From Microglena sp. YARC (lineage: Eukaryota > Chlorophyta > Chlorophyceae > Chlamydomonadales > Chlamydomonadaceae): DNA of 64,000 nucleotides. Within the stretch, counting starts at the first letter, position 1; each line of letters opens with the position of its first letter. Under the pieces are notes generated by a model. The model was not told the origin of the DNA. It was given only the letters and a program-made list of their open reading frames with translations, and searched no databases. This document shows positions 1 through 64,000 of this stretch, piece after piece. The stretch lies in contig CM039463.1 in assembly GCA_022414725.1 (NCBI GenBank), positions 38,975,369 to 39,039,368 of the forward strand, given 5' to 3'. Both the position numbers and the translations under genes were made by a program.

Positions 1-2525
1 AAGACACCTTATGAGTTGTTTTATGGGGTGATGCCTGATGTGTCGTTGTTACGTGTGTTTGGATGCCCCTGCTATGTCACGTTAGTCAATGGGAAGAAAC
101 GTAACAAGCTGGACGAAAGGGCGTTATCTGGTAGACTGGTTGGGTATTCTCTGGTGAGTAAGGGTTATTTTATTTGGGTTCCTAAGTTGCGCCAGGTAGT
201 AGAGAGTCGTGATGTACTCTTCTATGAACAGTTTAGCTATAACTGTATTCCTGGGCTTCCTCCCTATGACGGGTCGCCGTATGTTTCTAGCATCCCTGCC
301 GCTATCAACGGACACATGCCTGAGGCTGCGGGCCATTCCTTAGATCCTTTGCTTTCCCCAATTGTTGACCACTGTCCTGGCCATAGGATGATTCTGCGTC
401 CCAGGTTAGGGGCTGCTGGTACTGTATTGCGTGAGAATGCACTGGGCGGGCGAGGTTCTGCAGTTCCTACGGATAAAATCTTAGCCGAATCTCAGGGGGT
501 CGCCAGGCCCTCCTCTGCGTCAAATTCCGTCGGTGAAGCTCTAGGATTACGACAATCTCAGATCATAGTGGAGCCTCTTATAGGTCCATTATCTAATAGT
601 CACCCTGCTCCAATCATCTTGGATGGCTCGAAGGGGTTGGTGAGCGCTTCGCCTCCTGCCGTTCCTGATAGATTAATCGGGAGCCCGGGTGATGATGTAG
701 CCTTTGCCGATAGTGCAAGTGATGATCTTGATCATTGGTCAGGCTCCGATACTGCGTATGGCTGGGGTGTTCCGGTCGACCCAGGCTTCGTTGAATTAGA
801 GGCAAATAAGGCCGGCCCTGTTCAACCAGGCAGTAGTTCTGCACTGGGGGCTCTACTACCGGTTACTGCTGATACTGCTGATATCCCGCTGCTCATGTAC
901 AAGTAAACTGCTTGTACGTGGGAGCATCTGTTGCCCCCTCCACTGAACTAACCTATAAAGCTGCCATGCTCCCTACCAACCCTGACAGGGATCAATGGCT
1001 TCTTGCTATGAAGGATGAGATGGCTTCCCTACATGCCCATGGTACTTGGGTACTCACTCCACAGCCTCGTAAGCAAAAGATCCTGTCAGGCAGGTGGTTA
1101 TTTGTGAAGAAGTTTGGGGTTGATGGTTCTATACGCTTCAAGGCACGTTTTTGTGGTACGTGGCTTTCTGCAACGTCCTGGGCTGGATTTTCATGACGTA
1201 TATGCCCCTGTCTCCTCTAAAGCAGGTCTTCGGGTGCTCCTGGCTGCCATCACTCATAGAAAGATGTTTGTCCGGCAGCTGGACATCAAAACTGCATTTC
1301 TGAACGCTAAGCTGGAACCTGGTCTGGATCTGTACTGCCGCCAGCCTGAGGGCTTTCAGCACCTTGGTCCCAACGGTGTTCCCCTTGTGTGCAAGCTGCT
1401 CAAGTCTCTTTATGGATTGAAGCAGGCACCCAGGGCTTGGAGTAGGGATGTCAAGCGGGTTCTGGTTGCACACGGCTTCACTATGTGCAAGGCTGAACCT
1501 GCTCTGTATTTTACGAAAGGATTCTGATGGTGGGTGGAGCTATGTTCTGACCTATGTTGATGATTTTATCTGTGCTTTTAGTGAGCTGGATAGGTATGTG
1601 TTGCTTATCCAGGCTATGGAAAAGGCTGGCTGGGAGGTCAAAGAGATGGGTGTTCCGGTTCAGTTCCTCTCTTTGGACATGCATGTTACACTTGATTCTG
1701 AAGGCAGGTGTGTTCAGATCAACATCTCTCAGCACACCTACATTGTTGATCTGGTGGAGCAGTTTGGTCTTACTGATGCTGCCCCACCCAGGTTTGCTGC
1801 CCCCATGGCCAAGTCCACCGTTTCTGACGCCCCTGGAGAACCCCTGACGTCTAATAGCCAGTACCTCTCTCTTGTGGGTGCTTTGCTATACCTGGCTACT
1901 TGCACCAGGCCTGATATTTCTTTTGCTGTGAGCTACCTGTCCAGGTTTTCTGCTCACCCTACCGTCCCTCTCTGGGGGGCTGCCAAGCGGTTGCTCTTGT
2001 ATTTGAGAACACATTCCCACCTGGGTCTCACTTACACCCACAACCCTGAGTTCTCTTTTACTGTCTTTAGTGACTCATCCTTTGCTGATGATGGGTCTGA
2101 CAGGCGGTCTCAGACTGGCTTTGCTGTGCTAGCTGGGGGGTGCATAGTGAACTGGATGAGCAAGAGGCAGCCTACTGTTTGCCATTAGCTCTAGTGAGGC
2201 TGAGTATCAGGCCCTGTCCCAGGCTGCCAGGGAGGTACAATGGTTGAAGAAATTGAGGGTGGATCTGGGTCTGCCTTGTGCTTTGGTTACCATTCAGGGT
2301 GACAACTTAGGGTCTCTAAGTTGGGCCAAAGACTGGCAGCTCCTGCCTCGCAGCAAGCACATTGATGTTATTCATCACTACATCAAGGAGCTGGTGGAGG
2401 ATGGTTCACTGGATGTTGCCTATGTTAACACCGTGGATAACTGTGCTGACCCCTTCACCAAGCCCCTTGATCCTGCTGTGTTCTGGAGGTTTGTCCGCAT
2501 GTTAGGTATGACCGCTTCTTCTTAG
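1..2525 (+). pseudogene. pol: Copia1-A pol: integrase C-terminus, reverse transcriptase, RNase H
   Basis: Frame 1 is open from base 1 and encodes the integrase C-terminal region (VFGCPCYVTLVNGKKRNKLD), then a variable serine/proline-rich linker. Reverse transcriptase follows in pieces: GRWLFVKKFGVDGS near 1095, QLDIKTAFLNAK near 1280, the SLYGLKQAPRAWS block near 1410, and the catalytic YVDD near 1555. RNase H follows, with SSEAEYQALSQAA near 2190, then the DNLGSLSWAKD block and ADPFTKPLDP at the end. Compared with Copia1-C there are frameshifts near 885 (CCCC to CCC), 1146 (extra T), 1515 and 2180 (extra T). At least three are in homopolymers, so they may be sequence errors. Without them pol would be one frame, as in the family generally. 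Confidence 0.9.
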
Positions 2526-2845
2526 GGTCATCCTTGCATTTGGTCATATTAGTTTCTTTTCGTTATCAAAGTTTGGCATTAGGTTCCTATTCCCGGATCG
2601 GGTTTTCTATACCGTTGTTACCCATTTTTGATATTAGTTTTTCCTCTCTTTCTAGCTTGGCAAATTGTTTTAATTTTTTTTGCCTTGTTTCATTCCTTCC
2701 TATAACCCTTTGGGTTCCATTTGAAGTTCTCTCGATTTTTTCGGAGTTCTTTGATTTTTTTTTTATATATGTTACATATAGTTCTATGTCCCCAGTGCCA
2801 TAGGTGGAGAGGTAGTATTGTATGTCCCCTGTGTCATAGGTGGAG
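2526..2845 (+). other. Copia1-A 3' untranslated region
   Basis: This non-coding stretch lies between the RNase H stop and the 3' LTR. It is T-rich and conserved in Copia1-B (29812-30117) and Copia1-C (40949-41259), including the shared block GGTTCCTATTCCCGGATCGG. It ends in two CCATAGGTGGAG-like purine-rich repeats directly before the LTR, which are the likely polypurine tract. Confidence 0.75.
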
Positions 2846-3228
2846 TGTCAGCATGAATTGCGGTGCTCTCACGCGTTTTATGACTTGGTGACTACTTATG
2901 TACTTCCTTAGAACTATCGGCCCAGACAGTGTTTCTGTCTGTACTGTGTCAGCTTCCCGTAGACTGTGTCATCCTTCATGACACGGTGACAGCTTCCTGT
3001 TGACTGCGTCATCGGTCTCTCACTGACACACTCTGTATAGCCGGTGCCTGGCTTAAGTTTCCTGACTTAGGGTCTAGTCAGGTTACAGGCATCCGCCTCT
3101 CCCACCGCTGGTGTTCTTTGGCGTCCGCCTGTCCTTGTAACGCTATTCTTGTCTCCGTGTATAGATTGGCGCGTCTGTCTCCGCTGCATACATCTCTCTC
3201 CACTCTTCGAAGTGCTTTCTAGCTGATA
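2846..3228 (+). repeat. Copia1-A 3' LTR
   Basis: The 383-bp LTR starts TGTCAGCATGAATTGC and ends AGCTGATA. It aligns over its whole length with the LTRs at 7904, 30118, 34651 and 41260. A central block holds two inverted motifs around TGTCATCCTTCATGACA. The ends are imperfect inverted repeats, TGTCAGC and GCTGATA, rather than the usual TG...CA. Confidence 0.9.
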
Positions 3229-3785
3229 GGTTCCAAAAACCTGAGGATGAAATGCATATGTTTGAGTGCCCTTTTTATAATGATATTCGCCTCCGCTACC
3301 AGAAGCTGTTTACAGATATTTATAGGCATGTCCATGAGGATACCAACTTAACCGTATGGAATGTGGAATTCTGCGATTCCACATTCAGAACCCTTATGAA
3401 TGGAAATGGCACTAAGTATTTTTGGAGCAACCTAGCCGACTATCTTTCTACTTGTAGAAGAGCAAGACAGGAAGCCCTGGACTGCTTAGTGGCACCGTAA
3501 TTTATTATCCCTTTTTTTTCTTTTCTTCTTGTGACTTCTCATTTGTTAGCTTCTTACCTCCGCCACTGTAAGTGGTTGAGATCTGGGTCCGGCTCTAAGG
3601 GGTTTAATACCTACGCCACCAAAACGGTGGTTGGGAGTTTGGTTTGTTTGTCCTCGACACACCCCTGATGTAATGGGGTTTTTTGCTTTGTGGGTGCTTT
3701 TTCTTTTTGTTTAAAGCACAGAGTCTCATACACCCTCGCGGTGTCAAGTAGACTTTAACATGTAATGTAATGTAATGTAATGTAA
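3229..3785 (+). mobile_element. LINE-T copy 1, 3' end with (TGTAA)n tail
   Basis: This is the last 557 bp of a non-LTR retrotransposon. It encodes the C-terminal end of ORF2 and a 3' untranslated region, and ends in five TGTAA repeats at 3761-3785. The same 3' end occurs on the minus strand at 14355-15632 and 53813-54050. The left edge abuts the Copia1-A LTR. The rest of this copy probably lies left of Copia1-A, outside the window. The right edge joins Copia1-R inside its reverse transcriptase. Confidence 0.88.
3252..3500 (+). pseudogene. LINE-T ORF2 C-terminal fragment
   Basis: The 82-residue reading frame is the end of a LINE ORF2. It matches the copy at 14624-15454 almost residue for residue. 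It begins inside the C-terminal zinc-finger-like motif (the second half, HMFEC) and ends QEALDCLVAP. Only the tail of the protein is present. The methionine at 3252 is internal to the original protein and is not a true start. Confidence 0.85.
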
Positions 3786-5862
3786 GAACCATCAACCCCA
3801 ACCTTCTTCACAAATAACCACCTGCCAGACAGGATCCTCTGCTTAGGAGGCTGTGGAGTGAGTGCCCAAGTAGTACCATGGGCATGCAAGGACGCCATCT
3901 CATCCTTCATAGCAAGCAGCCACTGATCCCTGTCAGGGTTGGAAGGAAGCATGGCAGCTTTATAGGTTAGTTCAGATGAGGTGGAAATATATGCCCCCAC
4001 GTACAAGTAGTTTACTTGTACATGAGCAGCAGGGGTATCAGCAGTATCAGCAGTATCTAGTAGTACAGCCCCCAGTGCAGAACTACTGCTTGGTTGAAGT
4101 GGGTCGGCCTTCTTTGCCTCTAAATCACTGAAGCCTGGGTCGACCGGTACACCCCAGCCATACGCAGTATCAGAGCCGGACCAGTGTTCAAGGTCATCAC
4201 TCACACTCTCGGTGACGGCCACATCGTTACAATGCCTTGTCCGGTGTAAACCACCAGGGACAGCAGGAGGCGAAGGGATCAACAACGCCCGCGAGCCATC
4301 CGAACAGGTGGACGGGGGGTGGCAACTAGTGGACAGTGGATCTATATCAGGCTCCACTATGACCTGAGGCTGTCCTAATCCTAGAGCTTCGCCGACGGAA
4401 TGTGGCGCAGAGGAGGGCCTGGCGACCCCCTGAGATTCGGGTATATTACAGTCTGAAGGAACTTCGGAATCCCACCCGCCCAGTACCTTCACACGCAATG
4501 CAGCACCATTAGCCCCTGACCTGGGACGCAAAGTCATCCCATGACCAGGGCAGCGGTCGACAATTGGGGTTGGTAAAGGATCAAAGGCATTAACCGCAGA
4601 ATCAGGCATGTGTCCGTTGATGGCAGCAGGGATGCGTGAAACATACGGTGACCCGTCATAAGGGGACAGCCCAGGTATGCAGTTATAGCTGAACTGCTCA
4701 TAGAAGAGTACATCACGACTCTCTACTACCTGGCGCAACTTAGGAACCCAAACAAAATAACCCTTTCTCACCAGAGAATACCCAACCAGTCTACCAGATA
4801 ACGCCCTTTCGTCTAGCTTGTTGCGTTTCTTCCCATTGACTAAGGTAACATAGCAAGGGCAACCAAACACACGCAACAACGACACATCAGGTAGAACCCC
4901 AAAGAACAACTCGTATGGAGTCTTGTCACCCTGATTGGGCAGCCGGTTACGTAGGTAACAAGCAGCTAGGAAGGCATAGGGCCAGAAAGACTTAGCTAGC
5001 TTAGACTCCAAGTGGATACTCCTAGCTATGTTCTGCAAGACCCCATTGTACCTCTCCACAGTTGCATTCTGCTGAGCAGTGTATGCCATAGATAATTCAT
5101 GCACAGCACCAACCGATTCTAACCAATCCTCGAACCACTTTACTAAAAAATCCTTAGCCCTGTCAGATCTGAGACACTTGAAGACAAAACCATGCAGCTG
5201 AGTCATCCATCTGAGGATGGTAGTCTGAACCGCTAAGGGAGCTTCATCCTTGGTCCTCAAGCACAATACTTCAGCATAGCCAGAGTATTGGTCTGTGAGA
5301 CACAGAACATAAAACTCCCCACGCAAGCCCCTAATATGAAATGGTCCCATGATGTCCAAGTGAAGGCGTTGTAAAGGTGCACGGATCTTAGTTTTGCTTT
5401 CTTTAGGAAAAGGGATACGTTTTGCCTTAGCCTTCTGACAAGCATCACATGGGATCTTAGCCAGTCTCTTCACTTGCTTGAGAGTGAGGGGTAAGTTGTT
5501 AACCAAACCCTTCCTGACGAGGTTGTGCATGGCGTCATAGCCAGGGTGACCCAGCCGCCTATGCCACAGCCATTCAGGAGTGGTAGGGATAACAACTCCA
5601 CCATCCTCATCAACATCAAGTGCAAAAACTGGATAATGTACAGCACTCAACAAACGGCCACGAGGGGTGTGACAAGGCCTACTGGTAAACTTGTACACAC
5701 CATCACTTGAGGCAGGGAAAGACCAGAGTACAGAAGAGCCCTGAGTGGCAGTACAACTAAGACTATCAAAATAAATCTTGCAGTTATGAGCATGAGCCAC
5801 AGCATTTACTGACAGGAGGTTCACCGGACAGTGAGGTATGTAGAGAACATCAGTTAAAGTGA
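3786..5862 (-). CDS. pol: Copia1-R integrase and start of reverse transcriptase (partial)
   Basis: This is the longest intact copia pol stretch in the window, open for about 680 codons. It begins in the pre-integrase domain, with the zinc-binding pattern H-R-R-L-G-H and C-D-A-C near 5590-5440. The integrase core follows, with catalytic Asp in LHLDIMGPFH, Asp in RSDRAKDF and Glu in QQNATVERYN. The C-terminal region contains VFGCPCYV. A long variable linker leads to the start of reverse transcriptase (GRWLFVKK.GVDG), where LINE-T cuts in. The methionine at 5824 is internal. It is unusual for integrase to stay open in a gag-less copy. Confidence 0.88.
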
Positions 5863-5880
5863 TCCATCAAGCAGTGGTTA

Positions 5881-5899
5881 GCGTGATGGGCCCATAACC
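5881..5899 (-). promoter_or_regulatory. Primer-binding site for a half initiator tRNA-Met
   Basis: Directly after the LTR end the minus strand reads GGTTATGGGCCCATCACGC. As I recall the initiator tRNA-Met anticodon arm, this matches its complement in 18 of 19 positions. Drosophila copia and yeast Ty5 are known to prime from such a cleaved half-tRNA instead of the tRNA 3' end. Degenerate versions follow the 5' LTRs of Copia1-B (8244) and Copia1-C (35025). Confidence 0.8.
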
Positions 5900-6663
5900 T
5901 ATCAGCTTTAATACACTCCGTAGAGTGGACAGAGATGAAAGCAGCGGAACAGACGCGCCAATCTATACACGGAGACGAGAATAACGTTACAAGCACAGGA
6001 GACCCACCAAGGGGCACCAGCGGTGAAAAGGGCGGCGGCCTGGAACCTAACAGGGTACAGGCTAGACAGCGCGTGTGTAACGGATTGGAATCGTCGCACC
6101 ATAGCGACATTCCGCAAAGGAGTTCATATGATGTCCGAGTACTCATTCTCTAGTACACATACCGATCCATACCGTTACACTCTTCCCTCCTCTAGGAGTC
6201 CGTCACGGACTCTTCGAGTGGTTGTAATCGGTTGGTGTATCATGTACCACGTGATGACGTTGTACGTTTCGGACAGATTCCGTTCCTTGCCGCGTACAGC
6301 GGAGCCCTGGTTCCGGGTCGGGAGGATCAGCGATTCATCAGCGATTCGAACTCGCGTCGCTGCGGTGTTAACCAGCTCCGAAACCAATGTAACGGATTGG
6401 AATCGTTTCACCATAGCAACATTCGGCAAAGGAGTTCATATGATGTCCGAGTACTCATTCTCTAGTACATATACCGATCCATACCGTTACAGCGTGTCAG
6501 TATAACCGGTGACGCAGCCAACAGGAAGCTGTCACTGTGTCATGAAGGATGACACAGTCTACGGGAAGCTGGCACAGTACTGGCAGAGCCGATAGTTCTA
6601 AGGAAGTACATAAGTAGTCACCAAGTCATAAAACGCGTGAGAGCACCGCAATTCATGCTGATA
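5900..6663 (-). repeat. Copia1-R 5' LTR, split by a TRIM
   Basis: The LTR starts (minus strand) TATCAGCATGAATTGC at 6663 and ends GCTGATA at 5900. Removing the TRIM at 6076-6491 and one copy of its GCGTG duplication leaves about 343 bp, the family length. The bases to its right (GCGGC, 6664-6668) are Gypsy-1 integrase. Confidence 0.88.
6076..6491 (-). mobile_element. TRIM: 416-bp miniature LTR retrotransposon
   Basis: Two 104-bp terminal repeats (6076-6179 and 6388-6491) start TGTAACGGAT and end CCGTTACA on the plus strand. They flank a 208-bp core with no coding capacity. A 5-bp duplication, GCGTG, lies at 6071-6075 and 6492-6496. Orientation is minus: a polypurine tract (AGAGGAGGGAAGAG) abuts the LTR at 6180-6193, and a TGGTTTCGGAGC primer site lies next to the other LTR near 6375-6387. 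The two LTRs differ at about five positions. The LTR starts (TGTAACGGTA on the minus strand) and primer site resemble those of Gypsy-2, so a Gypsy-2 relative may mobilise it. Confidence 0.87.
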
Positions 6664-6914
6664 GCGGCACCGCATGAGGTTGCAATTTTCCTTGCCTGAT
6701 TTCTGATCCAGATTTTACCCTCTGGCACATTTCACAGCTATCCACATAGATCCCAATTTCCCGTGCCATTTTAGGCCACCAATAGTGTTCAGCAACAGCA
6801 TTCAGCGTGCGTAAATAGCCGGCATGCCCAGCGGATGGTGCATCATGGAACTCAGCTAGCAGCAGGTATAATAATAATAACTCAGCAATTGCATCCCAGC
6901 AGGTACATATATTC
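6664..6914 (-). pseudogene. pol: Gypsy-1 integrase zinc-binding domain fragment
   Basis: The minus strand encodes the HHCC integrase N-terminal domain: H-D-A-P-S-A-G-H, then HYWWPKMAREI, then C-E-M-C-Q, ending at the Copia1-R LTR at 6663. Upstream is the linker IYVPAGMQLL. A run of ATA/TTA triplets near 6870 breaks the frame. The rest of integrase, including the catalytic core, must lie left of Copia1-R outside the window. Confidence 0.85.
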
Positions 6915-6916
6915 TA

Positions 6917-7682
6917 CCGTATGCGCAACATGTAATGGCAAATGATTTGGCAAACGACCATTTGCCAACGTCGTTTTGGCACGTAAGTGAGCTGGTCCTG
7001 GGTCACAGGCGTTTGCCAAGTTTGTCCAACACCGTCGTTTCATACAAACTCAGTTCGACTGGTCCGGATCGCCTTGATCGTTCCTTACATGCACTGATTT
7101 CGAGATACAATGAGCTAGTCGCGCCTATCGCACTGACTGGTTTGACCGCCAGCGGTTTGAACGGCAGCGGTTTGAACGCTACCCGGATGCCACGTTTCGA
7201 TGTCCCAGACCCAAAGGGTGATTTGCCCACCATCGTTCCGTTGCAAGGATCTGCCCCGAGCCTTGACTACAGCATATGGAGGTCTCCGGCTACCCATACA
7301 AATCTCACAAAAAAGATTTGATGCACCGAGCATTCCCCCCTCGACCCCCCCCAAAAAACACCACCAACATTACTAACGAAGGTATCAGATTTCCTCAGTT
7401 GTAGCCAGGCAGAGCCCTGATTTTGATCATTTCTTTTCCAGTCTATGACCAAGAGGAACTGTTCATTAAAGCATTCCCAAGCAACCTACTTTTAAACATG
7501 GAAGAAGGAAATGTAACAGGCAAATTGGAGCTTAGCCAAATGTTTCCAAGTCAAACCTTGAGCAAGTCCCAGACTCAAACCATTTGCCAAATTAGTTTTG
7601 CCACACATTTGTGATCCATGACATAAGGTTAAAAACCACATTTGCCAATGTTTATTCTTGCCATTACATGTTGCGCATACGG
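6917..7682. mobile_element. TIR element with TA target duplication (MITE-like)
   Basis: This 766-bp insertion is bounded by 25-bp inverted repeats starting CCGTATGCGCAACATGTAAT, with TA on both sides (6915-6916, 7683-7684). Removing it and one TA rejoins the Gypsy-1 frame (WYFSN then RIYVPAG). The TA target suggests a Tc1/mariner-like or related transposase. The interior has copies of TTTGCCAA in both orientations. It has one open frame (6935-7321, 128 codons) that I do not recognise and that has no transposase motif, so the element is probably non-autonomous. Confidence 0.83.
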
Positions 7683-7684
7683 TA

Positions 7685-7808
7685 TTGCTAAAATACCACA
7701 AACCATCCGCATTCTTATGCAGAATGTGAGGTGGATTGCGATAATAGGGAACCGTCGCATATCCCGCAAGAATAGCCTCACGCAGATTCGGAACTGACAC
7801 CTCATATG
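7685..7808 (-). pseudogene. pol: Gypsy-1 linker between RNase H and integrase
   Basis: On the minus strand this short piece encodes VSVPNLREAILAGYATVPYY and LHKNADGLWYFSN, the region between RNase H and the integrase zinc domain in Ty3/gypsy elements. Its upstream neighbour in the protein ends at 31770 (RNase H, ending LNVAYE). The join across the hAT element, with one CTCATATG removed, is in frame. Confidence 0.83.
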
Positions 7809-7903
7809 TAGGGCTGTCAATACCGTACGGTATTTTCAATTACCGTACTATATATCGTGATATACCGTACGGTATCGATACCGTACGGTATTTTTATACC
7901 CTT

Positions 7904-8243
7904 TATCAGCATCAATTGCGGTTCACTCAATCGTTTTATGACTTGGTGACTACTTATGTACTTCCTTAGAACTATCGGTACAAACAGTACAGTGTCAGCT
8001 TCCCGTAGACCGTGTCATTCTTCATGACACGGTGACAGCTTCCTGTTGGCTGCGTCACCCGTTCTCCTGACACGCGCTGTCTAGCCTGTACCCCGATTAG
8101 GTTCCAGGCTGCCGCCCCTTTCCTCCGCTGGTGCCCCTTGAGGGTTCCCCAGTCTTTGTAAAGTTATTCTCATCTCCGTGTATAGATTGGCGCGTCTGAC
8201 CGCTGCAAGCATCTGTCCACTCTCTGAAGTGTCTAAGCTGATA
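7904..8243 (+). repeat. Copia1-B 5' LTR
   Basis: The LTR starts TATCAGCATCAATTGC and ends GCTGATA. It is followed by a degenerate primer-binding site, GGTTATACGGTCC, at 8244. Confidence 0.9.
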
Positions 8244-8280
8244 GGTTATACGGTCCTTCATTCTACCCACTGCTTTATTC

Positions 8281-8676
8281 AATGTAACTTCCGCGAGGGC
8301 CTCCCGCCGGCTTCGAGAAACTCCATCTTCAAAATGGTCTTTCTTGGTCGCGTGGTATGCGCCATGTCATTGTGAGCAATGGCTGCGACCACGTCCTTCC
8401 TGAGGAGCCGAAGGTCCCCAACGATTGGCTTGATGTGCGCGCGCTGACGGCCTCTGCTGCCGGAGAAGAGTCTCCTTCCGCCATCGTGGAAGCCACCCCC
8501 CCCAGTCATTCCTCCAACTTTCCTGTTCCTTCTCATACTGTCCACTGCCTCTCTCCTGAGGTTGAGGACGTTCTAATGAGTCTCTGTGATGTTCAGTCCC
8601 AGATCATTGAGTATTCTTCGGGTCTGGTGCCTCCTACCGCCCGCTTCTGGGGTGGCTGCTATTCTGATGCCGATCT
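8281..8676 (+). pseudogene. gag: Copia1-B gag, N-terminal part
   Basis: The position matching the Copia1-C start is ATG followed at once by TAA (CAA in Copia1-C), so the natural start is dead. From 8357 the frame MRHVIVSNGCDHVLP matches Copia1-C gag (MRSVIISNGCDRVLP). It continues through SPSAIVE and LSPEVEDVLMSLCD until HpLTR-1 interrupts at 8677. Gag resumes at 24365. Confidence 0.82.
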
Positions 8677-8681
8677 GACTG

Positions 8682-8909
8682 TGTTATTGACTGATTTATA
8701 TATCAGTCTCTGAGTCGGCATAATGCACACCGGTACCTTTCCCTCCTGGTACCGCGTTGCCTGCCGCCAGGCCACAGGCTAGCTGTGGCCTGCATGTGAC
8801 TGCAGTACCCTGCTGTACCCATCTCTATTCTATATGATTGCGCCTGTTGCGCTTAATAGCATCTTCTCCTCTATCGAGCCTATGCCGTTGTAACAATCTT
8901 ACATTAACA
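8682..8909 (+). repeat. HpLTR-1 5' LTR with hairpins
   Basis: Inverted repeats include GACTGATTTATATATCAGTC (8689-8708), CGGTACC...TGGTACCG (about 8731-8752) and GGCCACAG-GCTAG-CTGTGGCC (8770-8790). The first two correspond in position to hairpins in the HpLTR-2 LTR that differ in sequence but keep pairing. Confidence 0.88.
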
Positions 8910-9415
8910 GGTTATGTGCGCCATATTTAGACGCTAACGAAGAACAGCCGCTGCTTTCCGCGTTCGGAATCAGTTCCACTCTAACTTGTCGAAGGCCCGA
9001 GTTTTAACTAAGCACCTGGACTCCCTGAGCGGATCCTACTTCCCGCTGCTCCGCCTGCCGCTGCCTACCAAGAATCCTTGGATCTGCCACTGCGTCCTAC
9101 GACTGGAGCAAGCAAGAGCGACCACAAGTCACCGACATCTATGAAGTGAGTATAGGACGACGCCCTCACCGAGACCCACACAGTGCTGTATTGATTGCAG
9201 ACGATCAATTTGTCTACGACCTCAGCTTAAGAGAAGCTCCTGTCGTCGAAAATTGCCGCTTGGCAACGTTCAACCCCCGGTAATCCACTGGATCCCTTTG
9301 GATCGCCGATTCCCACACACACTCCATCCCCCCTTCCCCTACCCCGCCCTTGTAACTCCCCCTATCCCAACACTCCGACCTACAACGCCAAGACTCCTAC
9401 ACAGAAGACCTCACC
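8910..9415 (+). other. HpLTR-1 leader with half-tRNA primer site
   Basis: GGTTATGTGCGCC directly after the LTR resembles the initiator tRNA-Met half-tRNA site seen in Copia1-R. The rest is non-coding and becomes C-rich towards the gag start (9300-9400). C-rich leaders also precede gag in Copia2 and HpLTR-3. Confidence 0.65.
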
Positions 9416-10228
9416 ATGCAACCTCCCCGTATATTCACTGGTAACAACCTCTACAACTGGCGCTGCGCCAGGCAGAATATACTCCTCGCCTTCAAGTCCG
9501 ATAGGGACACCATTGCCATCGCTTTCGACTGCCAACAGGCGGTGGTCCTTGGCGAACCTGCTGACTCTGATGGTTACCCTGATGATGACATTACTTACCC
9601 TGTTGTTGCGGGTGCTGATCCAGCTGTTCCGGCTCGTGGTGTCCCCACCAGGATTTCCACCTGGAAGAACAACAAGGCCTTCAAGATCATCATAGATCAT
9701 GTGTCAGATGCAATCCAGCAGGCTATTCATGCTAACACAGATATGGCCACTAGAGCCTTCAGGTTTCTGGACTCCCTATACTATGAGGAAGGCAGCAGGC
9801 TAGAGCACACCACCCTGACTGCCCTCCTTGGAATACGTATGACTTCCACTGAATCCCTGCAGACATACCTCTCTAGGGCAGCTGATATGTATTCCCAGAT
9901 TCCCAAGATTCAAGGCACCCACATCGTTTCTACCAGCACCTTTCTCAACCTTATTGTCAAGGGACTGAACTCCCGTCCTAAGTATGATGGGTATATCAAT
10001 CAATTCAACCCCACAGCAATCACCACTTTTGCTATGCTCCAAAGTGCCATCTTCAACTGGTGCTTAGTGAAGCAAGTTGACCCTGCACCATCCCCCGAAG
10101 AGGCTGAAATGGCAGCTGCAGCATACAGAGCCAGGAAGCCATTCAACAGCAGGCACCTCCCATTTAGAGACAGGACTATCTCCTACAAGAAGATGATCTG
10201 CTGGAACTGTGGAGGAATAGGCCATAGC
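9416..10228 (+). CDS. gag: HpLTR-1 gag (capsid and first half of zinc knuckle)
   Basis: This is a copia-type gag polyprotein that would form the RNA-packaging particle. The start MQPPRIFTGNNLYNWRCARQ is a typical copia gag opening (F-x-G-x-N-L-x-x-W). The capsid body contains ATRAFRFLDSLYYEEGSRLE, then LQTYLSRAADMYSQI, then FLNLIVKGLN, as in the UBN2 gag family. It ends in C-W-N-C-G-G-I-G-H-S, a CCHC zinc knuckle cut by Gypsy-2 at 10229. The knuckle's last cysteine lies at 21556-21558 beyond the insertion, which confirms the empty site. The frame from 9416 to the insertion is intact. Confidence 0.88.
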
Positions 10229-10576
10229 TGTAACAGCTCAGGATGCACTTAGCAGCCTGGGGGGTTATTCTAGTGTAACAGTCTACGTGATGTATGTTTA
10301 TGTGTAAGTCGATATGCGTAAGCTAGCAGAACAGTAAGGGGGTTACCTAGGTAGGGGATGTAGAGTTGCTCGGGAAGAACGTCTTCGTGGAAGGAGTAGA
10401 AGGGTTCGTTCTGATTAGCTCGTGTCTATGTACGCAACGTGTGCGTTGTGAGAGATGATGCAGTACATGGGTATGGTACTGTATCATGTGCGTTCGTCAC
10501 GTGGCTTACGGGTAAGGTGTACCCGTATGCCTTGCTGGAAGGCCAGAGTACCCGTGAAGGGTTCTGTACCGTTACA
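10229..10576 (-). repeat. Gypsy-2 3' LTR
   Basis: This 348-bp LTR reads TGTAACGGTACAG...CTGAGCTGTTACA on the minus strand. It is duplicated at 20974-21542. Confidence 0.9.
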
Positions 10577-10744
10577 CTCCCCCCCTCCAGAAGAGATGCG
10601 GACCCCGCATCTGATCGTAAGAAAGGTGGCTTGTGAATACCAGTTGTAGTCGGATGTGCCGTGCTCAAAATATACTTGATGAATCAAGTTGGTTTCGGAG
10701 AGAACCATTTAACATCCCTTTTGAGTACTCCGGGAAAGATAGCT

Positions 10745-11054
10745 TTATGAATAAAGCAATCTGACCGCCGTGTCGTATGCGTTGAGTGCGATGGGTTGGT
10801 GATGGGCCCGTTTTTTCGACGTACGTCGGGACATAACGGGCGTAACACGGGATTTCCATGCATCGACGATGTGAGGGGCACTTTTCTTGACCGCCTTGGC
10901 GAGTTCCCAAGTGTCATGCTCAATACCGAAGTCTTGCCATCGGACCAAGTATTCGAGACGTCGTTTGCTGGATGTGCCGATGACACGCGATTTCTCGCGC
11001 ATGATGCATTGGATATTCCAAATTGGAGCGCCGTCGGAGTCGAACTCAAGCGGT
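10745..11054 (-). pseudogene. pol: Gypsy-2 chromodomain at the end of pol
   Basis: The minus strand encodes KRRLEYLVRWQDFGIEHDTW, a chromodomain core (E-Y-L-V-R-W...D-T-W-E). This domain sits at the integrase C-terminus of chromoviruses and is thought to guide integration to marked chromatin. It is in a different frame from integrase, so a frameshift lies near 11050. The open frame ends before a basic tail. Confidence 0.82.
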
Positions 11055-12181
11055 TATCCCACATGGACAACGCCATCGGAGCGCCAATGCTTGATCAAAC
11101 CCACGTGAAACACGGGGTGGATACGCATCATCTTGGGCAAAGCCAAGCGGCACGCCGTGACTTGCCGGACGACTCCGGTGACCTCGTCGCGTGGACCAAT
11201 GCATTCCGTAATCGTATAGGGGCCAACAAAACGAGGCGTAAATTTTGGTTTACCCGTTGCCTTGAACTTCATATTGCGGGTGGACAAGAGAACTTTATCA
11301 CCAAGGTTGAAGAAAACCTCCGTTTGTCGTTTATCGTAATGGGCTTTCTGCCAATCCTGAGCGGCTTGCATGCATGCCTTGCATTGATCTTGTCGTTCAA
11401 TGTGATCGGCCCACCAATTGTTGGCAGCCGGACATTTCGATTCGACCTCAGCCTTGAGCGGCGTCGTAGGGTCGTAACCAAGGTACGCCCAAAATGGGGT
11501 GTTTTGAATGGACTCTTGGTAGGAATTGTTGATTGCAAATTCCACAAGCGCCAAAGACTTATCCCAATCGTCGTGGTACGGCCCCACGTAGTGGCGAATC
11601 ATGTCCTCGATGACTCGGTTCATGCGTTCCGTCTGACCGTCAGTTTGAGGATGAAACGCAGTCGAAAACGCCTGTCGCGTGCCCATCAATCGATGGAGAG
11701 CCACGCCGAAATGGCCCGTGAATCGCGCATCGCGATCACTGAGGAGTTTCTTTGGGATACCATGATATCGGATGACAGGATTCAGGTATAGGGAAGCGAA
11801 TTCCTCTGCGTTTATCGTAGTATGACAAGGTTCGACATGAACCATCTTCGACATTTTGTTGACGAACACTGCGATGGCATCATGGCCAGAAGAAGTCGGC
11901 GGAAGCGCCGTAATAAGGTCCGTGGAGACGCACTCCCAGAATTTCTCAGGAATTTCCACGGGAACCATGGTACCGTTAGGCTTTGCGTTTCCTGGCTTGT
12001 TCGTTTGGCACTTATGGCATTGTTTGACGAAGGCAGTAACATCTGCCGTGACTTTGGCCCAAGTAAAAGTGCGGGTGACCAGCTCCAATGTCTTGGTGCG
12101 ACCGCAATGGCCCATGTAAATAGGGTCGTGAGCTTCGCGGATAATATCCAGGCGAAGGGCTGCGTCGAGGGGGACACACAA
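11054..12181 (-). CDS. pol: Gypsy-2 integrase
   Basis: This is the integrase that inserts the cDNA. The HHCC zinc domain is visible (H-DPIYMG-H ... C-HK-C-Q). The catalytic D,D,E triad follows: Asp in STDLITALPP, Asp in LLSDRDARFTG, Glu in DGQTERMNRV. The GPY/F-like region shows FVGPYTITECIG and then HPVFHVGLIK, typical of gypsy integrases just before a chromodomain. The first methionine is internal to the polyprotein; coding continues upstream to about 12240. Confidence 0.92.
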   Translation of the reverse strand: MCVPLDAALRLDIIREAHDPIYMGHCGRTKTLELVTRTFTWAKVTADVTAFVKQCHKCQTNKPGNAKPNGTMVPVEIPEKFWECVSTDLITALPPTSSGHDAIAVFVNKMSKMVHVEPCHTTINAEEFASLYLNPVIRYHGIPKKLLSDRDARFTGHFGVALHRLMGTRQAFSTAFHPQTDGQTERMNRVIEDMIRHYVGPYHDDWDKSLALVEFAINNSYQESIQNTPFWAYLGYDPTTPLKAEVESKCPAANNWWADHIERQDQCKACMQAAQDWQKAHYDKRQTEVFFNLGDKVLLSTRNMKFKATGKPKFTPRFVGPYTITECIGPRDEVTGVVRQVTACRLALPKMMRIHPVFHVGLIKHWRSDGVVHVG

Positions 12182-12459
12182 AAATTCGCGTCCGTACTTG
12201 TTCTTTTGAACCAGTAACCGTTTCTGGAAAACTTATCGCGAAGGCGCTTGCAGCCCGGCGTGAAGTTCGAGTCCTTTTTGTATCCAGCCAAAATTCGATC
12301 CATGATGGACGAAGAGGAGGGAGTCGACGCAGCGGGCATGTGCCGACTGCGTCGTCGCGTTTCCTTGACCGGAACTGAAGGTACGGGGAGGACCGTCGGT
12401 GGGCGGGGAAGGATATCAACGACTGCGGGACCGACTGCAATAGGACGTTGCTTTTTCGA

Positions 12460-13166
12460 TCAAGGCCGGCATTTGCTGACCAAGAGAGAGAAGACCAACA
12501 GCTGGTGCGCAACCGCGACGTTGGCGGGGGCAGAGAGGTTGGGATTGCGACTGATTGGGTCTGCCATATTATTGCGGCCCGCGCGATACTCCCAAGTATA
12601 GCTAAAGGGCGCAAGGTCCTCCTGCCATCGGCCCATGCGTCGTGAAAGGACCGCCTTGGTGTCAAAATACGTGAGCGGAGTGTGGTCAGTGACCAATGTC
12701 ATGTGGGAACCTTCGAGGTAGCATCGCCACTCGGTCAACGCGTGGACGATCGCTAGCATTTATTGTTCCGTCGTTGTATAATTCAGCTCCGCTGGGATAT
12801 ACTTCTTGCTGGCGAAGGCGATGGGGTGTTTATCTTGTAAGAGCACCGCGCCCGTACCAAGCAAAGATGCGTCGGTAATGACTTCGAAAGGTTTGCTGAA
12901 ATCCGGCAGCGCGAGGACTGGAGCGGATAGCAAAGCTTCTTTGAGGCCTTCGAATGAGACAAGATGTTCTTGTTTGAACAAGGCGCCTAGTTCACCCTTG
13001 ATGTTAGACAAGGTTTGAAGAGGGACAGCGAGAGACGAATAGCCTTGGATAAATTTGCGAAAATAATTGCACAAACCGAGGAACGAGCCGATCTCTTTCG
13101 CCGTTTTTGAGTAGGCCAGTCACGGACTGTGCCGACCTTCTTCGGATCAACTTTAATTCCGTCGCG
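12460..13166 (-). pseudogene. pol: Gypsy-2 reverse transcriptase connection and RNase H
   Basis: Two reading frames (12760-13074, 12460-12759) carry CNYFRKFIQGYSSLAVPLQ, the RNase H start FEVITDASLLGTGAVLLQD, the middle LAIVHALTEWRCYLEG, and VTDHTPLTYF. A TAA separates TTTEQ from MLAIVHAL where most relatives have Glu. A TGA follows GHYI near 13165, and there is a frameshift near 13090. The catalytic Asp of ITDAS and the Glu/Asp positions are recognisable. Confidence 0.85.
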
Positions 13167-14261
13167 TCAAATGTAATGACCCAGGAATTTAACTTCTGTT
13201 TTGTTGAAGGAACATTTGGAGAGTTTCGCGTAGAATTCGTTGTCCTGGAGGACCTGGAGAACCGTGGCCAAGTTGGCCAAGTGCTCCGCCGGAGTGCGTC
13301 CGTAAACCAAGATATCGTCTAAGTAGACCACGACGAACTTGTGCAAGTAGGGCGCGAATATTTGGTTCATGACCGCTTGGAATGTGGCCGGCGCGTTCGC
13401 CAAACCCATCCCAAGGACTTTAAATTCATACTGACCCATTGGGGTAGTGAACGCAGTCTTCGGCGCGTCCTCGTCCGAAATTCGTATTTGGTAATAACCA
13501 GACGTGAGGTCTAGGGAACTGACCAAAGTAGCTCCACCTAGACGATCAATGGTCTCGTCAATACGGGGAAGGGGATACCTATTTTTAATCGTGATGTTGT
13601 TGAGTGCTCGCCAATCGCAAACAACATGGTATCCCGTTTCACCCGGTTTCGCTATGATCATAATCGGCGCACCATACGGGGACGAGCTCGGGGCGATGAA
13701 TCCTTGCTGCAACAGGTCGGAGACGTATTCCTCACATAGTAAGGTCTCGGCTGGACTCATGCGACGATTTCTGCGATATGGCGCGTAAGCATTGTCTTGC
13801 GTTTTGATGACGTGAGGTATAACTCGATGGTTAGGAGTCCCCATAGGCAAATTGTTGAAGACTTTGCGATACTTCCATAGGAGAGCGCGCAGGTCGCTGG
13901 CCGAGATGAGCGTTTTATCGTCGTGGTCAAGGATGTTGTCGCGGATCCAATTTTCGAAATCCATGCTTGCCACCGGGGGACCAGGTAAAGGCCCGTCGGA
14001 CGGCAGTAATTTTGTCAGCAATTTCGCCCGTTCATCGGCAGTGACGTTAGACGCCGGCAAATCCGCTCGGGATTCGCGGACATTGACCATGACATGGTTA
14101 GCGCCAGCTTTTAAAAGCTTTGCTGCCTTGCGACCCGTAATGACTGGGTCATCGGTTGACTTGCCCGAAAGTGCCATAGTGAAGAAGGAATGAGCTGTTT
14201 CGTCCCGCTGCCTGTTTATAGGTGTTATACAGCAGCCGTACCGTTTGAGCGACAATGTCAT
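13167..14261 (-). CDS. pol: Gypsy-2 reverse transcriptase
   Basis: This is the RNA-directed DNA polymerase domain. Motifs in order are FIAPSSSPYGAPIMIIAKPG, VVCDWRALNNITIKNRYPLP, LVSSLDLTSGYYQIRI (first catalytic Asp), TAFTTPMGQYEFKVLGMGLA, NAPATFQAVMNQIF and VVYLDDILVYGRTPAEH (catalytic YLDD). It ends FLGHYI followed by TGA. About 150 residues of protease-RT linker precede. The frame is intact through the whole catalytic domain. Confidence 0.93.
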   Translation of the reverse strand: MTLSLKRYGCCITPINRQRDETAHSFFTMALSGKSTDDPVITGRKAAKLLKAGANHVMVNVRESRADLPASNVTADERAKLLTKLLPSDGPLPGPPVASMDFENWIRDNILDHDDKTLISASDLRALLWKYRKVFNNLPMGTPNHRVIPHVIKTQDNAYAPYRRNRRMSPAETLLCEEYVSDLLQQGFIAPSSSPYGAPIMIIAKPGETGYHVVCDWRALNNITIKNRYPLPRIDETIDRLGGATLVSSLDLTSGYYQIRISDEDAPKTAFTTPMGQYEFKVLGMGLANAPATFQAVMNQIFAPYLHKFVVVYLDDILVYGRTPAEHLANLATVLQVLQDNEFYAKLSKCSFNKTEVKFLGHYI

Positions 14262-14354
14262 GCGATCGTAGTCTAGGACGGGCTTTTTCGTCGCGCATCC
14301 AGTCGGATCCGAGGATTAGGTCTAATCCTCCAGGAAGTTTGTCGACGACATGGA
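14262..14354 (-). pseudogene. pol: Gypsy-2 protease, C-terminal piece
   Basis: The minus strand encodes VDKLPGGLDLILGSDWM, the end of a retropepsin (I-L-G-x-D-W). The N-terminal half lies at 15637-15860 beyond LINE-T copy 2. TGGA occurs at both edges of that insertion (14351-14354, 15633-15636). Confidence 0.82.
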
Positions 14355-15632
14355 CATTACATTACATGTTAAAGTCTACTTGACACCGCGAGGGTGTATG
14401 AGACTCTGTGCTTTAAACAAAAAGAAAAAGCACCCACAAAGCAAAAAACCCCATTACATCAGGGGTGTGTCGAGGACAAACAAACCAAACTCCCAACCAC
14501 CGTTTTGGTGGCGTAGGTATGAAACCCCTTAGAGCCGGACCCAGATCTCAACCACTTACAGTGGCGGAGGTAAGAAGCTAACAAATGAGAAGTCACAAGA
14601 AGAAGAAAAAAAGGGATGATAAATTACGGTGCCACTATGCAGTCCAGGGCTTCCTGTCTTGCTCTTCTACAAGTAGAAAGATAGTCGGCTAGGTTGCTCC
14701 AAAAAGACTTAGTGCCATTTCCATTCATAAAGGTTCTGAATGTGGAATCGCAGAATTCCACATTCCATACGGTTAAGTTGGTATCCTCATGGACATGCCT
14801 ATAAATATCTGTAAACAGCTTCTGGTAGCGGAGGCGAATATCATTATAAAAAGGGCACTCAAACATATGCATTTCATCCTCAGGTTTTTGGAACCCACAC
14901 ATTTGACAGTGTCTCATTGAGCGAGGGATGTGTGCTCTATCCACCACCCTCATTCTTTCTGTGTTCAGCCAATGGGAACCCATTCTAAACTGTGCTATAG
15001 AACGAATCTGATCCTGCTTATGTAAGGCGGATGTAAAGGGAATCAAGCCATTCTCATCATTGCTGTTGGCTGCGAACCATTTTTGGTATCGGAGGCGTTT
15101 AAAGCCAACCCTTCTCTCATCAGGGATGTCTCTAACTGCATTGGTGTCACTTGGGTACTTAAACCTCCATGACTCAAAAACTTCAGACATAATACCTTCG
15201 ACATCGACAGCCTCCAAAATGTTGATGTTTTTACTGGATCCTAGCTTGTGGAGAGCACAACGCAAGTCATGAACCCAGCCAGTGTTGGAGTCAAAAGATT
15301 CCTCAAGAGCCATTCTAATGAGATCCTCAGGTTCTTTATGTATGGTCTTGTTCCAGAAGCGCAAAGCTTGTTTAAGCCAAGCAAAACACAACGGGGTTCT
15401 ACCCAGCTCTTCCATGATAATATTAGATGTAGTAGATTGGCAAACACCCAACACTTGTTTAAGTATACCTCTATGCCATTTCTCACAAGCATGGTCATTT
15501 GAGATAAGTGTGTTGTTCAGAATAGAAGGAGCTCACACCTCACAGCCAAAATTCAGGATAGGTTGTACAAGAGAATCAAACAGGTGGGTGAGAATATCAA
15601 TATTGTATATCTCCATAGTATGGCATCGCCTA
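14355..15632 (-). mobile_element. LINE-T copy 2, 5'-truncated
   Basis: This 1.28-kb minus-strand fragment keeps the C-terminal third of ORF2 and the full 3' untranslated region. Its ATTAC (TGTAA) tail starts at 14355. It splits the Gypsy-2 protease, with a short TGGA duplication at the edges. Truncation at the 5' end is the normal result of target-primed reverse transcription. Confidence 0.88.
14624..15632 (-). pseudogene. LINE-T ORF2 C-terminal third
   Basis: From 15632 the minus strand encodes NIDILTHLFDSLVQPILNFG, the thumb region following LINE reverse transcriptases. A TGA interrupts at the position expected to be Trp. From 15454 it is open for 276 codons to QEALDCIVAP. The C-terminal motif C-Q-M-C...H-M-F-E-C (C-x2-C-x9-H-x3-C) is the zinc-finger-like domain common at LINE ORF2 ends. 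No RNase H or restriction-like endonuclease is visible in this part. Confidence 0.82.
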
Positions 15633-15636
15633 TGGA

Positions 15637-16093
15637 CGAACACTTTGCCAACATATCGTTGTATGTGGATAGGGAGCGTGACCGTCCCGCGGATTTTGAT
15701 AATCCCGTCGTTAGCGCAAGTGTATCCGTCGCGTTCGTTTTCTCAAGGGCGGATGTGCAAACCGAGAACCTCAGCCGTTTGCTTTTCCATAAAACAACCT
15801 GTCGCGCCTGAGTCTGTCAATGTGAGCAATTGCTTCGCTCCTGATCGGGCGTTGAATAGCATATCGGGGGCAGCAGCGGAGTTGACTTCGTACACCCGAT
15901 TAGCTCGCGTCATGAGCACGGGGGAAGTATTCGTGTTTCGTTGTGCGTGATTGCGACGGATGTACTTCGTTGACCATCTGGCAGCGATTTGTTTTTCGCG
16001 AACTTTGGGATCCAATGCCTCAGTCCGACCACCAGTGTTTTTTTCGACGGGTTTCAACCGGACTGGGAATGCCCTCCTCAGGTGCGGGGCCAA
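15637..16093 (-). pseudogene. pol: Gypsy-2 protease, N-terminal piece
   Basis: The retropepsin active site LTLTDSGATGCFMEKQ (D-S-G) is visible, followed by AEVLGLHIRP, a stop, and IRGTVTLPIHIQRYVGKVFV up to the LINE-T edge. A frameshift near 16040, in a run of seven T, separates it from the upstream frame (VETRRKKHW). Confidence 0.85.
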
Positions 16094-16610
16094 AGTATAC
16101 TGCCTTGGTCACGTCGTTGATCGCATGCCAATCCTTTTTGATTTGGACGGCCCGTTCGGAGTCGGGAGGGTCATACCATACTTGGATGGCGACTTTATTC
16201 GAAGGTGACCCCATATGGTGATCGAACGATTGATACTCCTTAAATAACTCCATACCTTGGAGGAGACTGGAGACATGTTTATCGTTACTTTCATTTTTCG
16301 GGAGGATGAACATACCGGATGTGTCGAAGGGTGCATCGTTTTTGCACTCCCAATAGTGTTCTAACACCGACACGACGTTTTCCGGAATGGGGTGAGCGTA
16401 TATGAACTCGTTTGCGATGGAGACACGCATGCCAAACTCCGTAGAGAACTTCAGTGGACAAGGGGACGACAAGGCATTAGTAGAAGTTACATCAATAGTT
16501 GGGGTTAAGCCCAAGTTAGAAAATAGTTCGTCTTGAACTTGTAACAAGAGCTCAAGTGGCTCGACTACTACTACTTTATCGTCGCTAATTACACGATCCA
16601 GGCTTGTCAA
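16020..16610 (-). CDS. Gypsy-2 gag-pol linker protein region
   Basis: The open frame is in phase with gag (16629-17576) and separated from it by a single TAG (IWE-stop-EPAGQV). I see no known domain in its 196 residues. It lies between the gag nucleocapsid region and the protease, where Ty3/gypsy elements often carry a variable spacer. A readthrough TAG at this position is possible but cannot be told from decay. Confidence 0.6.
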   Translation of the reverse strand: MTSLDRVISDDKVVVVEPLELLLQVQDELFSNLGLTPTIDVTSTNALSSPCPLKFSTEFGMRVSIANEFIYAHPIPENVVSVLEHYWECKNDAPFDTSGMFILPKNESNDKHVSSLLQGMELFKEYQSFDHHMGSPSNKVAIQVWYDPPDSERAVQIKKDWHAINDVTKAVYFGPAPEEGIPSPVETRRKKHWWSD

Positions 16611-16628
16611 TACCTGACCGGCCGGTTC

Positions 16629-18050
16629 CTATTCCCAAATCGGGATGGGACCGTTGCCGTCAAGGGCCCAGTTGGGACACGTAGTCTCATTGCGGGCCGG
16701 CCAGTTAGGCAAGTCCCGCGTGCGGCAGCGTCCGTCAGCATTCAGCGACCGCACACATGTCCTCATGTAGCGGAAACAGAAGAAGCAGCGAGCTCCATTC
16801 TGAAGCCAGATGGTCTGCCCAACGCTGACCGATTTGTTCATATGCATGGCGTATTGAGGGTCTTGACCCGAAAAGTCGGGGGTCCGCGGCCCACTGGGCT
16901 GTGAACGGCCCCGACCAGCACCCTGTCCGTATCCTCCTCGACCACCACGGCCCGCGCCGCGGCTAACAGAGCCTTTCCCGAACGTGCGATCAGCACCTTG
17001 CAAACTGAGGACCTGCGACCTTGGCGATCCACCCAGCTTGCCGATGTGCGCCGGCTGCGTCGCACTACGTCCTCCACCACCTCGGCCACCGGCCGGGTTG
17101 CGACTGCTGTTGGCCGCCAGTTTGGGGCTCTTGGCTGGGCGAGAGTTCATCTCCCCGCCGTCGTCGGTGGTCTTTAGTCCCTGCGAAGAGAAAGAATCAG
17201 TGTCAGAATCGGAGGGGGGGGAGTTGGTAAATTGGACGCGATTGAATGCAAGGTCCTTACCCGGGTATTTAGTATCCGCGGGGCGCTTGAATGGATACCT
17301 CGACTTCTGATTAGCGTAACCTCCCCTCTGATGGCGATCGTGCTTGTCCGTCAAGGATTTGCCACGAGCGGCGACAACTTTCCTCGCCTCGTCCAATTGC
17401 AGATAGCGGAACAAATCCTCCATCGTTTCGAACATAGTACCAGACTCGCGCGGAGAGTGTGCACCGGCGCAGAGTTCATCGGAGAGTCCCGTACGAAACA
17501 AGTTTAACTTCTCGCGATCGGTGAGATCGGGCACTTTGCGAAATTCCGACTTGATGGCGTGGTAATAATTCTGCAAGGATCAGGTATCTTGGCGGAAACC
17601 ACCTTCGTCTAGTTTGGTGAGAGCGACGTGTGATTCCGTTATTAGCTCGGGCAGGAGGAGCGATTCCGCCCATGCAACGATTCCCATAAAATCCAACCCG
17701 TCCAACTCATCGCTAGCCCATGCCTCGTCGTAAGTGATGCGGAGTTGGCCAGTGAATGCGCCCGACAGATGTGGAACAATGCGCTCGAACGGACCAAGGT
17801 AACCGTCGGCGAACTGGAGCTCCATGATCGTGGCCACATTGAATACCCATCGGCGCAACTTAGCCCGAGTGCATTTGTCCGATAGTTTGTGTTCAATGAG
17901 ACGTAATTCCTTTCTCATTTCAGTAACACGCTTGGCGAACCCATTGTCGTGATCAGAGTGACGAGTGGCGCGGTTGGCGGGAGGAGGGGTGATCGGCGGG
18001 AGCGAACCGGGCTCACGTGGCGGGCCTTCCGGGGCCAGGTGTATGTCCAC
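16629..18050 (-). pseudogene. gag: Gypsy-2 gag, capsid and RG-rich C-terminus
   Basis: Residues from RRWVFNVATIMELQFADGYL through RITYDEAWAS look like a gypsy gag capsid. After one in-frame TGA (RQDT-stop-SLQNYYHAI) it continues with FRKVPDLTDREKLNLFRTGL and LFRYLQLDEARKVVAARGKS, the retrotrans_gag-like C-terminal lobe. Then come an RG-rich stretch (GAGRGGRGGYGQGAGRGRSQ) and a cysteine cluster (C-F-F-C...C...C) that could bind nucleic acid but is not a standard CCHC knuckle. A frameshift near 18050 separates it from the upstream gag part. Confidence 0.75.
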
Positions 18051-19253
18051 GCGAACCTGTCACGTCGGAGAAGGGGTGTCTGCAGGCAGCGTAGCTGCGC
18101 GCTTTGCACGAGGTCGAACAGCGGCCGGGGAAGCCACCGTAGGTACTGCGGGGCGTCGTTGGGGGCTCGGGCTGAGTAGCCCGAGTAGCGCGATTCGAAG
18201 TCGGTTCGACAGGTGGAACCTGGAGGGGCGAACCTGGGGAATCGGCTAAGTCGTGGTCCGATGACGAGTAGTCGGAGACCGAAAAGGGGCCGTCGGGTGG
18301 TAAGGGAGTGGCGGTCGGTGCTGTCTGCGGGGAAGGGGTAGCGCCCTCCCGCGGGAGCGAACCACGTTGCATTTTGCCAGTAAGACCACCCGAAGGGGCA
18401 TAGATGTCGGGGAGTCCAAACGGTTCTGGATCAAACGCCGGGGCTACCTGAGCGACAGCTAGTTCAGCAAACAACCCTGAATTCCCCGCAACCCGCACCT
18501 GCCTGTCAGGTGCACGAGGCAACGTCTCGCCCATTTTGTCGTCATTGGCCTCCGCCGCCGGGTAGTGGGGCCGCAGCTTAGTGCCCTTGAGGGCGGCGTC
18601 CTTGTCGGCGATGTCTTTGATGTTCAAAGGCATGAATTCCATCCACTTTTGCTTTCGCATCTTGGATGCCGTGTACAAACGGGTCATGCTGTCGCGGAGA
18701 TCATCAACCGCCTGCAGCGATTCCACGATGTTCTCGGGATCGCAGTCCAGGAGGAGCCCGTCAGCGTAAGCGTTCATATGCGCCGCCAACTTTACGTCAG
18801 CATAAGGCGCGACGGGGTGGTCCGCGGAGTGGTAGTAGAGAAGACCATCCGACTTCGCAGCCTTGGCATAGGTTGGCGACGCCTTGACCTGGCGACCGCG
18901 CAAAAACGCCTGCTTGCGCGCAGAGATGGGGTCCAGAGCGGCGGCGCCGTCCTCACGAGCGGCCTGAGGAAGCGCATGCTTGCGCCCGACAGTCCTGCCG
19001 TTCCCAATCCCATGGAAGGCGGCGCCGCTGGAAGAACCGCCAGGGTCCTCAGTGTCCATCGGCACCGTCTCGTTGCGCGCCACAGTAGAGTGGTGCGCCG
19101 CGATCATGGCCATGACATCCGCTTGGGTAATGGCGGCGGTAGAGGCAGCCGCGGGAGCAGCGACTGGGCGCTTACCGTAGGCGACGTTTTCGCGAGTCAG
19201 CTGCGCAACGACCTCAGTCAAGCCAGCGTTCTCAGCGAGAATGGGGGCGATCT
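18051..19253 (-). CDS. gag: Gypsy-2 gag, middle part (putative exon 2)
   Basis: The frame opens with AEIAPILAENAGLTEVVAQL (if spliced to 19445) and continues through an alanine-rich coiled-coil-like stretch. A domain with LLYYHSADHPVAPYADVKLA and ESLQAVDDLRDSMTRLYTAS follows, then a proline/serine-rich end. I do not recognise a named domain. It shares codon style with the other gag parts (GC-rich). Confidence 0.65.
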
Positions 19254-19444
19254 CTGCATGGGGGGAAGGACGTGGCGAATTAGACAATGGCGTCGGGTTA
19301 GTGGGAAACAGTGTGCGATTCACGGGTAAAACATGGTGAGGTGTACCCAAGCGGGAAGGTGTGTCCTCAATATGATCAAATGGATTGCAAACCGAGAAAG
19401 GCAGGTTGGTTCTATACCCATCCCATCCGTCAGACTGCGCTCAC
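19254..19444 (-). other. Putative 191-nt intron in Gypsy-2 gag
   Basis: On the minus strand the donor is CAG|GTGAGC (19445/19444) and the acceptor is CCTTCCCCCCATGCAG|AG (19254/19253). A branch-like CTAAC and CTAAT lie 20-40 nt upstream of the acceptor. Splicing joins NLAQSQA to EIAPILAENA in frame and extends one coiled-coil-like helix. Unspliced reading runs to a stop at 19320. Confidence 0.55.
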
Positions 19445-20210
19445 CTGCTTGAGATTGAGCAAGGTTGGTCTGTGTAGCCTCGAGCGCGGTCTCCTTAGCT
19501 GCTAGCTCTGTGCACAACGCATCCATAGCGGACTTGGCAGTCGCTGCGGCCAGAGTGAAAGCGGCCTGGAGGTCGTGCAATGCCTTGCGACTGTTAGTCA
19601 GATCCCTGCCGAGGAAGTAGTTGCTGTTTAACAGCTCTTGCCTCTCAGTAGGATCGCCATTGGCCAATGCGGCCTCGGTAGCCACGCTGGAGACGGCGAG
19701 GCGCTGCACCAGGTCAGCGATTTCTGCGTCCTTAGCGGATACCGCCGTCGTAAACTGCTCGGTAAGGGCCGAGTTGGCGATGGCGGCCTGATCGAGCTGC
19801 GCGCGGAGGTGCCCAATTTGCTCCGCCGCGATCAGGTGTCCAGGCATATGCTCATGCCGCCTGCGCTCCGCGCCAGCTTCCCAGTGAGCGCTGAGCTCCT
19901 CGGGGCAAGGCTCGGCCAGCGTCGTCGTCGTCGTCGTCGTCGGGGCCATGCCCGCGCGCATAGGCGGGGCAGCGGGCGGTGCACCCGAGGGTGCCGCCAG
20001 ACCATCGAAGCCGGCAACCAGAGGCTGCAGCGTACCCACTGAGACAGAGGGCCGCGCGTCGGCAGATGCGGACTCATCCAGCGTAGCACCGAGCTCAGTG
20101 TCGGGCTCAGTGTCAGACGACGCCATCCCTTCAGGATTGGTGTCGACCACCAAAATCGTAGGCTGTTCAGCCGCGTCGTCGTTTACCTTGGTTGTTTTGT
20201 GGGATGCCAT
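19445..20210 (-). CDS. gag: Gypsy-2 gag, N-terminal part (putative exon 1)
   Basis: The start chosen is MASHKTTKVNDDAAEQ at 20210, the first ATG preceded by a long leader; an in-frame ATG 21 nt upstream is also possible. The protein has an acidic N-terminus, an Ala/Pro-rich stretch with seven consecutive Thr, and a long heptad-like region (IGHLRAQLDQAAIANSALTE onwards) suggesting a coiled coil for particle assembly. The frame is intact to the putative donor site. Confidence 0.72.
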
Positions 20211-20231
20211 TCTGCACAGGCAACAGAACAA

Positions 20232-20973
20232 GTCAGTAGGCTGGACAGGAATGAGTGGTGGGCGAGGGAGGGAGAATTACTCGCAACTTCAAGAGGCCAA
20301 AAAATTACTGCCACAGGGACTAGTAAATTTTGCGAGCGTAACGAGCTGATAATGCCTCAAGCGTAACTGTATATGACGCGTTCGTCCAGAATACGATGAG
20401 GGATAAAAGCACTGCCCAGGCACGAACCACAGGGCAACCAAGAAGGACAACGACGAACCGAATTGCGCGACAGGATGAGCAAACGTGCAGGTGGACAGCA
20501 ACAAAAGAAGATGCAGCAAGGAGGAAGAGTCGCAGGACAGGCTCGTGAAGTACGCTAATTAAAGCAAGTACGGCCTAGGTGGCAATTGGAGCCGATGCTG
20601 CCCAATTGATCAAACCCCGCACAAGATGCTCGGGAATGGAGCGTTAGAAGCTATGACCAAAAGGACAGGACGTGAATGCAAGAATCGAGAGCGTAGGCCA
20701 TACAGGGGTAGGGCGGGCTAGGAAAAGATGCCCATGCAAGACAGGTCGCAGGCGGCCTAGGGCGTGTCGAGCCTAACAGGACCGTTCACTGCGAGAACCT
20801 AACAGACGCTACGTGTACTCGAAGCCTACAGGGAAGAGCAGGAACAGCGAGCAGCCAATGCCAGAAAGCCGGCAGGATGTCCTGGCGGGTGCGATTAATT
20901 CGAAGAAAAATTCGTATGCGTGCGTATGTGTATGCGTGAGGTCCCTAAGGAATAAAACCAGCTCCGCTACCAG
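20232..20973 (-). other. Gypsy-2 leader and primer-binding site
   Basis: This 740-bp non-coding leader follows the 5' LTR on the minus strand. It begins with CTGGTAGCGGAGCTGG (20958-20973), a plausible tRNA 3'-end primer site that resembles the TRIM site TGGTTTCGGAGCTGG. I see no other feature in it. Confidence 0.65.
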
Positions 20974-21542
20974 TGTAACAGCTCAGGATGCACTTAGCAG
21001 CCTGGGGGGTTATTCTAGTGTAACAGTCTACGTGATGTATGTTTATGTGTAAGTAGCCTCTTTAGCGATTACAATGGTCTAGTGGTAGACCAGATTGCTA
21101 AGGAACGAAGAGTCGGGGGTTCGACTCCCCCTTCGGTCGCTCTTGGCGTTGCAGGTCGTCGTCAACCGCGATGGTAGCTTGTCCAGTTGAGGTAGGAGAC
21201 CGCTCCCTACCCGCGTTCGACGGGCTCCCTTAACACCACGCCCCACCAGGCGTTATCATTACCTTATGTGTAAGTCGATATGCGTAAGCTAGCAGAACAG
21301 TAAGGGGGTTACCTAGGTAGGGGATGTAAAGTTGCTCGGGAAGAACGTCTTCGTGGAAGGAGTAGAAGGGTTCGTTCCGAGTAGCTCGTGTCTATGTACG
21401 CAACGTGTGCGTTGTGAGAGATGATGCAGTACATGGGTATGGTACTGTATCATGTGCGTTCGTCACGTGGCTTACGGGTAAGGTGTACCCGTATGCCTTG
21501 CTGGAAGGCCAGAGTACCCGTGAAGGGTTCTGTACCGTTACA
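20974..21542 (-). repeat. Gypsy-2 5' LTR, containing a SINE
   Basis: Removing the SINE and one copy of its duplication (221 bp) leaves 348 bp, identical in length to the other LTR and differing at about three bases. Confidence 0.9.
21054..21263 (+). mobile_element. tRNA-derived SINE
   Basis: This 210-bp insertion is flanked by the 11-bp duplication TTATGTGTAAG (21043-21053, 21264-21274). Its head (21064-21141) is tRNA-like, with acceptor pairing AGCGATT/GGTCGCT, D-arm GGTC...GACC, A box TGGTCTAGTGG (21075-21085) and B box GGTTCGACTCC (21118-21128). An unrelated body follows. Its last 38 bp (about 21226-21263) match the 3' end of LINE-D at 50338-50383, so LINE-D-type machinery probably mobilises it. 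Confidence 0.92.
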
Positions 21543-21797
21543 ATAGCTCCTGAGACTGCACCAGTGAGGACACTGACCTGGCTTGCTTTCAAGCCAGCTG
21601 ACTCAGATGAAGCCGACCACGGATCTAAGTCACCCCCCAAGCAGAGATCAGGAGATGACAAGGACTCTGACGACAAGAAGACTCCCAAAAAGACCAGTGA
21701 CAGGAGGCAACGTCCCAGGAGATACCAAAGCAGGGGACGCCATGCCCACGTTGCTGATGGTGACCAATCCACCTCCACTTCCAACTCTGACAGTTAG
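21543..21797 (+). pseudogene. gag: HpLTR-1 gag, C-terminal part
   Basis: Across the Gypsy-2 insertion the zinc knuckle is completed (C-x2-C-x4-H-x4-C, with a TGA at its twelfth position). The continuing open frame is shifted and encodes a charged Ser/Lys/Asp-rich tail (PPKQRSGDDKDSDDKKTPKK). Such basic, disordered tails commonly follow the knuckle in copia gag. Confidence 0.7.
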
Positions 21798-21949
21798 GGT
21801 GAAGAACACAACTTCCTGTCCCTGGCACTGGATGATGACAACCTCCAGTCCATGAGATTTGCTACACCAACCAGAGGCAAGTCTGTTTCATTTTCCTTGC
21901 CACCTGACCCCCTGGCTGATACAGCATTCTTTGGACAAATAAGTGCTGA

Positions 21950-22440
21950 TGATTAATGCACTATAGAAGATGATGGAGAAGTTTTCCAGGCAGCACTGCA
22001 GACAGAATGTATCATAGATACTCCAGCCCACTCTCATGCAACCAGTAACATCTCCTATCTGCATGACATTCAGGACCTTCCACAGCCTATTAGACTGCAG
22101 CTGGCAGATCAAGACTCTCCACCTATCTTCTGCAAGCAGATAGGGAAGGCTAAGATCCAGGGCCATGGCAGGACTCTGATCATCCTGAACAATGTACTCC
22201 TTGCTGACTGCAACATGCCCAACATCATTAGCATTAATGCAGCCACCAGCCTGTGTCCAGACCTCCAAGTCCACCTGTCCAAGACCCAAGCCATCCTCTC
22301 CATCCCAAGACCATCTGGTACCAAACTGCTCCTCTCATGCCCCAAAAGGCATGGACTCTACCTCACCCAAACTTCACCAGTCACTACCAGCAATCCCTCT
22401 ATCCCTGTGGGTCCTCCCATTGCCTACATCATGATGGTTA
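21950..22440 (+). pseudogene. HpLTR-1 degenerate protease and pre-integrase region
   Basis: The stretch ECIIDTPAHSHATSN aligns in layout with copia proteases, but the active-site D-T/S-G reads D-T-P. Further on, TLIILNNVLLADCNMPNIIS resembles the NVL-x-V-P-x-x-x-x-N-L-I-S block before the pre-integrase domain. HGLYLTQTSP marks the usual end of that block. Sequence after this point does not lead into integrase. Confidence 0.68.
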
Positions 22441-22860
22441 CCAAGACTCCATCAACTCACACTGGCTCTGAGACAGAGCAGTACCCACCCACTCATGAGA
22501 TCTCACCCAGTAGAGCTGATCAAGACTGCCAGGATCCCCCCTCTACTTCTGCTCCATCTGCACCCCACACTGATTTTGAGATAGGGCAGTACCCACCCAC
22601 TCATGTGGAGGCAGACCAAGACCTCCAGGATTCCCCCTCTAACTCTGCTCCATCTGCACCCCACACTGACTTTGAGACAGGGCAGTACCCACCCACTCAT
22701 GTGGAGGCAGACCAAGACCTATAGGACCATCCCCCTCCTTTCTGCCAGTACCATTCCACTTCCACTGCAGGCAACTTTAAAGAATCTGTTAGTGGTACTG
22801 ACAGTGATGACATGCCAGAGCTCATCCATCAGGAGGTTCACAAACAGCAGGATGACCCTT
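22441..22860 (+). repeat. HpLTR-1 linker with about 102-bp tandem repeats
   Basis: About two and a half copies of a 102-bp unit encode a 34-residue peptide repeat containing EIGQYPPTHVEADQDLQD and STSAPSAPHTDF. The first copy reads SETEQYPPTHEISPS. HpLTR-3 encodes the related LGQFPPTHETSPSDLS, so the motif is conserved between two RT-less families. Confidence 0.78.
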
Positions 22861-22946
22861 GACTAGGAGTAGATGACCCTCCAGACACCACTCCATCTCT
22901 TCCACAACAGCTGGACAACCTAACCCTACAACAAGCCAGAGCAGAG

Positions 22947-23711
22947 ATGGAACTCCTCAGTGATCAGATCAGGATCAACTATGAAGAATATGATGGCCCC
23001 ATAGATGGGGACGGACCACTCAAGCCATCTGATCTGGACACAGCAACTACCTGGGACCAGTGGATACTGAGCAACAGGTCACCAGACATTGTACTACCAC
23101 TGGGAGAAGTTAACCAGAATGTCAACCACATCCACTTCTCCAACAACTCCAGGCTTAGCCTCACACGATTTGGATGCACCTTAAACCACCTGAACAGCAG
23201 GCCTGCTTCACCAGCTTTCAACATCAAGCCAAGGCCTCCACTACCCCAACTCATCACAGCCTTCACCGGCAGGTTCCCTACCCTGCTGACGTCTGAAAAG
23301 GAACAGTTCCCACACAGGTCAATGCACAAGGTGCCATCTGATGCCTATAGACCCATCATCAAGCACAATAGCAGGCTCCAGCAAATGGTGCAAGCCTACC
23401 CCACTGTTTCCACCACAGCCAGACCCACTCTACAGTGGGCCATTTGCCTTCAAGCTGCCATGGTCAATGCACATGCTCACACACTCTCATTCAGACCAAA
23501 GATGATCATGGACCCCAGGAGCTGTGCCCATCCTGGAGGAAAAGTGCTGTGTGTCAACCACCTTAGCATGAACTGGAGCCCCATGGACCTCACCTTTATC
23601 AACATCCTCACCCCCCCCCCCAGCCTGGCCCCCAAGTCATTTGACCAGTTCTTTTCCCAGATCTGCCAGCAACTTGACCTTGATGGCTTCCCAAGCAAGC
23701 CAGGCACTTAA
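22947..23711 (+). CDS. HpLTR-1 C-terminal protein of unknown function
   Basis: This intact 254-codon frame occupies the place where integrase and reverse transcriptase would be. I recognise no domain. Blocks include TTWDQWILSNRSPDIVLPLG, SRLSLTRFGCTLNHLNSRPA and TLQWAICLQAAMVNAHAHT. The last block is shared with HpLTR-3 (LKWTICLQAALVSAYSLATH, minus strand near 55940-56000). The frame runs in the sense of the element and stops 420 bp before the 3' LTR. It could be a separate protein or the end of a gag-like polyprotein; the exact start is unknown. Confidence 0.65.
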   Translation: MELLSDQIRINYEEYDGPIDGDGPLKPSDLDTATTWDQWILSNRSPDIVLPLGEVNQNVNHIHFSNNSRLSLTRFGCTLNHLNSRPASPAFNIKPRPPLPQLITAFTGRFPTLLTSEKEQFPHRSMHKVPSDAYRPIIKHNSRLQQMVQAYPTVSTTARPTLQWAICLQAAMVNAHAHTLSFRPKMIMDPRSCAHPGGKVLCVNHLSMNWSPMDLTFINILTPPPSLAPKSFDQFFSQICQQLDLDGFPSKPGT

Positions 23712-24131
23712 TTCAGTTACAAACATTGCTCTTCATCTGTTGGATTAGACTTGAACACTCTAGAATTTATTAAATTACCTGCCTACTGTACTGCCCCATG
23801 TACTTCCACGGGTCACACCCCTTTCTAAATTTATGACTATTCTAGTCTCTTCATGATGTCTGTGCTTTAATTTAGGATCAACCTAATGTAGCTCACCAAA
23901 ATTATGGGGGGACTAGTCAAGACATCCTGTCTAAAGGCAAATCCTCTAGTCTCGAATCATGCAACTTCTCGTAACCAAGGATATCTTCACAAGCCTTAAC
24001 CAAGCCTGGACTTTCCTTAACAAGCTTCCCAGCAGTCTCCCTGCTACCTAGCCTTTATATTTTAATTTTCTTATGCCCCTCAGTTAATTCCAGGAATTCT
24101 TGAGCTCAAGAATACCTTGAATTGGGGGGGA
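23712..24131 (+). other. HpLTR-1 3' untranslated region and polypurine tract
   Basis: This stretch is non-coding. The last 60 bp (CTTATGCCCCTCAGTTAA, then a block around GAATTCTTGAGCTCAAGAAT) recur before the HpLTR-2 3' LTR at 51503-51565. It ends in the polypurine tract TTGGGGGGGA. Confidence 0.8.
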
Positions 24132-24359
24132 TGTTATTGACTGATTTATATATCAGTCTCTGAGTCGGCAAAATGCACACCGGTACCTTTCCCTCCTGGT
24201 ACCGCGTTGCCTGCCGCCAGGCCACAGGCTAGCTGTGGCCTGCACGTGACTGCAATACCCTGCTGTACACATCTCTAATCTATATGATTGCGCCTGTTGC
24301 GCTTAATAGCATCTTCTCCTCTATCGAGCCTATGCCGTTGTAACAATCTTATATTAACA
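24132..24359 (+). repeat. HpLTR-1 3' LTR
   Basis: This 228-bp LTR differs from 8682-8909 at about six positions by eye. Confidence 0.9.
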
Positions 24360-24364
24360 GACTG

Positions 24365-26251
24365 AGGATGAGGAGGAGTTCCAACGTGATGATGACGATG
24401 ACTTTGATGATGACGACTTGAAGAGTGCTACTAGTGCGGACAACGGTGGAGGCACTACGTCTACCGCTACTCGAGTCTTTGCGGCTTCTCCTGTCTCGCC
24501 TGTTTCTGAGCCTGCGCCTCCGTCTGTGCCTGTGCAAACGGTCGGACCGGAGGTGGCATTCTCCAGGCCGTCTAAGCTGCCGGGTACTGCTTCTTTCGTC
24601 AGTGCTCCCAACCCCCTTGAGCAAGCTGTCGCTGGCTACAACGTGCGTTCTTCATCTGCGGCTGGCACTTCGCAGGAGCCCCCACCGCCTCCGCTGGTGG
24701 AGATGCCACCTCCTGCCACTCCCCCTCCCCCTCCCATGGGACCCTCGCTGTCTTGTCAATCTTGGGAGCATCTGCTCACTGGAGGATCTCCTCCGGACCT
24801 GAAGTTGCGGGCCTATCGGCTTGTCCTTCGAGCTCAAAAGGATGCTGGATCTCTGGACCGCATCCTGTACGGTAGGCTTGATATGAAAGCAACTCAGGCC
24901 AATATTGATCACAAGGGTCGTACTCGTCGTGTGATGGCACTCACTGAGCTAGGACAGCAATGTCGGTTATTTCTAGGGCCTGTCCCTGTAGGAATTAGCT
25001 ACCCTTCTGATACTGGTGTTACGTTTGGAGCTAAGTGGAGTATGGAGGCCAAGAAGGTAGGCTACCAGTGGGTGGAAATTCCTCGCCCTCGCTGTCCTGT
25101 TAACCCTGATTTTGAGCTGTTAGTGAGCTTTGCGAGGTCCCTGCCTAAGATCAGGAACATAGATGACCAGCGCGCGTATGACGCTGGTCTTGCTGCTGAG
25201 TACTTTCTAGCGGTTCGTAAGTCTTATGCTCCCCTGACTCCTGCTCCTGCTGCCGCTTCCGCCTCTCATGGTGAGTCCTCTGTAGATCCTGCTCTGTTGG
25301 GATTCATTGCACTGACCCTGCCCCGCCAGGAATTCATGGTCCTGTCCATGATGCTCGCTCACATGACGGATGACCTCGTCAAAGTGTATCAGGATTATGC
25401 TTCGCCTCGGGACATCTTGTTAGATATCCGGAGGAGGCATTCTGATACTCTTGCTGCCGGGGTCGGCCCGCCCTCTGTTGGTGAATGAGCTTCATGGTGC
25501 AGTCATGCGCCCTGATGAGCGCATAGATGATTTATTTCGCAGGGTTAGGGGTTACTGCTCTGATCTCCGCAGTGCTGGGTCTCCAGTGACTCTGCACTAC
25601 GCCATGGGTGTCATGATTGGTAGTATTTGTCTGGGGCGCTTCGATTCTCTGCGCATCAAGTATGGTATGATGCGTCACCTGGGGGTTCCTCTTGATTACA
25701 GGCCCTGTCTCACTGAGTATAGAACCATAGATATTCTGAACATTGCTCTCCCCAGGTCGGACCCCAGGCATCCTGGGTGGTCCCGGGACTCTCACCAGGT
25801 TCCTGCCAGTGCTGCTTTCAAGCATGGGCAGGGATCTGGTGCTCAGGGTTCCGGTTCTGCCAAGCGACACCTGGAGTGCACTTGGGGACCATGTCCCAAC
25901 AAGCGGACCCACTCGGAGGACCACTGTTGGACGAAGTTTCCGCATCTGCGAAGGGGCAATGATGGTGCACTGGGTACAGCACCCGCGCCCGTCAACGTGG
26001 CCCTTCCAGCTTCGCTGACCTCGAAGCAGTTGTCCTCCTTGCAGGCCCAGATTGATGGGTATGCTTTGTCCAAGAAGGAGGAGGTACGCTCTGTCCTATT
26101 CTCTTGCCACACGAAGTTTTCCAACGTGTGTAGCCCGAGCCTGTCTGAGAGTGTCTGGCATGTGGATTCTGGAGCTGGATTGTCTATCACAGGTGACCAG
26201 TCCTTGTTCACCGTGTATAATGCTTCTCTAGCTGGGCCAACAGTTCGGTGA
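24365..26251 (+). pseudogene. gag: Copia1-B gag, zinc knuckle and protease start
   Basis: Gag resumes after HpLTR-1 with an acidic stretch (DDDFDDDDL), then a Pro-rich region. The capsid follows: LDRILYGRLDMKATQANIDH, then AAEYFLAVRKSYA, then TLPRQEFMVLSMMLAHMTDD. A frameshift near 25455 moves coding to the frame 25451-26251. The knuckle variant C-TWGP-C-PNKRT-H-SEDH-C follows at about 25877-25927. The protease active site is VWHVDSGAGLSITGDQ near 26155. A deletion near 26248 shifts the frame again. Confidence 0.85.
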
Positions 26252-29200
26252 TGGTGATGGTGTGGTTCAACAGTCAGTGGGTAGTGGATCCATTGTGTTA
26301 TGTAGTGATTGGTTACCAACACCAATCACTCTAACCGATGTACTCTACATACCTCACTGTCCGGTGAACCTCCTGTCAGTAAATGCTGTGGCTCATGCTA
26401 ATCACTGCAATATTTATTTTAAAAGTCATAGCTGCACTGCCACACAGGCCTCTTCTGTTCTCTGGTATTTTCCTGCCTCAAGTGATGGTGTGTACAAGTT
26501 TACCTGCAGGCCTTGTACCACTGCCAGTGGGTGTTCCTTTGGTGCTGACCCTTATCCAGTTTTTGCACTTGATGTTGATGAGGATGGTGGAGTTGTTATC
26601 CCTACTACCCCTGAATGGCTGTGGCATAGGCGGCTGGGTCACCCTGGCTATGACGCCATGCACAGGCTTGTCAGTGTTAATATGGTTAACAACTTACCCC
26701 TCACCATACAGCAAGTGAGGAAACTGGCTAAGATCCCTTGTGATGCTTGTCAAAAGGCTAAGGCAAAACGTATGCCTTTTCCTAAAGAAATAAAGCAAGA
26801 CAGAGATCCGTGCACCTCTGCAACGCCTGCACTTTGATATCATGGGACCTGTTCATATTAGGGGCTTGCGTGGGGAGTTTTATATTCTGTGTCTCACAGA
26901 CCAATTCTCTGGCTATGCTGAGGTATTGGCCTTGAGGTCCAGGGATGAAGCTCCCTTAGCAGTTCAGACTACCATCCTCAGATGGATGACTCAGCTACAT
27001 GGGTTTGTCTTTAAATGTCTGAGGTCTGACAGGGCTAAGGAATTTTTGGTAAAGTGGTTCGAGGATTGGTTGAAATCGGTTGGTGCAGTGCATGAGTTGT
27101 CGATGATGTACACTGCTCAGCAGAATGCTACTGTGGAGAGGTTTAATGGGGTCTTACAGAATGTAGCTAGGAGTGTCCACTTGGAGTCTCAGCTGCCTAA
27201 GTCTTTTTGACCCTATGCCTTCCTAAGTGCTTGTTATCTTCGCAATCGGCTGCCCAATCAGGGAGACAAGACTCCTTATGAGCTGTTATTTGGTGTGGTA
27301 CCTGATGTGTCTTTGTTACGTGTGTTTGGTTGCCCTTGCTATGTCACCTTAGTAAATGGGAAGAAGCGTAACAAGCTTGACGAAAGGGCGTTATCTGGTA
27401 GACTGGTTGGGTATTCCCTGGTGAGCAAGGGTTATTTTGTTTGGGTTCCTAAGTTGCGCTAGGTAGTAGAGAGTCGTGATGTACTCTTCTATGAACAGTT
27501 TAGCTATAACTGCATACCTGGGCTATCCCCTTATGACGGGTCCCCGTATGTATCTCGCATCCCTGCTGCCATCAACAGCCACATGCTTGATTCTGCAGGA
27601 AATGCCTTAGACCCTTTAGCAACCACAATTGTTGATCGCTGTCCTGGCCATGGGATGACTTTGCGTCCCAGGTCAGGGACTGATGATGCTGTATTGCGTG
27701 TGAAGGTAAAGGGCGGGCGGGATTCTAACGTTGTTTCAAGCATAGATTTACCTGAATCTCAGGGGGTCGCCAGGCCCTCCTCTGCGCCACGTTCCGTCGG
27801 TGAAGCTTTAGGATTTGACCGCTCCCAGGTCATAGTGGAGTTTCTGGTAGGTCCACTGTCTGATCACCTCAAGCCCCCGTCCACCTGTTCGGATGACCCA
27901 CAGGCTGTATTGATCCCACCGCCCCCTGTCTTCCCTGGTGGTTTATACCGGACTAGGCTTCGCGATGATTTAGCCGTCACGAAAAGCGTGAGTGATGATC
28001 TGGAGTGGTGGTCTGGCTCTGATACTGCGTATGGCTGGGGCGTTCTGGTCGACCCAGGTTTAATTGAATTAGAGGCAAAGAATGCCGACCCTGTTCAACC
28101 AGGCAGTAGTGCTGCACTGGGGGTTCTACTGCCTGATACTGCTGATACTGCTGATACACATGCTGCTCATGTAGGGGTTAACTGCTTTTACGTGGGAGCA
28201 TATATCTCTACCTCTTCTGAACTGTCTTATAAAGCTGCTATGCACCCCTCTAACCCTGACATGGATCAATGGTTACTGGCTATGAAGGATGATATGGAGT
28301 CTTTGCATGCCTATGGCACATGGGCACTGACTCCTCAACCTCCTAAGCAGAGGGTCCTATCTGGCAGGTGGTTATTTGTGAAGAAGATGGGGGTTGATGG
28401 TTCTGTGCGCTTTAAAGCACGTTTTGTGGTACGAGGTTTTCTGCAGCGTCATGGGCTTGATTTTCATGATGTATATGCCCCCGTCTCTTCTAAAGCTGGG
28501 CTTAGGGTTCTCCTTGCTGCCATCACTCATAGAAAAATGTTTGTTCGGCAGCTGGATATCAAGACTGCATTTCTGAATGCTACCTTACTTGCTTTGGAAC
28601 CTGGGCTTGACTTGTACTGCCACCAGCCTGAGGGCTTCAAGGTACTTGGTCCTCATGGTGTTCCCCTTGTGTGCAAACTGATCAAGTCCCTTTATGGTTT
28701 GAAGCAGGCACCCAGGGCTTGGAGCATGGAAGTCGAGCAGGTTTTGATTGCACATGGGTTTACTATATGCAAGGCAGAACCAGCTCTGTATTTTATAAGG
28801 GATTATTTTGGTGGGTGGAGCTAAGATGTTCTGACCTATGTTGATGATTTTATCTGTGCTTTTGATGATCTTGCTTTGTATGCATTGCTGATCAAGGCTA
28901 TGGAGGCTGCTGGCTAGGAAGTCAAGGAGTTGGGTGTACCTGTCCAGTTCCTCTCATTGGACATGCATGTTACACTTGACTCTGATGGCAGGTGTGTTCA
29001 GATCAACCTCTCCCAGCACTCCTACATTGTTGATCTGGTGGAGCAGTTTGGTCGCACCGATGCAGCCAAGCCCAAGTTCTCTGCCCCCATGGCCAAGTGC
29101 ACTATCACTGACCCCCCTGGATACCCCCTGCCCTCTAATAGCCAGTACCTCTCTCGTGTAGGTGCTTTGCTATACCTGGCTACCTGCACCAGGCCTGATA

Positions 29201-29811
29201 TTTCTTTTGCTGTCAGCTACCTGTCCAGGTTTTCTGCTCACCCTACTGTCCCCCTCTGGGGGGCAGCCAAGCGCTTGATCTTGTATTTGAGGTCTCATTC
29301 TCACCTGGGACTCACTTACACCCACAGCCCTGAGTTCTCTTTTACTGTCTTTAGTGACTCATCCTTTGCTGATGATGGGTCTGACAGGAAGTCTCAGACT
29401 GGCTATGCTGTGTTTGCTGCCGGGTGCCTAGTGAACTGGATGAGCAAGTAAGAGGCAACCTACTGTTGCCATTAGCTCTAGTGAGGCTGAGTATCAGGCC
29501 CTGGCTCAGACTGCCAGGTAGGTACAATGTTTGAAGAAGTTGAGGGCTGATTTGGGTTTGCCATGTACCACTGTCACCATTCAAGGTGACAACCTAGGGT
29601 CTCTGAGTTGGGCAAATGACTGGCAGCTGATTCCTCGCAGCAAGCACATTGATGTGATTCATCAATATATCAAGGAGTTGGTGGAGGATGGCAGACTGGC
29701 AGTTGCCTATGTTAACACTAAGGACAACTGTGCTGACCCCTTCACCAAGCCCTTTGATCCTGCTGTGTTCTAGCGGTTTGTCCGCATGCACGGAATGACC
29801 GCTTCCCCTTA
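26252..29811 (+). pseudogene. pol: Copia1-B pol: integrase, reverse transcriptase, RNase H
   Basis: Pieces in order are the pre-integrase zinc motif (WLWHRRLGHPGYDAMH...CDACQKAKAKR), the integrase core (MGPVHIRGLRGEFYILCLTD; RSDRAKEF; NATVERFN), a variable linker, reverse transcriptase (QLDIKTAFLNA; LYGLKQAPRAWS; YVDDF near 28845) and RNase H. Stops relative to Copia1-C or Copia1-A include TGA for Trp at 27208, TAG for Gln near 27460, TAG for Trp near 28916 and near 29771, plus several frameshifts. These look like ordinary decay. Confidence 0.88.
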
Positions 29812-30117
29812 GGGTCATTTTTTTTGTTACATCTGTCTCTTTGGTTATCATTGTTTGGCATTAGGTTCCTATTCCCGGATCGGGTTTTCTATACCGTTGT
29901 TACCCAACTTTGATATTCGGTTTATCATCCTTTTCTAGCTTGGCAAATTTTGTTTTTGCTTCGTTTCCTTCCTTCCTCTAACCCTTTGGGTTTCATTTGA
30001 AGTTCTCCCGGATTTCGGAGTTCTTTGATTTTTTTTAATTCTGTTACATATAGTTCTATGACACCTGTACCATAGGTGGATAAATAGTATTGTATGTCAC
30101 CTGCGTCATAGGTGGAG

Positions 30118-30457
30118 TATCAGCATCAATTGCGGTTCACTCAATCGTTTTATGACTTGGTGACTACTTATGTACTTCCTTAGAACTATCGGTGCAGACA
30201 GTACAGTGTCAGCTTCCCGTAGACTGTGCCATTCTTCATGACACGGTGACAGCTTCCTGTTGGCTGCGTCACCGGTTCTCCTGACACGCGCTGTCTAGCA
30301 TGTACCCTGATTAGGTTCCAGGCTGCCGCCCCTTTCCTCCGCTGGTGCCCCTTGGGGGCTCCCCAGTCTTTGTAAAGTTATTCTCATCTCCGTGTATAGA
30401 TTGGTGCGTCTGACCGCTGCAAGCATCTGTCCACTCTCTGAAGTGTCTAAGCTGATA
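30118..30457 (+). repeat. Copia1-B 3' LTR
   Basis: This 340-bp LTR runs from TATCAGCATCAATTGC to GCTGATA. It is followed by the target duplication CCCTT at 30458-30462. Confidence 0.9.
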
Positions 30458-31030
30458 CCCTTTTGGGGGAAAATCAGTATAAGACCAAGGGGATATAACA
30501 GGAAATACCGTTTACACGTCCATACACTTAAAATCAAGTCAAATGAACCAATATTGAGGGAGACAGAAAACACGGTAATATCGTGGTCTATTACCGTACG
30601 ATATACCGTACGGTACCGTACGGTATAAGGCGGTGTACTAAATTCCCTGGCCCAGACTCAGGTGCTCCTCAAAAAATAAGGAAATTGTTACATAGTCAGC
30701 GGAGCCCGAACATCGTCTGATCACCTGGACAGTTTTATAACAGTCAGGGTATAGGAAAAATTCCCCTCCGAACCTGGTCCATGAGGTAAACTACAGAGCG
30801 AACTAGCAAGGCATAAATTTTTTACATAAATATTTTAACTACCCATGCCTTTAGGGAACTACTAGACGGACCTGGACAAGGCTAACTAAGCGTGGATATC
30901 GCACAGACGAACTTGAAAATTGGAAGATGGTGAGCAGCCCAGAGTTGGCTGAAAAACCATGTAATAGTCCAATCCAATTTACTACAAGTTACTACATGCT
31001 CTTGAGGTCCCTGGAACGAATGCTCTACAT

Positions 31031-31431
31031 CTACAAGCCCATGTCTAGCATGTCGCCACCCTCCTTGGACTCGTGGTTGGACTTGATAAAGATCAGCTTC
31101 TCTGCCATCTGGTGGCTCAGGTTGCTCCGCAGCTTAGTGTACATCCTCCCCCATGTAGACCAGACCCCCTGGTAGAAGTTGACGGATTGGCGCAGGAAAT
31201 CGTAGCTGCACAGGTCTTGCACTGGAGCACTACTGCCATGGAGGGCTCCTCATGGACAATGCGGAAGTGGGTTTCATACTTGAGAGACTTGCTCTTCAGC
31301 TTCGCATACAGATCGCGAGGATTCCAATTGACTCCCAAATGCTTTTGTTTCCCATCACTGTCGAGGTAACGGGTGGTAGTAGAAACCGCATCAGCAGATC
31401 CGGATCCAGACATGGCGGAAGAGCACAGCAC
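31031..31431 (-). pseudogene. hAT transposase remnant: N-terminus fused to C-terminal dimerisation domain
   Basis: One minus-strand frame (31117-31431) starts MSGSGSADAVSTTTRYLDSD at 31413. It includes a C-K-T-C motif after HFRIVHEEPSMAVVLQ, reminiscent of a BED-type zinc finger. An overlapping frame (31031-31222) encodes WGRMYTKLRSNLSHQMAEKL and IFIKSN, which resembles the hAT C-terminal dimerisation motif (S-x-x-G-R...K-R-S-x-L-x-x-x-x-A-E-K-L-x-F-I). The catalytic core between them is missing, so the element is a deletion derivative. Confidence 0.62.
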
Positions 31432-31470
31432 AGAAAAGAGGGATCGAATACAATCTGAACTTAAATATGA

Positions 31471-31606
31471 ATTCGAAAGGCGGCTTTGGCTTCGAGTTTA
31501 TTAGCTTGTTCTGTTAATTCAGGTCGATATTACTAAGTGGCGAACTGTTATCTAACTGATATCGACCTGAATTAAGAGAACAAGCTGATAAACTCGAAGC
31601 CAAAGC
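31471..31606. repeat. Large inverted repeat in the hAT element
   Basis: The arm GGCTTTGGCTTCGAGTTTAT (from about 31473) is repeated in reverse complement up to about 31604, after a loop near 31530-31550. The arms are about 50 bp with few mismatches, enough for a cruciform or a long hairpin RNA. Confidence 0.8.
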
Positions 31607-31769
31607 CGATTTGGACCAAACACGATAGATCGTACGGTAAACACGATATATCGTGTTTACCGTACGATGGATCCCAAAAATACCGTACGGTTAGCATGTT
31701 TTACCGTACGGTATATAGTACGGTACACGGTAAAATAAATACCGGGCGGTATAAAGCTTGACAGCCCTA

Positions 31770-32090
31770 CTCATATGCAACATTCAGTTGTTCTTTATGT
31801 AGGAGGCGGGACAAAGCGTCTGCGCGGTTGCGTTCCCCTGGCAAATACTCCACCACCATGCTTGGCTGGAAATCTGCTAAGGTCTCTCAACCGGCCTGTC
31901 GCCTTGACAGTTCTTTCTGCTTAAAGAAATACTGAAGTGAATGATGGTCTGTGTATACTGTGAACTGCTTGCAACCCTCTAGGTAATGCCTAAAAGTGCG
32001 CAGTGCGTGTACAATGGCAAGCAATTCCAATTCAATGCACCGCATATTTCTGCTCAGCATCAGACAATTTTCTGGATTCATAGCATACAT
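31770..32090 (-). pseudogene. pol: Gypsy-1 RNase H
   Basis: Coding on the minus strand includes RCIELELLAIVHALRTFRHY, FTVYTDHHSLQYFF, and after a stop MVVEYLPGERNRADALSRLL, all RNase H landmarks of Ty3/gypsy. It ends LNVAYE at the hAT duplication and resumes at 7808. Confidence 0.88.
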
Positions 32091-33184
32091 GATGACCCTC
32101 CTGCTCTAACACCGCTCCAACTGCAATTATAGACGTGTCTGTATACAGATCAAACACCGCGTCTGGACCGGTGACAGGTAGGCGCAAAACAGGTGCTGCT
32201 ACTAATGCGGCTCTCAGCTGTTCCATGGCATCTAGTGCGGTTTGGGGTAAGACAGCTGGGAATGGTTTCAGTGCACTAGTGAGTTCAGTCAATGGGGCAC
32301 ATATCGCACTAAAACCCTTGATGAAACGCCGATAAAAATGAGCAAACCCCAGCAATCGTCTAACTTCAGTGACAGAAGCTGGAGGAGGCCAATTTACAAT
32401 GGCTTGCACCTTGGCTGGGTCTGTGGACAGCCCCTTATCACTCACTATACAGCCCAAGAAACGGGTCTCCTTAGCTGCAAACCTACACTTGCTTACTTTG
32501 ATCTTGAAATTGTGCTTATCAAAGGCTTCAAGGACCAATCTCACATGTTCAATATGTTCTGCCTCTGTCTTGCTGAAAACCAAGTACATCATCCAAGTAT
32601 ATGAATGCAAACTTATCAAGGTATGGCCTGAGCACTTCATTCATCACCCGTTGGCACGTGGCTGGCGCATTTGTGAGGCCCATAGGCATCACTAGCCACT
32701 CATACTACCCATAGCATGTACGAAATGCAGTTTTGTCCACATCTTCCTCATGCATGGGAATCTGATGATAAGCAGATGCCAAGTCCATGGTCGTAAAGAA
32801 CTTAGCCCCTTGCATCATGTCCAACATCTCATCAATTCGAGGAAGTGGATACCTATCCTTGATAGTGATTTCATTCAACGCCCTATAGTCAATGCATAGA
32901 CGAAGGCTTCCGTCTGGTTTCCTAGCAAATACAACAGGAGATCCAAATGAACTTGTGGAGGGTCTAATCCAACCATTTTTGATAAACTCCTCTATCTTAT
33001 CTCTCAACACTTCCAATTCCGCCGGGGACATTCTCCTAAGACCCAATTCAGGTATCCGGGATCCTTCTTTCAAGAAGATCCGATGCCGTGCATTGGCCTT
33101 CAGGTTGACACCTTGGGGAGCTGAAAAAGTTGAGCTATGAGATTTGAGGACTTTATGAAACTGAGACTGGCTGACTGGGGTCAT
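32091..33184 (-). pseudogene. pol: Gypsy-1 reverse transcriptase
   Basis: Motifs in order on the minus strand are WIRPSTSSFGSPVVFARKPD, LRLCIDYRALNEITIKDRYP, FFTTMDLASAYHQIPMHEED, then (after a frameshift near 32700) the catalytic YLDD near 32590 in the alternative frame. Next come FLGCIVSDKGLSTDPAKVQA and LLGFAHFYRRFIKGFS. At least two frameshifts flank the YLDD region. Confidence 0.9.
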
Positions 33185-33337
33185 GCATGGTAGTGTGAGG
33201 AGCCAGGGGGTCTGTGTGGTCCTCTCCCTCTACCACTTCAGTGACTGTCAACACGAAACACTCATACCCATCTTTCTTACTCTGTTGCAGCACTTTGGCC
33301 ATCTTCTCAGCCGACAGCAACTGGATAGCAGGACCTC

Positions 33338-34090
33338 CTAATCTAGTTGCAATGCCGGGTAAGTTGAAAGGTGCAACGATTCTGTTGTCAGCCCAGTGCC
33401 CCAGTCAATAATCGGATTGTACGTGCTTAACCATGGCATACCGAGCACCAGATCAAACCCACTAATTGCAGTTACCACGAAGTCGCGGGTTTCGCTGAAG
33501 TCGTGTTCAAGTGAATAGGTTGAATGCACCCTAGTTGCCGTAGCTGTTTTTGAACCGTCAGCCATTTTTATTTGCAAAGGCACTGGTAAATCATGGGTAT
33601 CTAGTTTCAACTCACTGACCAACTTGCTTGAAATGAAGTCTCGGGTGGCGCCACTGTCCACCAACACACGTAGGGAACGCTTCTTCAGGGTCCCCAACAG
33701 CACTAGCAGCTTTGCATCCGCTGTAGAAGCAGATGTCAGTCTTGCTCGGATCATAGTCGCAGGTAGTTCTCGATAGGTCAACGGCCCTGCCGCAATAGCC
33801 GTAGCCTGTTCCACTGATGAAGGCGACCAGTAGTGGATGCTGTAGCCATACTTCGAGGGGCCCATAGGCACCCTCCGGTCAACATCTTCCAGATCTGGGG
33901 CTGGAACTCTGAATAAGCAGCAAAACCTGGGGATGGACTTGATGAGCTTAGCACCCTTGATGAACAGCCTAGCTGTGTGTGCTGTAGATGGTACCACAAA
34001 CAACACTGCTAAATGCTCAACTCCCTTGGATGCACAAGTCTCCAGCAGCTCCAGGTATTGCTCGACATGGACCAACAACGGGGTGGCCAA
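33338..34090 (-). CDS. pol: Gypsy-1 retropepsin-type protease
   Basis: This aspartic protease domain would cleave the polyprotein. The active site RVLVDSGATRDFISSKLVSE (D-S-G-A) lies near 33650, and the second conserved block FDLVLGMPWLSTYNPIIDW is near 33440. About 110 residues upstream show no known fold and look like the end of gag or a spacer. The frame is open from 34090 and breaks by frameshift before reverse transcriptase. Confidence 0.88.
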   Translation of the reverse strand: MATPLLVHVEQYLELLETCASKGVEHLAVLFVVPSTAHTARLFIKGAKLIKSIPRFCCLFRVPAPDLEDVDRRVPMGPSKYGYSIHYWSPSSVEQATAIAAGPLTYRELPATMIRARLTSASTADAKLLVLLGTLKKRSLRVLVDSGATRDFISSKLVSELKLDTHDLPVPLQIKMADGSKTATATRVHSTYSLEHDFSETRDFVVTAISGFDLVLGMPWLSTYNPIIDWGTGLTTESLHLSTYPALQLD

Positions 34091-34105
34091 CAGAACGGTA
34101 GGTTC

Positions 34106-34645
34106 CTACTCTCTCTTCCGCAACTCCTGTTCAAAGTCTTGCGGACTAAAGCCTTGAACATCCACCAGAGGCCCATACTTTGCTGCCAACTCCCTCTTCT
34201 CAAAGTGGTCCAACTCCATGTAATGTGCCCGCAGACGAGACGAAGTGAGTCCAAGGCTTGTATTGACGTTACCGTTCATCTCACTGATCTCATTGTCTAG
34301 GACACACTCTGCACGTGCATCTTCGGTTCTAGCTCGGAGGGGTACCCCCCCTATCCCCTGTTTTTTTGACTTCCTGCGGGATGGGGATCCACGGATGTGG
34401 CCGAGTTCTTTGCAATCAAAACAGCGTCCTTCTCGTCTCAGGCGCTGTCGTTCTTGTTCATCCATCACTTGAAATCTGACCCTTCCTTTCGCAGGAGAAT
34501 TGGAACGGGATGACCCTCTGGATGATGAACGGGTGTGTCACCGCGACCATTCCTACCTTTGCCCAGATTCGCCACCACAGAAGCAACAATAGCGTCCACG
34601 TTCATAGGCTGTGCTCCACCGCTGCTGCTACTATGCTGATAAGAA
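34106..34645 (-). pseudogene. gag: Gypsy-1 gag C-terminus with zinc knuckle
   Basis: The minus strand encodes YQHSSSSGGAQPMNVDAIVA, then after a frameshift near 34470 RLRREGRCFDCKELGHIRGS. The knuckle C-F-D-C-K-E-L-G-H-I lacks its last cysteine (Pro at the expected place). The 5' part of gag lies at 41639-42185 beyond Copia1-C; the join is in the frame ...QFLYKAPSYQHSS. Confidence 0.82.
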
Positions 34646-34650
34646 GGGGC

Positions 34651-35024
34651 TGTCAGCATGAATTGCGGTGCTCTCACGCGTTTTATGACTTGGTGACTAC
34701 TTATGTACTTCCTTAGAACTGTCGGTCCAGACGGTGTTTCTGCCTGTACTGTGTCAGCTTCCCGTAGACTGTGTCATCCTTCATGACACGGTGACAGCTT
34801 CCTGTTGGCTGCGTCACCGGTTCCCCTGACACGCACTTTACTGCCTGCGCCTGGCTTAAGATTCCTGGCTTAGGTTTTAGACTCAGGGTCTGGCTACCGC
34901 CTCTTCCACCGATGGTGCTCTTTGGCGTCCGCCTGTCCTTGTAACGTTACTCTCGTCTCCGCATTTATAGATTGGCGTTCTGCACTCACTTTGTCCACTC
35001 TCCGGAGTGTTATCCAAGCTGATA
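34651..35024 (+). repeat. Copia1-C 5' LTR
   Basis: This 374-bp LTR runs from TGTCAGCATGAATTGC to GCTGATA. It is followed at 35025 by GGTTATAAGGCCCC, a degenerate half-tRNA primer site. Confidence 0.9.
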
Positions 35025-35061
35025 GGTTATAAGGCCCCTCATTTACTACCACTGCTTTGCG

Positions 35062-37232
35062 ATGCAACTTCCGCGAGGGCCTCCCGCAAATTTTGAGAAA
35101 CTCCATGACAAGAATGGTGAATCCTGGACGCGCGGGATGCGCAGTGTCATTATAAGCAATGGCTGCGACCGTGTCCTTCCAACGGAGGACCCGGGTCCTC
35201 TTGATGATTGGCTAGACGTTTGTGCACCAGATGCCTGTGCTAGCGGTCATGAGAGTCCTTCCGCCATCGTGGAAGTAACCCCCCCAATCAATCCTCCACC
35301 TTTGCGGCTCCTTCTGCTACTGTCCAACGCCTCTCTCCTGAGGTTGAGGACGTTCTGATGCGTCTCTGCTGTGCTTCCACTCAGATTATACAGTATGGAA
35401 GGGCGCCTCCACCTCCTGATGCCCGTTTTGACTACGACTATGAAGATCTTGCTAGTCATCGCCGGGAAGATGGTTATGATGATGATGATGATGATGATGA
35501 TGAGGATCTGCAGAGTGCTATAAGTGGTGACTTCGGTGGAGGTACTCCTTCCACTGCTACTCGTGTGTTCAATTCTACCGTCTCTCCAGTGTATGAGCCT
35601 CTGTCGGCACCTGCTCTTGCGCCTTCCCCAGAGTTTAAGCCTGAGCCCGCTTCTGCGCCTATGCTTGCGCCCCTTCCACCTGTCCACCCGGAGGTGTCCA
35701 GGCCGTCTTTGATGCAGAGGTCTGCATCTTTCACCTTGCCTCCGGACCGAGGTCTGTCTGGCTACAACACTCGTGCTCGAGAGGCTGCTGCTACAGCGGG
35801 CCGCGCATCCTTTGCTGGCCCTTCGCAAGAGCCCCCTCCACCCCCGCCTCCGCCGGTGGAGCTGCCACCTGCTCCTGGCCCTCCGCCTTCTGTGCCTCCT
35901 TCGCTGTCATGCGAGTCCTGGGAGCATTTGCTCGATGGCGGACATCCTCTGCGTCTATCCCTGCAGGACTGCCGTCTTATCCGCCAGGCTCAACATGCTG
36001 GGGACCCCTTGGACCGCATTCTGTACGGTAGGATGGATATGAAAGCCACTCAGGCTATGGTTGATAGCAAGGGTCGCCCTAGGCCTAGGCGTGTGATGGC
36101 TTACTCTGAGCTGGGTCTAGAGTGTCGGGCTTTTCTAGGACCGGTCATGCCAGGGATGAACTACCCTCCTGCTAATGGTGTGACCTTTGGAGGGATTGGT
36201 CGTAGGAACAATGACCTGCGAGGTTATCAGTTTGTGAAGGTGCCCCTGCCTTTCTGTCCTGTTCGTCCTGATTTTGAGCTCATTATGGGGGTTGCGCGTT
36301 CCCTAGATCTTATCAGGAACTTAGATGACCAGCGCGCCTATGACGCTGGTCTTGCTGCTGAGTACTTTCTGGCGATTCGTGAGTTTTTAGCTCCTCGGTC
36401 TGCTCCTCCTGCTGCTGGAACTTCGGCCTCTCATGGTGAGTCTGGTGTCGATCCTGCACTGTTGGGTTTCAGTGCGCTTACCCTGCCCCGCCAAGAGTTC
36501 ATGATCTTATCCATGATGCTTGCCAACATGACGGATGCCCTAGTCAAGGTATATAAGGACTTTGCTTCACCTCGGGATATCTTTTTGCATATCCGGAGGC
36601 AGCAGTCTGATGCCCTTGCCTCTCGTGTCCCTCTCTTGCTGAAAGAGTATCATGCTTCGGTCATGGGCACTCATGAGCAGGTTGACGCTTTCTTTCTTCG
36701 GGTTCGCGGTATGTGCACTGACCTGCGTAGTGCTGGGTTTCCGCAGACTCAGCGTCACGCCATGGGCATCATAGTTCAAGGTGCGAGTCTGCCCCGTTTC
36801 GAAACGCTGCGGATTAAGTATGGTATCATGCTATACAACCAGCAACCTGTTGAGTACTGGTCCTGTCTAGAGGAATATAGGCAGCTAGACATTCTGAACA
36901 TAGCGCTCCCTCAGTTGGATTCCAGGCACCCTGGTTGGTCCCGGAACACTCCCCAGTTTCCTGCTAATGCTGCATTTCAGCGGCGGCAGAAAACTGGTGG
37001 TGATTCTGGGTCTAACAAGAGGCGCCTGGAATGCACCAGGGGACCATGCCCCCACAAGGATGGTCACTCGGAGGACCGTTGCTGGACAAAGTTCCCGCTC
37101 CTGCGAAGGGTCCGTGATGGTGCAACGCGTCCTGGACCGTTGCCTGTTAACCTGGCCCTTCCAGGTCACCTTACTCCAAAGCAACTGTCCTCCTTGCAGG
37201 CTCAAATTGATGGGTTTGCTATGCAGAAGTAG
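35062..37232 (+). pseudogene. gag: Copia1-C gag
   Basis: The start MQLPRGPPANFEKLHDKNGE at 35062 is followed by a frameshift near 35310; from 35358 the frame is open for 624 codons. Features in order are an Asp run from (GAT)n at 35477-35502, a Pro-rich disordered region, a capsid-like region (DPLDRILYGRMDMKATQAMV; TLPRQEFMILSMMLANMTDA; RVRGMCTDLRSAGFPQTQRH) and the knuckle variant C-TRGP-C-PHKDG-H-SEDR-C near 37032-37083. A TAG at 37230 replaces the codon that is AAG (Lys) in Copia1-B; coding continues in the same frame into protease. Confidence 0.88.
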
Positions 37233-38640
37233 GAGGTAAGCCCTGTCCTTTTCTCCTGCACCTCAAAGTTCTCTCTTGTGTGTAGCCCGAGCCTGTCTGA
37301 GGGTGTCTGGCATGTGGATTCTGGAGCTGGTATGTCCATCACAGGTGATAAGTCTTTGTTCACTGTGTTTCATGTTCCTTTGAATCTGCCATCAGTTCGA
37401 TTTGGTGATGGAGTGGTTCAACGGGCAGAGGGTATGGGATCCATTGAGTTATGTAGTGATTGGTTACCAACACCAATCATTCTAACTGATGTTCTCTATA
37501 TTCCTCACTGTCAAGTGAACCTCCTGTAAGTAAATGCTGTGGCTCATTCTCTCCACTGCAAGGTTTCTTTTGATAGTCTTAGTTGCACTGCCACTCAGGA
37601 CTCTTCTGTTCTCTGGTCCTTCCCTGCCTCCAGTGATGGTGTTTACAAGTTTACATGTAGGCCTTGTTACACCACCAGTGGCTGTTTGTTTGGTGCTGAC
37701 GATTACCCGGCCTTTGCACTTGATGTTGATGAGGACGGTGGAGTTGTTATCCCTACCACTCCTGAATGGCTGTGGCATAGGCGGTTGGGTCACCCCGGCT
37801 ATGATGCCATGCACAGACTTGTCAAGAAGGGTATGGTTAGGAACTTACCCCTCTCCCTCAAACAGGTCCAGAAACTGGCTAAGATCCCTTGTGATGCTTG
37901 TCAAAAGGCTAAGGGCAAACGTCTCCCTTTTCCTAAAGAAAGCAAAGCTATGATCAATGCACCTCTCCAACGCCTTCACTTGGACATAATGGGACCGGTT
38001 CATATTAGGGGTCTGCGTGGGGAGTTTTATATTCTGTGCCTCACAGACCAACATTCTGGCTATGCTGAGGTGTTGTGCTTGAGGTCCAGGGATGAAGCTC
38101 CCTTAGCAGTCCAAACTATCATCCTCAGATGGATGAATCAGCTGCAAGGGTTTGCCTTTAAGTGCCTGAGATCTGACAGGGCTAAGGAGTTTATAGTAAA
38201 GTGGTTTGAGGATTGGCTGATATCGGTTGGGGCAGTGCATGAGTTATCTTTGGCATACACTGCACAGCAGAATGCAACTGTGGAGAGGTACAATGGGGTC
38301 TTACAGTCTATAGCTAGGAGCATCCACCTGGAGTCTAAACTAACTAAGTCTTTCTGGCCCTATGCCTTCCTAGCTGCTTGTTACCTTCGTAATCGCTTGC
38401 CCAGTCAGGGAGATAAGACTCCTCATGAGCTTTTCTTTGGGGTTATGCCTGATGTGTCGTTGTTGCGCGTGTTTGGTTGCCCTTGCTACGTAACGTTAGT
38501 CAATGGGAAGAAGCGCAACAAGCTGGACGAAAGGGCGTTATCTGGTAGACTGGTTGGGTATTCTCTGGTGAGTAAGGGTTATTTTGTTTGGGTTCCTAAG
38601 TTGCGCCAGGTAGTAGAGAGTCGTGATGTACTCTTCTATT
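37233..38640 (+). pseudogene. pol: Copia1-C protease and integrase
   Basis: The protease active site is VWHVDSGAGMSITGDKSLF near 37309. After a TAA at 37528 (TCA in Copia1-B), an open frame covers the pre-integrase motif (LWHRRLGHPGYDAMHRLV...CDACQKAKGKR). It continues through the integrase core, with catalytic Asp in LHLDIMGPVH, Asp in LRSDRAKEFI and Glu in NATVERYNGV, to VESRDVLFY. A TAG stands where others have GAG (Glu). Confidence 0.9.
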
Positions 38641-40948
38641 AGCAGTTTGATCATAACTGTATTCCTGGGCTATCTCCCTATGACGGGTCTCCGTATGTCT
38701 CTCGCATCCCTGCCGCTATCAACGGACACATGCCTGCGCCTGCGGTTAATTCCTTAGACCCTTTGCTAACCCCAATTGTCGACCGCTGCCCTGCTCATGG
38801 GATGACCTTGCGTCCCAGGTCAGGGGCTGATGGTGCTGCATTGCGTGTAAAGGCACTGGGCGGGCGAGATTCTGCAGTTCTTTCAGATAAAATCTTAGCC
38901 GAATCTCAGGGGCTCGCCAGGCCCTCCTCTGCGCCACATTTCGTGGGTGAAGCTTTAGGATTACGACAGCCTTCGATCATATTGGTACCTGGATCAGGTC
39001 CATTGCCTAATAGTTGCCAACCTCCGACCGCCTCGGATGGCTCGCAGGTGTTGATAACCTCTTCGCCTCCTGCCATCCCTGGTGGATCATTCGGGTCAAG
39101 CCCATGCGACGATGTAGCCGTTGCCGATAGTGCAGGTGATGATCTGGAACACTGGTCGGGTTCCGATACTGCGTATGGCTGGGGTGTTCCAGTCGACCCA
39201 GGCTTCGTTGATATAGAGGCAAATAAGGCCGGCCCTGTTCAACCAGGCAGTAGTTCTGCACTGGGGGCTATACTACCGGTTACTGCTGATACTGCTGATA
39301 TCCCCGCTGCTCATGTACAAGTACACTGCTTGTACGTGGGAGCATACATTTCCACTTCCACTGAACTAACCTTCAAAGCTGCTATGCTTCCCTCCAACCC
39401 TGACAGGGATCAATGGCTACTTGCTATGAAGAATGAGATGGCGTCCCTACATGCCCATGGCACTTGGGCACTCACTCCACAGCCTCTTAACCAGAGGATC
39501 CTGTCTGGCAGGTGGTTATTTGTGAAGAAGTTTGGGGTTGATGGTTCTATCCGCTTCAAGGCACGTTTTGTGGTCCGTGGTTTTCTGCAGCGTCCTGGGG
39601 TGGATTTTCATGATGTATATGCCCCCGTTTCTTCTAAAGCAGGTTTGAGGGTGCTCCTGGCTGCCATCACTCATAGGAAGATGTTTGTTCGGCAGCTGGA
39701 CATCAAGACTGCATTTCTTAATGCTAAGCTACAACCTGGTCTGGACCTGTACTGCCACCAGCCTGAGGGCTTTAAGGTACTTGGTCCTGACGGTGTTCCC
39801 CTTGTGTGCAAACTGATCAAGTCCCTTTATGGTTTGAAACAGGCACCCAGAGCTTGGAGTATGGATGCCAAGCGGGTTTTGGTTGCACATGGTTTTACTA
39901 TGTGCAAGGCAGAACCTGCTCTGTATTTTAGAAGGGATTCTATTGGTGGGTGGAGCTATGTCCTGACCTATGTGGATGATTTTATCTGTGCTTTTAGTGA
40001 GCTGGATAGGTATGTTTTGCTGATCAAGGCTATGGAGAAAGCTGGCTGGGAGGTCAAAGAGATGGGTGTACCGGTTCAGTTCCTCTCCTTGGACATGGCT
40101 TGTACACTTGACTCTGATGGCAGGTGTGTTAAAATCAACCTCTCCCAGCACTCCTACATTGTGGAACTGGTGGAGCAGTTTGGTCTTACTGCTGCTGCCA
40201 AGCCCAGGTTTGGTGCCCCCATGGCCAAGTCCACTGTCACTGACCCTCCTGGGGAACCCCTGCCCTCTAATAGCCAGTACCTCTCTCTTGTAGGTGCTTT
40301 GCTATACCTGGCTACTTGCACCAGGCCTGATATTTCCTTTGCTGTTAGCTACCTGTCCAGGTTTTCTGCTCACCCTACCGTCCCCCTCTGGGGGGCTGCC
40401 AAGCGTTTGCTCTTGTATTTGCGGTCACATTCCCACCTGGGGCTCACTTACACCCACAGCCCTGTGTTCTCTTTGACTGTCTTTAGTGACTCATCCTTTG
40501 CTGATGATGGGTCTGACAGGAGATCTCAGACTGGCTTTGCTGTGCTCGCTGGGGGTGCATAGTGAACTGGATGAGCAAGAGGCAGCCTACTGTTGCCATT
40601 AGCTCTAGTGAGGCTGAGTATCAGGCCCTGTCCCAGGCTGCCAGGGAGGTGCAATGGTTGAAGAAGTTGAGGGTGGATCTGGGTCTGCCTTGTGATTTGG
40701 TTACCATTCAGGGTGACAACCAAGGTTCTCTGAGTTGGGCACATGACTGGCAGCTCCTCCCTCGCAGCAAGCACATTGATGTTATTCATCACTATATCAA
40801 GGAGCTGCGAGGAGTGGTGGAGGATGGTTCACTGGATGTTGCCTATGTTAACACCAAGGACAACTGTGCTGACCCCTTCACCAAGCCCCTGGATCCTGCT
40901 GTGTTCTGGCGGTTTGTCCGTATGCTTGGAATGACCGCTTCTTCTTAG
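38641..40948 (+). pseudogene. pol: Copia1-C reverse transcriptase and RNase H
   Basis: One frame (38730-40562) spans the variable linker and the whole polymerase domain: GRWLFVKKFGVDGSIRFKAR, FVRQLDIKTAFLNAKL, LIKSLYGLKQAPRAWSMD, and catalytic LTYVDDFICAFSELD near 39965. A missing G in a G run near 40555 shifts it. RNase H continues at 40562-40948 (SSSEAEYQALSQAAREVQWL; GDNQGSLSWAHDWQLLPRSK; NTKDNCADPFTKPLDPAVF). With two or three base changes this copy would be open throughout. Confidence 0.92.
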
Positions 40949-41259
40949 GGTCATTTTTTGTGTGTTACATCGGTTTCTTTGGTTATCATTGTTTGGCATT
41001 AGGTTCCTATTCCCGGATCGGGTTTTCTATACCGTTGTTACCCATCTTTGATATTCGGTTTTCATCTGTTTCTAACTTGGCAAATTTTTGGTTTTTGCCT
41101 TGTTCATTCCTTCCTATAACCCTTTGGGTTCCATTTGAAGTTCTCTCGTTTTTTCGGAGTTCTTTGATTTTTTTTTTTTTAATTGTTACATATAGTTCTA
41201 TGTCACCAATGCCATAGGTGGAGTAGTCGTCTTGTATGTCACCTGTGTCATAGGTGGAG

Positions 41260-41633
41260 TGTAAGCATGAATTGCGGTGCTCTCACGCGTTTTATGACTT
41301 GGTGACTACTTATGTACTTCCTTAGAACTATCGGTCCAGACGGTGTTTCTGCCTGTACTGTGTCAGCTTCCCGTAGACTGTGTCATCCTTCATGACACGG
41401 TGACAGCTTCCTGTTGGCTGCGTCACCGGTTCCCCTGACACGCACTTTACTGCCTGCGCCTGGCTTAAGATTCCTGGCTTAGGTTTTAGACTCAGGGTCT
41501 GGCTACCGCCTCTTCCACCGATGGTGCTCTTTGGCGTCCGCCTGTCCTTGTAACGTTACTCTCGTCTCCGCATTTATAGATTGGCGTTCTGCACACACTT
41601 TGTCCACTCTCCGGAGTGTTATCCAAGCTGATA
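41260..41633 (+). repeat. Copia1-C 3' LTR
   Basis: This 374-bp LTR starts TGTAAGCATG (a C-to-A change in the terminal repeat) and ends GCTGATA. It is preceded by the purine-rich CATAGGTGGAG. Confidence 0.9.
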
Positions 41634-41638
41634 GGGGC

Positions 41639-42185
41639 CTTGTAGAGAAACTGCTTCTGAGGTCCTTTCCTCATGGCAGGTACATTCATGGTGCGCAGGT
41701 ATGACACAAGCTCGTTCAGAGCGCAATTGTGATGGTGAATTCGATAGGAATGGGCAAGCTGATAAAACTCGCCGAAGCCAAGCTGCAAATTCTGCCCAGT
41801 TCCTGATTCCACCATGCTCACCTTTCTCCCGTACCAGGCAATCCCAGGAGATGCGCGCTTCGCGCTGCAGGAGAAAACTTGCATGATCAACGATCTGAGG
41901 GGAATCCGCTGGAAACAATTGGGTGAGCAAAGCCGCTGTCCTGGTCAACCAAGGTTCCAACTCTTTAGATCTGCCCGTAAACGGCTCCACCTTCACCGTT
42001 GGCAGCTTCAGCTCCACCTGGCGAGACGCCCCCTCATGAGGAGCTGGAGCAGAGGTAAAAGCTGGGGCAGTCCGAATCGCCACAATTTCTTCCTTTAATT
42101 TTTGATTATCCGCAGTTGAAAGTTGCAACTGGGATTGCATAGTTTGTAACAAGGATTCAAGATTCTGTTGGTGTTGCGGCTCCAT
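41639..42185 (-). pseudogene. gag: Gypsy-1 gag N-terminus
   Basis: The start MEPQHQQNLESLLQTMQSQL at 42185 opens a coiled-coil-like helix. Next come KLPTVKVEPFTGRSKELEPW, a gypsy gag opening, and FAAWLRRVLSACPF. A frameshift near 41750 moves coding to the frame that reads HNCALNELVSYLRTMNVPAM and reaches the Copia1-C insertion as KQFLYKAP. Confidence 0.82.
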
Positions 42186-42238
42186 CCTGAATAATTCTCC
42201 CAGATCAAGTTAAACGGATCGAAGTAAGGCCGAAACCA
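42186..42238 (-). promoter_or_regulatory. Gypsy-1 primer-binding site and short leader
   Basis: The minus strand reads ...CTCTTACA|TGGTTTCGGCCTTACTTCG. TGG directly after an LTR ending in CA is the classic tRNA 3'-end primer site. The first nine bases are the same as in the TRIM. Confidence 0.8.
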
Positions 42239-44542
42239 TGTAAGAGTCAAGGTAGAAAGTGACGGAGATCGCTCCCAAGGTCTGTATGGACAGCCTATCG
42301 AGGGAGGTGACAATTGTAAATAGACGAAAGGGTAGAATCGATTTTACAAAGGTCTAGCGGCCTCTTTCAGCCGCTTCTATAATAACTAGCATCTGAGCCT
42401 GTCGTACCGACGGGAGGACCCCCGTGGCCACGTCAGCGACAGGTCTCGACCCCCGTGGCCACGTCAGCAACAGGTCTCGGAAAATCGAGATCCGACAACG
42501 GGTAACTCCGAAACGGGGTATTCCGAAACCACTGGGGTATTCTGAAACCACGTCAGCGAATGGCAATCAGCGAGCGGGCAAGAGTGCGTGAGAGCGCAGG
42601 AGATGGCCAAGGGAATGCTGCGATGGGGGGAGCTGCATGCGAAGTTATTGACAGTGGCAGCGAAATGTGTGGGAAAGAGTTTGGGCAGATGGACAAAGGG
42701 AGGCTACACCGTAGAATATCGGGGGACTCAGGCAGCGAGCAACTAAAATAGCAGAAGTGCGAAGGAAAAATCGCGTATCAGAACAGCTTGGCTCAGGAAA
42801 TGCAAGAGAATTTGACAGAGGAGCAGTGAGAAGGAGTATAAAACGACACCGGCTTCATTAGAGCAGTGAAAAGCAGCGCACCAAGCCGGGTAACCTTGGG
42901 CGGGTGGGTGGATGGGTGGACGGCAGACAGGCAATCGTTCCTGTGGATGCGCCGAGAAATCGAGATCCCAGACTGGCTGCCACCTGGGCGACAGGTCGGC
43001 AAGATATGGAACCAAAACCCAGGTGGCTGGGCAAAAAGGGACTGAACACGCGCCGGGCACGCGCTAAACCGCTGACAACGCGCTATTATAGATAGGATAG
43101 GATAGGACTAGCATCTGAGCCCGTCGTACGGATGGGAGGACCACCCCCGTGGCCACGTCAGCAACAGGTCTCGGGAAATCGAGATCCGAAAACGGGTAAC
43201 TCCGAAACGTGTTATCCCGAAAACACTGCCCCTGGCCACGTCAGCGAATGGCAGTCAGCGAGCGGGCAAGAGTGCGTGAGAGCGCAGGAGAAGGCCAAGG
43301 GAATGCTGCGACGGGGGGAGCTGCATGCGAAGTTATTAACAGTGGCAGCGAAAATTGTGGGAAAGAGTTTGGGCAGACAAAGAGAGGCTACACCGTTGAA
43401 TATAGCGGGACTCAGGCAGCGAGCACCGAAAACAGCTGAAGTGCGAAGGAAAATTTGCGTATCATAACGGCCAGGCTCAGGAAATGCAGTGCAAAGCAGC
43501 GCACCAAGCCGGGTAACCTTGGACGGGTGGGTGGATGGGTGGACGGCAGACAGGCAATCGTTCCTGTGGCTGCGCCGAGAAATCGAGATCCCAGACCGGC
43601 TGCCACCTGGGCGACAGGTCGGCAAGATATTTAACCAAAAACCCTAGTTGCTAGGCCAAAAGGCGCCGACCACGCGCCGCGCACGCGCTAAACCGCTGAC
43701 GCCCAACTTTATATATACTGATGACTAGCATCTGAGCCCGTCCTCCCAACGGGAGGACCACCCCCGTGGCCACGTCAGCGACACGTCTCGGAAAATCGAG
43801 ATCCGAAAACGGGTAACTTCGAAACGGCTCCCCTGGCCACGTCAGCGAAAGGCAGCCAGCAAGCTGGCAGGAGTGCGTGAGAGCGCAGGAGAAGGCCAAC
43901 GGAATGCTGTGACGGGGGGAGCTGCATGCGAAGTTATTGGCAGTGGCAGCGGAATCGGTGGGAGGGAGTTTGGGCAGATGGACAAAGGGAGGCTACACCT
44001 TTGAACATCGGGGGACTCAGGCAGCGAGCACCAAAAATAGCAGAAGTGCGAAGGGAAACTCGGGCATCAGAACGGCTAGGCTCAGGAAATGCAAGAGAAT
44101 TTCACAGAAGAGCAGCGAGGAGGAGTTGAAAACGACACCGGCGTCATTAGAGCAGTGCAAAGCAGCGCACGGGGTGAACAGGTCCGCGCAGGAAAAATCG
44201 GGCACCACTCAAGCCGGGTAACCTTAGACGGGTGGGTGGATGGGTGGTCGGCAGAGAGGTAATCGTTCCTGTGGCTGCGCCGAGAAATCGAGATCCCAGA
44301 CTGGCTGCCACCTGATAGATATGGAACCAAAAACCCAAGTGGCTAGGCCAAAAGGGGTCGAACACGCGCCGGGCACGCGCCATACCCTCCACGCCTACTA
44401 CCGCTCTACTTTATATAATAAGATCCTTCAATTCTGGAACCTTCCACGAATTCTACAACAAAACCTCCAACGGAACCTACAACAAAGCCTCCTACGGACC
44501 TCTCAGTCCCGGATTCCTTATATTCGAGGGTCCTCTCTTACA
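42239..44542 (-). repeat. Gypsy-1 5' LTR, 2.3 kb, with three tandem units
   Basis: The LTR runs (minus strand) from TGTAAGAG at 44542 to CTCTTACA at 42239, with perfect 8-bp inverted ends. Inside, a unit of 617-722 bp is repeated three times (starts near 42385, 43107 and 43724, each beginning ACTAGCATCTGAGCC). Two of the junctions carry a minus-strand TATATAAAG-like box (near 43709 and 44410). No coding potential is credible here. The 3' LTR is outside the window, so the LTR assignment rests on the ends, the primer site and the Copia2 sequence flanking it. Confidence 0.78.
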
Positions 44543-44627
44543 TCCCATGGATAAGGGTCTTGTCAGGTACATGAACAGGGGTGAGGTAGAGGTTTTTGTT
44601 CTTTGACCCAGTGACTATTACCTTGTT
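44543..44627 (-). pseudogene. pol: Copia2 pre-integrase fragment
   Basis: The minus strand encodes NKVIVTGSKNKNLYLTPVHV and PDKTLIHG, a copia pre-integrase stretch. It continues the frame that LINE-D interrupts at 50378 and is itself cut by the Gypsy-1 LTR at 44542. Confidence 0.8.
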
Positions 44628-44629
44628 CT

Positions 44630-46125
44630 CCTAGAAACATGCCATAACCATCCTACCACCCTCACCCATATCCAGCTTGCCTCAGACCATGCCTCACTCT
44701 TGGCTGCAATCAATATATCCCTCGATGAGGCCCTCCCTGCCCTCCGGAGAATTCTCACAAACAGCAGACAAACAGCTACCGCCACTGGCAAAGCAGCCTT
44801 CATGACCCAACTATCCAACAAACCTAAACAAGCCCACAGAAACATCTTCAAAACCTCTGATAATCCGACGTCACCCCAGACCCTCCAAGACCCCACCACT
44901 GGCCAACACAAAACGTCCACTAATGACCTCCTGGACATCTTGGGGGAGCACATGGGACACTTGATGGCCCCCCCTCACCACACGAGCACCGGCAAATACC
45001 TACCCCAAGACAGACAGACCGCCCCCCCTCCATGGGCCTCTCTGCTAGACACATTCTCCCTAGAAACCAAGGCCCAACCCCACCAACACTCCAACCCCAT
45101 CCTACCCTACCTCATGGAGTTCTCTAATTACCAACATGCATCCAACACGTAGCAAAAAGCAAACAGGCTGGCCCAGACGGAATCCCCAATGAACTACTAA
45201 CCTGCCTCCCCTGGTCTTGGCACCACACCATACATAAAATGTTTGGGCTTATGTGGATCACCGGCTACACCCCCATTTGCTGGAAGACCTCCAACACCAT
45301 CATGCTTTACAAGAAAGGAGACCCCACCCAAGCCAACCACTACAGACCTATTGGCCTCAACAACACGATGGGTAAATTGTGGACTAACATGGTTACAACA
45401 GTGATGTCCAAATACTTGGACCAATACCAAGTCCTCAGTGACTCCCAAGAGGGATTCAGACAGAACAGAAGCACCCATAGGCAGCTCACCCACCTCCTAC
45501 ATGACATCGAGGATGCGGCCCACTCAAAAAGAGACATGTTTGCTGCCTACTTAGACTTCTCATCTGCCTTTAATATGGTGGACCATGACAAGCTGCTCCA
45601 AACTATGTATGACCTTGGAATCCCGGTAGATGTCATTGAAACAGTGAAAGGAATTTACAACGGGGCTACTACCCACATGTACCTCAACAACACTCAAGGC
45701 AAACCAATTCAAATCACAAGAGGCACCATCCAAGGTGACACCCTCTCCCCCTACTCTTCATCATCTTCATCGAACCTCTCCTCAGATGGCTACAAGCCGG
45801 GGGCAGAGGATACAAGCAAGACATTACCTCAACATCCAATACTGACCAAGATAAAACAGGTAGCCTAGGATATGCTGATGACACCAGTGTGGTCACTAAC
45901 ACAGCAGACAACCTCAAGGTACAATGCCTTAAAGTGCAACAATTCAGTACTTGGTCTGGGATTCCTCTTAATGGGGGTAAATGCATGATCACTGGCATAT
46001 TGCATGGCTCCCACCCCAAGGATCCCACCAACCACAAGGGCCTAACCAAACTTCTCCACAACACCATCCTCATTAACGACACATGGGCTACATACCTTCC
46101 CCAAATGAACCATACAAGTATCTAG
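44630..46125 (+). pseudogene. LINE-D endonuclease end and reverse transcriptase
   Basis: The first residues, LLETCHNHPTTLTHIQLASDHASLL, contain the S-D-H motif that closes AP-like endonucleases. Reverse transcriptase follows: GPDGIPNELL near 45175, YKKGDPTQANHYRPIGLNNT near 45310, EGFRQNRSTHRQLTHLLHDI, AAYLDFSSAFNMVDHDKL (first catalytic Asp), GTIQGDTLSP, and GYADDTSVV near 45870 (catalytic Y-A-D-D). Frameshifts near 45155 and 45750 break the frame. Confidence 0.87.
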
Positions 46126-48788
46126 GGGTGCCGGTTAGCCTCACCCTAAACTGGAGACCCCTCATGAAACAAGCCTTGGCCCTCATACATAGTAAAGGAC
46201 ACCAAATCCTCACCACTGCCAAACCAAAAGGCGCCACCCCTCTCCAATGTCTCAGACTCATCACCACGTGTATTAAACCTGCCATCACCTACCCTATGAC
46301 TGTAGCACCCTACAGCTACTCGGATATAGGCATCTTAGACAAGGCCTTATGGACCCTGGCTAAAAAATGCTGTGACCTACACCCCTCATTCCCAACTGCT
46401 AGTGTCTGCCTCCCCTTGGGACAGGCAGGATTGGGTATCCCCTCCCTAATGGTGGACTATGCTCAAATTACAGCAGCCCACCTCACTAGGTCCCTCAACG
46501 ACACGGGGAAACTAGGCAGGCTCACTACAGCCCTCCTCCACAAAGAAGCTGCTATGCTCCAGGGTATGGATCCTCTTACCTTGCCCAGCCACACACTTCA
46601 ATACTTTACCTTGGCCAGGCAAATGCACATCCTCAAAAGAGCCTCCATCCAAATCCATATGGAGGATGAAACCCTACTCAACCCCCTTCAAGACTCCCTC
46701 CCGGACTTACCCCAACACACCATTCCCCCCAACCTTCTCAAAACCCTCATTCCCTTGGGCATTACTTCCCTAGCTGACATTTTGAGCCCTGATGGGACCA
46801 CAATCATCCCATCCAATACCCTCTCGCACACCTTTGGCACCAGAGTCTCCACTAGGCATAAAGTTGCCCTCAACAGACTCAGCCTACACCTGTGCTCTCC
46901 ACCCCCACCTGGAAGCCCACCTCAACCCTACTCCTGCCACAGCCCCCTGCCCTTGGCATCGAGGACCCTCCCCATCCACCTACGCATTCCCCAACGGCAC
47001 ATTACCAAGTTCTCCACATATACTATCAGCCACCACCTTAACAACTGGGACACCCCCCAAACTGCCCCGACCCTTGACCCCCAATGACGGCATCCTTACC
47101 CCAACCACAACACAGCCCCCACGCATAATATCGAGGAGATCCCTGCCTCCAATGCACACATGTGGTGGGCCAGAGAGTCCTATCTTCACCCCACCAAGTA
47201 TGCTCAAGCCTGGAGCACTGACCCCAAGATTGCTTGGACTGCCAGAATGCAATTCATCAGAAATGACACCCACAAATGTACTGACGCCTCCTACTACAAA
47301 CACCACACCATCCGTAAGAACAGCTCCCCCGACGACCTGGTGCATGCTGTCTCTACCCCAGACCTTCTTGCTCCCCCAACCCAGCCAAGCTCCTCCACCT
47401 CCTATATGGAAACCAACACAGCCTGACCCACCTCCTGGGCTTCAGAGCCCAAAAGAGGAAGGCTAACGAACCTCGAGAAACCCCCCATCACAGATATTGG
47501 AGGGTCCAGAAAGCCCATGCACCATTCTCTGCCACCATCTCCCTTGTTACATATCTGCTGGCCTCCCCGTGCATTCCCACAACTACTCCTCTGCCACCTC
47601 CATTGTAGTCACTTGTCCCCGTCCATCTCACAGAGGAACAAATCACCCTGCTGGTTGGCCCCACCAGATTTCAGGAACTCCTCCATGCCTACAACACTGA
47701 AACTACCCCCAAAGCCCCCTCCCCTCCATTCCACCCAGACAAGACCTCCACCTCACTAACCTCCAACAACAAGGACAGTGGGCGGAGGGAGGAGAGTTTG
47801 ATGCCAAATGGTATAGCGAACTCAGGCAAAACCTCATCATTAACACGGCAGACCACCACCCAGACTGGGATATCCACCCCCCGGCAAATACCACATACAG
47901 GCTGGTACACTGAATGACAGGTACCACCACCTCCCTCCCCAACTCAAGAACGGAGACACCACCTACATCTACTCACCAACAGGCCAATGTGTCGGTCATA
48001 TACCCCTCTCCCAACTGCACCTCCTCCACCACAGATACCATACCACCAAGGCACACTCTCCCCACCTCTGGACCCTCCACAGCACAGGAACCTTCGCTGG
48101 AGACGTAGCCACCCTCCTATCACAGCACAAAGACACTACCACCTCCAATGTCTCCCCTGCCATACACAAAGCTATGTCCACCCTGGGGATGACAACGGAC
48201 CTTGACACATCACCCCTCCTAGTGAGTTCCCACCTCCCCATGGGCAACACCCCCACCCCCATAGGCCAACTTTTTGGCTTAGGACCCCACTGCTACACCC
48301 AACCTTGGTACGGGGGAAACACACACCTCACCAGCCAGAACCCTGAAGAGGCCCACAAGGCTGTTCGATGGGCACTAGGCAGTGCCATACATGCTCACAC
48401 CCTTGATATTCCCGCGTGCACCATTCTCTTGGTCCCACACAAACCCACATATGCCCATAACGCCCTCCTAAATCACCCATGGGCTATGGAACTAGCCACT
48501 CTGCCTCCCAAGGCCAAACCCCTCACCCCCTCCCTAATCTGGACGGGGGGAAAACTCAACCCTGCCAAGAGACACAGAGGAACCTACAAACTCATTGCCA
48601 TCTCAAACCCAGCTGGCCATGCCAAGTACCTCCACAACCCACCCACCACATGGGCCAAACCATGAGGGACATGGGGCCACTTCCATCCCACGACCAGGTC
48701 CCCCCCCTCCCAACTGGGCCTTCCTACCACCCACCTACCCAAGGCACTTAGCTCCCTCCTCAAGACCTGGGCACAACAACCCACCCCC
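46083..48788 (+). pseudogene. LINE-D thumb and linker region
   Basis: The frame 46083-47087 reads YLGVPVSLTLNWRPLMKQAL and LIHSKGHQILTTAKPKGATP, which is usual after LINE reverse transcriptases. It continues through ITYPMTVAPYSYSDIGILDK and LPLGQAGLGIPSLMVDYAQI. From about 47090 coding is broken among three frames; one piece (48174-48665) contains WYGGNTHLTSQNPEEAHKAV. I recognise no domain between the thumb and RNase H. Confidence 0.75.
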
Positions 48789-49430
48789 ATGCAGATAGAC
48801 CCCACACCCATAACACCCCCTGTGCTCCCGTGCACACATGCTATCCTACAAGCACCAGGCCTCGCTCTATACACAGATGGCAGTGCCATCATAGACAAAG
48901 ACGGCGTCCTACGCCTAGGGGCAGGCGTATACTCCCCCAGGGCCGCTGCACGTTGCCTCCGCATAGACCCTGGCGGACAGGGCATCACTGCCGACATCAA
49001 TCGCGCCGAACTCGTGGCAATCCAACAAGCACTCATACACTCCGAAATATATGAAGAACTCACCATCTACTCCGACAGCTTATGTTCCTTGCAGCTTATT
49101 AACCTGCACATTTACCATCCCAGCAGGACCCGGGAAAACAAACACCGCAACCTCCTGCAAGACATCGCCATCCACATTATCAACAGACACAACGCTGCTG
49201 CTACCACACGCCTGCTTAAGGTCCGATCTCACTCAGGAATCATAGGGAATGACGAGGCAGACACGCTCGCGAAAGAAGCGACGACAGGATACAATGTAAT
49301 TGGGCCAGTTAAAACGGGGAACATGCGCACCTCAATATGCATTGGCCGTCTGTCCAGCCCCCCAAATCTATTAATGGGGACCAGCCCCCCGGCACCCGGC
49401 CAACAATCTCACCAAGGGTATCAAGGCTAA
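48789..49430 (+). pseudogene. LINE-D RNase H domain
   Basis: This is a classic ribonuclease H fold. Its residues are the Asp of LALYTDGSAIIDKD, Glu of INRAELVAIQQAL, Asp of ELTIYSDSLCSLQL, and H...D of VRSHSGIIGNDEADTLAKEA. The frame is open through all four catalytic positions. An upstream methionine at 48789 is unlikely to be a natural start. Confidence 0.9.
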
Positions 49431-49484
49431 CCTCCCCACCCCCTGCACACCGGGCATGCCAACACCACGGGCATATACTCCTCC

Positions 49485-50285
49485 ATGTGGGAGCAAGCCA
49501 ACCCCTTCCTCCTCCCTCAGGCTAGTAATCGTTTCTGGCAATCCACCGACATGAAATGGTGGCAAAAAATACAAATCCACAAGGCTCGGTGGGGACGCTT
49601 ATGGACTAGGAAATTGGCGTACAGATACAAACGCCCCTATGGTACTAGCACTAGCCCCCCCTCTGATGATAACTGCCCTCTTTGTCGCAAAGCACAGGAC
49701 GGAGCTGGCCATATTCTTGCTGGGTGCAGCCACCCTGTCTTCAAAGGAATGTATATTAACAGACATAATAAGGCGGTCCAAATCATCCAAAAGGCAGTAG
49801 CCAAAGGAGCTCTGGGGGCTCTTCCCATGTACATGGATGCAGGCACTTGTGAAGCGACCTCCGACATTCCCACAAGAACCCCAACCACCCTCAAACCCCC
49901 TGATCTTCCCCAAGCCACATGGGATAAATACAGGCCTGATCTCCTCCTCATTGACGACGAATCCAAACCAAGAAAAGCCTACCTAGTTGAACTGGGCTAC
50001 TGCTCAGACACTAACCACCAAATCAAATTCCAGGAAAAGAGCGTTCAGCATAAGGAGCTCCAATGTATCCTTCAACAACAAGGATTCCTTGTACACTACC
50101 TAGTCTTCACCATAGGTACCACTGGTACCATACCAATCACAACTATTACCAATCTCTCCACCTTAGGGATCAGTCGCGAACACGTAGACAAACTCATCTC
50201 TAAGCTGCACAGAGAATCTACCGCCTCCTGTACCAGCATTCTTGCCACACGTCGCATGAAGGAGTCCCTCCCGCCTGGAGGGTGA
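49485..50285 (+). CDS. LINE-D C-terminal CCHC and restriction-like endonuclease region
   Basis: The frame of 266 codons contains C-PL-C-RKAQDGAG-H-ILAG-C (C-x2-C-x8-H-x4-C), the spacing typical of LINEs with a restriction-like endonuclease. About 100 residues on are Y-R-P-D-LLLIDD and YLVELGYCSDTN with a following K, consistent with the PD-(D/E)xK pattern. The distance from RPD to E (16 residues) is slightly longer than the usual 12-14. It ends at MKESLPPGG. The 3' untranslated region is only about 90 bp. Confidence 0.72.
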   Translation: MWEQANPFLLPQASNRFWQSTDMKWWQKIQIHKARWGRLWTRKLAYRYKRPYGTSTSPPSDDNCPLCRKAQDGAGHILAGCSHPVFKGMYINRHNKAVQIIQKAVAKGALGALPMYMDAGTCEATSDIPTRTPTTLKPPDLPQATWDKYRPDLLLIDDESKPRKAYLVELGYCSDTNHQIKFQEKSVQHKELQCILQQQGFLVHYLVFTIGTTGTIPITTITNLSTLGISREHVDKLISKLHRESTASCTSILATRRMKESLPPGG

Positions 50286-50377
50286 CACTTACTATGTCTG
50301 CCATGGTGACTTTCCCCAGCTGCGGCGTACGGGAGGGTCCCCTTAACACCACGCCCCTCCAGGCGTTATCTTTTTTT
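50286..50377 (+). other. LINE-D 3' end
   Basis: The stretch CCTTAACACCACGCCCCTCC, then AGGCGTTATC, T7 and ATTACC, matches the SINE end at 21226-21263. ATTACC also belongs to the target duplication, so the element end and target overlap by microhomology. Confidence 0.8.
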
Positions 50378-50865
50378 ATTACCTTGTTGTTAATGGACAT
50401 AGTGCAGGCACTGGAGTCAAAATTGACTGACATAGTGGGATTTGATTTGATAGCTGCAGCCATGGACATAAGGTTGGGTGTTCTTGGATCATCATTGAGG
50501 TGGACATTTTTAAGGTTGTGAATCTTGCCATTGTCTGCTCTGATGAGGGCGCTTCCAGATCTGCTAATGTAGGTGAATCCTGATGCAGTCTGAACTTTGA
50601 TATGAGGTGTTATGGGTTGTATGTCAAATAACAGCGACTCATTTCCTGTCATGTGTGAGGTAGCTCCTGTGTCCATGATCCAGTTAACTGCCATCCGATC
50701 TGTGCGTGGAGATGCATTGAGGGCATTCGATGGTGGGTTAGATGTAGGGGAGGATGATCGGGTCATGTTTTCATATGCGATGGAAATGGATGCAACAGAT
50801 TCGGCTGGGGCTGGTGTATGTTGTCGAGCGTCTGATGAGCGCTCGTACAGGGATCTGAGGGCCAA
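50378..50865 (-). pseudogene. pol: Copia2 protease and flanking region
   Basis: The minus strand encodes NWIMDTGATSHMTGNESLLF, a copia protease active site (D-T-G). The usual downstream blocks follow: GSALIRADNGKIHNLKNVHL, then PRTPNLMSMAAAIKSN. Coding continues beyond LINE-D at 44627. Copia2 keeps an intact D-T-G, unlike the HpLTR elements. Confidence 0.85.
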
Positions 50866-51252
50866 TAGCAGCTCGTCTGGATCATTGTGGTGTTTGTGTT
50901 CCTTGCTTATTTGTTCTGAGAGGTGCGCAAGGATGTACTTGATCTGAAAACTAGGTAACTGGTTGGATCCAGGGGGAAAGTAGAGTTAAGATACCTTAAG
51001 TTCAGCTTCCATAGCATCAATCCAGTAGTCAAAGAAGAGTGTGTGGAAGATGAAGACCGGAGGAGGCTTCCTCTGGTTTCGGGTTGCGGGTTGTTGCATA
51101 GTAGAAGAGTAGTTGCAAAGCAACGGCGAGGGAGGTGGGAAGCGAAGGGAGGGTAGGAGATTGGAGAAAGCGGTGGGAAGTTGCGAAGCAATAGGGTTGG
51201 GAGGAAATTGAGATCGGCTGATGTTGCGGGGCAATTGTGTGGGAGAGGGGAA

Positions 51253-51292
<40 letters not shown>
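50866..51292 (-). pseudogene. gag: Copia2 gag start and poly-C leader
   Basis: From 51097 the minus strand reads MQQPATRNQRKPPPVFIFHT and FDYWIDAMEAELKVS, then a frameshift. The layout (PPPVF...W...MEAEL) is that of a copia gag opening. The leader upstream contains about 38 consecutive C (minus strand) at 51254-51291. Most of gag between 50866 and 50980 is out of frame or missing. Confidence 0.6.
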
Positions 51293-51293
<1 letters not shown>

Positions 51294-51502
51294 GTTGGTT
51301 ACACAGTGAAGACTGAAGTAGAAGAAGGAGGCACGCGACCAGTGCGCTCATATCGAGAACGGGAGTCTGCAGGAAGATCCTGCAGACCCGTGTAGGTCAC
51401 AGCTAGCCTGTGGCCTAGTGGCAGGCAACTCGGGACTAGGAGAGACCAGGCACCGGTATGCATTATGCCGACTCAGTGTCCGACGTATATCGGACAATAA
51501 CA
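51293..51502 (-). repeat. HpLTR-2 3' LTR
   Basis: Hairpins are GTCCGATATACGTCGGAC (51478-51495), a GGCCACAG/CTGTGACC stem (51395-51415) and GTCTGCAGGA/TCCTGCAGAC (51361-51389). Confidence 0.85.
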
Positions 51503-52700
51503 TCCCCCCCAACTTGAGGTATTCTTGAGCTCAAGAATTCCTGAAGTTAACTGAGGGGCATAAGAAATTAATATATATATATAAAAGAAATACAATGACT
51601 AAGAGCTGGTCTGCTTCGGTCAAGAACTTGGACAATAAGATTATTCAGGTCAAGACTAAAGGAAGCACTTGGAAAGTCTCGAAGTCAGTAAGTCACTATA
51701 TGTGGCTGTACATTGGTCAGGCTTGTCAAGAGATCAGATGTCAGATAATCAGGACTGTGGCAAGGCGGGCTGGCACAGTCAAGGTGGTAATCTTATCTAA
51801 GAACTCTAAATCACTGGTCTAGGTTGGTAGCTTTTAAGGAGCTGCCAGGTCGGTACAGACTTAAACTAAAGTAAGTCTATTAGGGGAAGGAGAATTTATA
51901 CTGTCAAACCTGAGGCCATCTAACTATTCCCCCTCTAATTGGGAAGTCGAAATCCTGCAAAGACTTGTCAAATCAAGAGTGACATCAGGATAACGAAATC
52001 AGAGACTGGCAGGACTAAGTGTGATACATCCCACCTAGAAGGCAGTTGGGATGCATAAGGTCAGCATACTATTCCCCCCATAATTTGGGGGCTCTAAATG
52101 GATCCACAAATTGGATGACATTATGATGGATCCACAATGCGGATAACATTATGAGAAATAACTAAAGGTAACTAAAGGTAGACATCCCCCGCTAGCTCAT
52201 AACTATCTGTCCAGATGGAAGGATAGGGTGAGGTACTTCCAGTATCATTTATAAGATATAAGAAGGTGGGCTTGACAGTAAATACAACTGTCTTCCATAG
52301 GGGAGGTACATGCTGAGAAGTCATTTGAAAACAGCATGTAACTAGAGGGCCAGGTTGGCAAGAAAACTAGTCAAACTGCTGTGTTAGTACATGGCAGGAC
52401 ATGATTTAAATTCCTAGAGTGTTCATTGCTATTAAAAAATGACAAGCAGGTCAGGGGGCACATTTAAATGCCAGGTGCTGGGATGTCATCCAGGGTCAGT
52501 AGCTTGGCTGCCATGTTGCTAGAGTTGTCGCCATGTCGCTAGGAGCTGTTGAGAAGGTAAAGGGCTTGTAGGGCCTGCTGGGGAACTGCAGGTCATTTGC
52601 GTACTTCTAGGGAGCTGCTGGGGAAATCAATCGGACTCTACTAGGGAGGTGCCATGTGGGTAGGAATGGTAGAACAGCGGTACTTGCGGTTTATGCAAGT
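51503..52700 (-). other. HpLTR-2 3' non-coding region
   Basis: The first 60 bp match the region before the HpLTR-1 3' LTR. The rest is moderately AT-rich with only short, unconvincing reading frames. Near 52170 there is a tandem AACTAAAGGT pair. I see no gene here. Confidence 0.6.
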
Positions 52701-53760
52701 CAGTGTGCAGATCAGATCATAATACTTAGATCAGCGCAGCATGAGGTAATCAGATCAGTGCATTCCCCCCGTTCAGTGAGGGTATCGCTCACTCACAAGT
52801 TTCATCTATCCTATGTCCACCAGGATGTGTGGCTTCTTGGGTGTCTTGTGACGGGGATGTGGACAGGGCAGGGGGGAAATGCCTTGGGAGACAGGGGTGA
52901 TGTGAGGATGGTTGATGGTTTTCTCCCATGCAATCAGAGCGTCAATGGGAGTGGGAGGCGTGGTTACGTGCTCATTCAGTGGATGTGGATGTGTTGTACG
53001 ATGTGGAGGTTGATGTGTCTGACGTGTGTGAGTTGGATGTGTGTGAGGTGGATGTGTCTGATGTGTGTGAGGTGGATGTACTGGATGTACTTGCATAGGT
53101 CCTAAGGTCCCCCCCATGCAAGTGAGCATCATCACTATCACTATCGGCAGCAAGGTATTCTTCCCCACCATGGGAAGTGGTGAGAGTGGGAGCAGAGTGG
53201 GCAGATGTGTCCTCATCAGGGGCACATGATGGTGCAGCATGTGATATGTGTAGTGCTGGACCATGGGCATCTACAGATGGGAATGGCATTGCATCTGCTG
53301 GTGAGGATTCATGGTGCAGGGGTTCTCCATACAGGGGTTCTTAATACAGGGGTTCTCCATACAAGCAGCTTGTGGATGTGGGAAAGGATGTTTTCACCCA
53401 GTTATCATGGAATAGTTGGGCACTATCTTCATCTGCTTGGTCCATCCAATCTGGTCTATCAATCAGGCCCCCCCCATGCAAGTGAGGATCATCAAGAGAG
53501 TTGCACCCATCAGGAGCTGTGGTGGGTATGGGGGCAGAGTGAGATGGAAGCACTTCAGCATTAGTCTGACTTGCTTAGGTATCAATCAGGTCCCCTCCAT
53601 GTAAGTGAGGATCATCAAGAGAGGTGCACCTATCAGAAGATGTGGTGGGTGTGGGGGCAGAGTGAGATGGAAGCACTGCAGCATTAGTCTGACTTGCATA
53701 GGTCCTAAGGTCCCCCCCATGCAAGTGATGGTCAGGAAGACAGGTGTCCCCAACAGCAGT
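52701..53760 (-). pseudogene. HpLTR-2 degenerate protein with tandem peptide repeats
   Basis: Minus-strand frames (52972-53289, 53341-53553, 53586-53810) encode a Thr/Ser/His-rich protein. An approximately 121-bp unit is repeated between 53465 and 53730, and a further partial match lies at 53100. The unit encodes CTSLDDPHLHGGDLID and LPSHSAPTPTT. There are stops and frame changes between copies. I recognise no domain. Confidence 0.55.
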
Positions 53761-53812
53761 GCAGAGTGCTGTGGTGGGTGTAGGGACAGAGTCGACCTCA
53801 TCAGGGACATAT

Positions 53813-54050
53813 TACATTACATTACATGTTAAAGTCTACTTGACACCGCGAGGGTGTATGAGACTCTGTGCTTTAAACAAAAAGAAAAAGCACCCACAAA
53901 GCAAAAACCCCATTACATCAGGGGTGTGTCGAGGACAAACAAACCAAACTCCCAACCACCGTTTTGGTGGCGTAGGTATTAAACCCCTTAGAGCCGGACC
54001 CAGATCTCAACCACTTACAGTGGCGGAGGTAAGAAGCTAACAAATGAGAA
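53813..54050 (-). mobile_element. LINE-T copy 3, short 3' fragment
   Basis: ATTAC repeats (53811-53825) are followed by the 3' untranslated region shared with 14355-14590 at near identity, including CCGTTTTGGTGGCGTAGGT. Only about 240 bp survive. No convincing target duplication is visible. Confidence 0.87.
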
Positions 54051-54244
54051 TATGTAAGACGTCCCGTCTGCTCAAGTTCTAATTGCAGGTTAGGGTGGAG
54101 GTGCAGGCTCGGGTACAGGGGTCCCCCATGCAAGCGAATAGCATTATCATTTGATATGGTATGGTGGCTCAAGATTGTGGATGTGGGAAACCCAGTCTTC
54201 ACCCAGTTATCATGGATTCTCTGAATGGTCATCTCTTGGATTTG

Positions 54245-54684
54245 ATTTTCCATGTATTGTTGCTTACATTGCATGTCTGCGAGCCCATATTGCAATTGGG
54301 AAATGATGGGATTGGGAGCAGTGTCTACTTTGAGGGCAGGGCGGGATAGTCCTAGGGGCAGAGATAGTCCTAGGGGCAGAGATAGCCCTAGGTTTGTTGG
54401 GTTTCCTGGGGGTGTGGATTTTGGGTTTCCTAGGGGTGTGGATGTTGGGTGTCCTAGGGCCAGTGATCATTTTACCACTAGTGCTACTGCTGGGGATCAT
54501 CCTACTGTCGGGCAGACGGGTTGAAGATGGCTCCTTCAAGGTCTCCTGCAAGATCTCCTTCAAGGTCTCCTTCAAGATCTCCTTCAAGGTCTCCTTCAAG
54601 GTCATGATGTTCACACACACGTCTCGAAGGAGAGGATAGACGACGGGTAAAGTGAAGTCCAGCGAGAGCGTCCGCAAACGACAA
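54245..54684 (-). pseudogene. HpLTR-2 low-complexity protein region
   Basis: The frame 54264-54677 encodes KETLKEILKETLKEILQETL from 15-bp repeats (54525-54604), then repeats of HTPRKPKIHTPRKPNKPRA and ISAPRTI. The (ETLKE/ILK) stretch would be a charged helix. It lies in the first third of the element, where gag would be, but no capsid or knuckle motif is visible. Confidence 0.5.
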
Positions 54685-55459
54685 TCAGATCCCCCCCATT
54701 CCGGCTGTGCGCGGGTAGGGCTGCCGGAATGCCAAGGAGAAATTTGCAGAGTTGCAAAGGCAAGAGGGCGGGGGGGGGGGGGGGGGGGTAGGAAGAGAGT
54801 GTGGAGGGGCAGGAGTAGGAGGGGGAGGGGTGGAGGGAGGAGGCTGAAGGATGAGGGAGAGGAGGTGGAGGAGGGTGGAGGTCAGGGAGGGAGTCTGGGG
54901 CTTGTGAAGCTTGTCAGTTCTTCAGTCTTGGTCGTGTGTTCGGAGGCAAGGGGAGGTGATGTTGACAGCGAAGGGGGGGATCCGAATGGATCCGATTTGT
55001 GAAATGGCGTTGGTAGTAGCAGGGGGGGTAAGGGGTGACGGATTCAGTGAGCGGGAGGGGGAGGGGGGTTAGGTTGGGGGTGGGTGGCTTGCGATGGCGT
55101 GCAGGGCTGAATATCTCCTCGGCACAAACAATCTCAATCTCAATCTCAAAGAATTGGTAACGCTGTGTATGATCTAATGAGTTAGCAACTCACGTCAAAG
55201 ATCTACTCAGACTCCTGGACTGCGTCTACTTGTCTTCTTGGACGGATTGTAGAGACAACGGGAGAGTTGTGTGGGCAGTAGGCGAGGCAGCGCAGGTTAG
55301 ATTCTTCACGTGAACACGTAGGCAATCCAGGGCCAAAAGCAGTACTCAAGCCGTCGAGCTAGTCTGAGGGAAAACTATCACCTTGTGCAGGGCAGAAGAT
55401 CGTCCTTGGCACAGGCGCAGTGGCGTTGCTTTGGTTAGCGTTCAGGGACCATGACCTTT
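54685..55459 (-). other. HpLTR-2 leader
   Basis: This non-coding region is G-rich on the plus strand, with a 19-base G run at 54770-54788. It includes (CAATCT)n near 55125-55145. It corresponds to the C-rich leaders of the other HpLTR elements. Confidence 0.55.
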
Positions 55460-55669
55460 TGTTGGTTACACAGTGAAGACTGAAGTAGAAGAAGGAGGCA
55501 CGCGACGAGTGCGCTCATATCGAAGACGGGAGTCTGCAGGAAGATCCTGCAGACCCGTGTAGGCCACAGCTAGCCTGTGGCCTAGTGGCAGGCAACTCGG
55601 GACCTGGAGAGACCAGGCACCGGTATGCATTATGCTGACTCAGTGTCCGACGTATATCGGACAATAACA
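55460..55669 (-). repeat. HpLTR-2 5' LTR
   Basis: This copy pairs with 51293-51502. It includes the CCAGG-centred hairpin CGGGACCTGG...CCAGGCACCGG (near 55600-55623) in its best-preserved form. Confidence 0.85.
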
Positions 55670-55678
55670 GGGGGGGGT

Positions 55679-55922
55679 TAGCTTTCCGGAGCGTTATGTC
55701 GTAAGCACTGACACAGGGAAGGGACTAGGGCGTATGCTTACAATCGTGATAGCATGTCAGGCGACATGGCAGGTATAAGAAGAGAAAGGCGACAGTACCT
55801 CAGGGTACTGCCGCCGGTAGGTGCTGGCCCTATCGGGCAGAGGCACTACAATGGAAGCTTCCAGGCAGAGGGCCTGGCGCACTAAGACACTCTAGCTGGA
55901 CCGGGAGAACCGGTCTATAACA
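55679..55922 (-). repeat. HpLTR-3 LTR
   Basis: The minus strand starts TGTTATAGACCGG at 55922, preceded by a polypurine tract (TATTGGGGGGAA). Inverted repeats are GACCGGGAGAACCGGTC (55899-55915), CCAGGCAGAGGGCCTGG (55861-55877), GACAGTACCTCAGGGTACTG (55791-55810) and GCATGTCAGGCGACATGGC (55752-55770). The inner boundary is unclear because the LTR runs into a G tract at HpLTR-2. It may be the 3' LTR of HpLTR-3 or the 5' LTR of Copia2. Confidence 0.7.
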
Positions 55923-55929
55923 TTCCCCC

Positions 55930-56794
55930 CAATATCTGTGTGTGGCCAAGGAGTATGCACTAACAAGGGCAGCTTGCAGGCAGATGGTCCATTTGAGTTG
56001 GTCTTTGATGTGGGGGGAGCAGGTGTCATACTGGTGTACTAGTGTGGCTAGGCTGCTAGTGTGGAGGTGAAGGGGTGAAATGATAGTGTCTGGGTGTTTA
56101 GGCATGTCTGATGTGGACCAGATGCTATTGGGAAGTGATCTGAGGTGTGTGTACTGGTAAAAAATGCTGTGATGAGCTCGAGTTGGTACATGGGTACTCT
56201 GAACATGTTGACCAGGAGCTGTGGTGGTACTGTTGTGGGTTGGCAGATCTTTTCCAGAATGGTCATGAGTTCACCTTGGGGATAGTGTCCTGGGTGGGTT
56301 CCTACAAGGCAATTGAAGCTGACCCTACATGTAGTGCTGTTGTTTGGGGCATCATCAGATTCATAGTCACATGATAATGGGGATGGGGGTGGGGAGAAAT
56401 TTGTGATACCAACAGGTTTGAATATGTTTGGTGGGTGGCTTCTGATTTGGGGTGGTGTGGGGGGTTGTTGTGCCTGCAGGATCTGGGGTTGTGGTTGGTT
56501 TGCAACGTTGGTCTGGAGGGCAACTGTGACACTGTGGTACATGTGGGTCAGGGTTGCATGCATTTTGGTCAGGTGGCCCAGGACTTTGTGAGCGTCTGAA
56601 TTGCGTTTCTTGGTTGCTGACCTAGTGTTTTTGGTAGGCACAGTAGGTGGGGTAGCTAGGAAGGTTGGGAATGGGGGTGAATCCAGCTGCTTTACAGCAT
56701 TCTGCCCATGTGGAGGGCAGGTCTTGGACTGTTGGCCAGTATAAGGGTTCATCTGGAAATCCTGGGGGTGTGTGCAGGGGTTGTTTAGACACAT
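55930..56794 (-). pseudogene. HpLTR-3 C-terminal protein, shared with HpLTR-1
   Basis: The frame 56048-56794 includes KVLGHLTKMHATLTHMYHSV and VGTHPGHYPQGELMTILEKI. A frameshift near 56060 leads to the frame with LVHQYDTCSPHIKDQLKWTI and CLQAALVSAYSLATH. The last part matches HpLTR-1 (LQWAICLQAAMVNAHAHT) at the same position, just before the 3' end of the element. Function is unknown. Confidence 0.62.
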
Positions 56795-56929
56795 TGGGTG
56801 TGGCAGGGGGTGTGAGTTGACCTAGGAAGCCTTGAATGACATCTGCGAGGTCTGCTGCATTGGATGCATGTGGGTCAGGGATTGGGGTTTGGATCTTGGG
56901 GGGGGGGGTCTAAATGCAAGGTTAGTTTT

Positions 56930-57505
56930 GGCACTAGGGCATTGGAGGGAGTTATGGCCATAGCCTCCACAGTTCCAGCATGTCATGAGATCTGAGGGGA
57001 TTCTGTCTTGTGGGGATTCTTTCCTATGATTGGTATGATGGGGAGGTGCTGGAGGATTGGGGGCAGGGGGAGGTGCAGGAGGAGGAGGTGGGGCTGGAGA
57101 AGGGGGAGGTGGGGCAGGGGGAGGAGGAGGTGCAGGTGGAGGCGGGGAAGGGGGAGAGGTAGAGAAGCGTTGTCTCCACTTGGACTAGCCTGCTGGCCCC
57201 AGGTGATGAACCATGGTGTAGGGCTCAAAGTACCATGGGTGATCAGGGAGGTCGTTGTCTGGATGATCAGAAGGAGAAGGCTGGTACAGACTGGTGGTGT
57301 ACAGTCCACTTGCTGATGATACGTGGCATTCCATGCCAGTAGTGTAGCAGATCAGGCCGTCTCCATGCCGGTAAGGTAGCTCAATCTGTGCAGTACAACA
57401 GTTAGTATGAATGTGTATGTCTTCGTCATAAGCCATGACTGCAGGAGCACTGATGAGGTTGAAGGAGTTGGGCACGGGCACAAGAAGGACATTGAGCAGT
57501 GTCAC
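56930..57505 (-). pseudogene. HpLTR-3 pre-integrase-like stretch and fifth zinc knuckle
   Basis: The minus strand encodes TLLNVLLVPVPNSFNLISAP, which resembles the NVL-x-V-P...N-L-I-S block of copia pol. After a frameshift a Pro/Leu-rich low-complexity region follows, then C-WN-C-GGYG-H-NSLQ-C near 56937-56980, a perfect C-x2-C-x4-H-x4-C knuckle at an unusual place downstream of the protease region. Confidence 0.65.
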
Positions 57506-57511
57506 TACTAG

Positions 57512-58924
57512 TCATATACCCTGAAGTAGTACAGCTGTGCCAGTGTAGCAGAAGAAAACTGGTGTAGAGGAGTTCGGGGGAAAGACTGACACTGGTGGGT
57601 TGAGAGGTGTTATCCTGATAAGACAATCAGCATTTGAAGTCATTTGCAAGGTAGAGTCTGTGGCGAGACACCAGTGGCCGTGGAAGCAAATAGATAAATC
57701 ACTGGGGGAGGTTTCATGAGTGGGGGGGAACTGTCCTAGCTCAGAGTCAGTGGTATCAGGGTTCTCACCGGTTTTGGGCTCGTTGCCATCTCCAGAGTCA
57801 TCTCCAGAGTCTTGGGGTGGGGACTCCAGTTGAGTAGCAGTGGCCTGGCAGGGGGTTGGACATCTTGATTCATGATGGCCATAGCCTCCACAGTCTGCAC
57901 AGGTCCTGCTGGTAGGTTGGACCCTGGTGGCCGAGAAGAATTGCTTCCCATAGTGCCCTTTGCCATTACAGTTGATGCAGACCTCTGTAAGCTTGTTGGG
58001 GTGAATGCTGAGAGATGGGCTGCTAGGTCTCTGACAACTGGTGCACTGTCCCTCATGATGTAGGAGTCCCCCACAGTTATCACAGTTGTGAATAGTTGAT
58101 GCAAAGGGGGAAGTGTTTGGGCATAAAGAGGCAGTGTGCCCAAACCCTGTACATATGAGGCACTGGGAAGATGCAGGTGGCCACATACCTTCTAGCCTGT
58201 TTGGTGGTTTGGTTTCAGGGGTCACTGGTTGGGATACTTCAAAGTTGAGTCCCCATGCGCTGAGTATAGGGATGGCTCCACGTAGCAGGTCCGCGGCAGC
58301 TGCTGCATCCTCGAAAGCTCGGAGATCTGATGGCTCCCCGTCCGAGGTTGGAGTAGGTGGAGCTGTAGAGTCGCCGTCGTCAGACGGGGATGAAGGGGGC
58401 TGATGAACAGGGGTAGAGGGAGGAAAAGCAGCATCCTGGGTGGAAGCTGGATAGTAGTAGGATGCGTGGGGAGGTATTAGAGTTGTGTAGGAGTCGTAAA
58501 AGGGGTTTACGCATTTGAAGAAGTGGGGCGATAAGGTGAAACCTTGGCCCCAGTTTAGTATAATGTAGCGCAGAGATTTAGCCGCGTTATTGGTGTACGT
58601 GTCTAGCTTTGCAGCAAGGGTGGAAGTGCAGTTTCGCAGAATATGGTCCATAGCCAGATAGTTGGATACGGGTGTTATTCTGCTGTCTCTAGGGTAGTGG
58701 TAACCATTGGAGGGTTCATCAATGGGGTCATAGTCTAGATCTCCATCAACGACTGAGAAGACAGAGGACTTTTCGAGCAGCGGGGCCACAAGTTCTGTAT
58801 ACCAGGTTGCGAAGATATCGTTACCACCCTTACCATCGTATGGAGTATTCCTTCGTCCTAGCATCGTGATGTCCTGAGTGGAACTGGGGTTGGGAATCGC
58901 GATGGGATGAGACGAAGTGGGCAA
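57512..58924 (-). CDS. gag: HpLTR-3 gag with four zinc knuckles and degenerate protease
   Basis: This intact frame of 470 codons starts at 58924 (MPTSSHPIAIPNPSS); MLGRRNTPYDGKGGNDIFAT at 58863 is an alternative start closer to the usual gag opening. The N-terminal half is capsid-like (YLAMDHILRNCTSTLAAKLD). Knuckles are C-LI-C-TGFG-H-TASL-C, C-DN-C-GGLL-H-HEGQ-C, C-IN-C-NGKG-H-YGKQ-F (last Cys lost) and C-AD-C-GGYG-H-HESR-C. Then come LGQFPPTHETSPSDLS and a protease-like WCLATDSTLQMTSNADCLIR in which the active-site D-S/T-G reads D-S-T. Fusing gag to a dead protease in one open frame is unusual. Confidence 0.78.
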   Translation of the reverse strand: MPTSSHPIAIPNPSSTQDITMLGRRNTPYDGKGGNDIFATWYTELVAPLLEKSSVFSVVDGDLDYDPIDEPSNGYHYPRDSRITPVSNYLAMDHILRNCTSTLAAKLDTYTNNAAKSLRYIILNWGQGFTLSPHFFKCVNPFYDSYTTLIPPHASYYYPASTQDAAFPPSTPVHQPPSSPSDDGDSTAPPTPTSDGEPSDLRAFEDAAAAADLLRGAIPILSAWGLNFEVSQPVTPETKPPNRLEGMWPPASSQCLICTGFGHTASLCPNTSPFASTIHNCDNCGGLLHHEGQCTSCQRPSSPSLSIHPNKLTEVCINCNGKGHYGKQFFSATRVQPTSRTCADCGGYGHHESRCPTPCQATATQLESPPQDSGDDSGDGNEPKTGENPDTTDSELGQFPPTHETSPSDLSICFHGHWCLATDSTLQMTSNADCLIRITPLNPPVSVFPPNSSTPVFFCYTGTAVLLQGI

Positions 58925-58998
58925 GAGGAAGGGAAAATATTGTGGTTAGGAGGAAATGGAGATCTTCTACAGGAAGTAGATGACGGGAATTTGAGGAG

Positions 58999-59042
58999 GG
59001 GGGGGGGGGTCCGGGTGGGGGGAGGGGGGGGGGGGGGGGGGG
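58999..59042. repeat. Interrupted poly-G tract
   Basis: Three runs of 10 to 24 G are separated by short TCCGGGT- and A-containing spacers. They form the leader of HpLTR-3 and abut the TIR of the next segment. Other long G runs lie at 51254-51291, 54770-54788, 60970-60992 and 61020-61037. Confidence 0.85.
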
Positions 59043-59480
59043 GTCGGTAAGTTTTGCTGTACTGAACCATTCTTGTTTCAAGAGGAAAACCTCTTGATTC
59101 ACCCCTCTTAAGTAATTCGGGCGCCAAGAGGCAATTTGCTTGAAAAATGCCCTCTTGAATCCCTCTTATTTAAGAGGTTAATCAAGAGGTGTCTTGTACG
59201 TCTATTGATTCAAGGTCACTTGTTGAATTCTTGTTTCAGTGTAGAATCAACAGGTTGCCTTGTATTTGTCTTGAATCAAGATTACTTGCTGCTCTTAAAT
59301 AATTCGAGCGCCAAGAGGCATTTTGCTTGAAAGCAGCTTGCTTGAACCGTTCTTATTTAAGTGGGGAACCAAGAGGGTGACTTTTGTGTCCATTGATTTA
59401 GGATGACTTGCTCTAGGGGGGGACGTATAGGGTTTGGAAGGCAGTTTTATTTTTACATTTAACTAACCAGTAGCAAAGTG

Positions 59481-59597
59481 ATGTCGCGGACTCAGCAGCC
59501 AAATAAACGCAAACCCATCCAAACCCAACTTCCTAATAACCAAACCCAACTTCAACCTAAACCTCCTAAGAAGACAAAACTGATGAGCTCTGACTAG
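59481..59597 (+). CDS. Short basic reading frame with nuclear-signal-like motifs
   Basis: The 38-codon frame MSRTQQPNKRKPIQTQLPNN continues to PKPPKKTKLMSSD. It is rich in Gln, Pro and Lys, with NKRKP and PKKTK as possible nuclear localisation signals. It could be the first exon of a transposase, but no downstream exon is recognised. Confidence 0.25.
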   Translation: MSRTQQPNKRKPIQTQLPNNQTQLQPKPPKKTKLMSSD

Positions 59598-59954
59598 CTA
59601 TCTAGTATGTCTTCTGCCCCTGCCCCCCCCCCTGCCACCCCGACTGGCTAGTCTAGCCAAGCTACTATTATATTATGAGTGACCAGCAGCAGTGTCCAGC
59701 AGCAAGACCAGTGTCCTCATAAGGCTTCTTGATCTTGTTCGTCTACTCATCCCTGCATGCTGATGACTTGCTCCTTCTCCACCATGTCGCAATATGCGGA
59801 AGTCACTGCCTGCTGGAACTGCAGCAGCATGAAAGGAAGGAGGTGGAGTTAGAAGATTATTAGTTGCTTGACCAAGCACAAGCCAGTTGGACAATCAACG
59901 AATCAGCAATCAAGAAAGCGAGCAAGCATTCACGTGGTAGCAATTACGATGATG

Positions 59955-60413
59955 AGACAGATAGATGGTGCAGCATATAAGACACATGGTGCAGCATACA
60001 AGACAGATTGTGCAGCATACAAGACATATGGTGCAACGTGCAAGACAAATGGTGCAGCGTACAAGACACATGGTGCAGCGTACAAGACAGATGGTGCAGC
60101 ATACATGACACATGGTGCAGCATACAAGACAGATGGTGCAGCATACAAGACAGATGGTGCAGCATACAAGACATACGGTGCAGCGTACAAGACAGATGGT
60201 GCAGCATATAAGACACATGGTGCAGCATACAAGACAGATGGTGCAGCATACGAGACACATGGTGCAGCAAGGCAAATCATGCTGCATACAAGCCAAATGG
60301 TGCAGCATACACGACATATGGTGCAGCGTACAAGACAGATGGTTCAACCTACAAGACAAATGGTGCAGCGTACATGACATATGGTACAGCATACAAGACA
60401 GATGGTTCAGATC
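59955..60413 (+). repeat. 18-bp tandem repeat array
   Basis: About 25 copies of GTGCAGCATACAAGACAGAT-like units have an 18-bp period. Because 18 is divisible by three, several frames stay open, giving repeated AAYKTDG or VQHTRQM peptides. These are products of the repeat, not evidence of a gene. Confidence 0.9.
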
Positions 60414-60900
60414 TACTCACATGTGTTGGTTATATAACAACATATTGCCACTGTGTAGCCTAGTCAGGGGAAACTGCAGGCATTTGTCAATCATGGAGGT
60501 ACATAGGCATGCATGCAGGTGTGAAGCAGGCAGGCAGCAAGGAGGTGGACCAGGTTGCAGCAAACGAGCAAGCGGCTGAGCCGCAGGTTCGGCGTCTGAG
60601 TCATGGATGGAAACGATTGCAAGGAAATCATGCAAGAAAGGACCAGCAGCGATTCAAACCTTCGACTTTCAAACCTGCGCAACTACCTGCGGCATTCGAA
60701 TCCTCCCTCTTCATCCGCAACACTCGATTGCAACACGCAATCGGCTTGCCTGAAAGCATGACATTCGCCTAAGTAAAGCTGTGTACTAATCGACGAATTG
60801 AATATGGTCCAGCAGGTAGCATGGTTGAAGACAGCGGCTCTATGCAGGAGTAAAGCAGTAGTGGTTTGGTTCAGTGATGCGAAGCATTGTTAAGAAGGCG
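60414..60900. other. Unannotated stretch
   Basis: There are only short frames with no recognisable motif. CGAATCAGCAATC-like words and a GC-balanced composition are all I see. Confidence 0.4.
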
Positions 60901-61440
60901 GACGGACAAACGGACAGACGGACGGACGGACGGATGGATGGAGGGAGGGAGGGAGGGAGTTGTGTTTGCGGGGGGGGGGGGGGGGGGGGGGGCATGGATG
61001 GATGGATGGATGGATGGATGGGGGGGGGGGGGGGGGGCTATGTGTGGGTGTGGGTGGAGGGAGGGAGGGGTTGTGGGGTTTAGGTTCAGGGTTTGAATGG
61101 ATGGATGGATGGATGGATGGATGATGGATGGATGGATGGATGGATGGATGGATGGATGGATGGATGGATGGATGGATGGATGGATGGATGGATGGATGGA
61201 TGGATGGATGGATGGATGGATGGATGGATGGATGAATGGATGGATTGATGGATGGATGGTTAACTACATACGTACCTACCTACCTACATACCTGCCTGCC
61301 TATCTACATAACTAACTACCTGCTTCCCTGTATCCTATGTACCAACTACAACCTACCATCCTACATGCCTACTTGCTTGTCTACCGGCCGGCCAGCCTGC
61401 CTACATCACCTACCTGCCTACTACTAAAAAACATACCTAC
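60901..61440. repeat. Microsatellites: (GGAC/GGAT)n, poly-G and (GGAT)n, then (CTAC)n
   Basis: GGAC/GGAT and GGGA repeats at 60900-60958 lead into G runs, then (GGAT)n at 60993-61020 and 61097-61259. A CTAC-rich tract then occupies 61265-61440. The (MDGW)n peptides in this region are repeat artefacts. Confidence 0.92.
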
Positions 61441-61465
61441 CCACCTAATTACCCGCAAATCACAT

Positions 61466-62281
61466 GATCTAGTAAGAAATAAGTTTTAAGGCATTATAGG
61501 CCTTTAAGTGATAAGTTTTAAGGCATTATAGGCCTTTTGGTGATTTCATTTGGATTACACAAATAAGTTTTCAGGCATTATAGGCCTTTAAGTGATAAGT
61601 TTTAAGGCATTATAGGCTTTTTGGTGATTTCATTTGGATTACACAAATAATTTTTAAGGCATTATAGGCCTTTAAGTGATAAGTTTTAAGGCATTATAGG
61701 CCTTTTGGTGATTTCATTTGGATTACACAAATAAGTTTTCAGGCATTTTAGGCCTTTAAGTGATAAGTTTTAAGGCATTATAGGCCTTTTGGTGATTTCA
61801 TTTGGAGTACACAAATAAGTTTTAAGGCATTTTAGGCCTTTAAGTGATAAGTTTTAAGGCATTATAGGCCTTTTGGTGATTTCATTTGGAGTACACAAAT
61901 AAGTTTTAAGGCATTTTAGGCCTTTAAGTGATAAGTTTTAAGGCATTATAGGCCTTTTGGTGATTTCATTTGGAGTACACAAATAAGTTTTAAGGCATTT
62001 TAGGCCTTTAAGTGATAAGTTTTAAGGCATTATAGGCCTTTTGGTGATTTCATTTGGATTACACAAATAAGTTTTCAGGCATTTTAGGCCTTTAAGTGAT
62101 AAGTTTTAAGGCATTATAGGCCTTTTGGTGATTTCATTTGGAGTACACAAATAAGTTTTAAGGCATTTTAGGCCTTTAAGTGATAAGTTTTGAGAATTTT
62201 AGGCCTTTAAGTGATTTTGTGTCGGATCACAGGATCAAGTTGCAAATAAGTTTTAAGGCATTTTAGGCCTTTTCGTGATTT
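61466..62281. repeat. 84-bp minisatellite
   Basis: About nine copies have period 84 bp. Each unit contains two related halves, AAGTTTTAAGGCATTATAGG and a CCTTTTGGTGATTTCATTTG-containing half. Copies differ by single bases (GGATTACAC versus GGAGTACAC), with the GGAGTACAC variant mostly in adjacent units, as expected from local amplification. Confidence 0.92.
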
Positions 62282-62289
62282 CATTTGGA

Positions 62290-62714
62290 TTACATACTAA
62301 ACCCTACAAACCTACTCACCAACCTACCTACCAGCCAGCCGGCCTACCAACCTACCTAGTAGTAACAACCTACCTACCTACCTACCTAGTACCTCCCTAC
62401 CTACCTACTTACCTAAATACCCACCCACTTAACTATTACATACCTAGGTGCATACCCCACCATACATAACTACCTACATACTAAACCCTACAAACCTACT
62501 CACCAACCTACCTACCAACCAGCAGGCCTACAAACCTACCTAGTACCCACCTACCTACCTTCTTACCTAAATACCCACCCACTTACCTAACTTCCTATCT
62601 GACTACTAACACACATACAACCTATCAACCTAACTACCTACTTTCCCACCCACCCACCTATCTAACTTTCTACCAGACTACTAACACACCAACCTACCAA
62701 CCTACTTACAAAAC
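62290..62714. repeat. (CCTA)n-rich region with a duplicated block
   Basis: Imperfect CCTACCTA repeats are present. A block starting CATACTAAACCCTACAAACC occurs at 62294 and again near 62477, so the tract includes a roughly 185-bp duplication. Confidence 0.85.
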
Positions 62715-62715
62715 C

Positions 62716-62957
62716 CACCTTTTGCGTTGCGATACGTAATCGTGGCCCCTGCTTGCAACTTCTGAAAGACCAAGTGCTTGCTCTCCTCAAGGCAGTTACC
62801 TTGCACAGCATCCTTGCCCAACACACAGAAGACAAGCTGCTTATGCACGTGATTTAGCATCACGGTGTCCGGGTTGTACACAAGGGTGTCCCCCATCTGC
62901 ATGTCATGCTTCCAAAAGCGAGCTGTTGCATGACCTGATGAGCGAGGTTCAGCCATC
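62716..62957 (-). pseudogene. Candidate exon of an unknown gene
   Basis: The minus strand has a plausible acceptor (TTTATTTGTTGCACAG|G) followed by MAEPRSSGHATARFWKHDMQ. It continues open to ITYRNAKGG with a donor-like GTAAGT just beyond. The protein of about 80 residues (GDTLVYNPDTVMLNHVHKQL) is not recognised. It could be part of a transposase or a captured host exon. Confidence 0.35.
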
Positions 62958-63720
62958 CTGTGCAACAAATAAATAGGAGCAGCATTACAAGAGGATTCAG
63001 TTTGAATGGCGTTGCTCCTCCTACAATGTGCAAAGTAGGCGCACTTAGGTTCGGTGGGAGATACCAATCCTCGACCAAACGAACATTCACCACAACCCCT
63101 ATTGACCACGGCAGACAAGCTCCCTACCATGGTCGTTGGAGGCGGAGCCAAGGAGACATAGCTAGCCTCATGCTCTCTGACCTAGCTTATGAGAAGAGCA
63201 ATATTGGCCTGACTGCTAGCGAGAAGAATAAGCTTGCCCAGAGACGCTTCCGGTGAAACCAACCACGCCGCAACACCACCAGAACCCGCATCACCACCCT
63301 ACATTTGAGTCTCGTAGTTCCCGCCAGTGGTGATGTGAGGTTCAGAGCAAAACCGCAACAGCAGCAGCCGTATCAACCGCACAGTGAAATTGAGAACGAA
63401 ATAAGAGGGAACACGAATGCGAGGAACAATGAAGAGCTGTGGGAGCTTGAATGGAATGGAAATAACGCTTTGTTGGAATGGAAGAAAGCGGCTTTTGGAA
63501 GATGATCGATTCAGGTCAGAATCAAGTCGTGATCGTGGCCACGGCAGTACCTGAGGCTGTACTCCATGGCTTGGTCCTAAAACCAAGTCCGAACCACCAT
63601 TTCTCGCCTTGTTCGAATCGAATTCGAAGCCCCCCATCTGTCGAAGGGCGACAAATGAGAACGCCCCATCTGTCGAAGGGCCACAAATGAAAACGTAACA
63701 AGCATTTGCTTGCATGACGC
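62958..63720. other. Unannotated stretch with a short direct repeat
   Basis: Short frames on both strands carry no recognisable motif. A direct repeat with core CATCTGTCGAAGGGC occurs at about 63636 and 63668. Confidence 0.4.
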
Positions 63721-63874
63721 ATCCTCTTGCGAGGCTCTTGGAGACATGTCTTGCACAAGTGGTGTATCAATCACTGGTTGCCGCTCTTGTATTCGACTTG
63801 TTTCAAGCCACAAGAGCTTTCAAGAGGTTTAGCTTATTTAAGAGGGGGAAACAAGAGGCGCAAAACTTACCGAC

Positions 63875-64000
63875 GGTAGAGGGAGGAAAAGCAGCATCCT
63901 GGGTGGAAGCTGGATAGTAGTAGGATGCGTGGGGAGGTATTAGAGTTGTGTAGGAGTTGTAAAAGGGGTTTACGCATTTGAAGAAGTGGGGCGATAAGGT
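63875..64000 (-). pseudogene. gag: Second HpLTR-3 gag copy (partial)
   Basis: These 126 bp match 58410-58536 with one or two differences and continue past the window edge. The left edge begins GGTAGAGGG exactly at the TIR of the previous segment. Confidence 0.85.

Follow-up and report, generated by a model that had tools for sequence, protein, structure and literature searches.

The window, a 64,000-nucleotide stretch of the genome of Microglena sp. YARC, contains several LTR elements on both strands (Table 1). E1, on the plus strand, is split in two by a nested LTR element with the TSD ATAGC, whose ORFs lie on the minus strand and look gypsy-type by eye. The two LTRs of E1 are 97.4% identical (BLAST extends each end by one base) and the element is flanked by the 5-bp TSD GACTG (8677-8681 and 24360-24364). 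With TG...CA LTRs, a primer-binding site, a polypurine tract and a 5-bp TSD, E1 has the features of an LTR retrotransposon. The primer site may be used by a Met-tRNA fragment. Scanning the window for Rfam families and tRNAs gave no matches. The window copy of E1 is disrupted by stops and a frameshift, and intact copies are present at other loci of the genome.

Table 1. Features of E1 and of the minus-strand elements in the window.
Feature	Position	Strand	Evidence
E1, whole element	8682-24359	+	
E1 5' LTR, TG...CA	8682-8909	+	LTR comparison
E1 primer-site region, first bases GGTTAT	8910-8924	+	
E1 gag, copia type, to zinc knuckle at nested-element cut	9416-10228	+	Retrotran_gag_2 and selection
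Nested LTR element inside E1	10229-21542		
E1 restart: rest of zinc knuckle, then charged linker; disrupted in window copy	21548-22007	+	
E1 protease-like domain, D-T-P in window copy	22008-22406	+	
E1 GQYPPTH repeat linker, repeat number differs among copies	22475-22709	+	
E1 C-terminal domain ORF, 254 aa	22947-23711	+	
E1 hairpin ATTCTTGAGCTCAAGAAT, immediately 5' of polypurine tract	24096-24113	+	one covarying pair
E1 polypurine tract	24124-24131	+	
E1 3' LTR	24132-24359	+	LTR comparison
E3c, 5' part of RT-bearing-type copia	50386-51291	-	motif and domain reading
E3b, separate LTR element	51292-55669	-	LTRs 55669-55459 / 51502-51292, 96.7% identical
E3a 3' LTR (TGTTATAGACC...), exact end uncertain	about 55677-55922	-	LTR matches
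E3a C-terminal block, homologous to E1	55950-56105	-	alignment
E3a protease-like region (LATDSTLQMTSN), runs on beyond stop	57310-57676	-	alignment score
E3a ORF: gag-like with several zinc knuckles, GQFPPTH, protease-like start	57512-58924	-	

The coding region of E1 is of copia type. Its gag in the window matches Retrotran_gag_2 (E=1.4e-4) and the intact copy L028 matches Pol_BBD (E=5.6e-5), both below the curated cut-offs; Pol_BBD is above its cut-off in the database protein P0003, a close relative. The gag can also be aligned with those of copia polyproteins. A pol with integrase before RT is absent from E1 and present in the RT-bearing relative L064, so that E1 is copia-derived and, as a copia element, incomplete. 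As the initial annotation had stated for both E1 and E3a, RT, integrase and RNase H domains are absent from the ORFs scanned (those of E1, and of E3a in its window copy only), and RT motifs (YVDD-type, LYGLKQ) are missing from all 20 fetched E1 copies. TRIM and LARD elements are by definition devoid of coding capacity, and E1, which codes for a long selected ORF, is neither. TR-GAG elements of plants are LTR elements with gag as their sole ORF, whereas in E1 the gag reading frame continues into a protease-like domain and a C-terminal domain that is new.

Relatives of E1 are very common, with 2216 first-look candidates in the 568-million-base genome. The 150 candidates scored all match, at 88-100% amino acid identity; 122 (counted from the table) have no stop within the match and 21 have a stop-free match in a frame of 1000 codons or more, runs of N possibly lengthening some listed frames. 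Intact copies consist of a single ORF of about 1020 codons, in which copia gag, zinc knuckle, protease-like domain, GQYPPTH repeats and C-terminal domain follow one another. Two full-length LTRs were found in 12 of the 20 fetched copies (4.54-4.92 kb, LTR identity 0.964-0.996), of which 10 have an exact 5-bp TSD, one a TSD matching at 4/5 bases, and one is tandem. Variants common to several copies are mostly synonymous (synonymous/nonsynonymous 26/11 in gag, 35/24 in the middle part and 18/11 in the C-terminus), with omega values of 0.149, 0.249 and 0.222, respectively, as against 1.4-2.8 in wrong-frame controls of gag and C-terminus; these counts are tree-free, with frame and mutation-spectrum controls, on copies ordered by their similarity to the window copy. 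The synonymous excess exists only in the correct frame (p 0.01 to 2e-8, in DNA-ranked sets with singletons included and changes taken as independent). E1 is therefore an abundant polymerase-less element whose ORF is selected along its whole length, and the earlier proposal that its protein is selected holds, with omega well below 1. The fetched copies share a uniform gag, protease-like and C-terminal domain arrangement without fresh deletions of a standard pol; being uniform and selected, they led us to reject such a recent deletion as the origin of E1.

The protease-like region of the window copy aligns to a normal copia protease of the window (34%, E=1e-6 when only these two sequences are compared). 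D-[ST]-G, the usual aspartic protease signature, had been noted as missing from both families, and it is absent from E1 in all 52 pattern matches, which come from overlapping loci so that one copy may count twice. The window indeed reads D-T-P in E1 and D-S-T in E3a, yet D-T-P does not typify the E1 family: 48 of the 52 matches read D-T-A, two D-T-P and two D-S-A. D-T-A is also found in P0023, an RT-bearing database polyprotein, so the missing signature says little on protease activity and we dropped the reading of a dead protease; the active tobacco element Tnt1 has D-T-A as well. The E1 protease, judged by its motif, may be active.

E3a (initially 'HpLTR-3') is a second family, diverged from E1. 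A copia-like gag with zinc knuckles had been ascribed to both; E3a does carry a gag-like region with knuckles, but beyond a knuckle the two gags barely align (score 53 vs 36 +/- 5 shuffled, 6/500 shuffles as high). A likeness seen by eye between the region upstream in E3a and the 'PLKPSDLD..TTW' stretch of E1 is not significant (38 vs 39 +/- 6 shuffled). The protease-like region of E3a scores 89 against 42 +/- 6.4 for shuffled sequences. The GQ[FY]PPTH linker occurs in both, though not in the same place after the protease, since GQFPPTH precedes the protease-like region in E3a and GQYPPTH follows it in E1. The common C-terminal block is well founded: E1 and E3a are 40% identical over 52 aa (score 101 vs 28 +/- 5 shuffled, 0/500 shuffles as high), the E3a block has 39 further scored places at 80-95%, and a homologous domain occurs in the database proteins P0001-P0003. 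In E1 this domain has no Pfam or PDB match in sequence searches, and structure prediction, which the initial annotation had recommended, gave no usable fold (three sequences, mean pLDDT 36, no fold search made from the model). These matches point to an undescribed domain beside Gag, present in both families of this genome as well as in proteins from databases.

The LTRs of E1 and E3a differ, as had been claimed, but the pair 55669/51502 attributed to E3a bounds a third element, E3b; the window contains no second copy of the E3a LTR. The E3b LTR is 81% like that of E1 over 125 bp, and the two elements have their terminal hairpin in common. E3c, which is interrupted by a LINE-like element, has a poly-C leader, a short N-terminus without zinc knuckle and an intact D-T-G protease.

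E3c is a relative of copia-A, the RT-bearing copies that we call Pol-elements. Places matching RVT_2 are abundant in the genome; 15 copies were sampled, of 150 listed from 4078 candidates. The one Pol-element ORF scanned, that of L064, contains Pol_BBD, gag_pre-integrs, rve, SH3 and RVT_2 domains and neither a gag nor a zf-CCHC domain. Pol-elements have an intact D-T-G protease, and none of the seven N-termini read contains a CCHC zinc-knuckle pattern, which is present in 20 of the 22 database relatives whose protease motif could be read; P0006, a relative of the Pol-elements elsewhere, and P0029 also lack it. The short N-terminus matches none of the three Pfam gag models tested and, in a test weakened by its shortness, none of eight relatives' gags above shuffles. 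E1 gag, knuckle included, matches seven of the same eight, in part through the knuckle itself. In six copies the N-terminus has an uncorrected pN/pS of 0.50, as against 0.12 for the protease, and it may still function as a Gag in reduced form. The undivided relative P0005 matches E1 gag (100 vs 31 +/- 5 shuffled, 0/500 as high) and, at 47%, the Pol-element. A 2306-aa frame at an RT match, considered as a possible fused gag-pol, was uninformative, both stretches reading only N. Other copia families of the genome could also supply Gag.

The initial annotation had suggested looking for an autonomous relative with the same LTR; RT-bearing copia copies do carry the LTR of E3a. The E3a LTR is 96.5, 95.1, 89.5, 85.5, 83.7 and 82.7% identical to those of six of the 15 sampled RT copies, whereas no E1-type LTR was found among these 15 (of 150 listed, 4078 candidates). 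E3a has the whole LTR in common with RT-bearing copies; E1 shares the start of the primer site, the hairpin and the polypurine tract. Its last 39-65 nt are 79-88% like the ends of 8 of the 15, and the leader of L064 also opens with GGTTAT. Among nine distinct termini, eight have C-G, G-C, A-U or U-A as the end pair of the hairpin, with covarying pairs and pair types not above shuffles (428/500 and 121/500 as high). The stretches of L060, L061, L063, L070 and L071 may not include the partner LTR. No E1- or E3a-like end was seen in L060, L061 and L063 (best E 0.008, 15 nt), which are weak controls, since the stretches may stop short of their LTRs; that of L070 ends at the LTR start; and L071, first taken for the end of an RT copy, contains an opposite-strand E1 3' end and was left out of the partners. 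The E1 end has no match in L069, L073 or L074; of these, L069 matches the L062 LTR and the other two match L069.

We favour, with a probability of about 0.55, a copia lineage in which Gag-elements and Pol-elements have become separate and complement one another. E1 and E3a would be the Gag-elements, encoding a Gag polyprotein (selected in E1) of capsid part, zinc knuckle, protease-like domain and extra C-terminal domain, the last with a putative role of its own. Their RNA would be copied and integrated in trans by the integrase, RT and RNase H of Pol-elements, to which the LTR links E3a, and primer-site start, hairpin and polypurine tract link E1. Since the N-terminus of Pol-elements is short, weakly conserved and knuckle-less, Gag-elements probably supply them with particle protein, presumably in mixed particles. 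RT-less LTR elements are often regarded as parasites, and the initial annotation saw here a protein-coding, polymerase-less lineage parasitising autonomous copia; such a lineage is supported, while complementation explains the data no less well than parasitism does, since the readable RT-bearing elements lack a recognisable gag domain and knuckle. More tentatively, and at odds clearly below even, a P0005-like gag-pol may have split into two separately transposing, mutually dependent kinds of element, the Gag-element losing integrase, RT and RNase H (only these, if its protease is active) and gaining the C-terminal domain, the Pol-element losing capsid and nucleocapsid, with LTR, primer-site and hairpin-polypurine signals holding them together. 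Our odds on this split fell slightly when the dead-protease reading was dropped. Loss on both sides would probably be new, no case of reciprocal gag/pol loss having been found in the open-licence literature searched. If it is confirmed, two kinds of transposable element would have undergone reciprocal reduction, a situation that can be compared with multipartite viruses, and the reason why non-autonomous elements keep protein genes would become testable.

A substantial minority of our belief goes to a semi-autonomous companion relationship without mutual need, in which the short, divergent N-terminus of Pol-elements is their Gag and makes them complete, while Gag-elements add Gag and borrow enzymes. 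The somewhat constrained Pol-element N-terminus (0.50) and the abundance of RVT_2 places speak for it, as does the lack of a zinc knuckle in Ty1 Gag; the failure of that N-terminus, short as it is for such tests, to match the gag models, or the gags of the eight relatives, seven of which E1 gag matches, speaks against. The closest precedent is in wheat, where the non-autonomous gypsy family RLG_Quinta encodes an intact GAG and a domain of unknown function without RT or INT, and has parts of its LTR, the PBS and the PPT in common with the RT-bearing family RLG_Cereba (PMC11302176). E1 likewise has an intact selected gag ORF without RT or integrase, but it is copia and keeps a protease-like domain. 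RLG_Cereba encodes all canonical proteins including GAG, whereas the Pol-elements read have no complete gag-pol with a recognisable gag domain or knuckle.

It is very improbable that Gag-elements are plain passengers, remnants of standard copia that recently lost pol and kept the ORF intact by chance. Stops or frameshifts in the window copy and many others would suit such decay, but the frame-specific synonymous excess, the 21 long frames and the homologous C-terminal domain in the diverged E3a and in P0001-P0003 do not. Hardly more credible is a captured host or regulatory protein (for targeting or anti-silencing) as the main selected part, with Gag secondary: the C-terminal domain has no Pfam or PDB match and is 62-64% identical in amino acids to P0001 and P0002, yet gag is at least as constrained (0.149 vs 0.222) and the model at pLDDT 36 lends no fold support.

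Division of labour between elements has further parallels. At Drosophila telomeres, HeT-A encodes a structural protein only, TART supplies RT and their proteins co-localise (PMC4700185), a similar working in non-LTR, telomeric elements. The rice copia element Tos17 moves though it lacks gag, and in this resembles the Pol-elements, but it has two copies in the sequenced variety, and the abstract of its description mentions no Gag-only companion family (PMC3977881). In pol-less Athila families of Arabidopsis, purifying selection acts on the ORFs that are kept, either gag alone or gag with env, with omega of about 0.19-0.38 (PMC2410132); like E1 they keep a selected gag, but they are gypsy, their extra gene is env and pol-bearing Athila elements also have gag.

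The window (G000:C2:38975369-39039368) consists of mobile elements nested in one another; the main features are collected in the table. E1, an LTR element that interrupts the gag region of a different copia element (ORF from 24418, by eye), is itself interrupted, and 3' of the nested element it continues with a protease-like region, GQYPPTH repeats and a C-terminal ORF of 254 aa. Stops and a frameshift mean that the window copy cannot produce the protein.

Features of the window (positions within the 64,000-nt stretch)
Feature	Position	Strand	Remarks
E1 LTRs	8682-8909, 24132-24359	+	97.4% identical
E1 flanks			GACTG on both sides
Nested element in E1	10229-21542		TSD ATAGC; interrupts E1 gag at zinc knuckle
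E3a C-terminal block like that of E1	56105-55950	-	40% over 52 aa; score 101 vs 28 +/- 5, 0/500 shuffles as high
Tandem repeats	59918-60459, 60896-61274, 61393-62280		units of 21, 8 and 84 bases, respectively

E1 is abundant in the genome (568 Mb, 2390 contigs searched). DNA searching with its C-terminal ORF identified 783 candidates, of which 40 were scored at 95-100%, and a protein search identified 2216 (150 scored, 88-100%); these figures are lower bounds, since scoring covers the best candidates only. Among the 150 scored protein matches, 122 contain no stop and 21 combine this with a frame of 1000 codons or more. The collection of genomic copies proposed in the initial annotation yielded 20, ranked by DNA similarity. 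Two full-length LTR matches are present in 12 (length 4.54-4.92 kb, LTR identity 0.964-0.996), with a 5-bp TSD that is exact in 10 and agrees at 4/5 bases in copy L009; the remaining eight have one full-length LTR within the stretch fetched. L022, the twelfth copy with two LTR matches, is a tandem of the form LTR-internal-LTR-internal. As the initial annotation had held, reverse transcriptase is missing: RT motifs were found in none of the 20 copies. E1 thus lacks the enzymes of reverse transcription and is nevertheless normally integrated, and its integrase must therefore be encoded elsewhere. The intact copy L028 carries a single ORF of 1021 codons with Pfam matches to zf-CCHC (5e-6), Pol_BBD (5.6e-5) and Retrotran_gag_2 (0.13; 1.4e-4 for the window E1 gag alone).

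This ORF encodes a selected Gag polyprotein. Variants in at least two copies, representing changes in source lineages, were kept apart from one-copy variants, which are mostly post-insertion, and singletons of the leader and 3' UTR (232 changes) gave the neutral expectation. Codons with gaps or more than one change were left out; of the window copy and the 20 fetched copies together (21 sequences), 14 matched end to end in gag, 16 in the middle and 20 in the C-terminus. Shared synonymous and nonsynonymous variants in this DNA-ranked set numbered 26 and 11 in gag (omega 0.149, p 2e-8), 35 and 24 in the middle (0.249, p 1e-7) and 18 and 11 in the C-terminus (0.222, p 6e-5), the counts being tree-free and the p-values taking changes as independent. 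Singletons gave 0.324, 0.587 and 0.608, respectively, and shifted-frame controls for gag and C-terminus 1.4-2.8. Pairwise comparison without correction gave ratios of 0.241 for gag and 0.314 for the C-terminus. In another set, made up of 30 protein-ranked C-termini and overlapping the first (it contains several of the 20 fetched copies as well as the one in the window), shared variants gave an omega of 0.111, a value that ranking by protein biases toward low nonsynonymous counts. These counts support the selection proposed in the initial annotation, with omega well below 1 in the C-terminal protein, for which a dN/dS check had been suggested there.

The same annotation described an E1 protease region with DTP and without D-[ST]-G. 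The absence stands (0 of 52 pattern matches), but DTP is rare: 48 matches read D-T-A, two D-T-P and two D-S-A, in a tally that counts some copies more than once because fetched loci overlap. D-T-A also occurs in P0023, an RT-bearing database polyprotein, and in the protease of tobacco Tnt1. Database relatives of the Gag-element include P0001 and P0002 (ENA contigs of about 1 kb), with the E1 C-terminal domain at 62-64% in alignment; P0003 (JGI, 570 aa), which has D-T-A-A, is open to the C-terminus and in its aligned part shows 81% identity to L028 when gaps are counted; and P0004 (EukProt), with a gag 69% like that of E1. The P0004 gene model joins this gag to a putative tyrosine-recombinase-like C-terminal part, a fusion that may be a gene-model error.

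E3a, the second and diverged RT-less element, is a family, since a DNA search gave 375 candidates (40 scored, 80-100%). It shares the C-terminal block with E1, as initially annotated, and its protease-like region also matches (89 vs 42 +/- 6.4 shuffled, 0/500 as high); in gag the match is confined to a knuckle. GQFPPTHETSPS lies upstream of the protease-like region in E3a and downstream in E1, so that the GQ[FY]PPTH linker annotated after the protease in both is indeed in both but precedes this region in E3a. E3a continues into a PPT and LTR at 55922.

A search for RVT_2 gave 4078 candidates (150 listed). The RT-bearing copia kin that were read have no recognisable Gag. One such element (L064/L059) has LTRs 98.8% identical and ATAAC flanks on both sides; its ORF from L064:2127 carries Pol_BBD with an intact D-T-G from residue 164, gag_pre-integrs, integrase, SH3 and RVT_2, and a domain scan of it found neither gag nor zinc knuckle. 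The CCHC pattern was absent from all seven N-termini read (L064, L075-L080), and gag models matched none of three (two of copia-A, an RT-bearing element, and one of E3c type). In six copia-A copies 143-161 aa precede the protease, with pN/pS 0.50 vs 0.12 in the protease and 0.73 in the spacer. E3c, the 5' part of an RT-type copia in the window, has an N-terminus resembling L080 (by eye), and coordinate comparison places RVT_2 hits about 1.6 kb downstream of three of the 40 relatives scored for it. Of 27 database proteins related to the RT element, 22 have a pattern-detectable protease motif, which CCHC precedes in 20 (exceptions P0006 and P0029). P0006, a EukProt protein of Pol-element type, has 44 aa ahead of its protease and may be an incomplete gene model; its gene name follows the same style as that of P0004, and the two may come from one species. 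One copia-A N-terminus scored above shuffles with none of the gags of eight relatives, its short length lowering power; E1 gag, knuckle included, matches seven of the same eight. In the undivided P0005, 47% identical to the RT element, the gag with CCHC matches E1 (100 vs 31 +/- 5, 0/500 shuffles) and the protease is 40% identical to it over 121 aa.

Cis signals are common to the Gag-elements (E1, E3a) and this kin. The 3' side was fetched for 15 RT-bearing copies: six have an E3a-like LTR (96.5, 95.1, 89.5, 85.5, 83.7 and 82.7% over 246-256 bp) and eight match the terminal 39-65 nt of E1 at 79-88%. L071 was rejected as a ninth, the E1 end being on the opposite strand. L060, L061 and L063 showed neither signal in the fetched stretch, and their LTRs may lie outside it. 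The primer site begins GGTTAT in both E1 and L064. Directly before the polypurine tract, nine distinct termini form a hairpin in which 95.2% of cells pair, above 500/500 shuffles. Its covariation score also exceeds 500/500 shuffles, but depends on one pair, because 5/7 are invariant; the loop-end pair is C-G in three, G-C in three, A-U in one, U-A in one and unpaired in one. Counts of covarying pairs and of pair types were not above shuffles (428/500 and 121/500 as high).

These observations suggest complementation, in which the RT-bearing kin would supply the missing enzymes and the Gag-elements would contribute Gag to shared particles; we give it a probability of about 0.55. Its strict form, an obligate bipartite system, is a tentative proposal. 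The nearest precedent in the available part of the literature is RLG_Quinta, which has GAG and a domain of unknown function and whose partner RLG_Cereba is complete (PMC11302176). A similar arrangement without mutual need is a tentative reading here, of about the same probability as the strict bipartite form. Athila includes pol-less elements with a selected gag (PMC2410132), Tos17 is a copia without gag (PMC3977881), and HeT-A with TART follows the same working principle as complementing Gag- and Pol-elements (PMC4700185). Two-sided loss does not appear in the available portions of these four accounts (PMC11302176, PMC2410132, PMC3977881, PMC4700185).

Several neighbouring structures were also observed. 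E3a and E3c are joined across one LTR (55677-55922 and 50386-51291, minus strand), a junction that the E1 tandem L022 resembles in style. Between them, at a poly-C tract, is inserted E3b (51292-55669, minus strand), an LTR element with HLHGGDL-type coding-like repeats and no gag or pol seen by eye. Its LTR is 81% like that of E1 over 125 bp, with the same terminal hairpin, and it may be a third type of element in the lineage, now decayed. A LINE-like element with putative RT and RNase H ORFs (44700-50385, by eye) ends in GTTATCTTTTTTTATTACC and seems to interrupt E3c at about 50385. Near this end, 50340-50373 matches (94% over 34 nt) the 3' tail of a SINE-like insert at 21055-21262, in the right LTR of the element nested in E1; the insert has direct repeats TTATGTGTAAG and a tRNA-like head by eye, and ARAGORN found no tRNA in it. 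Elsewhere, a copia RT piece is repeated in tandem at G000:C1:47006142-47017049, where five RVT_2 hits on one strand have starts 2551-2552 bases apart. Finally, a repeated sequence that bears an ORF is represented at 3229-3785, 14354-15395 and 53811-54050 by nearly identical pieces (92-100%), and it also occurs in L061, L063 and L064 (L064 97.5% to part of E3b).
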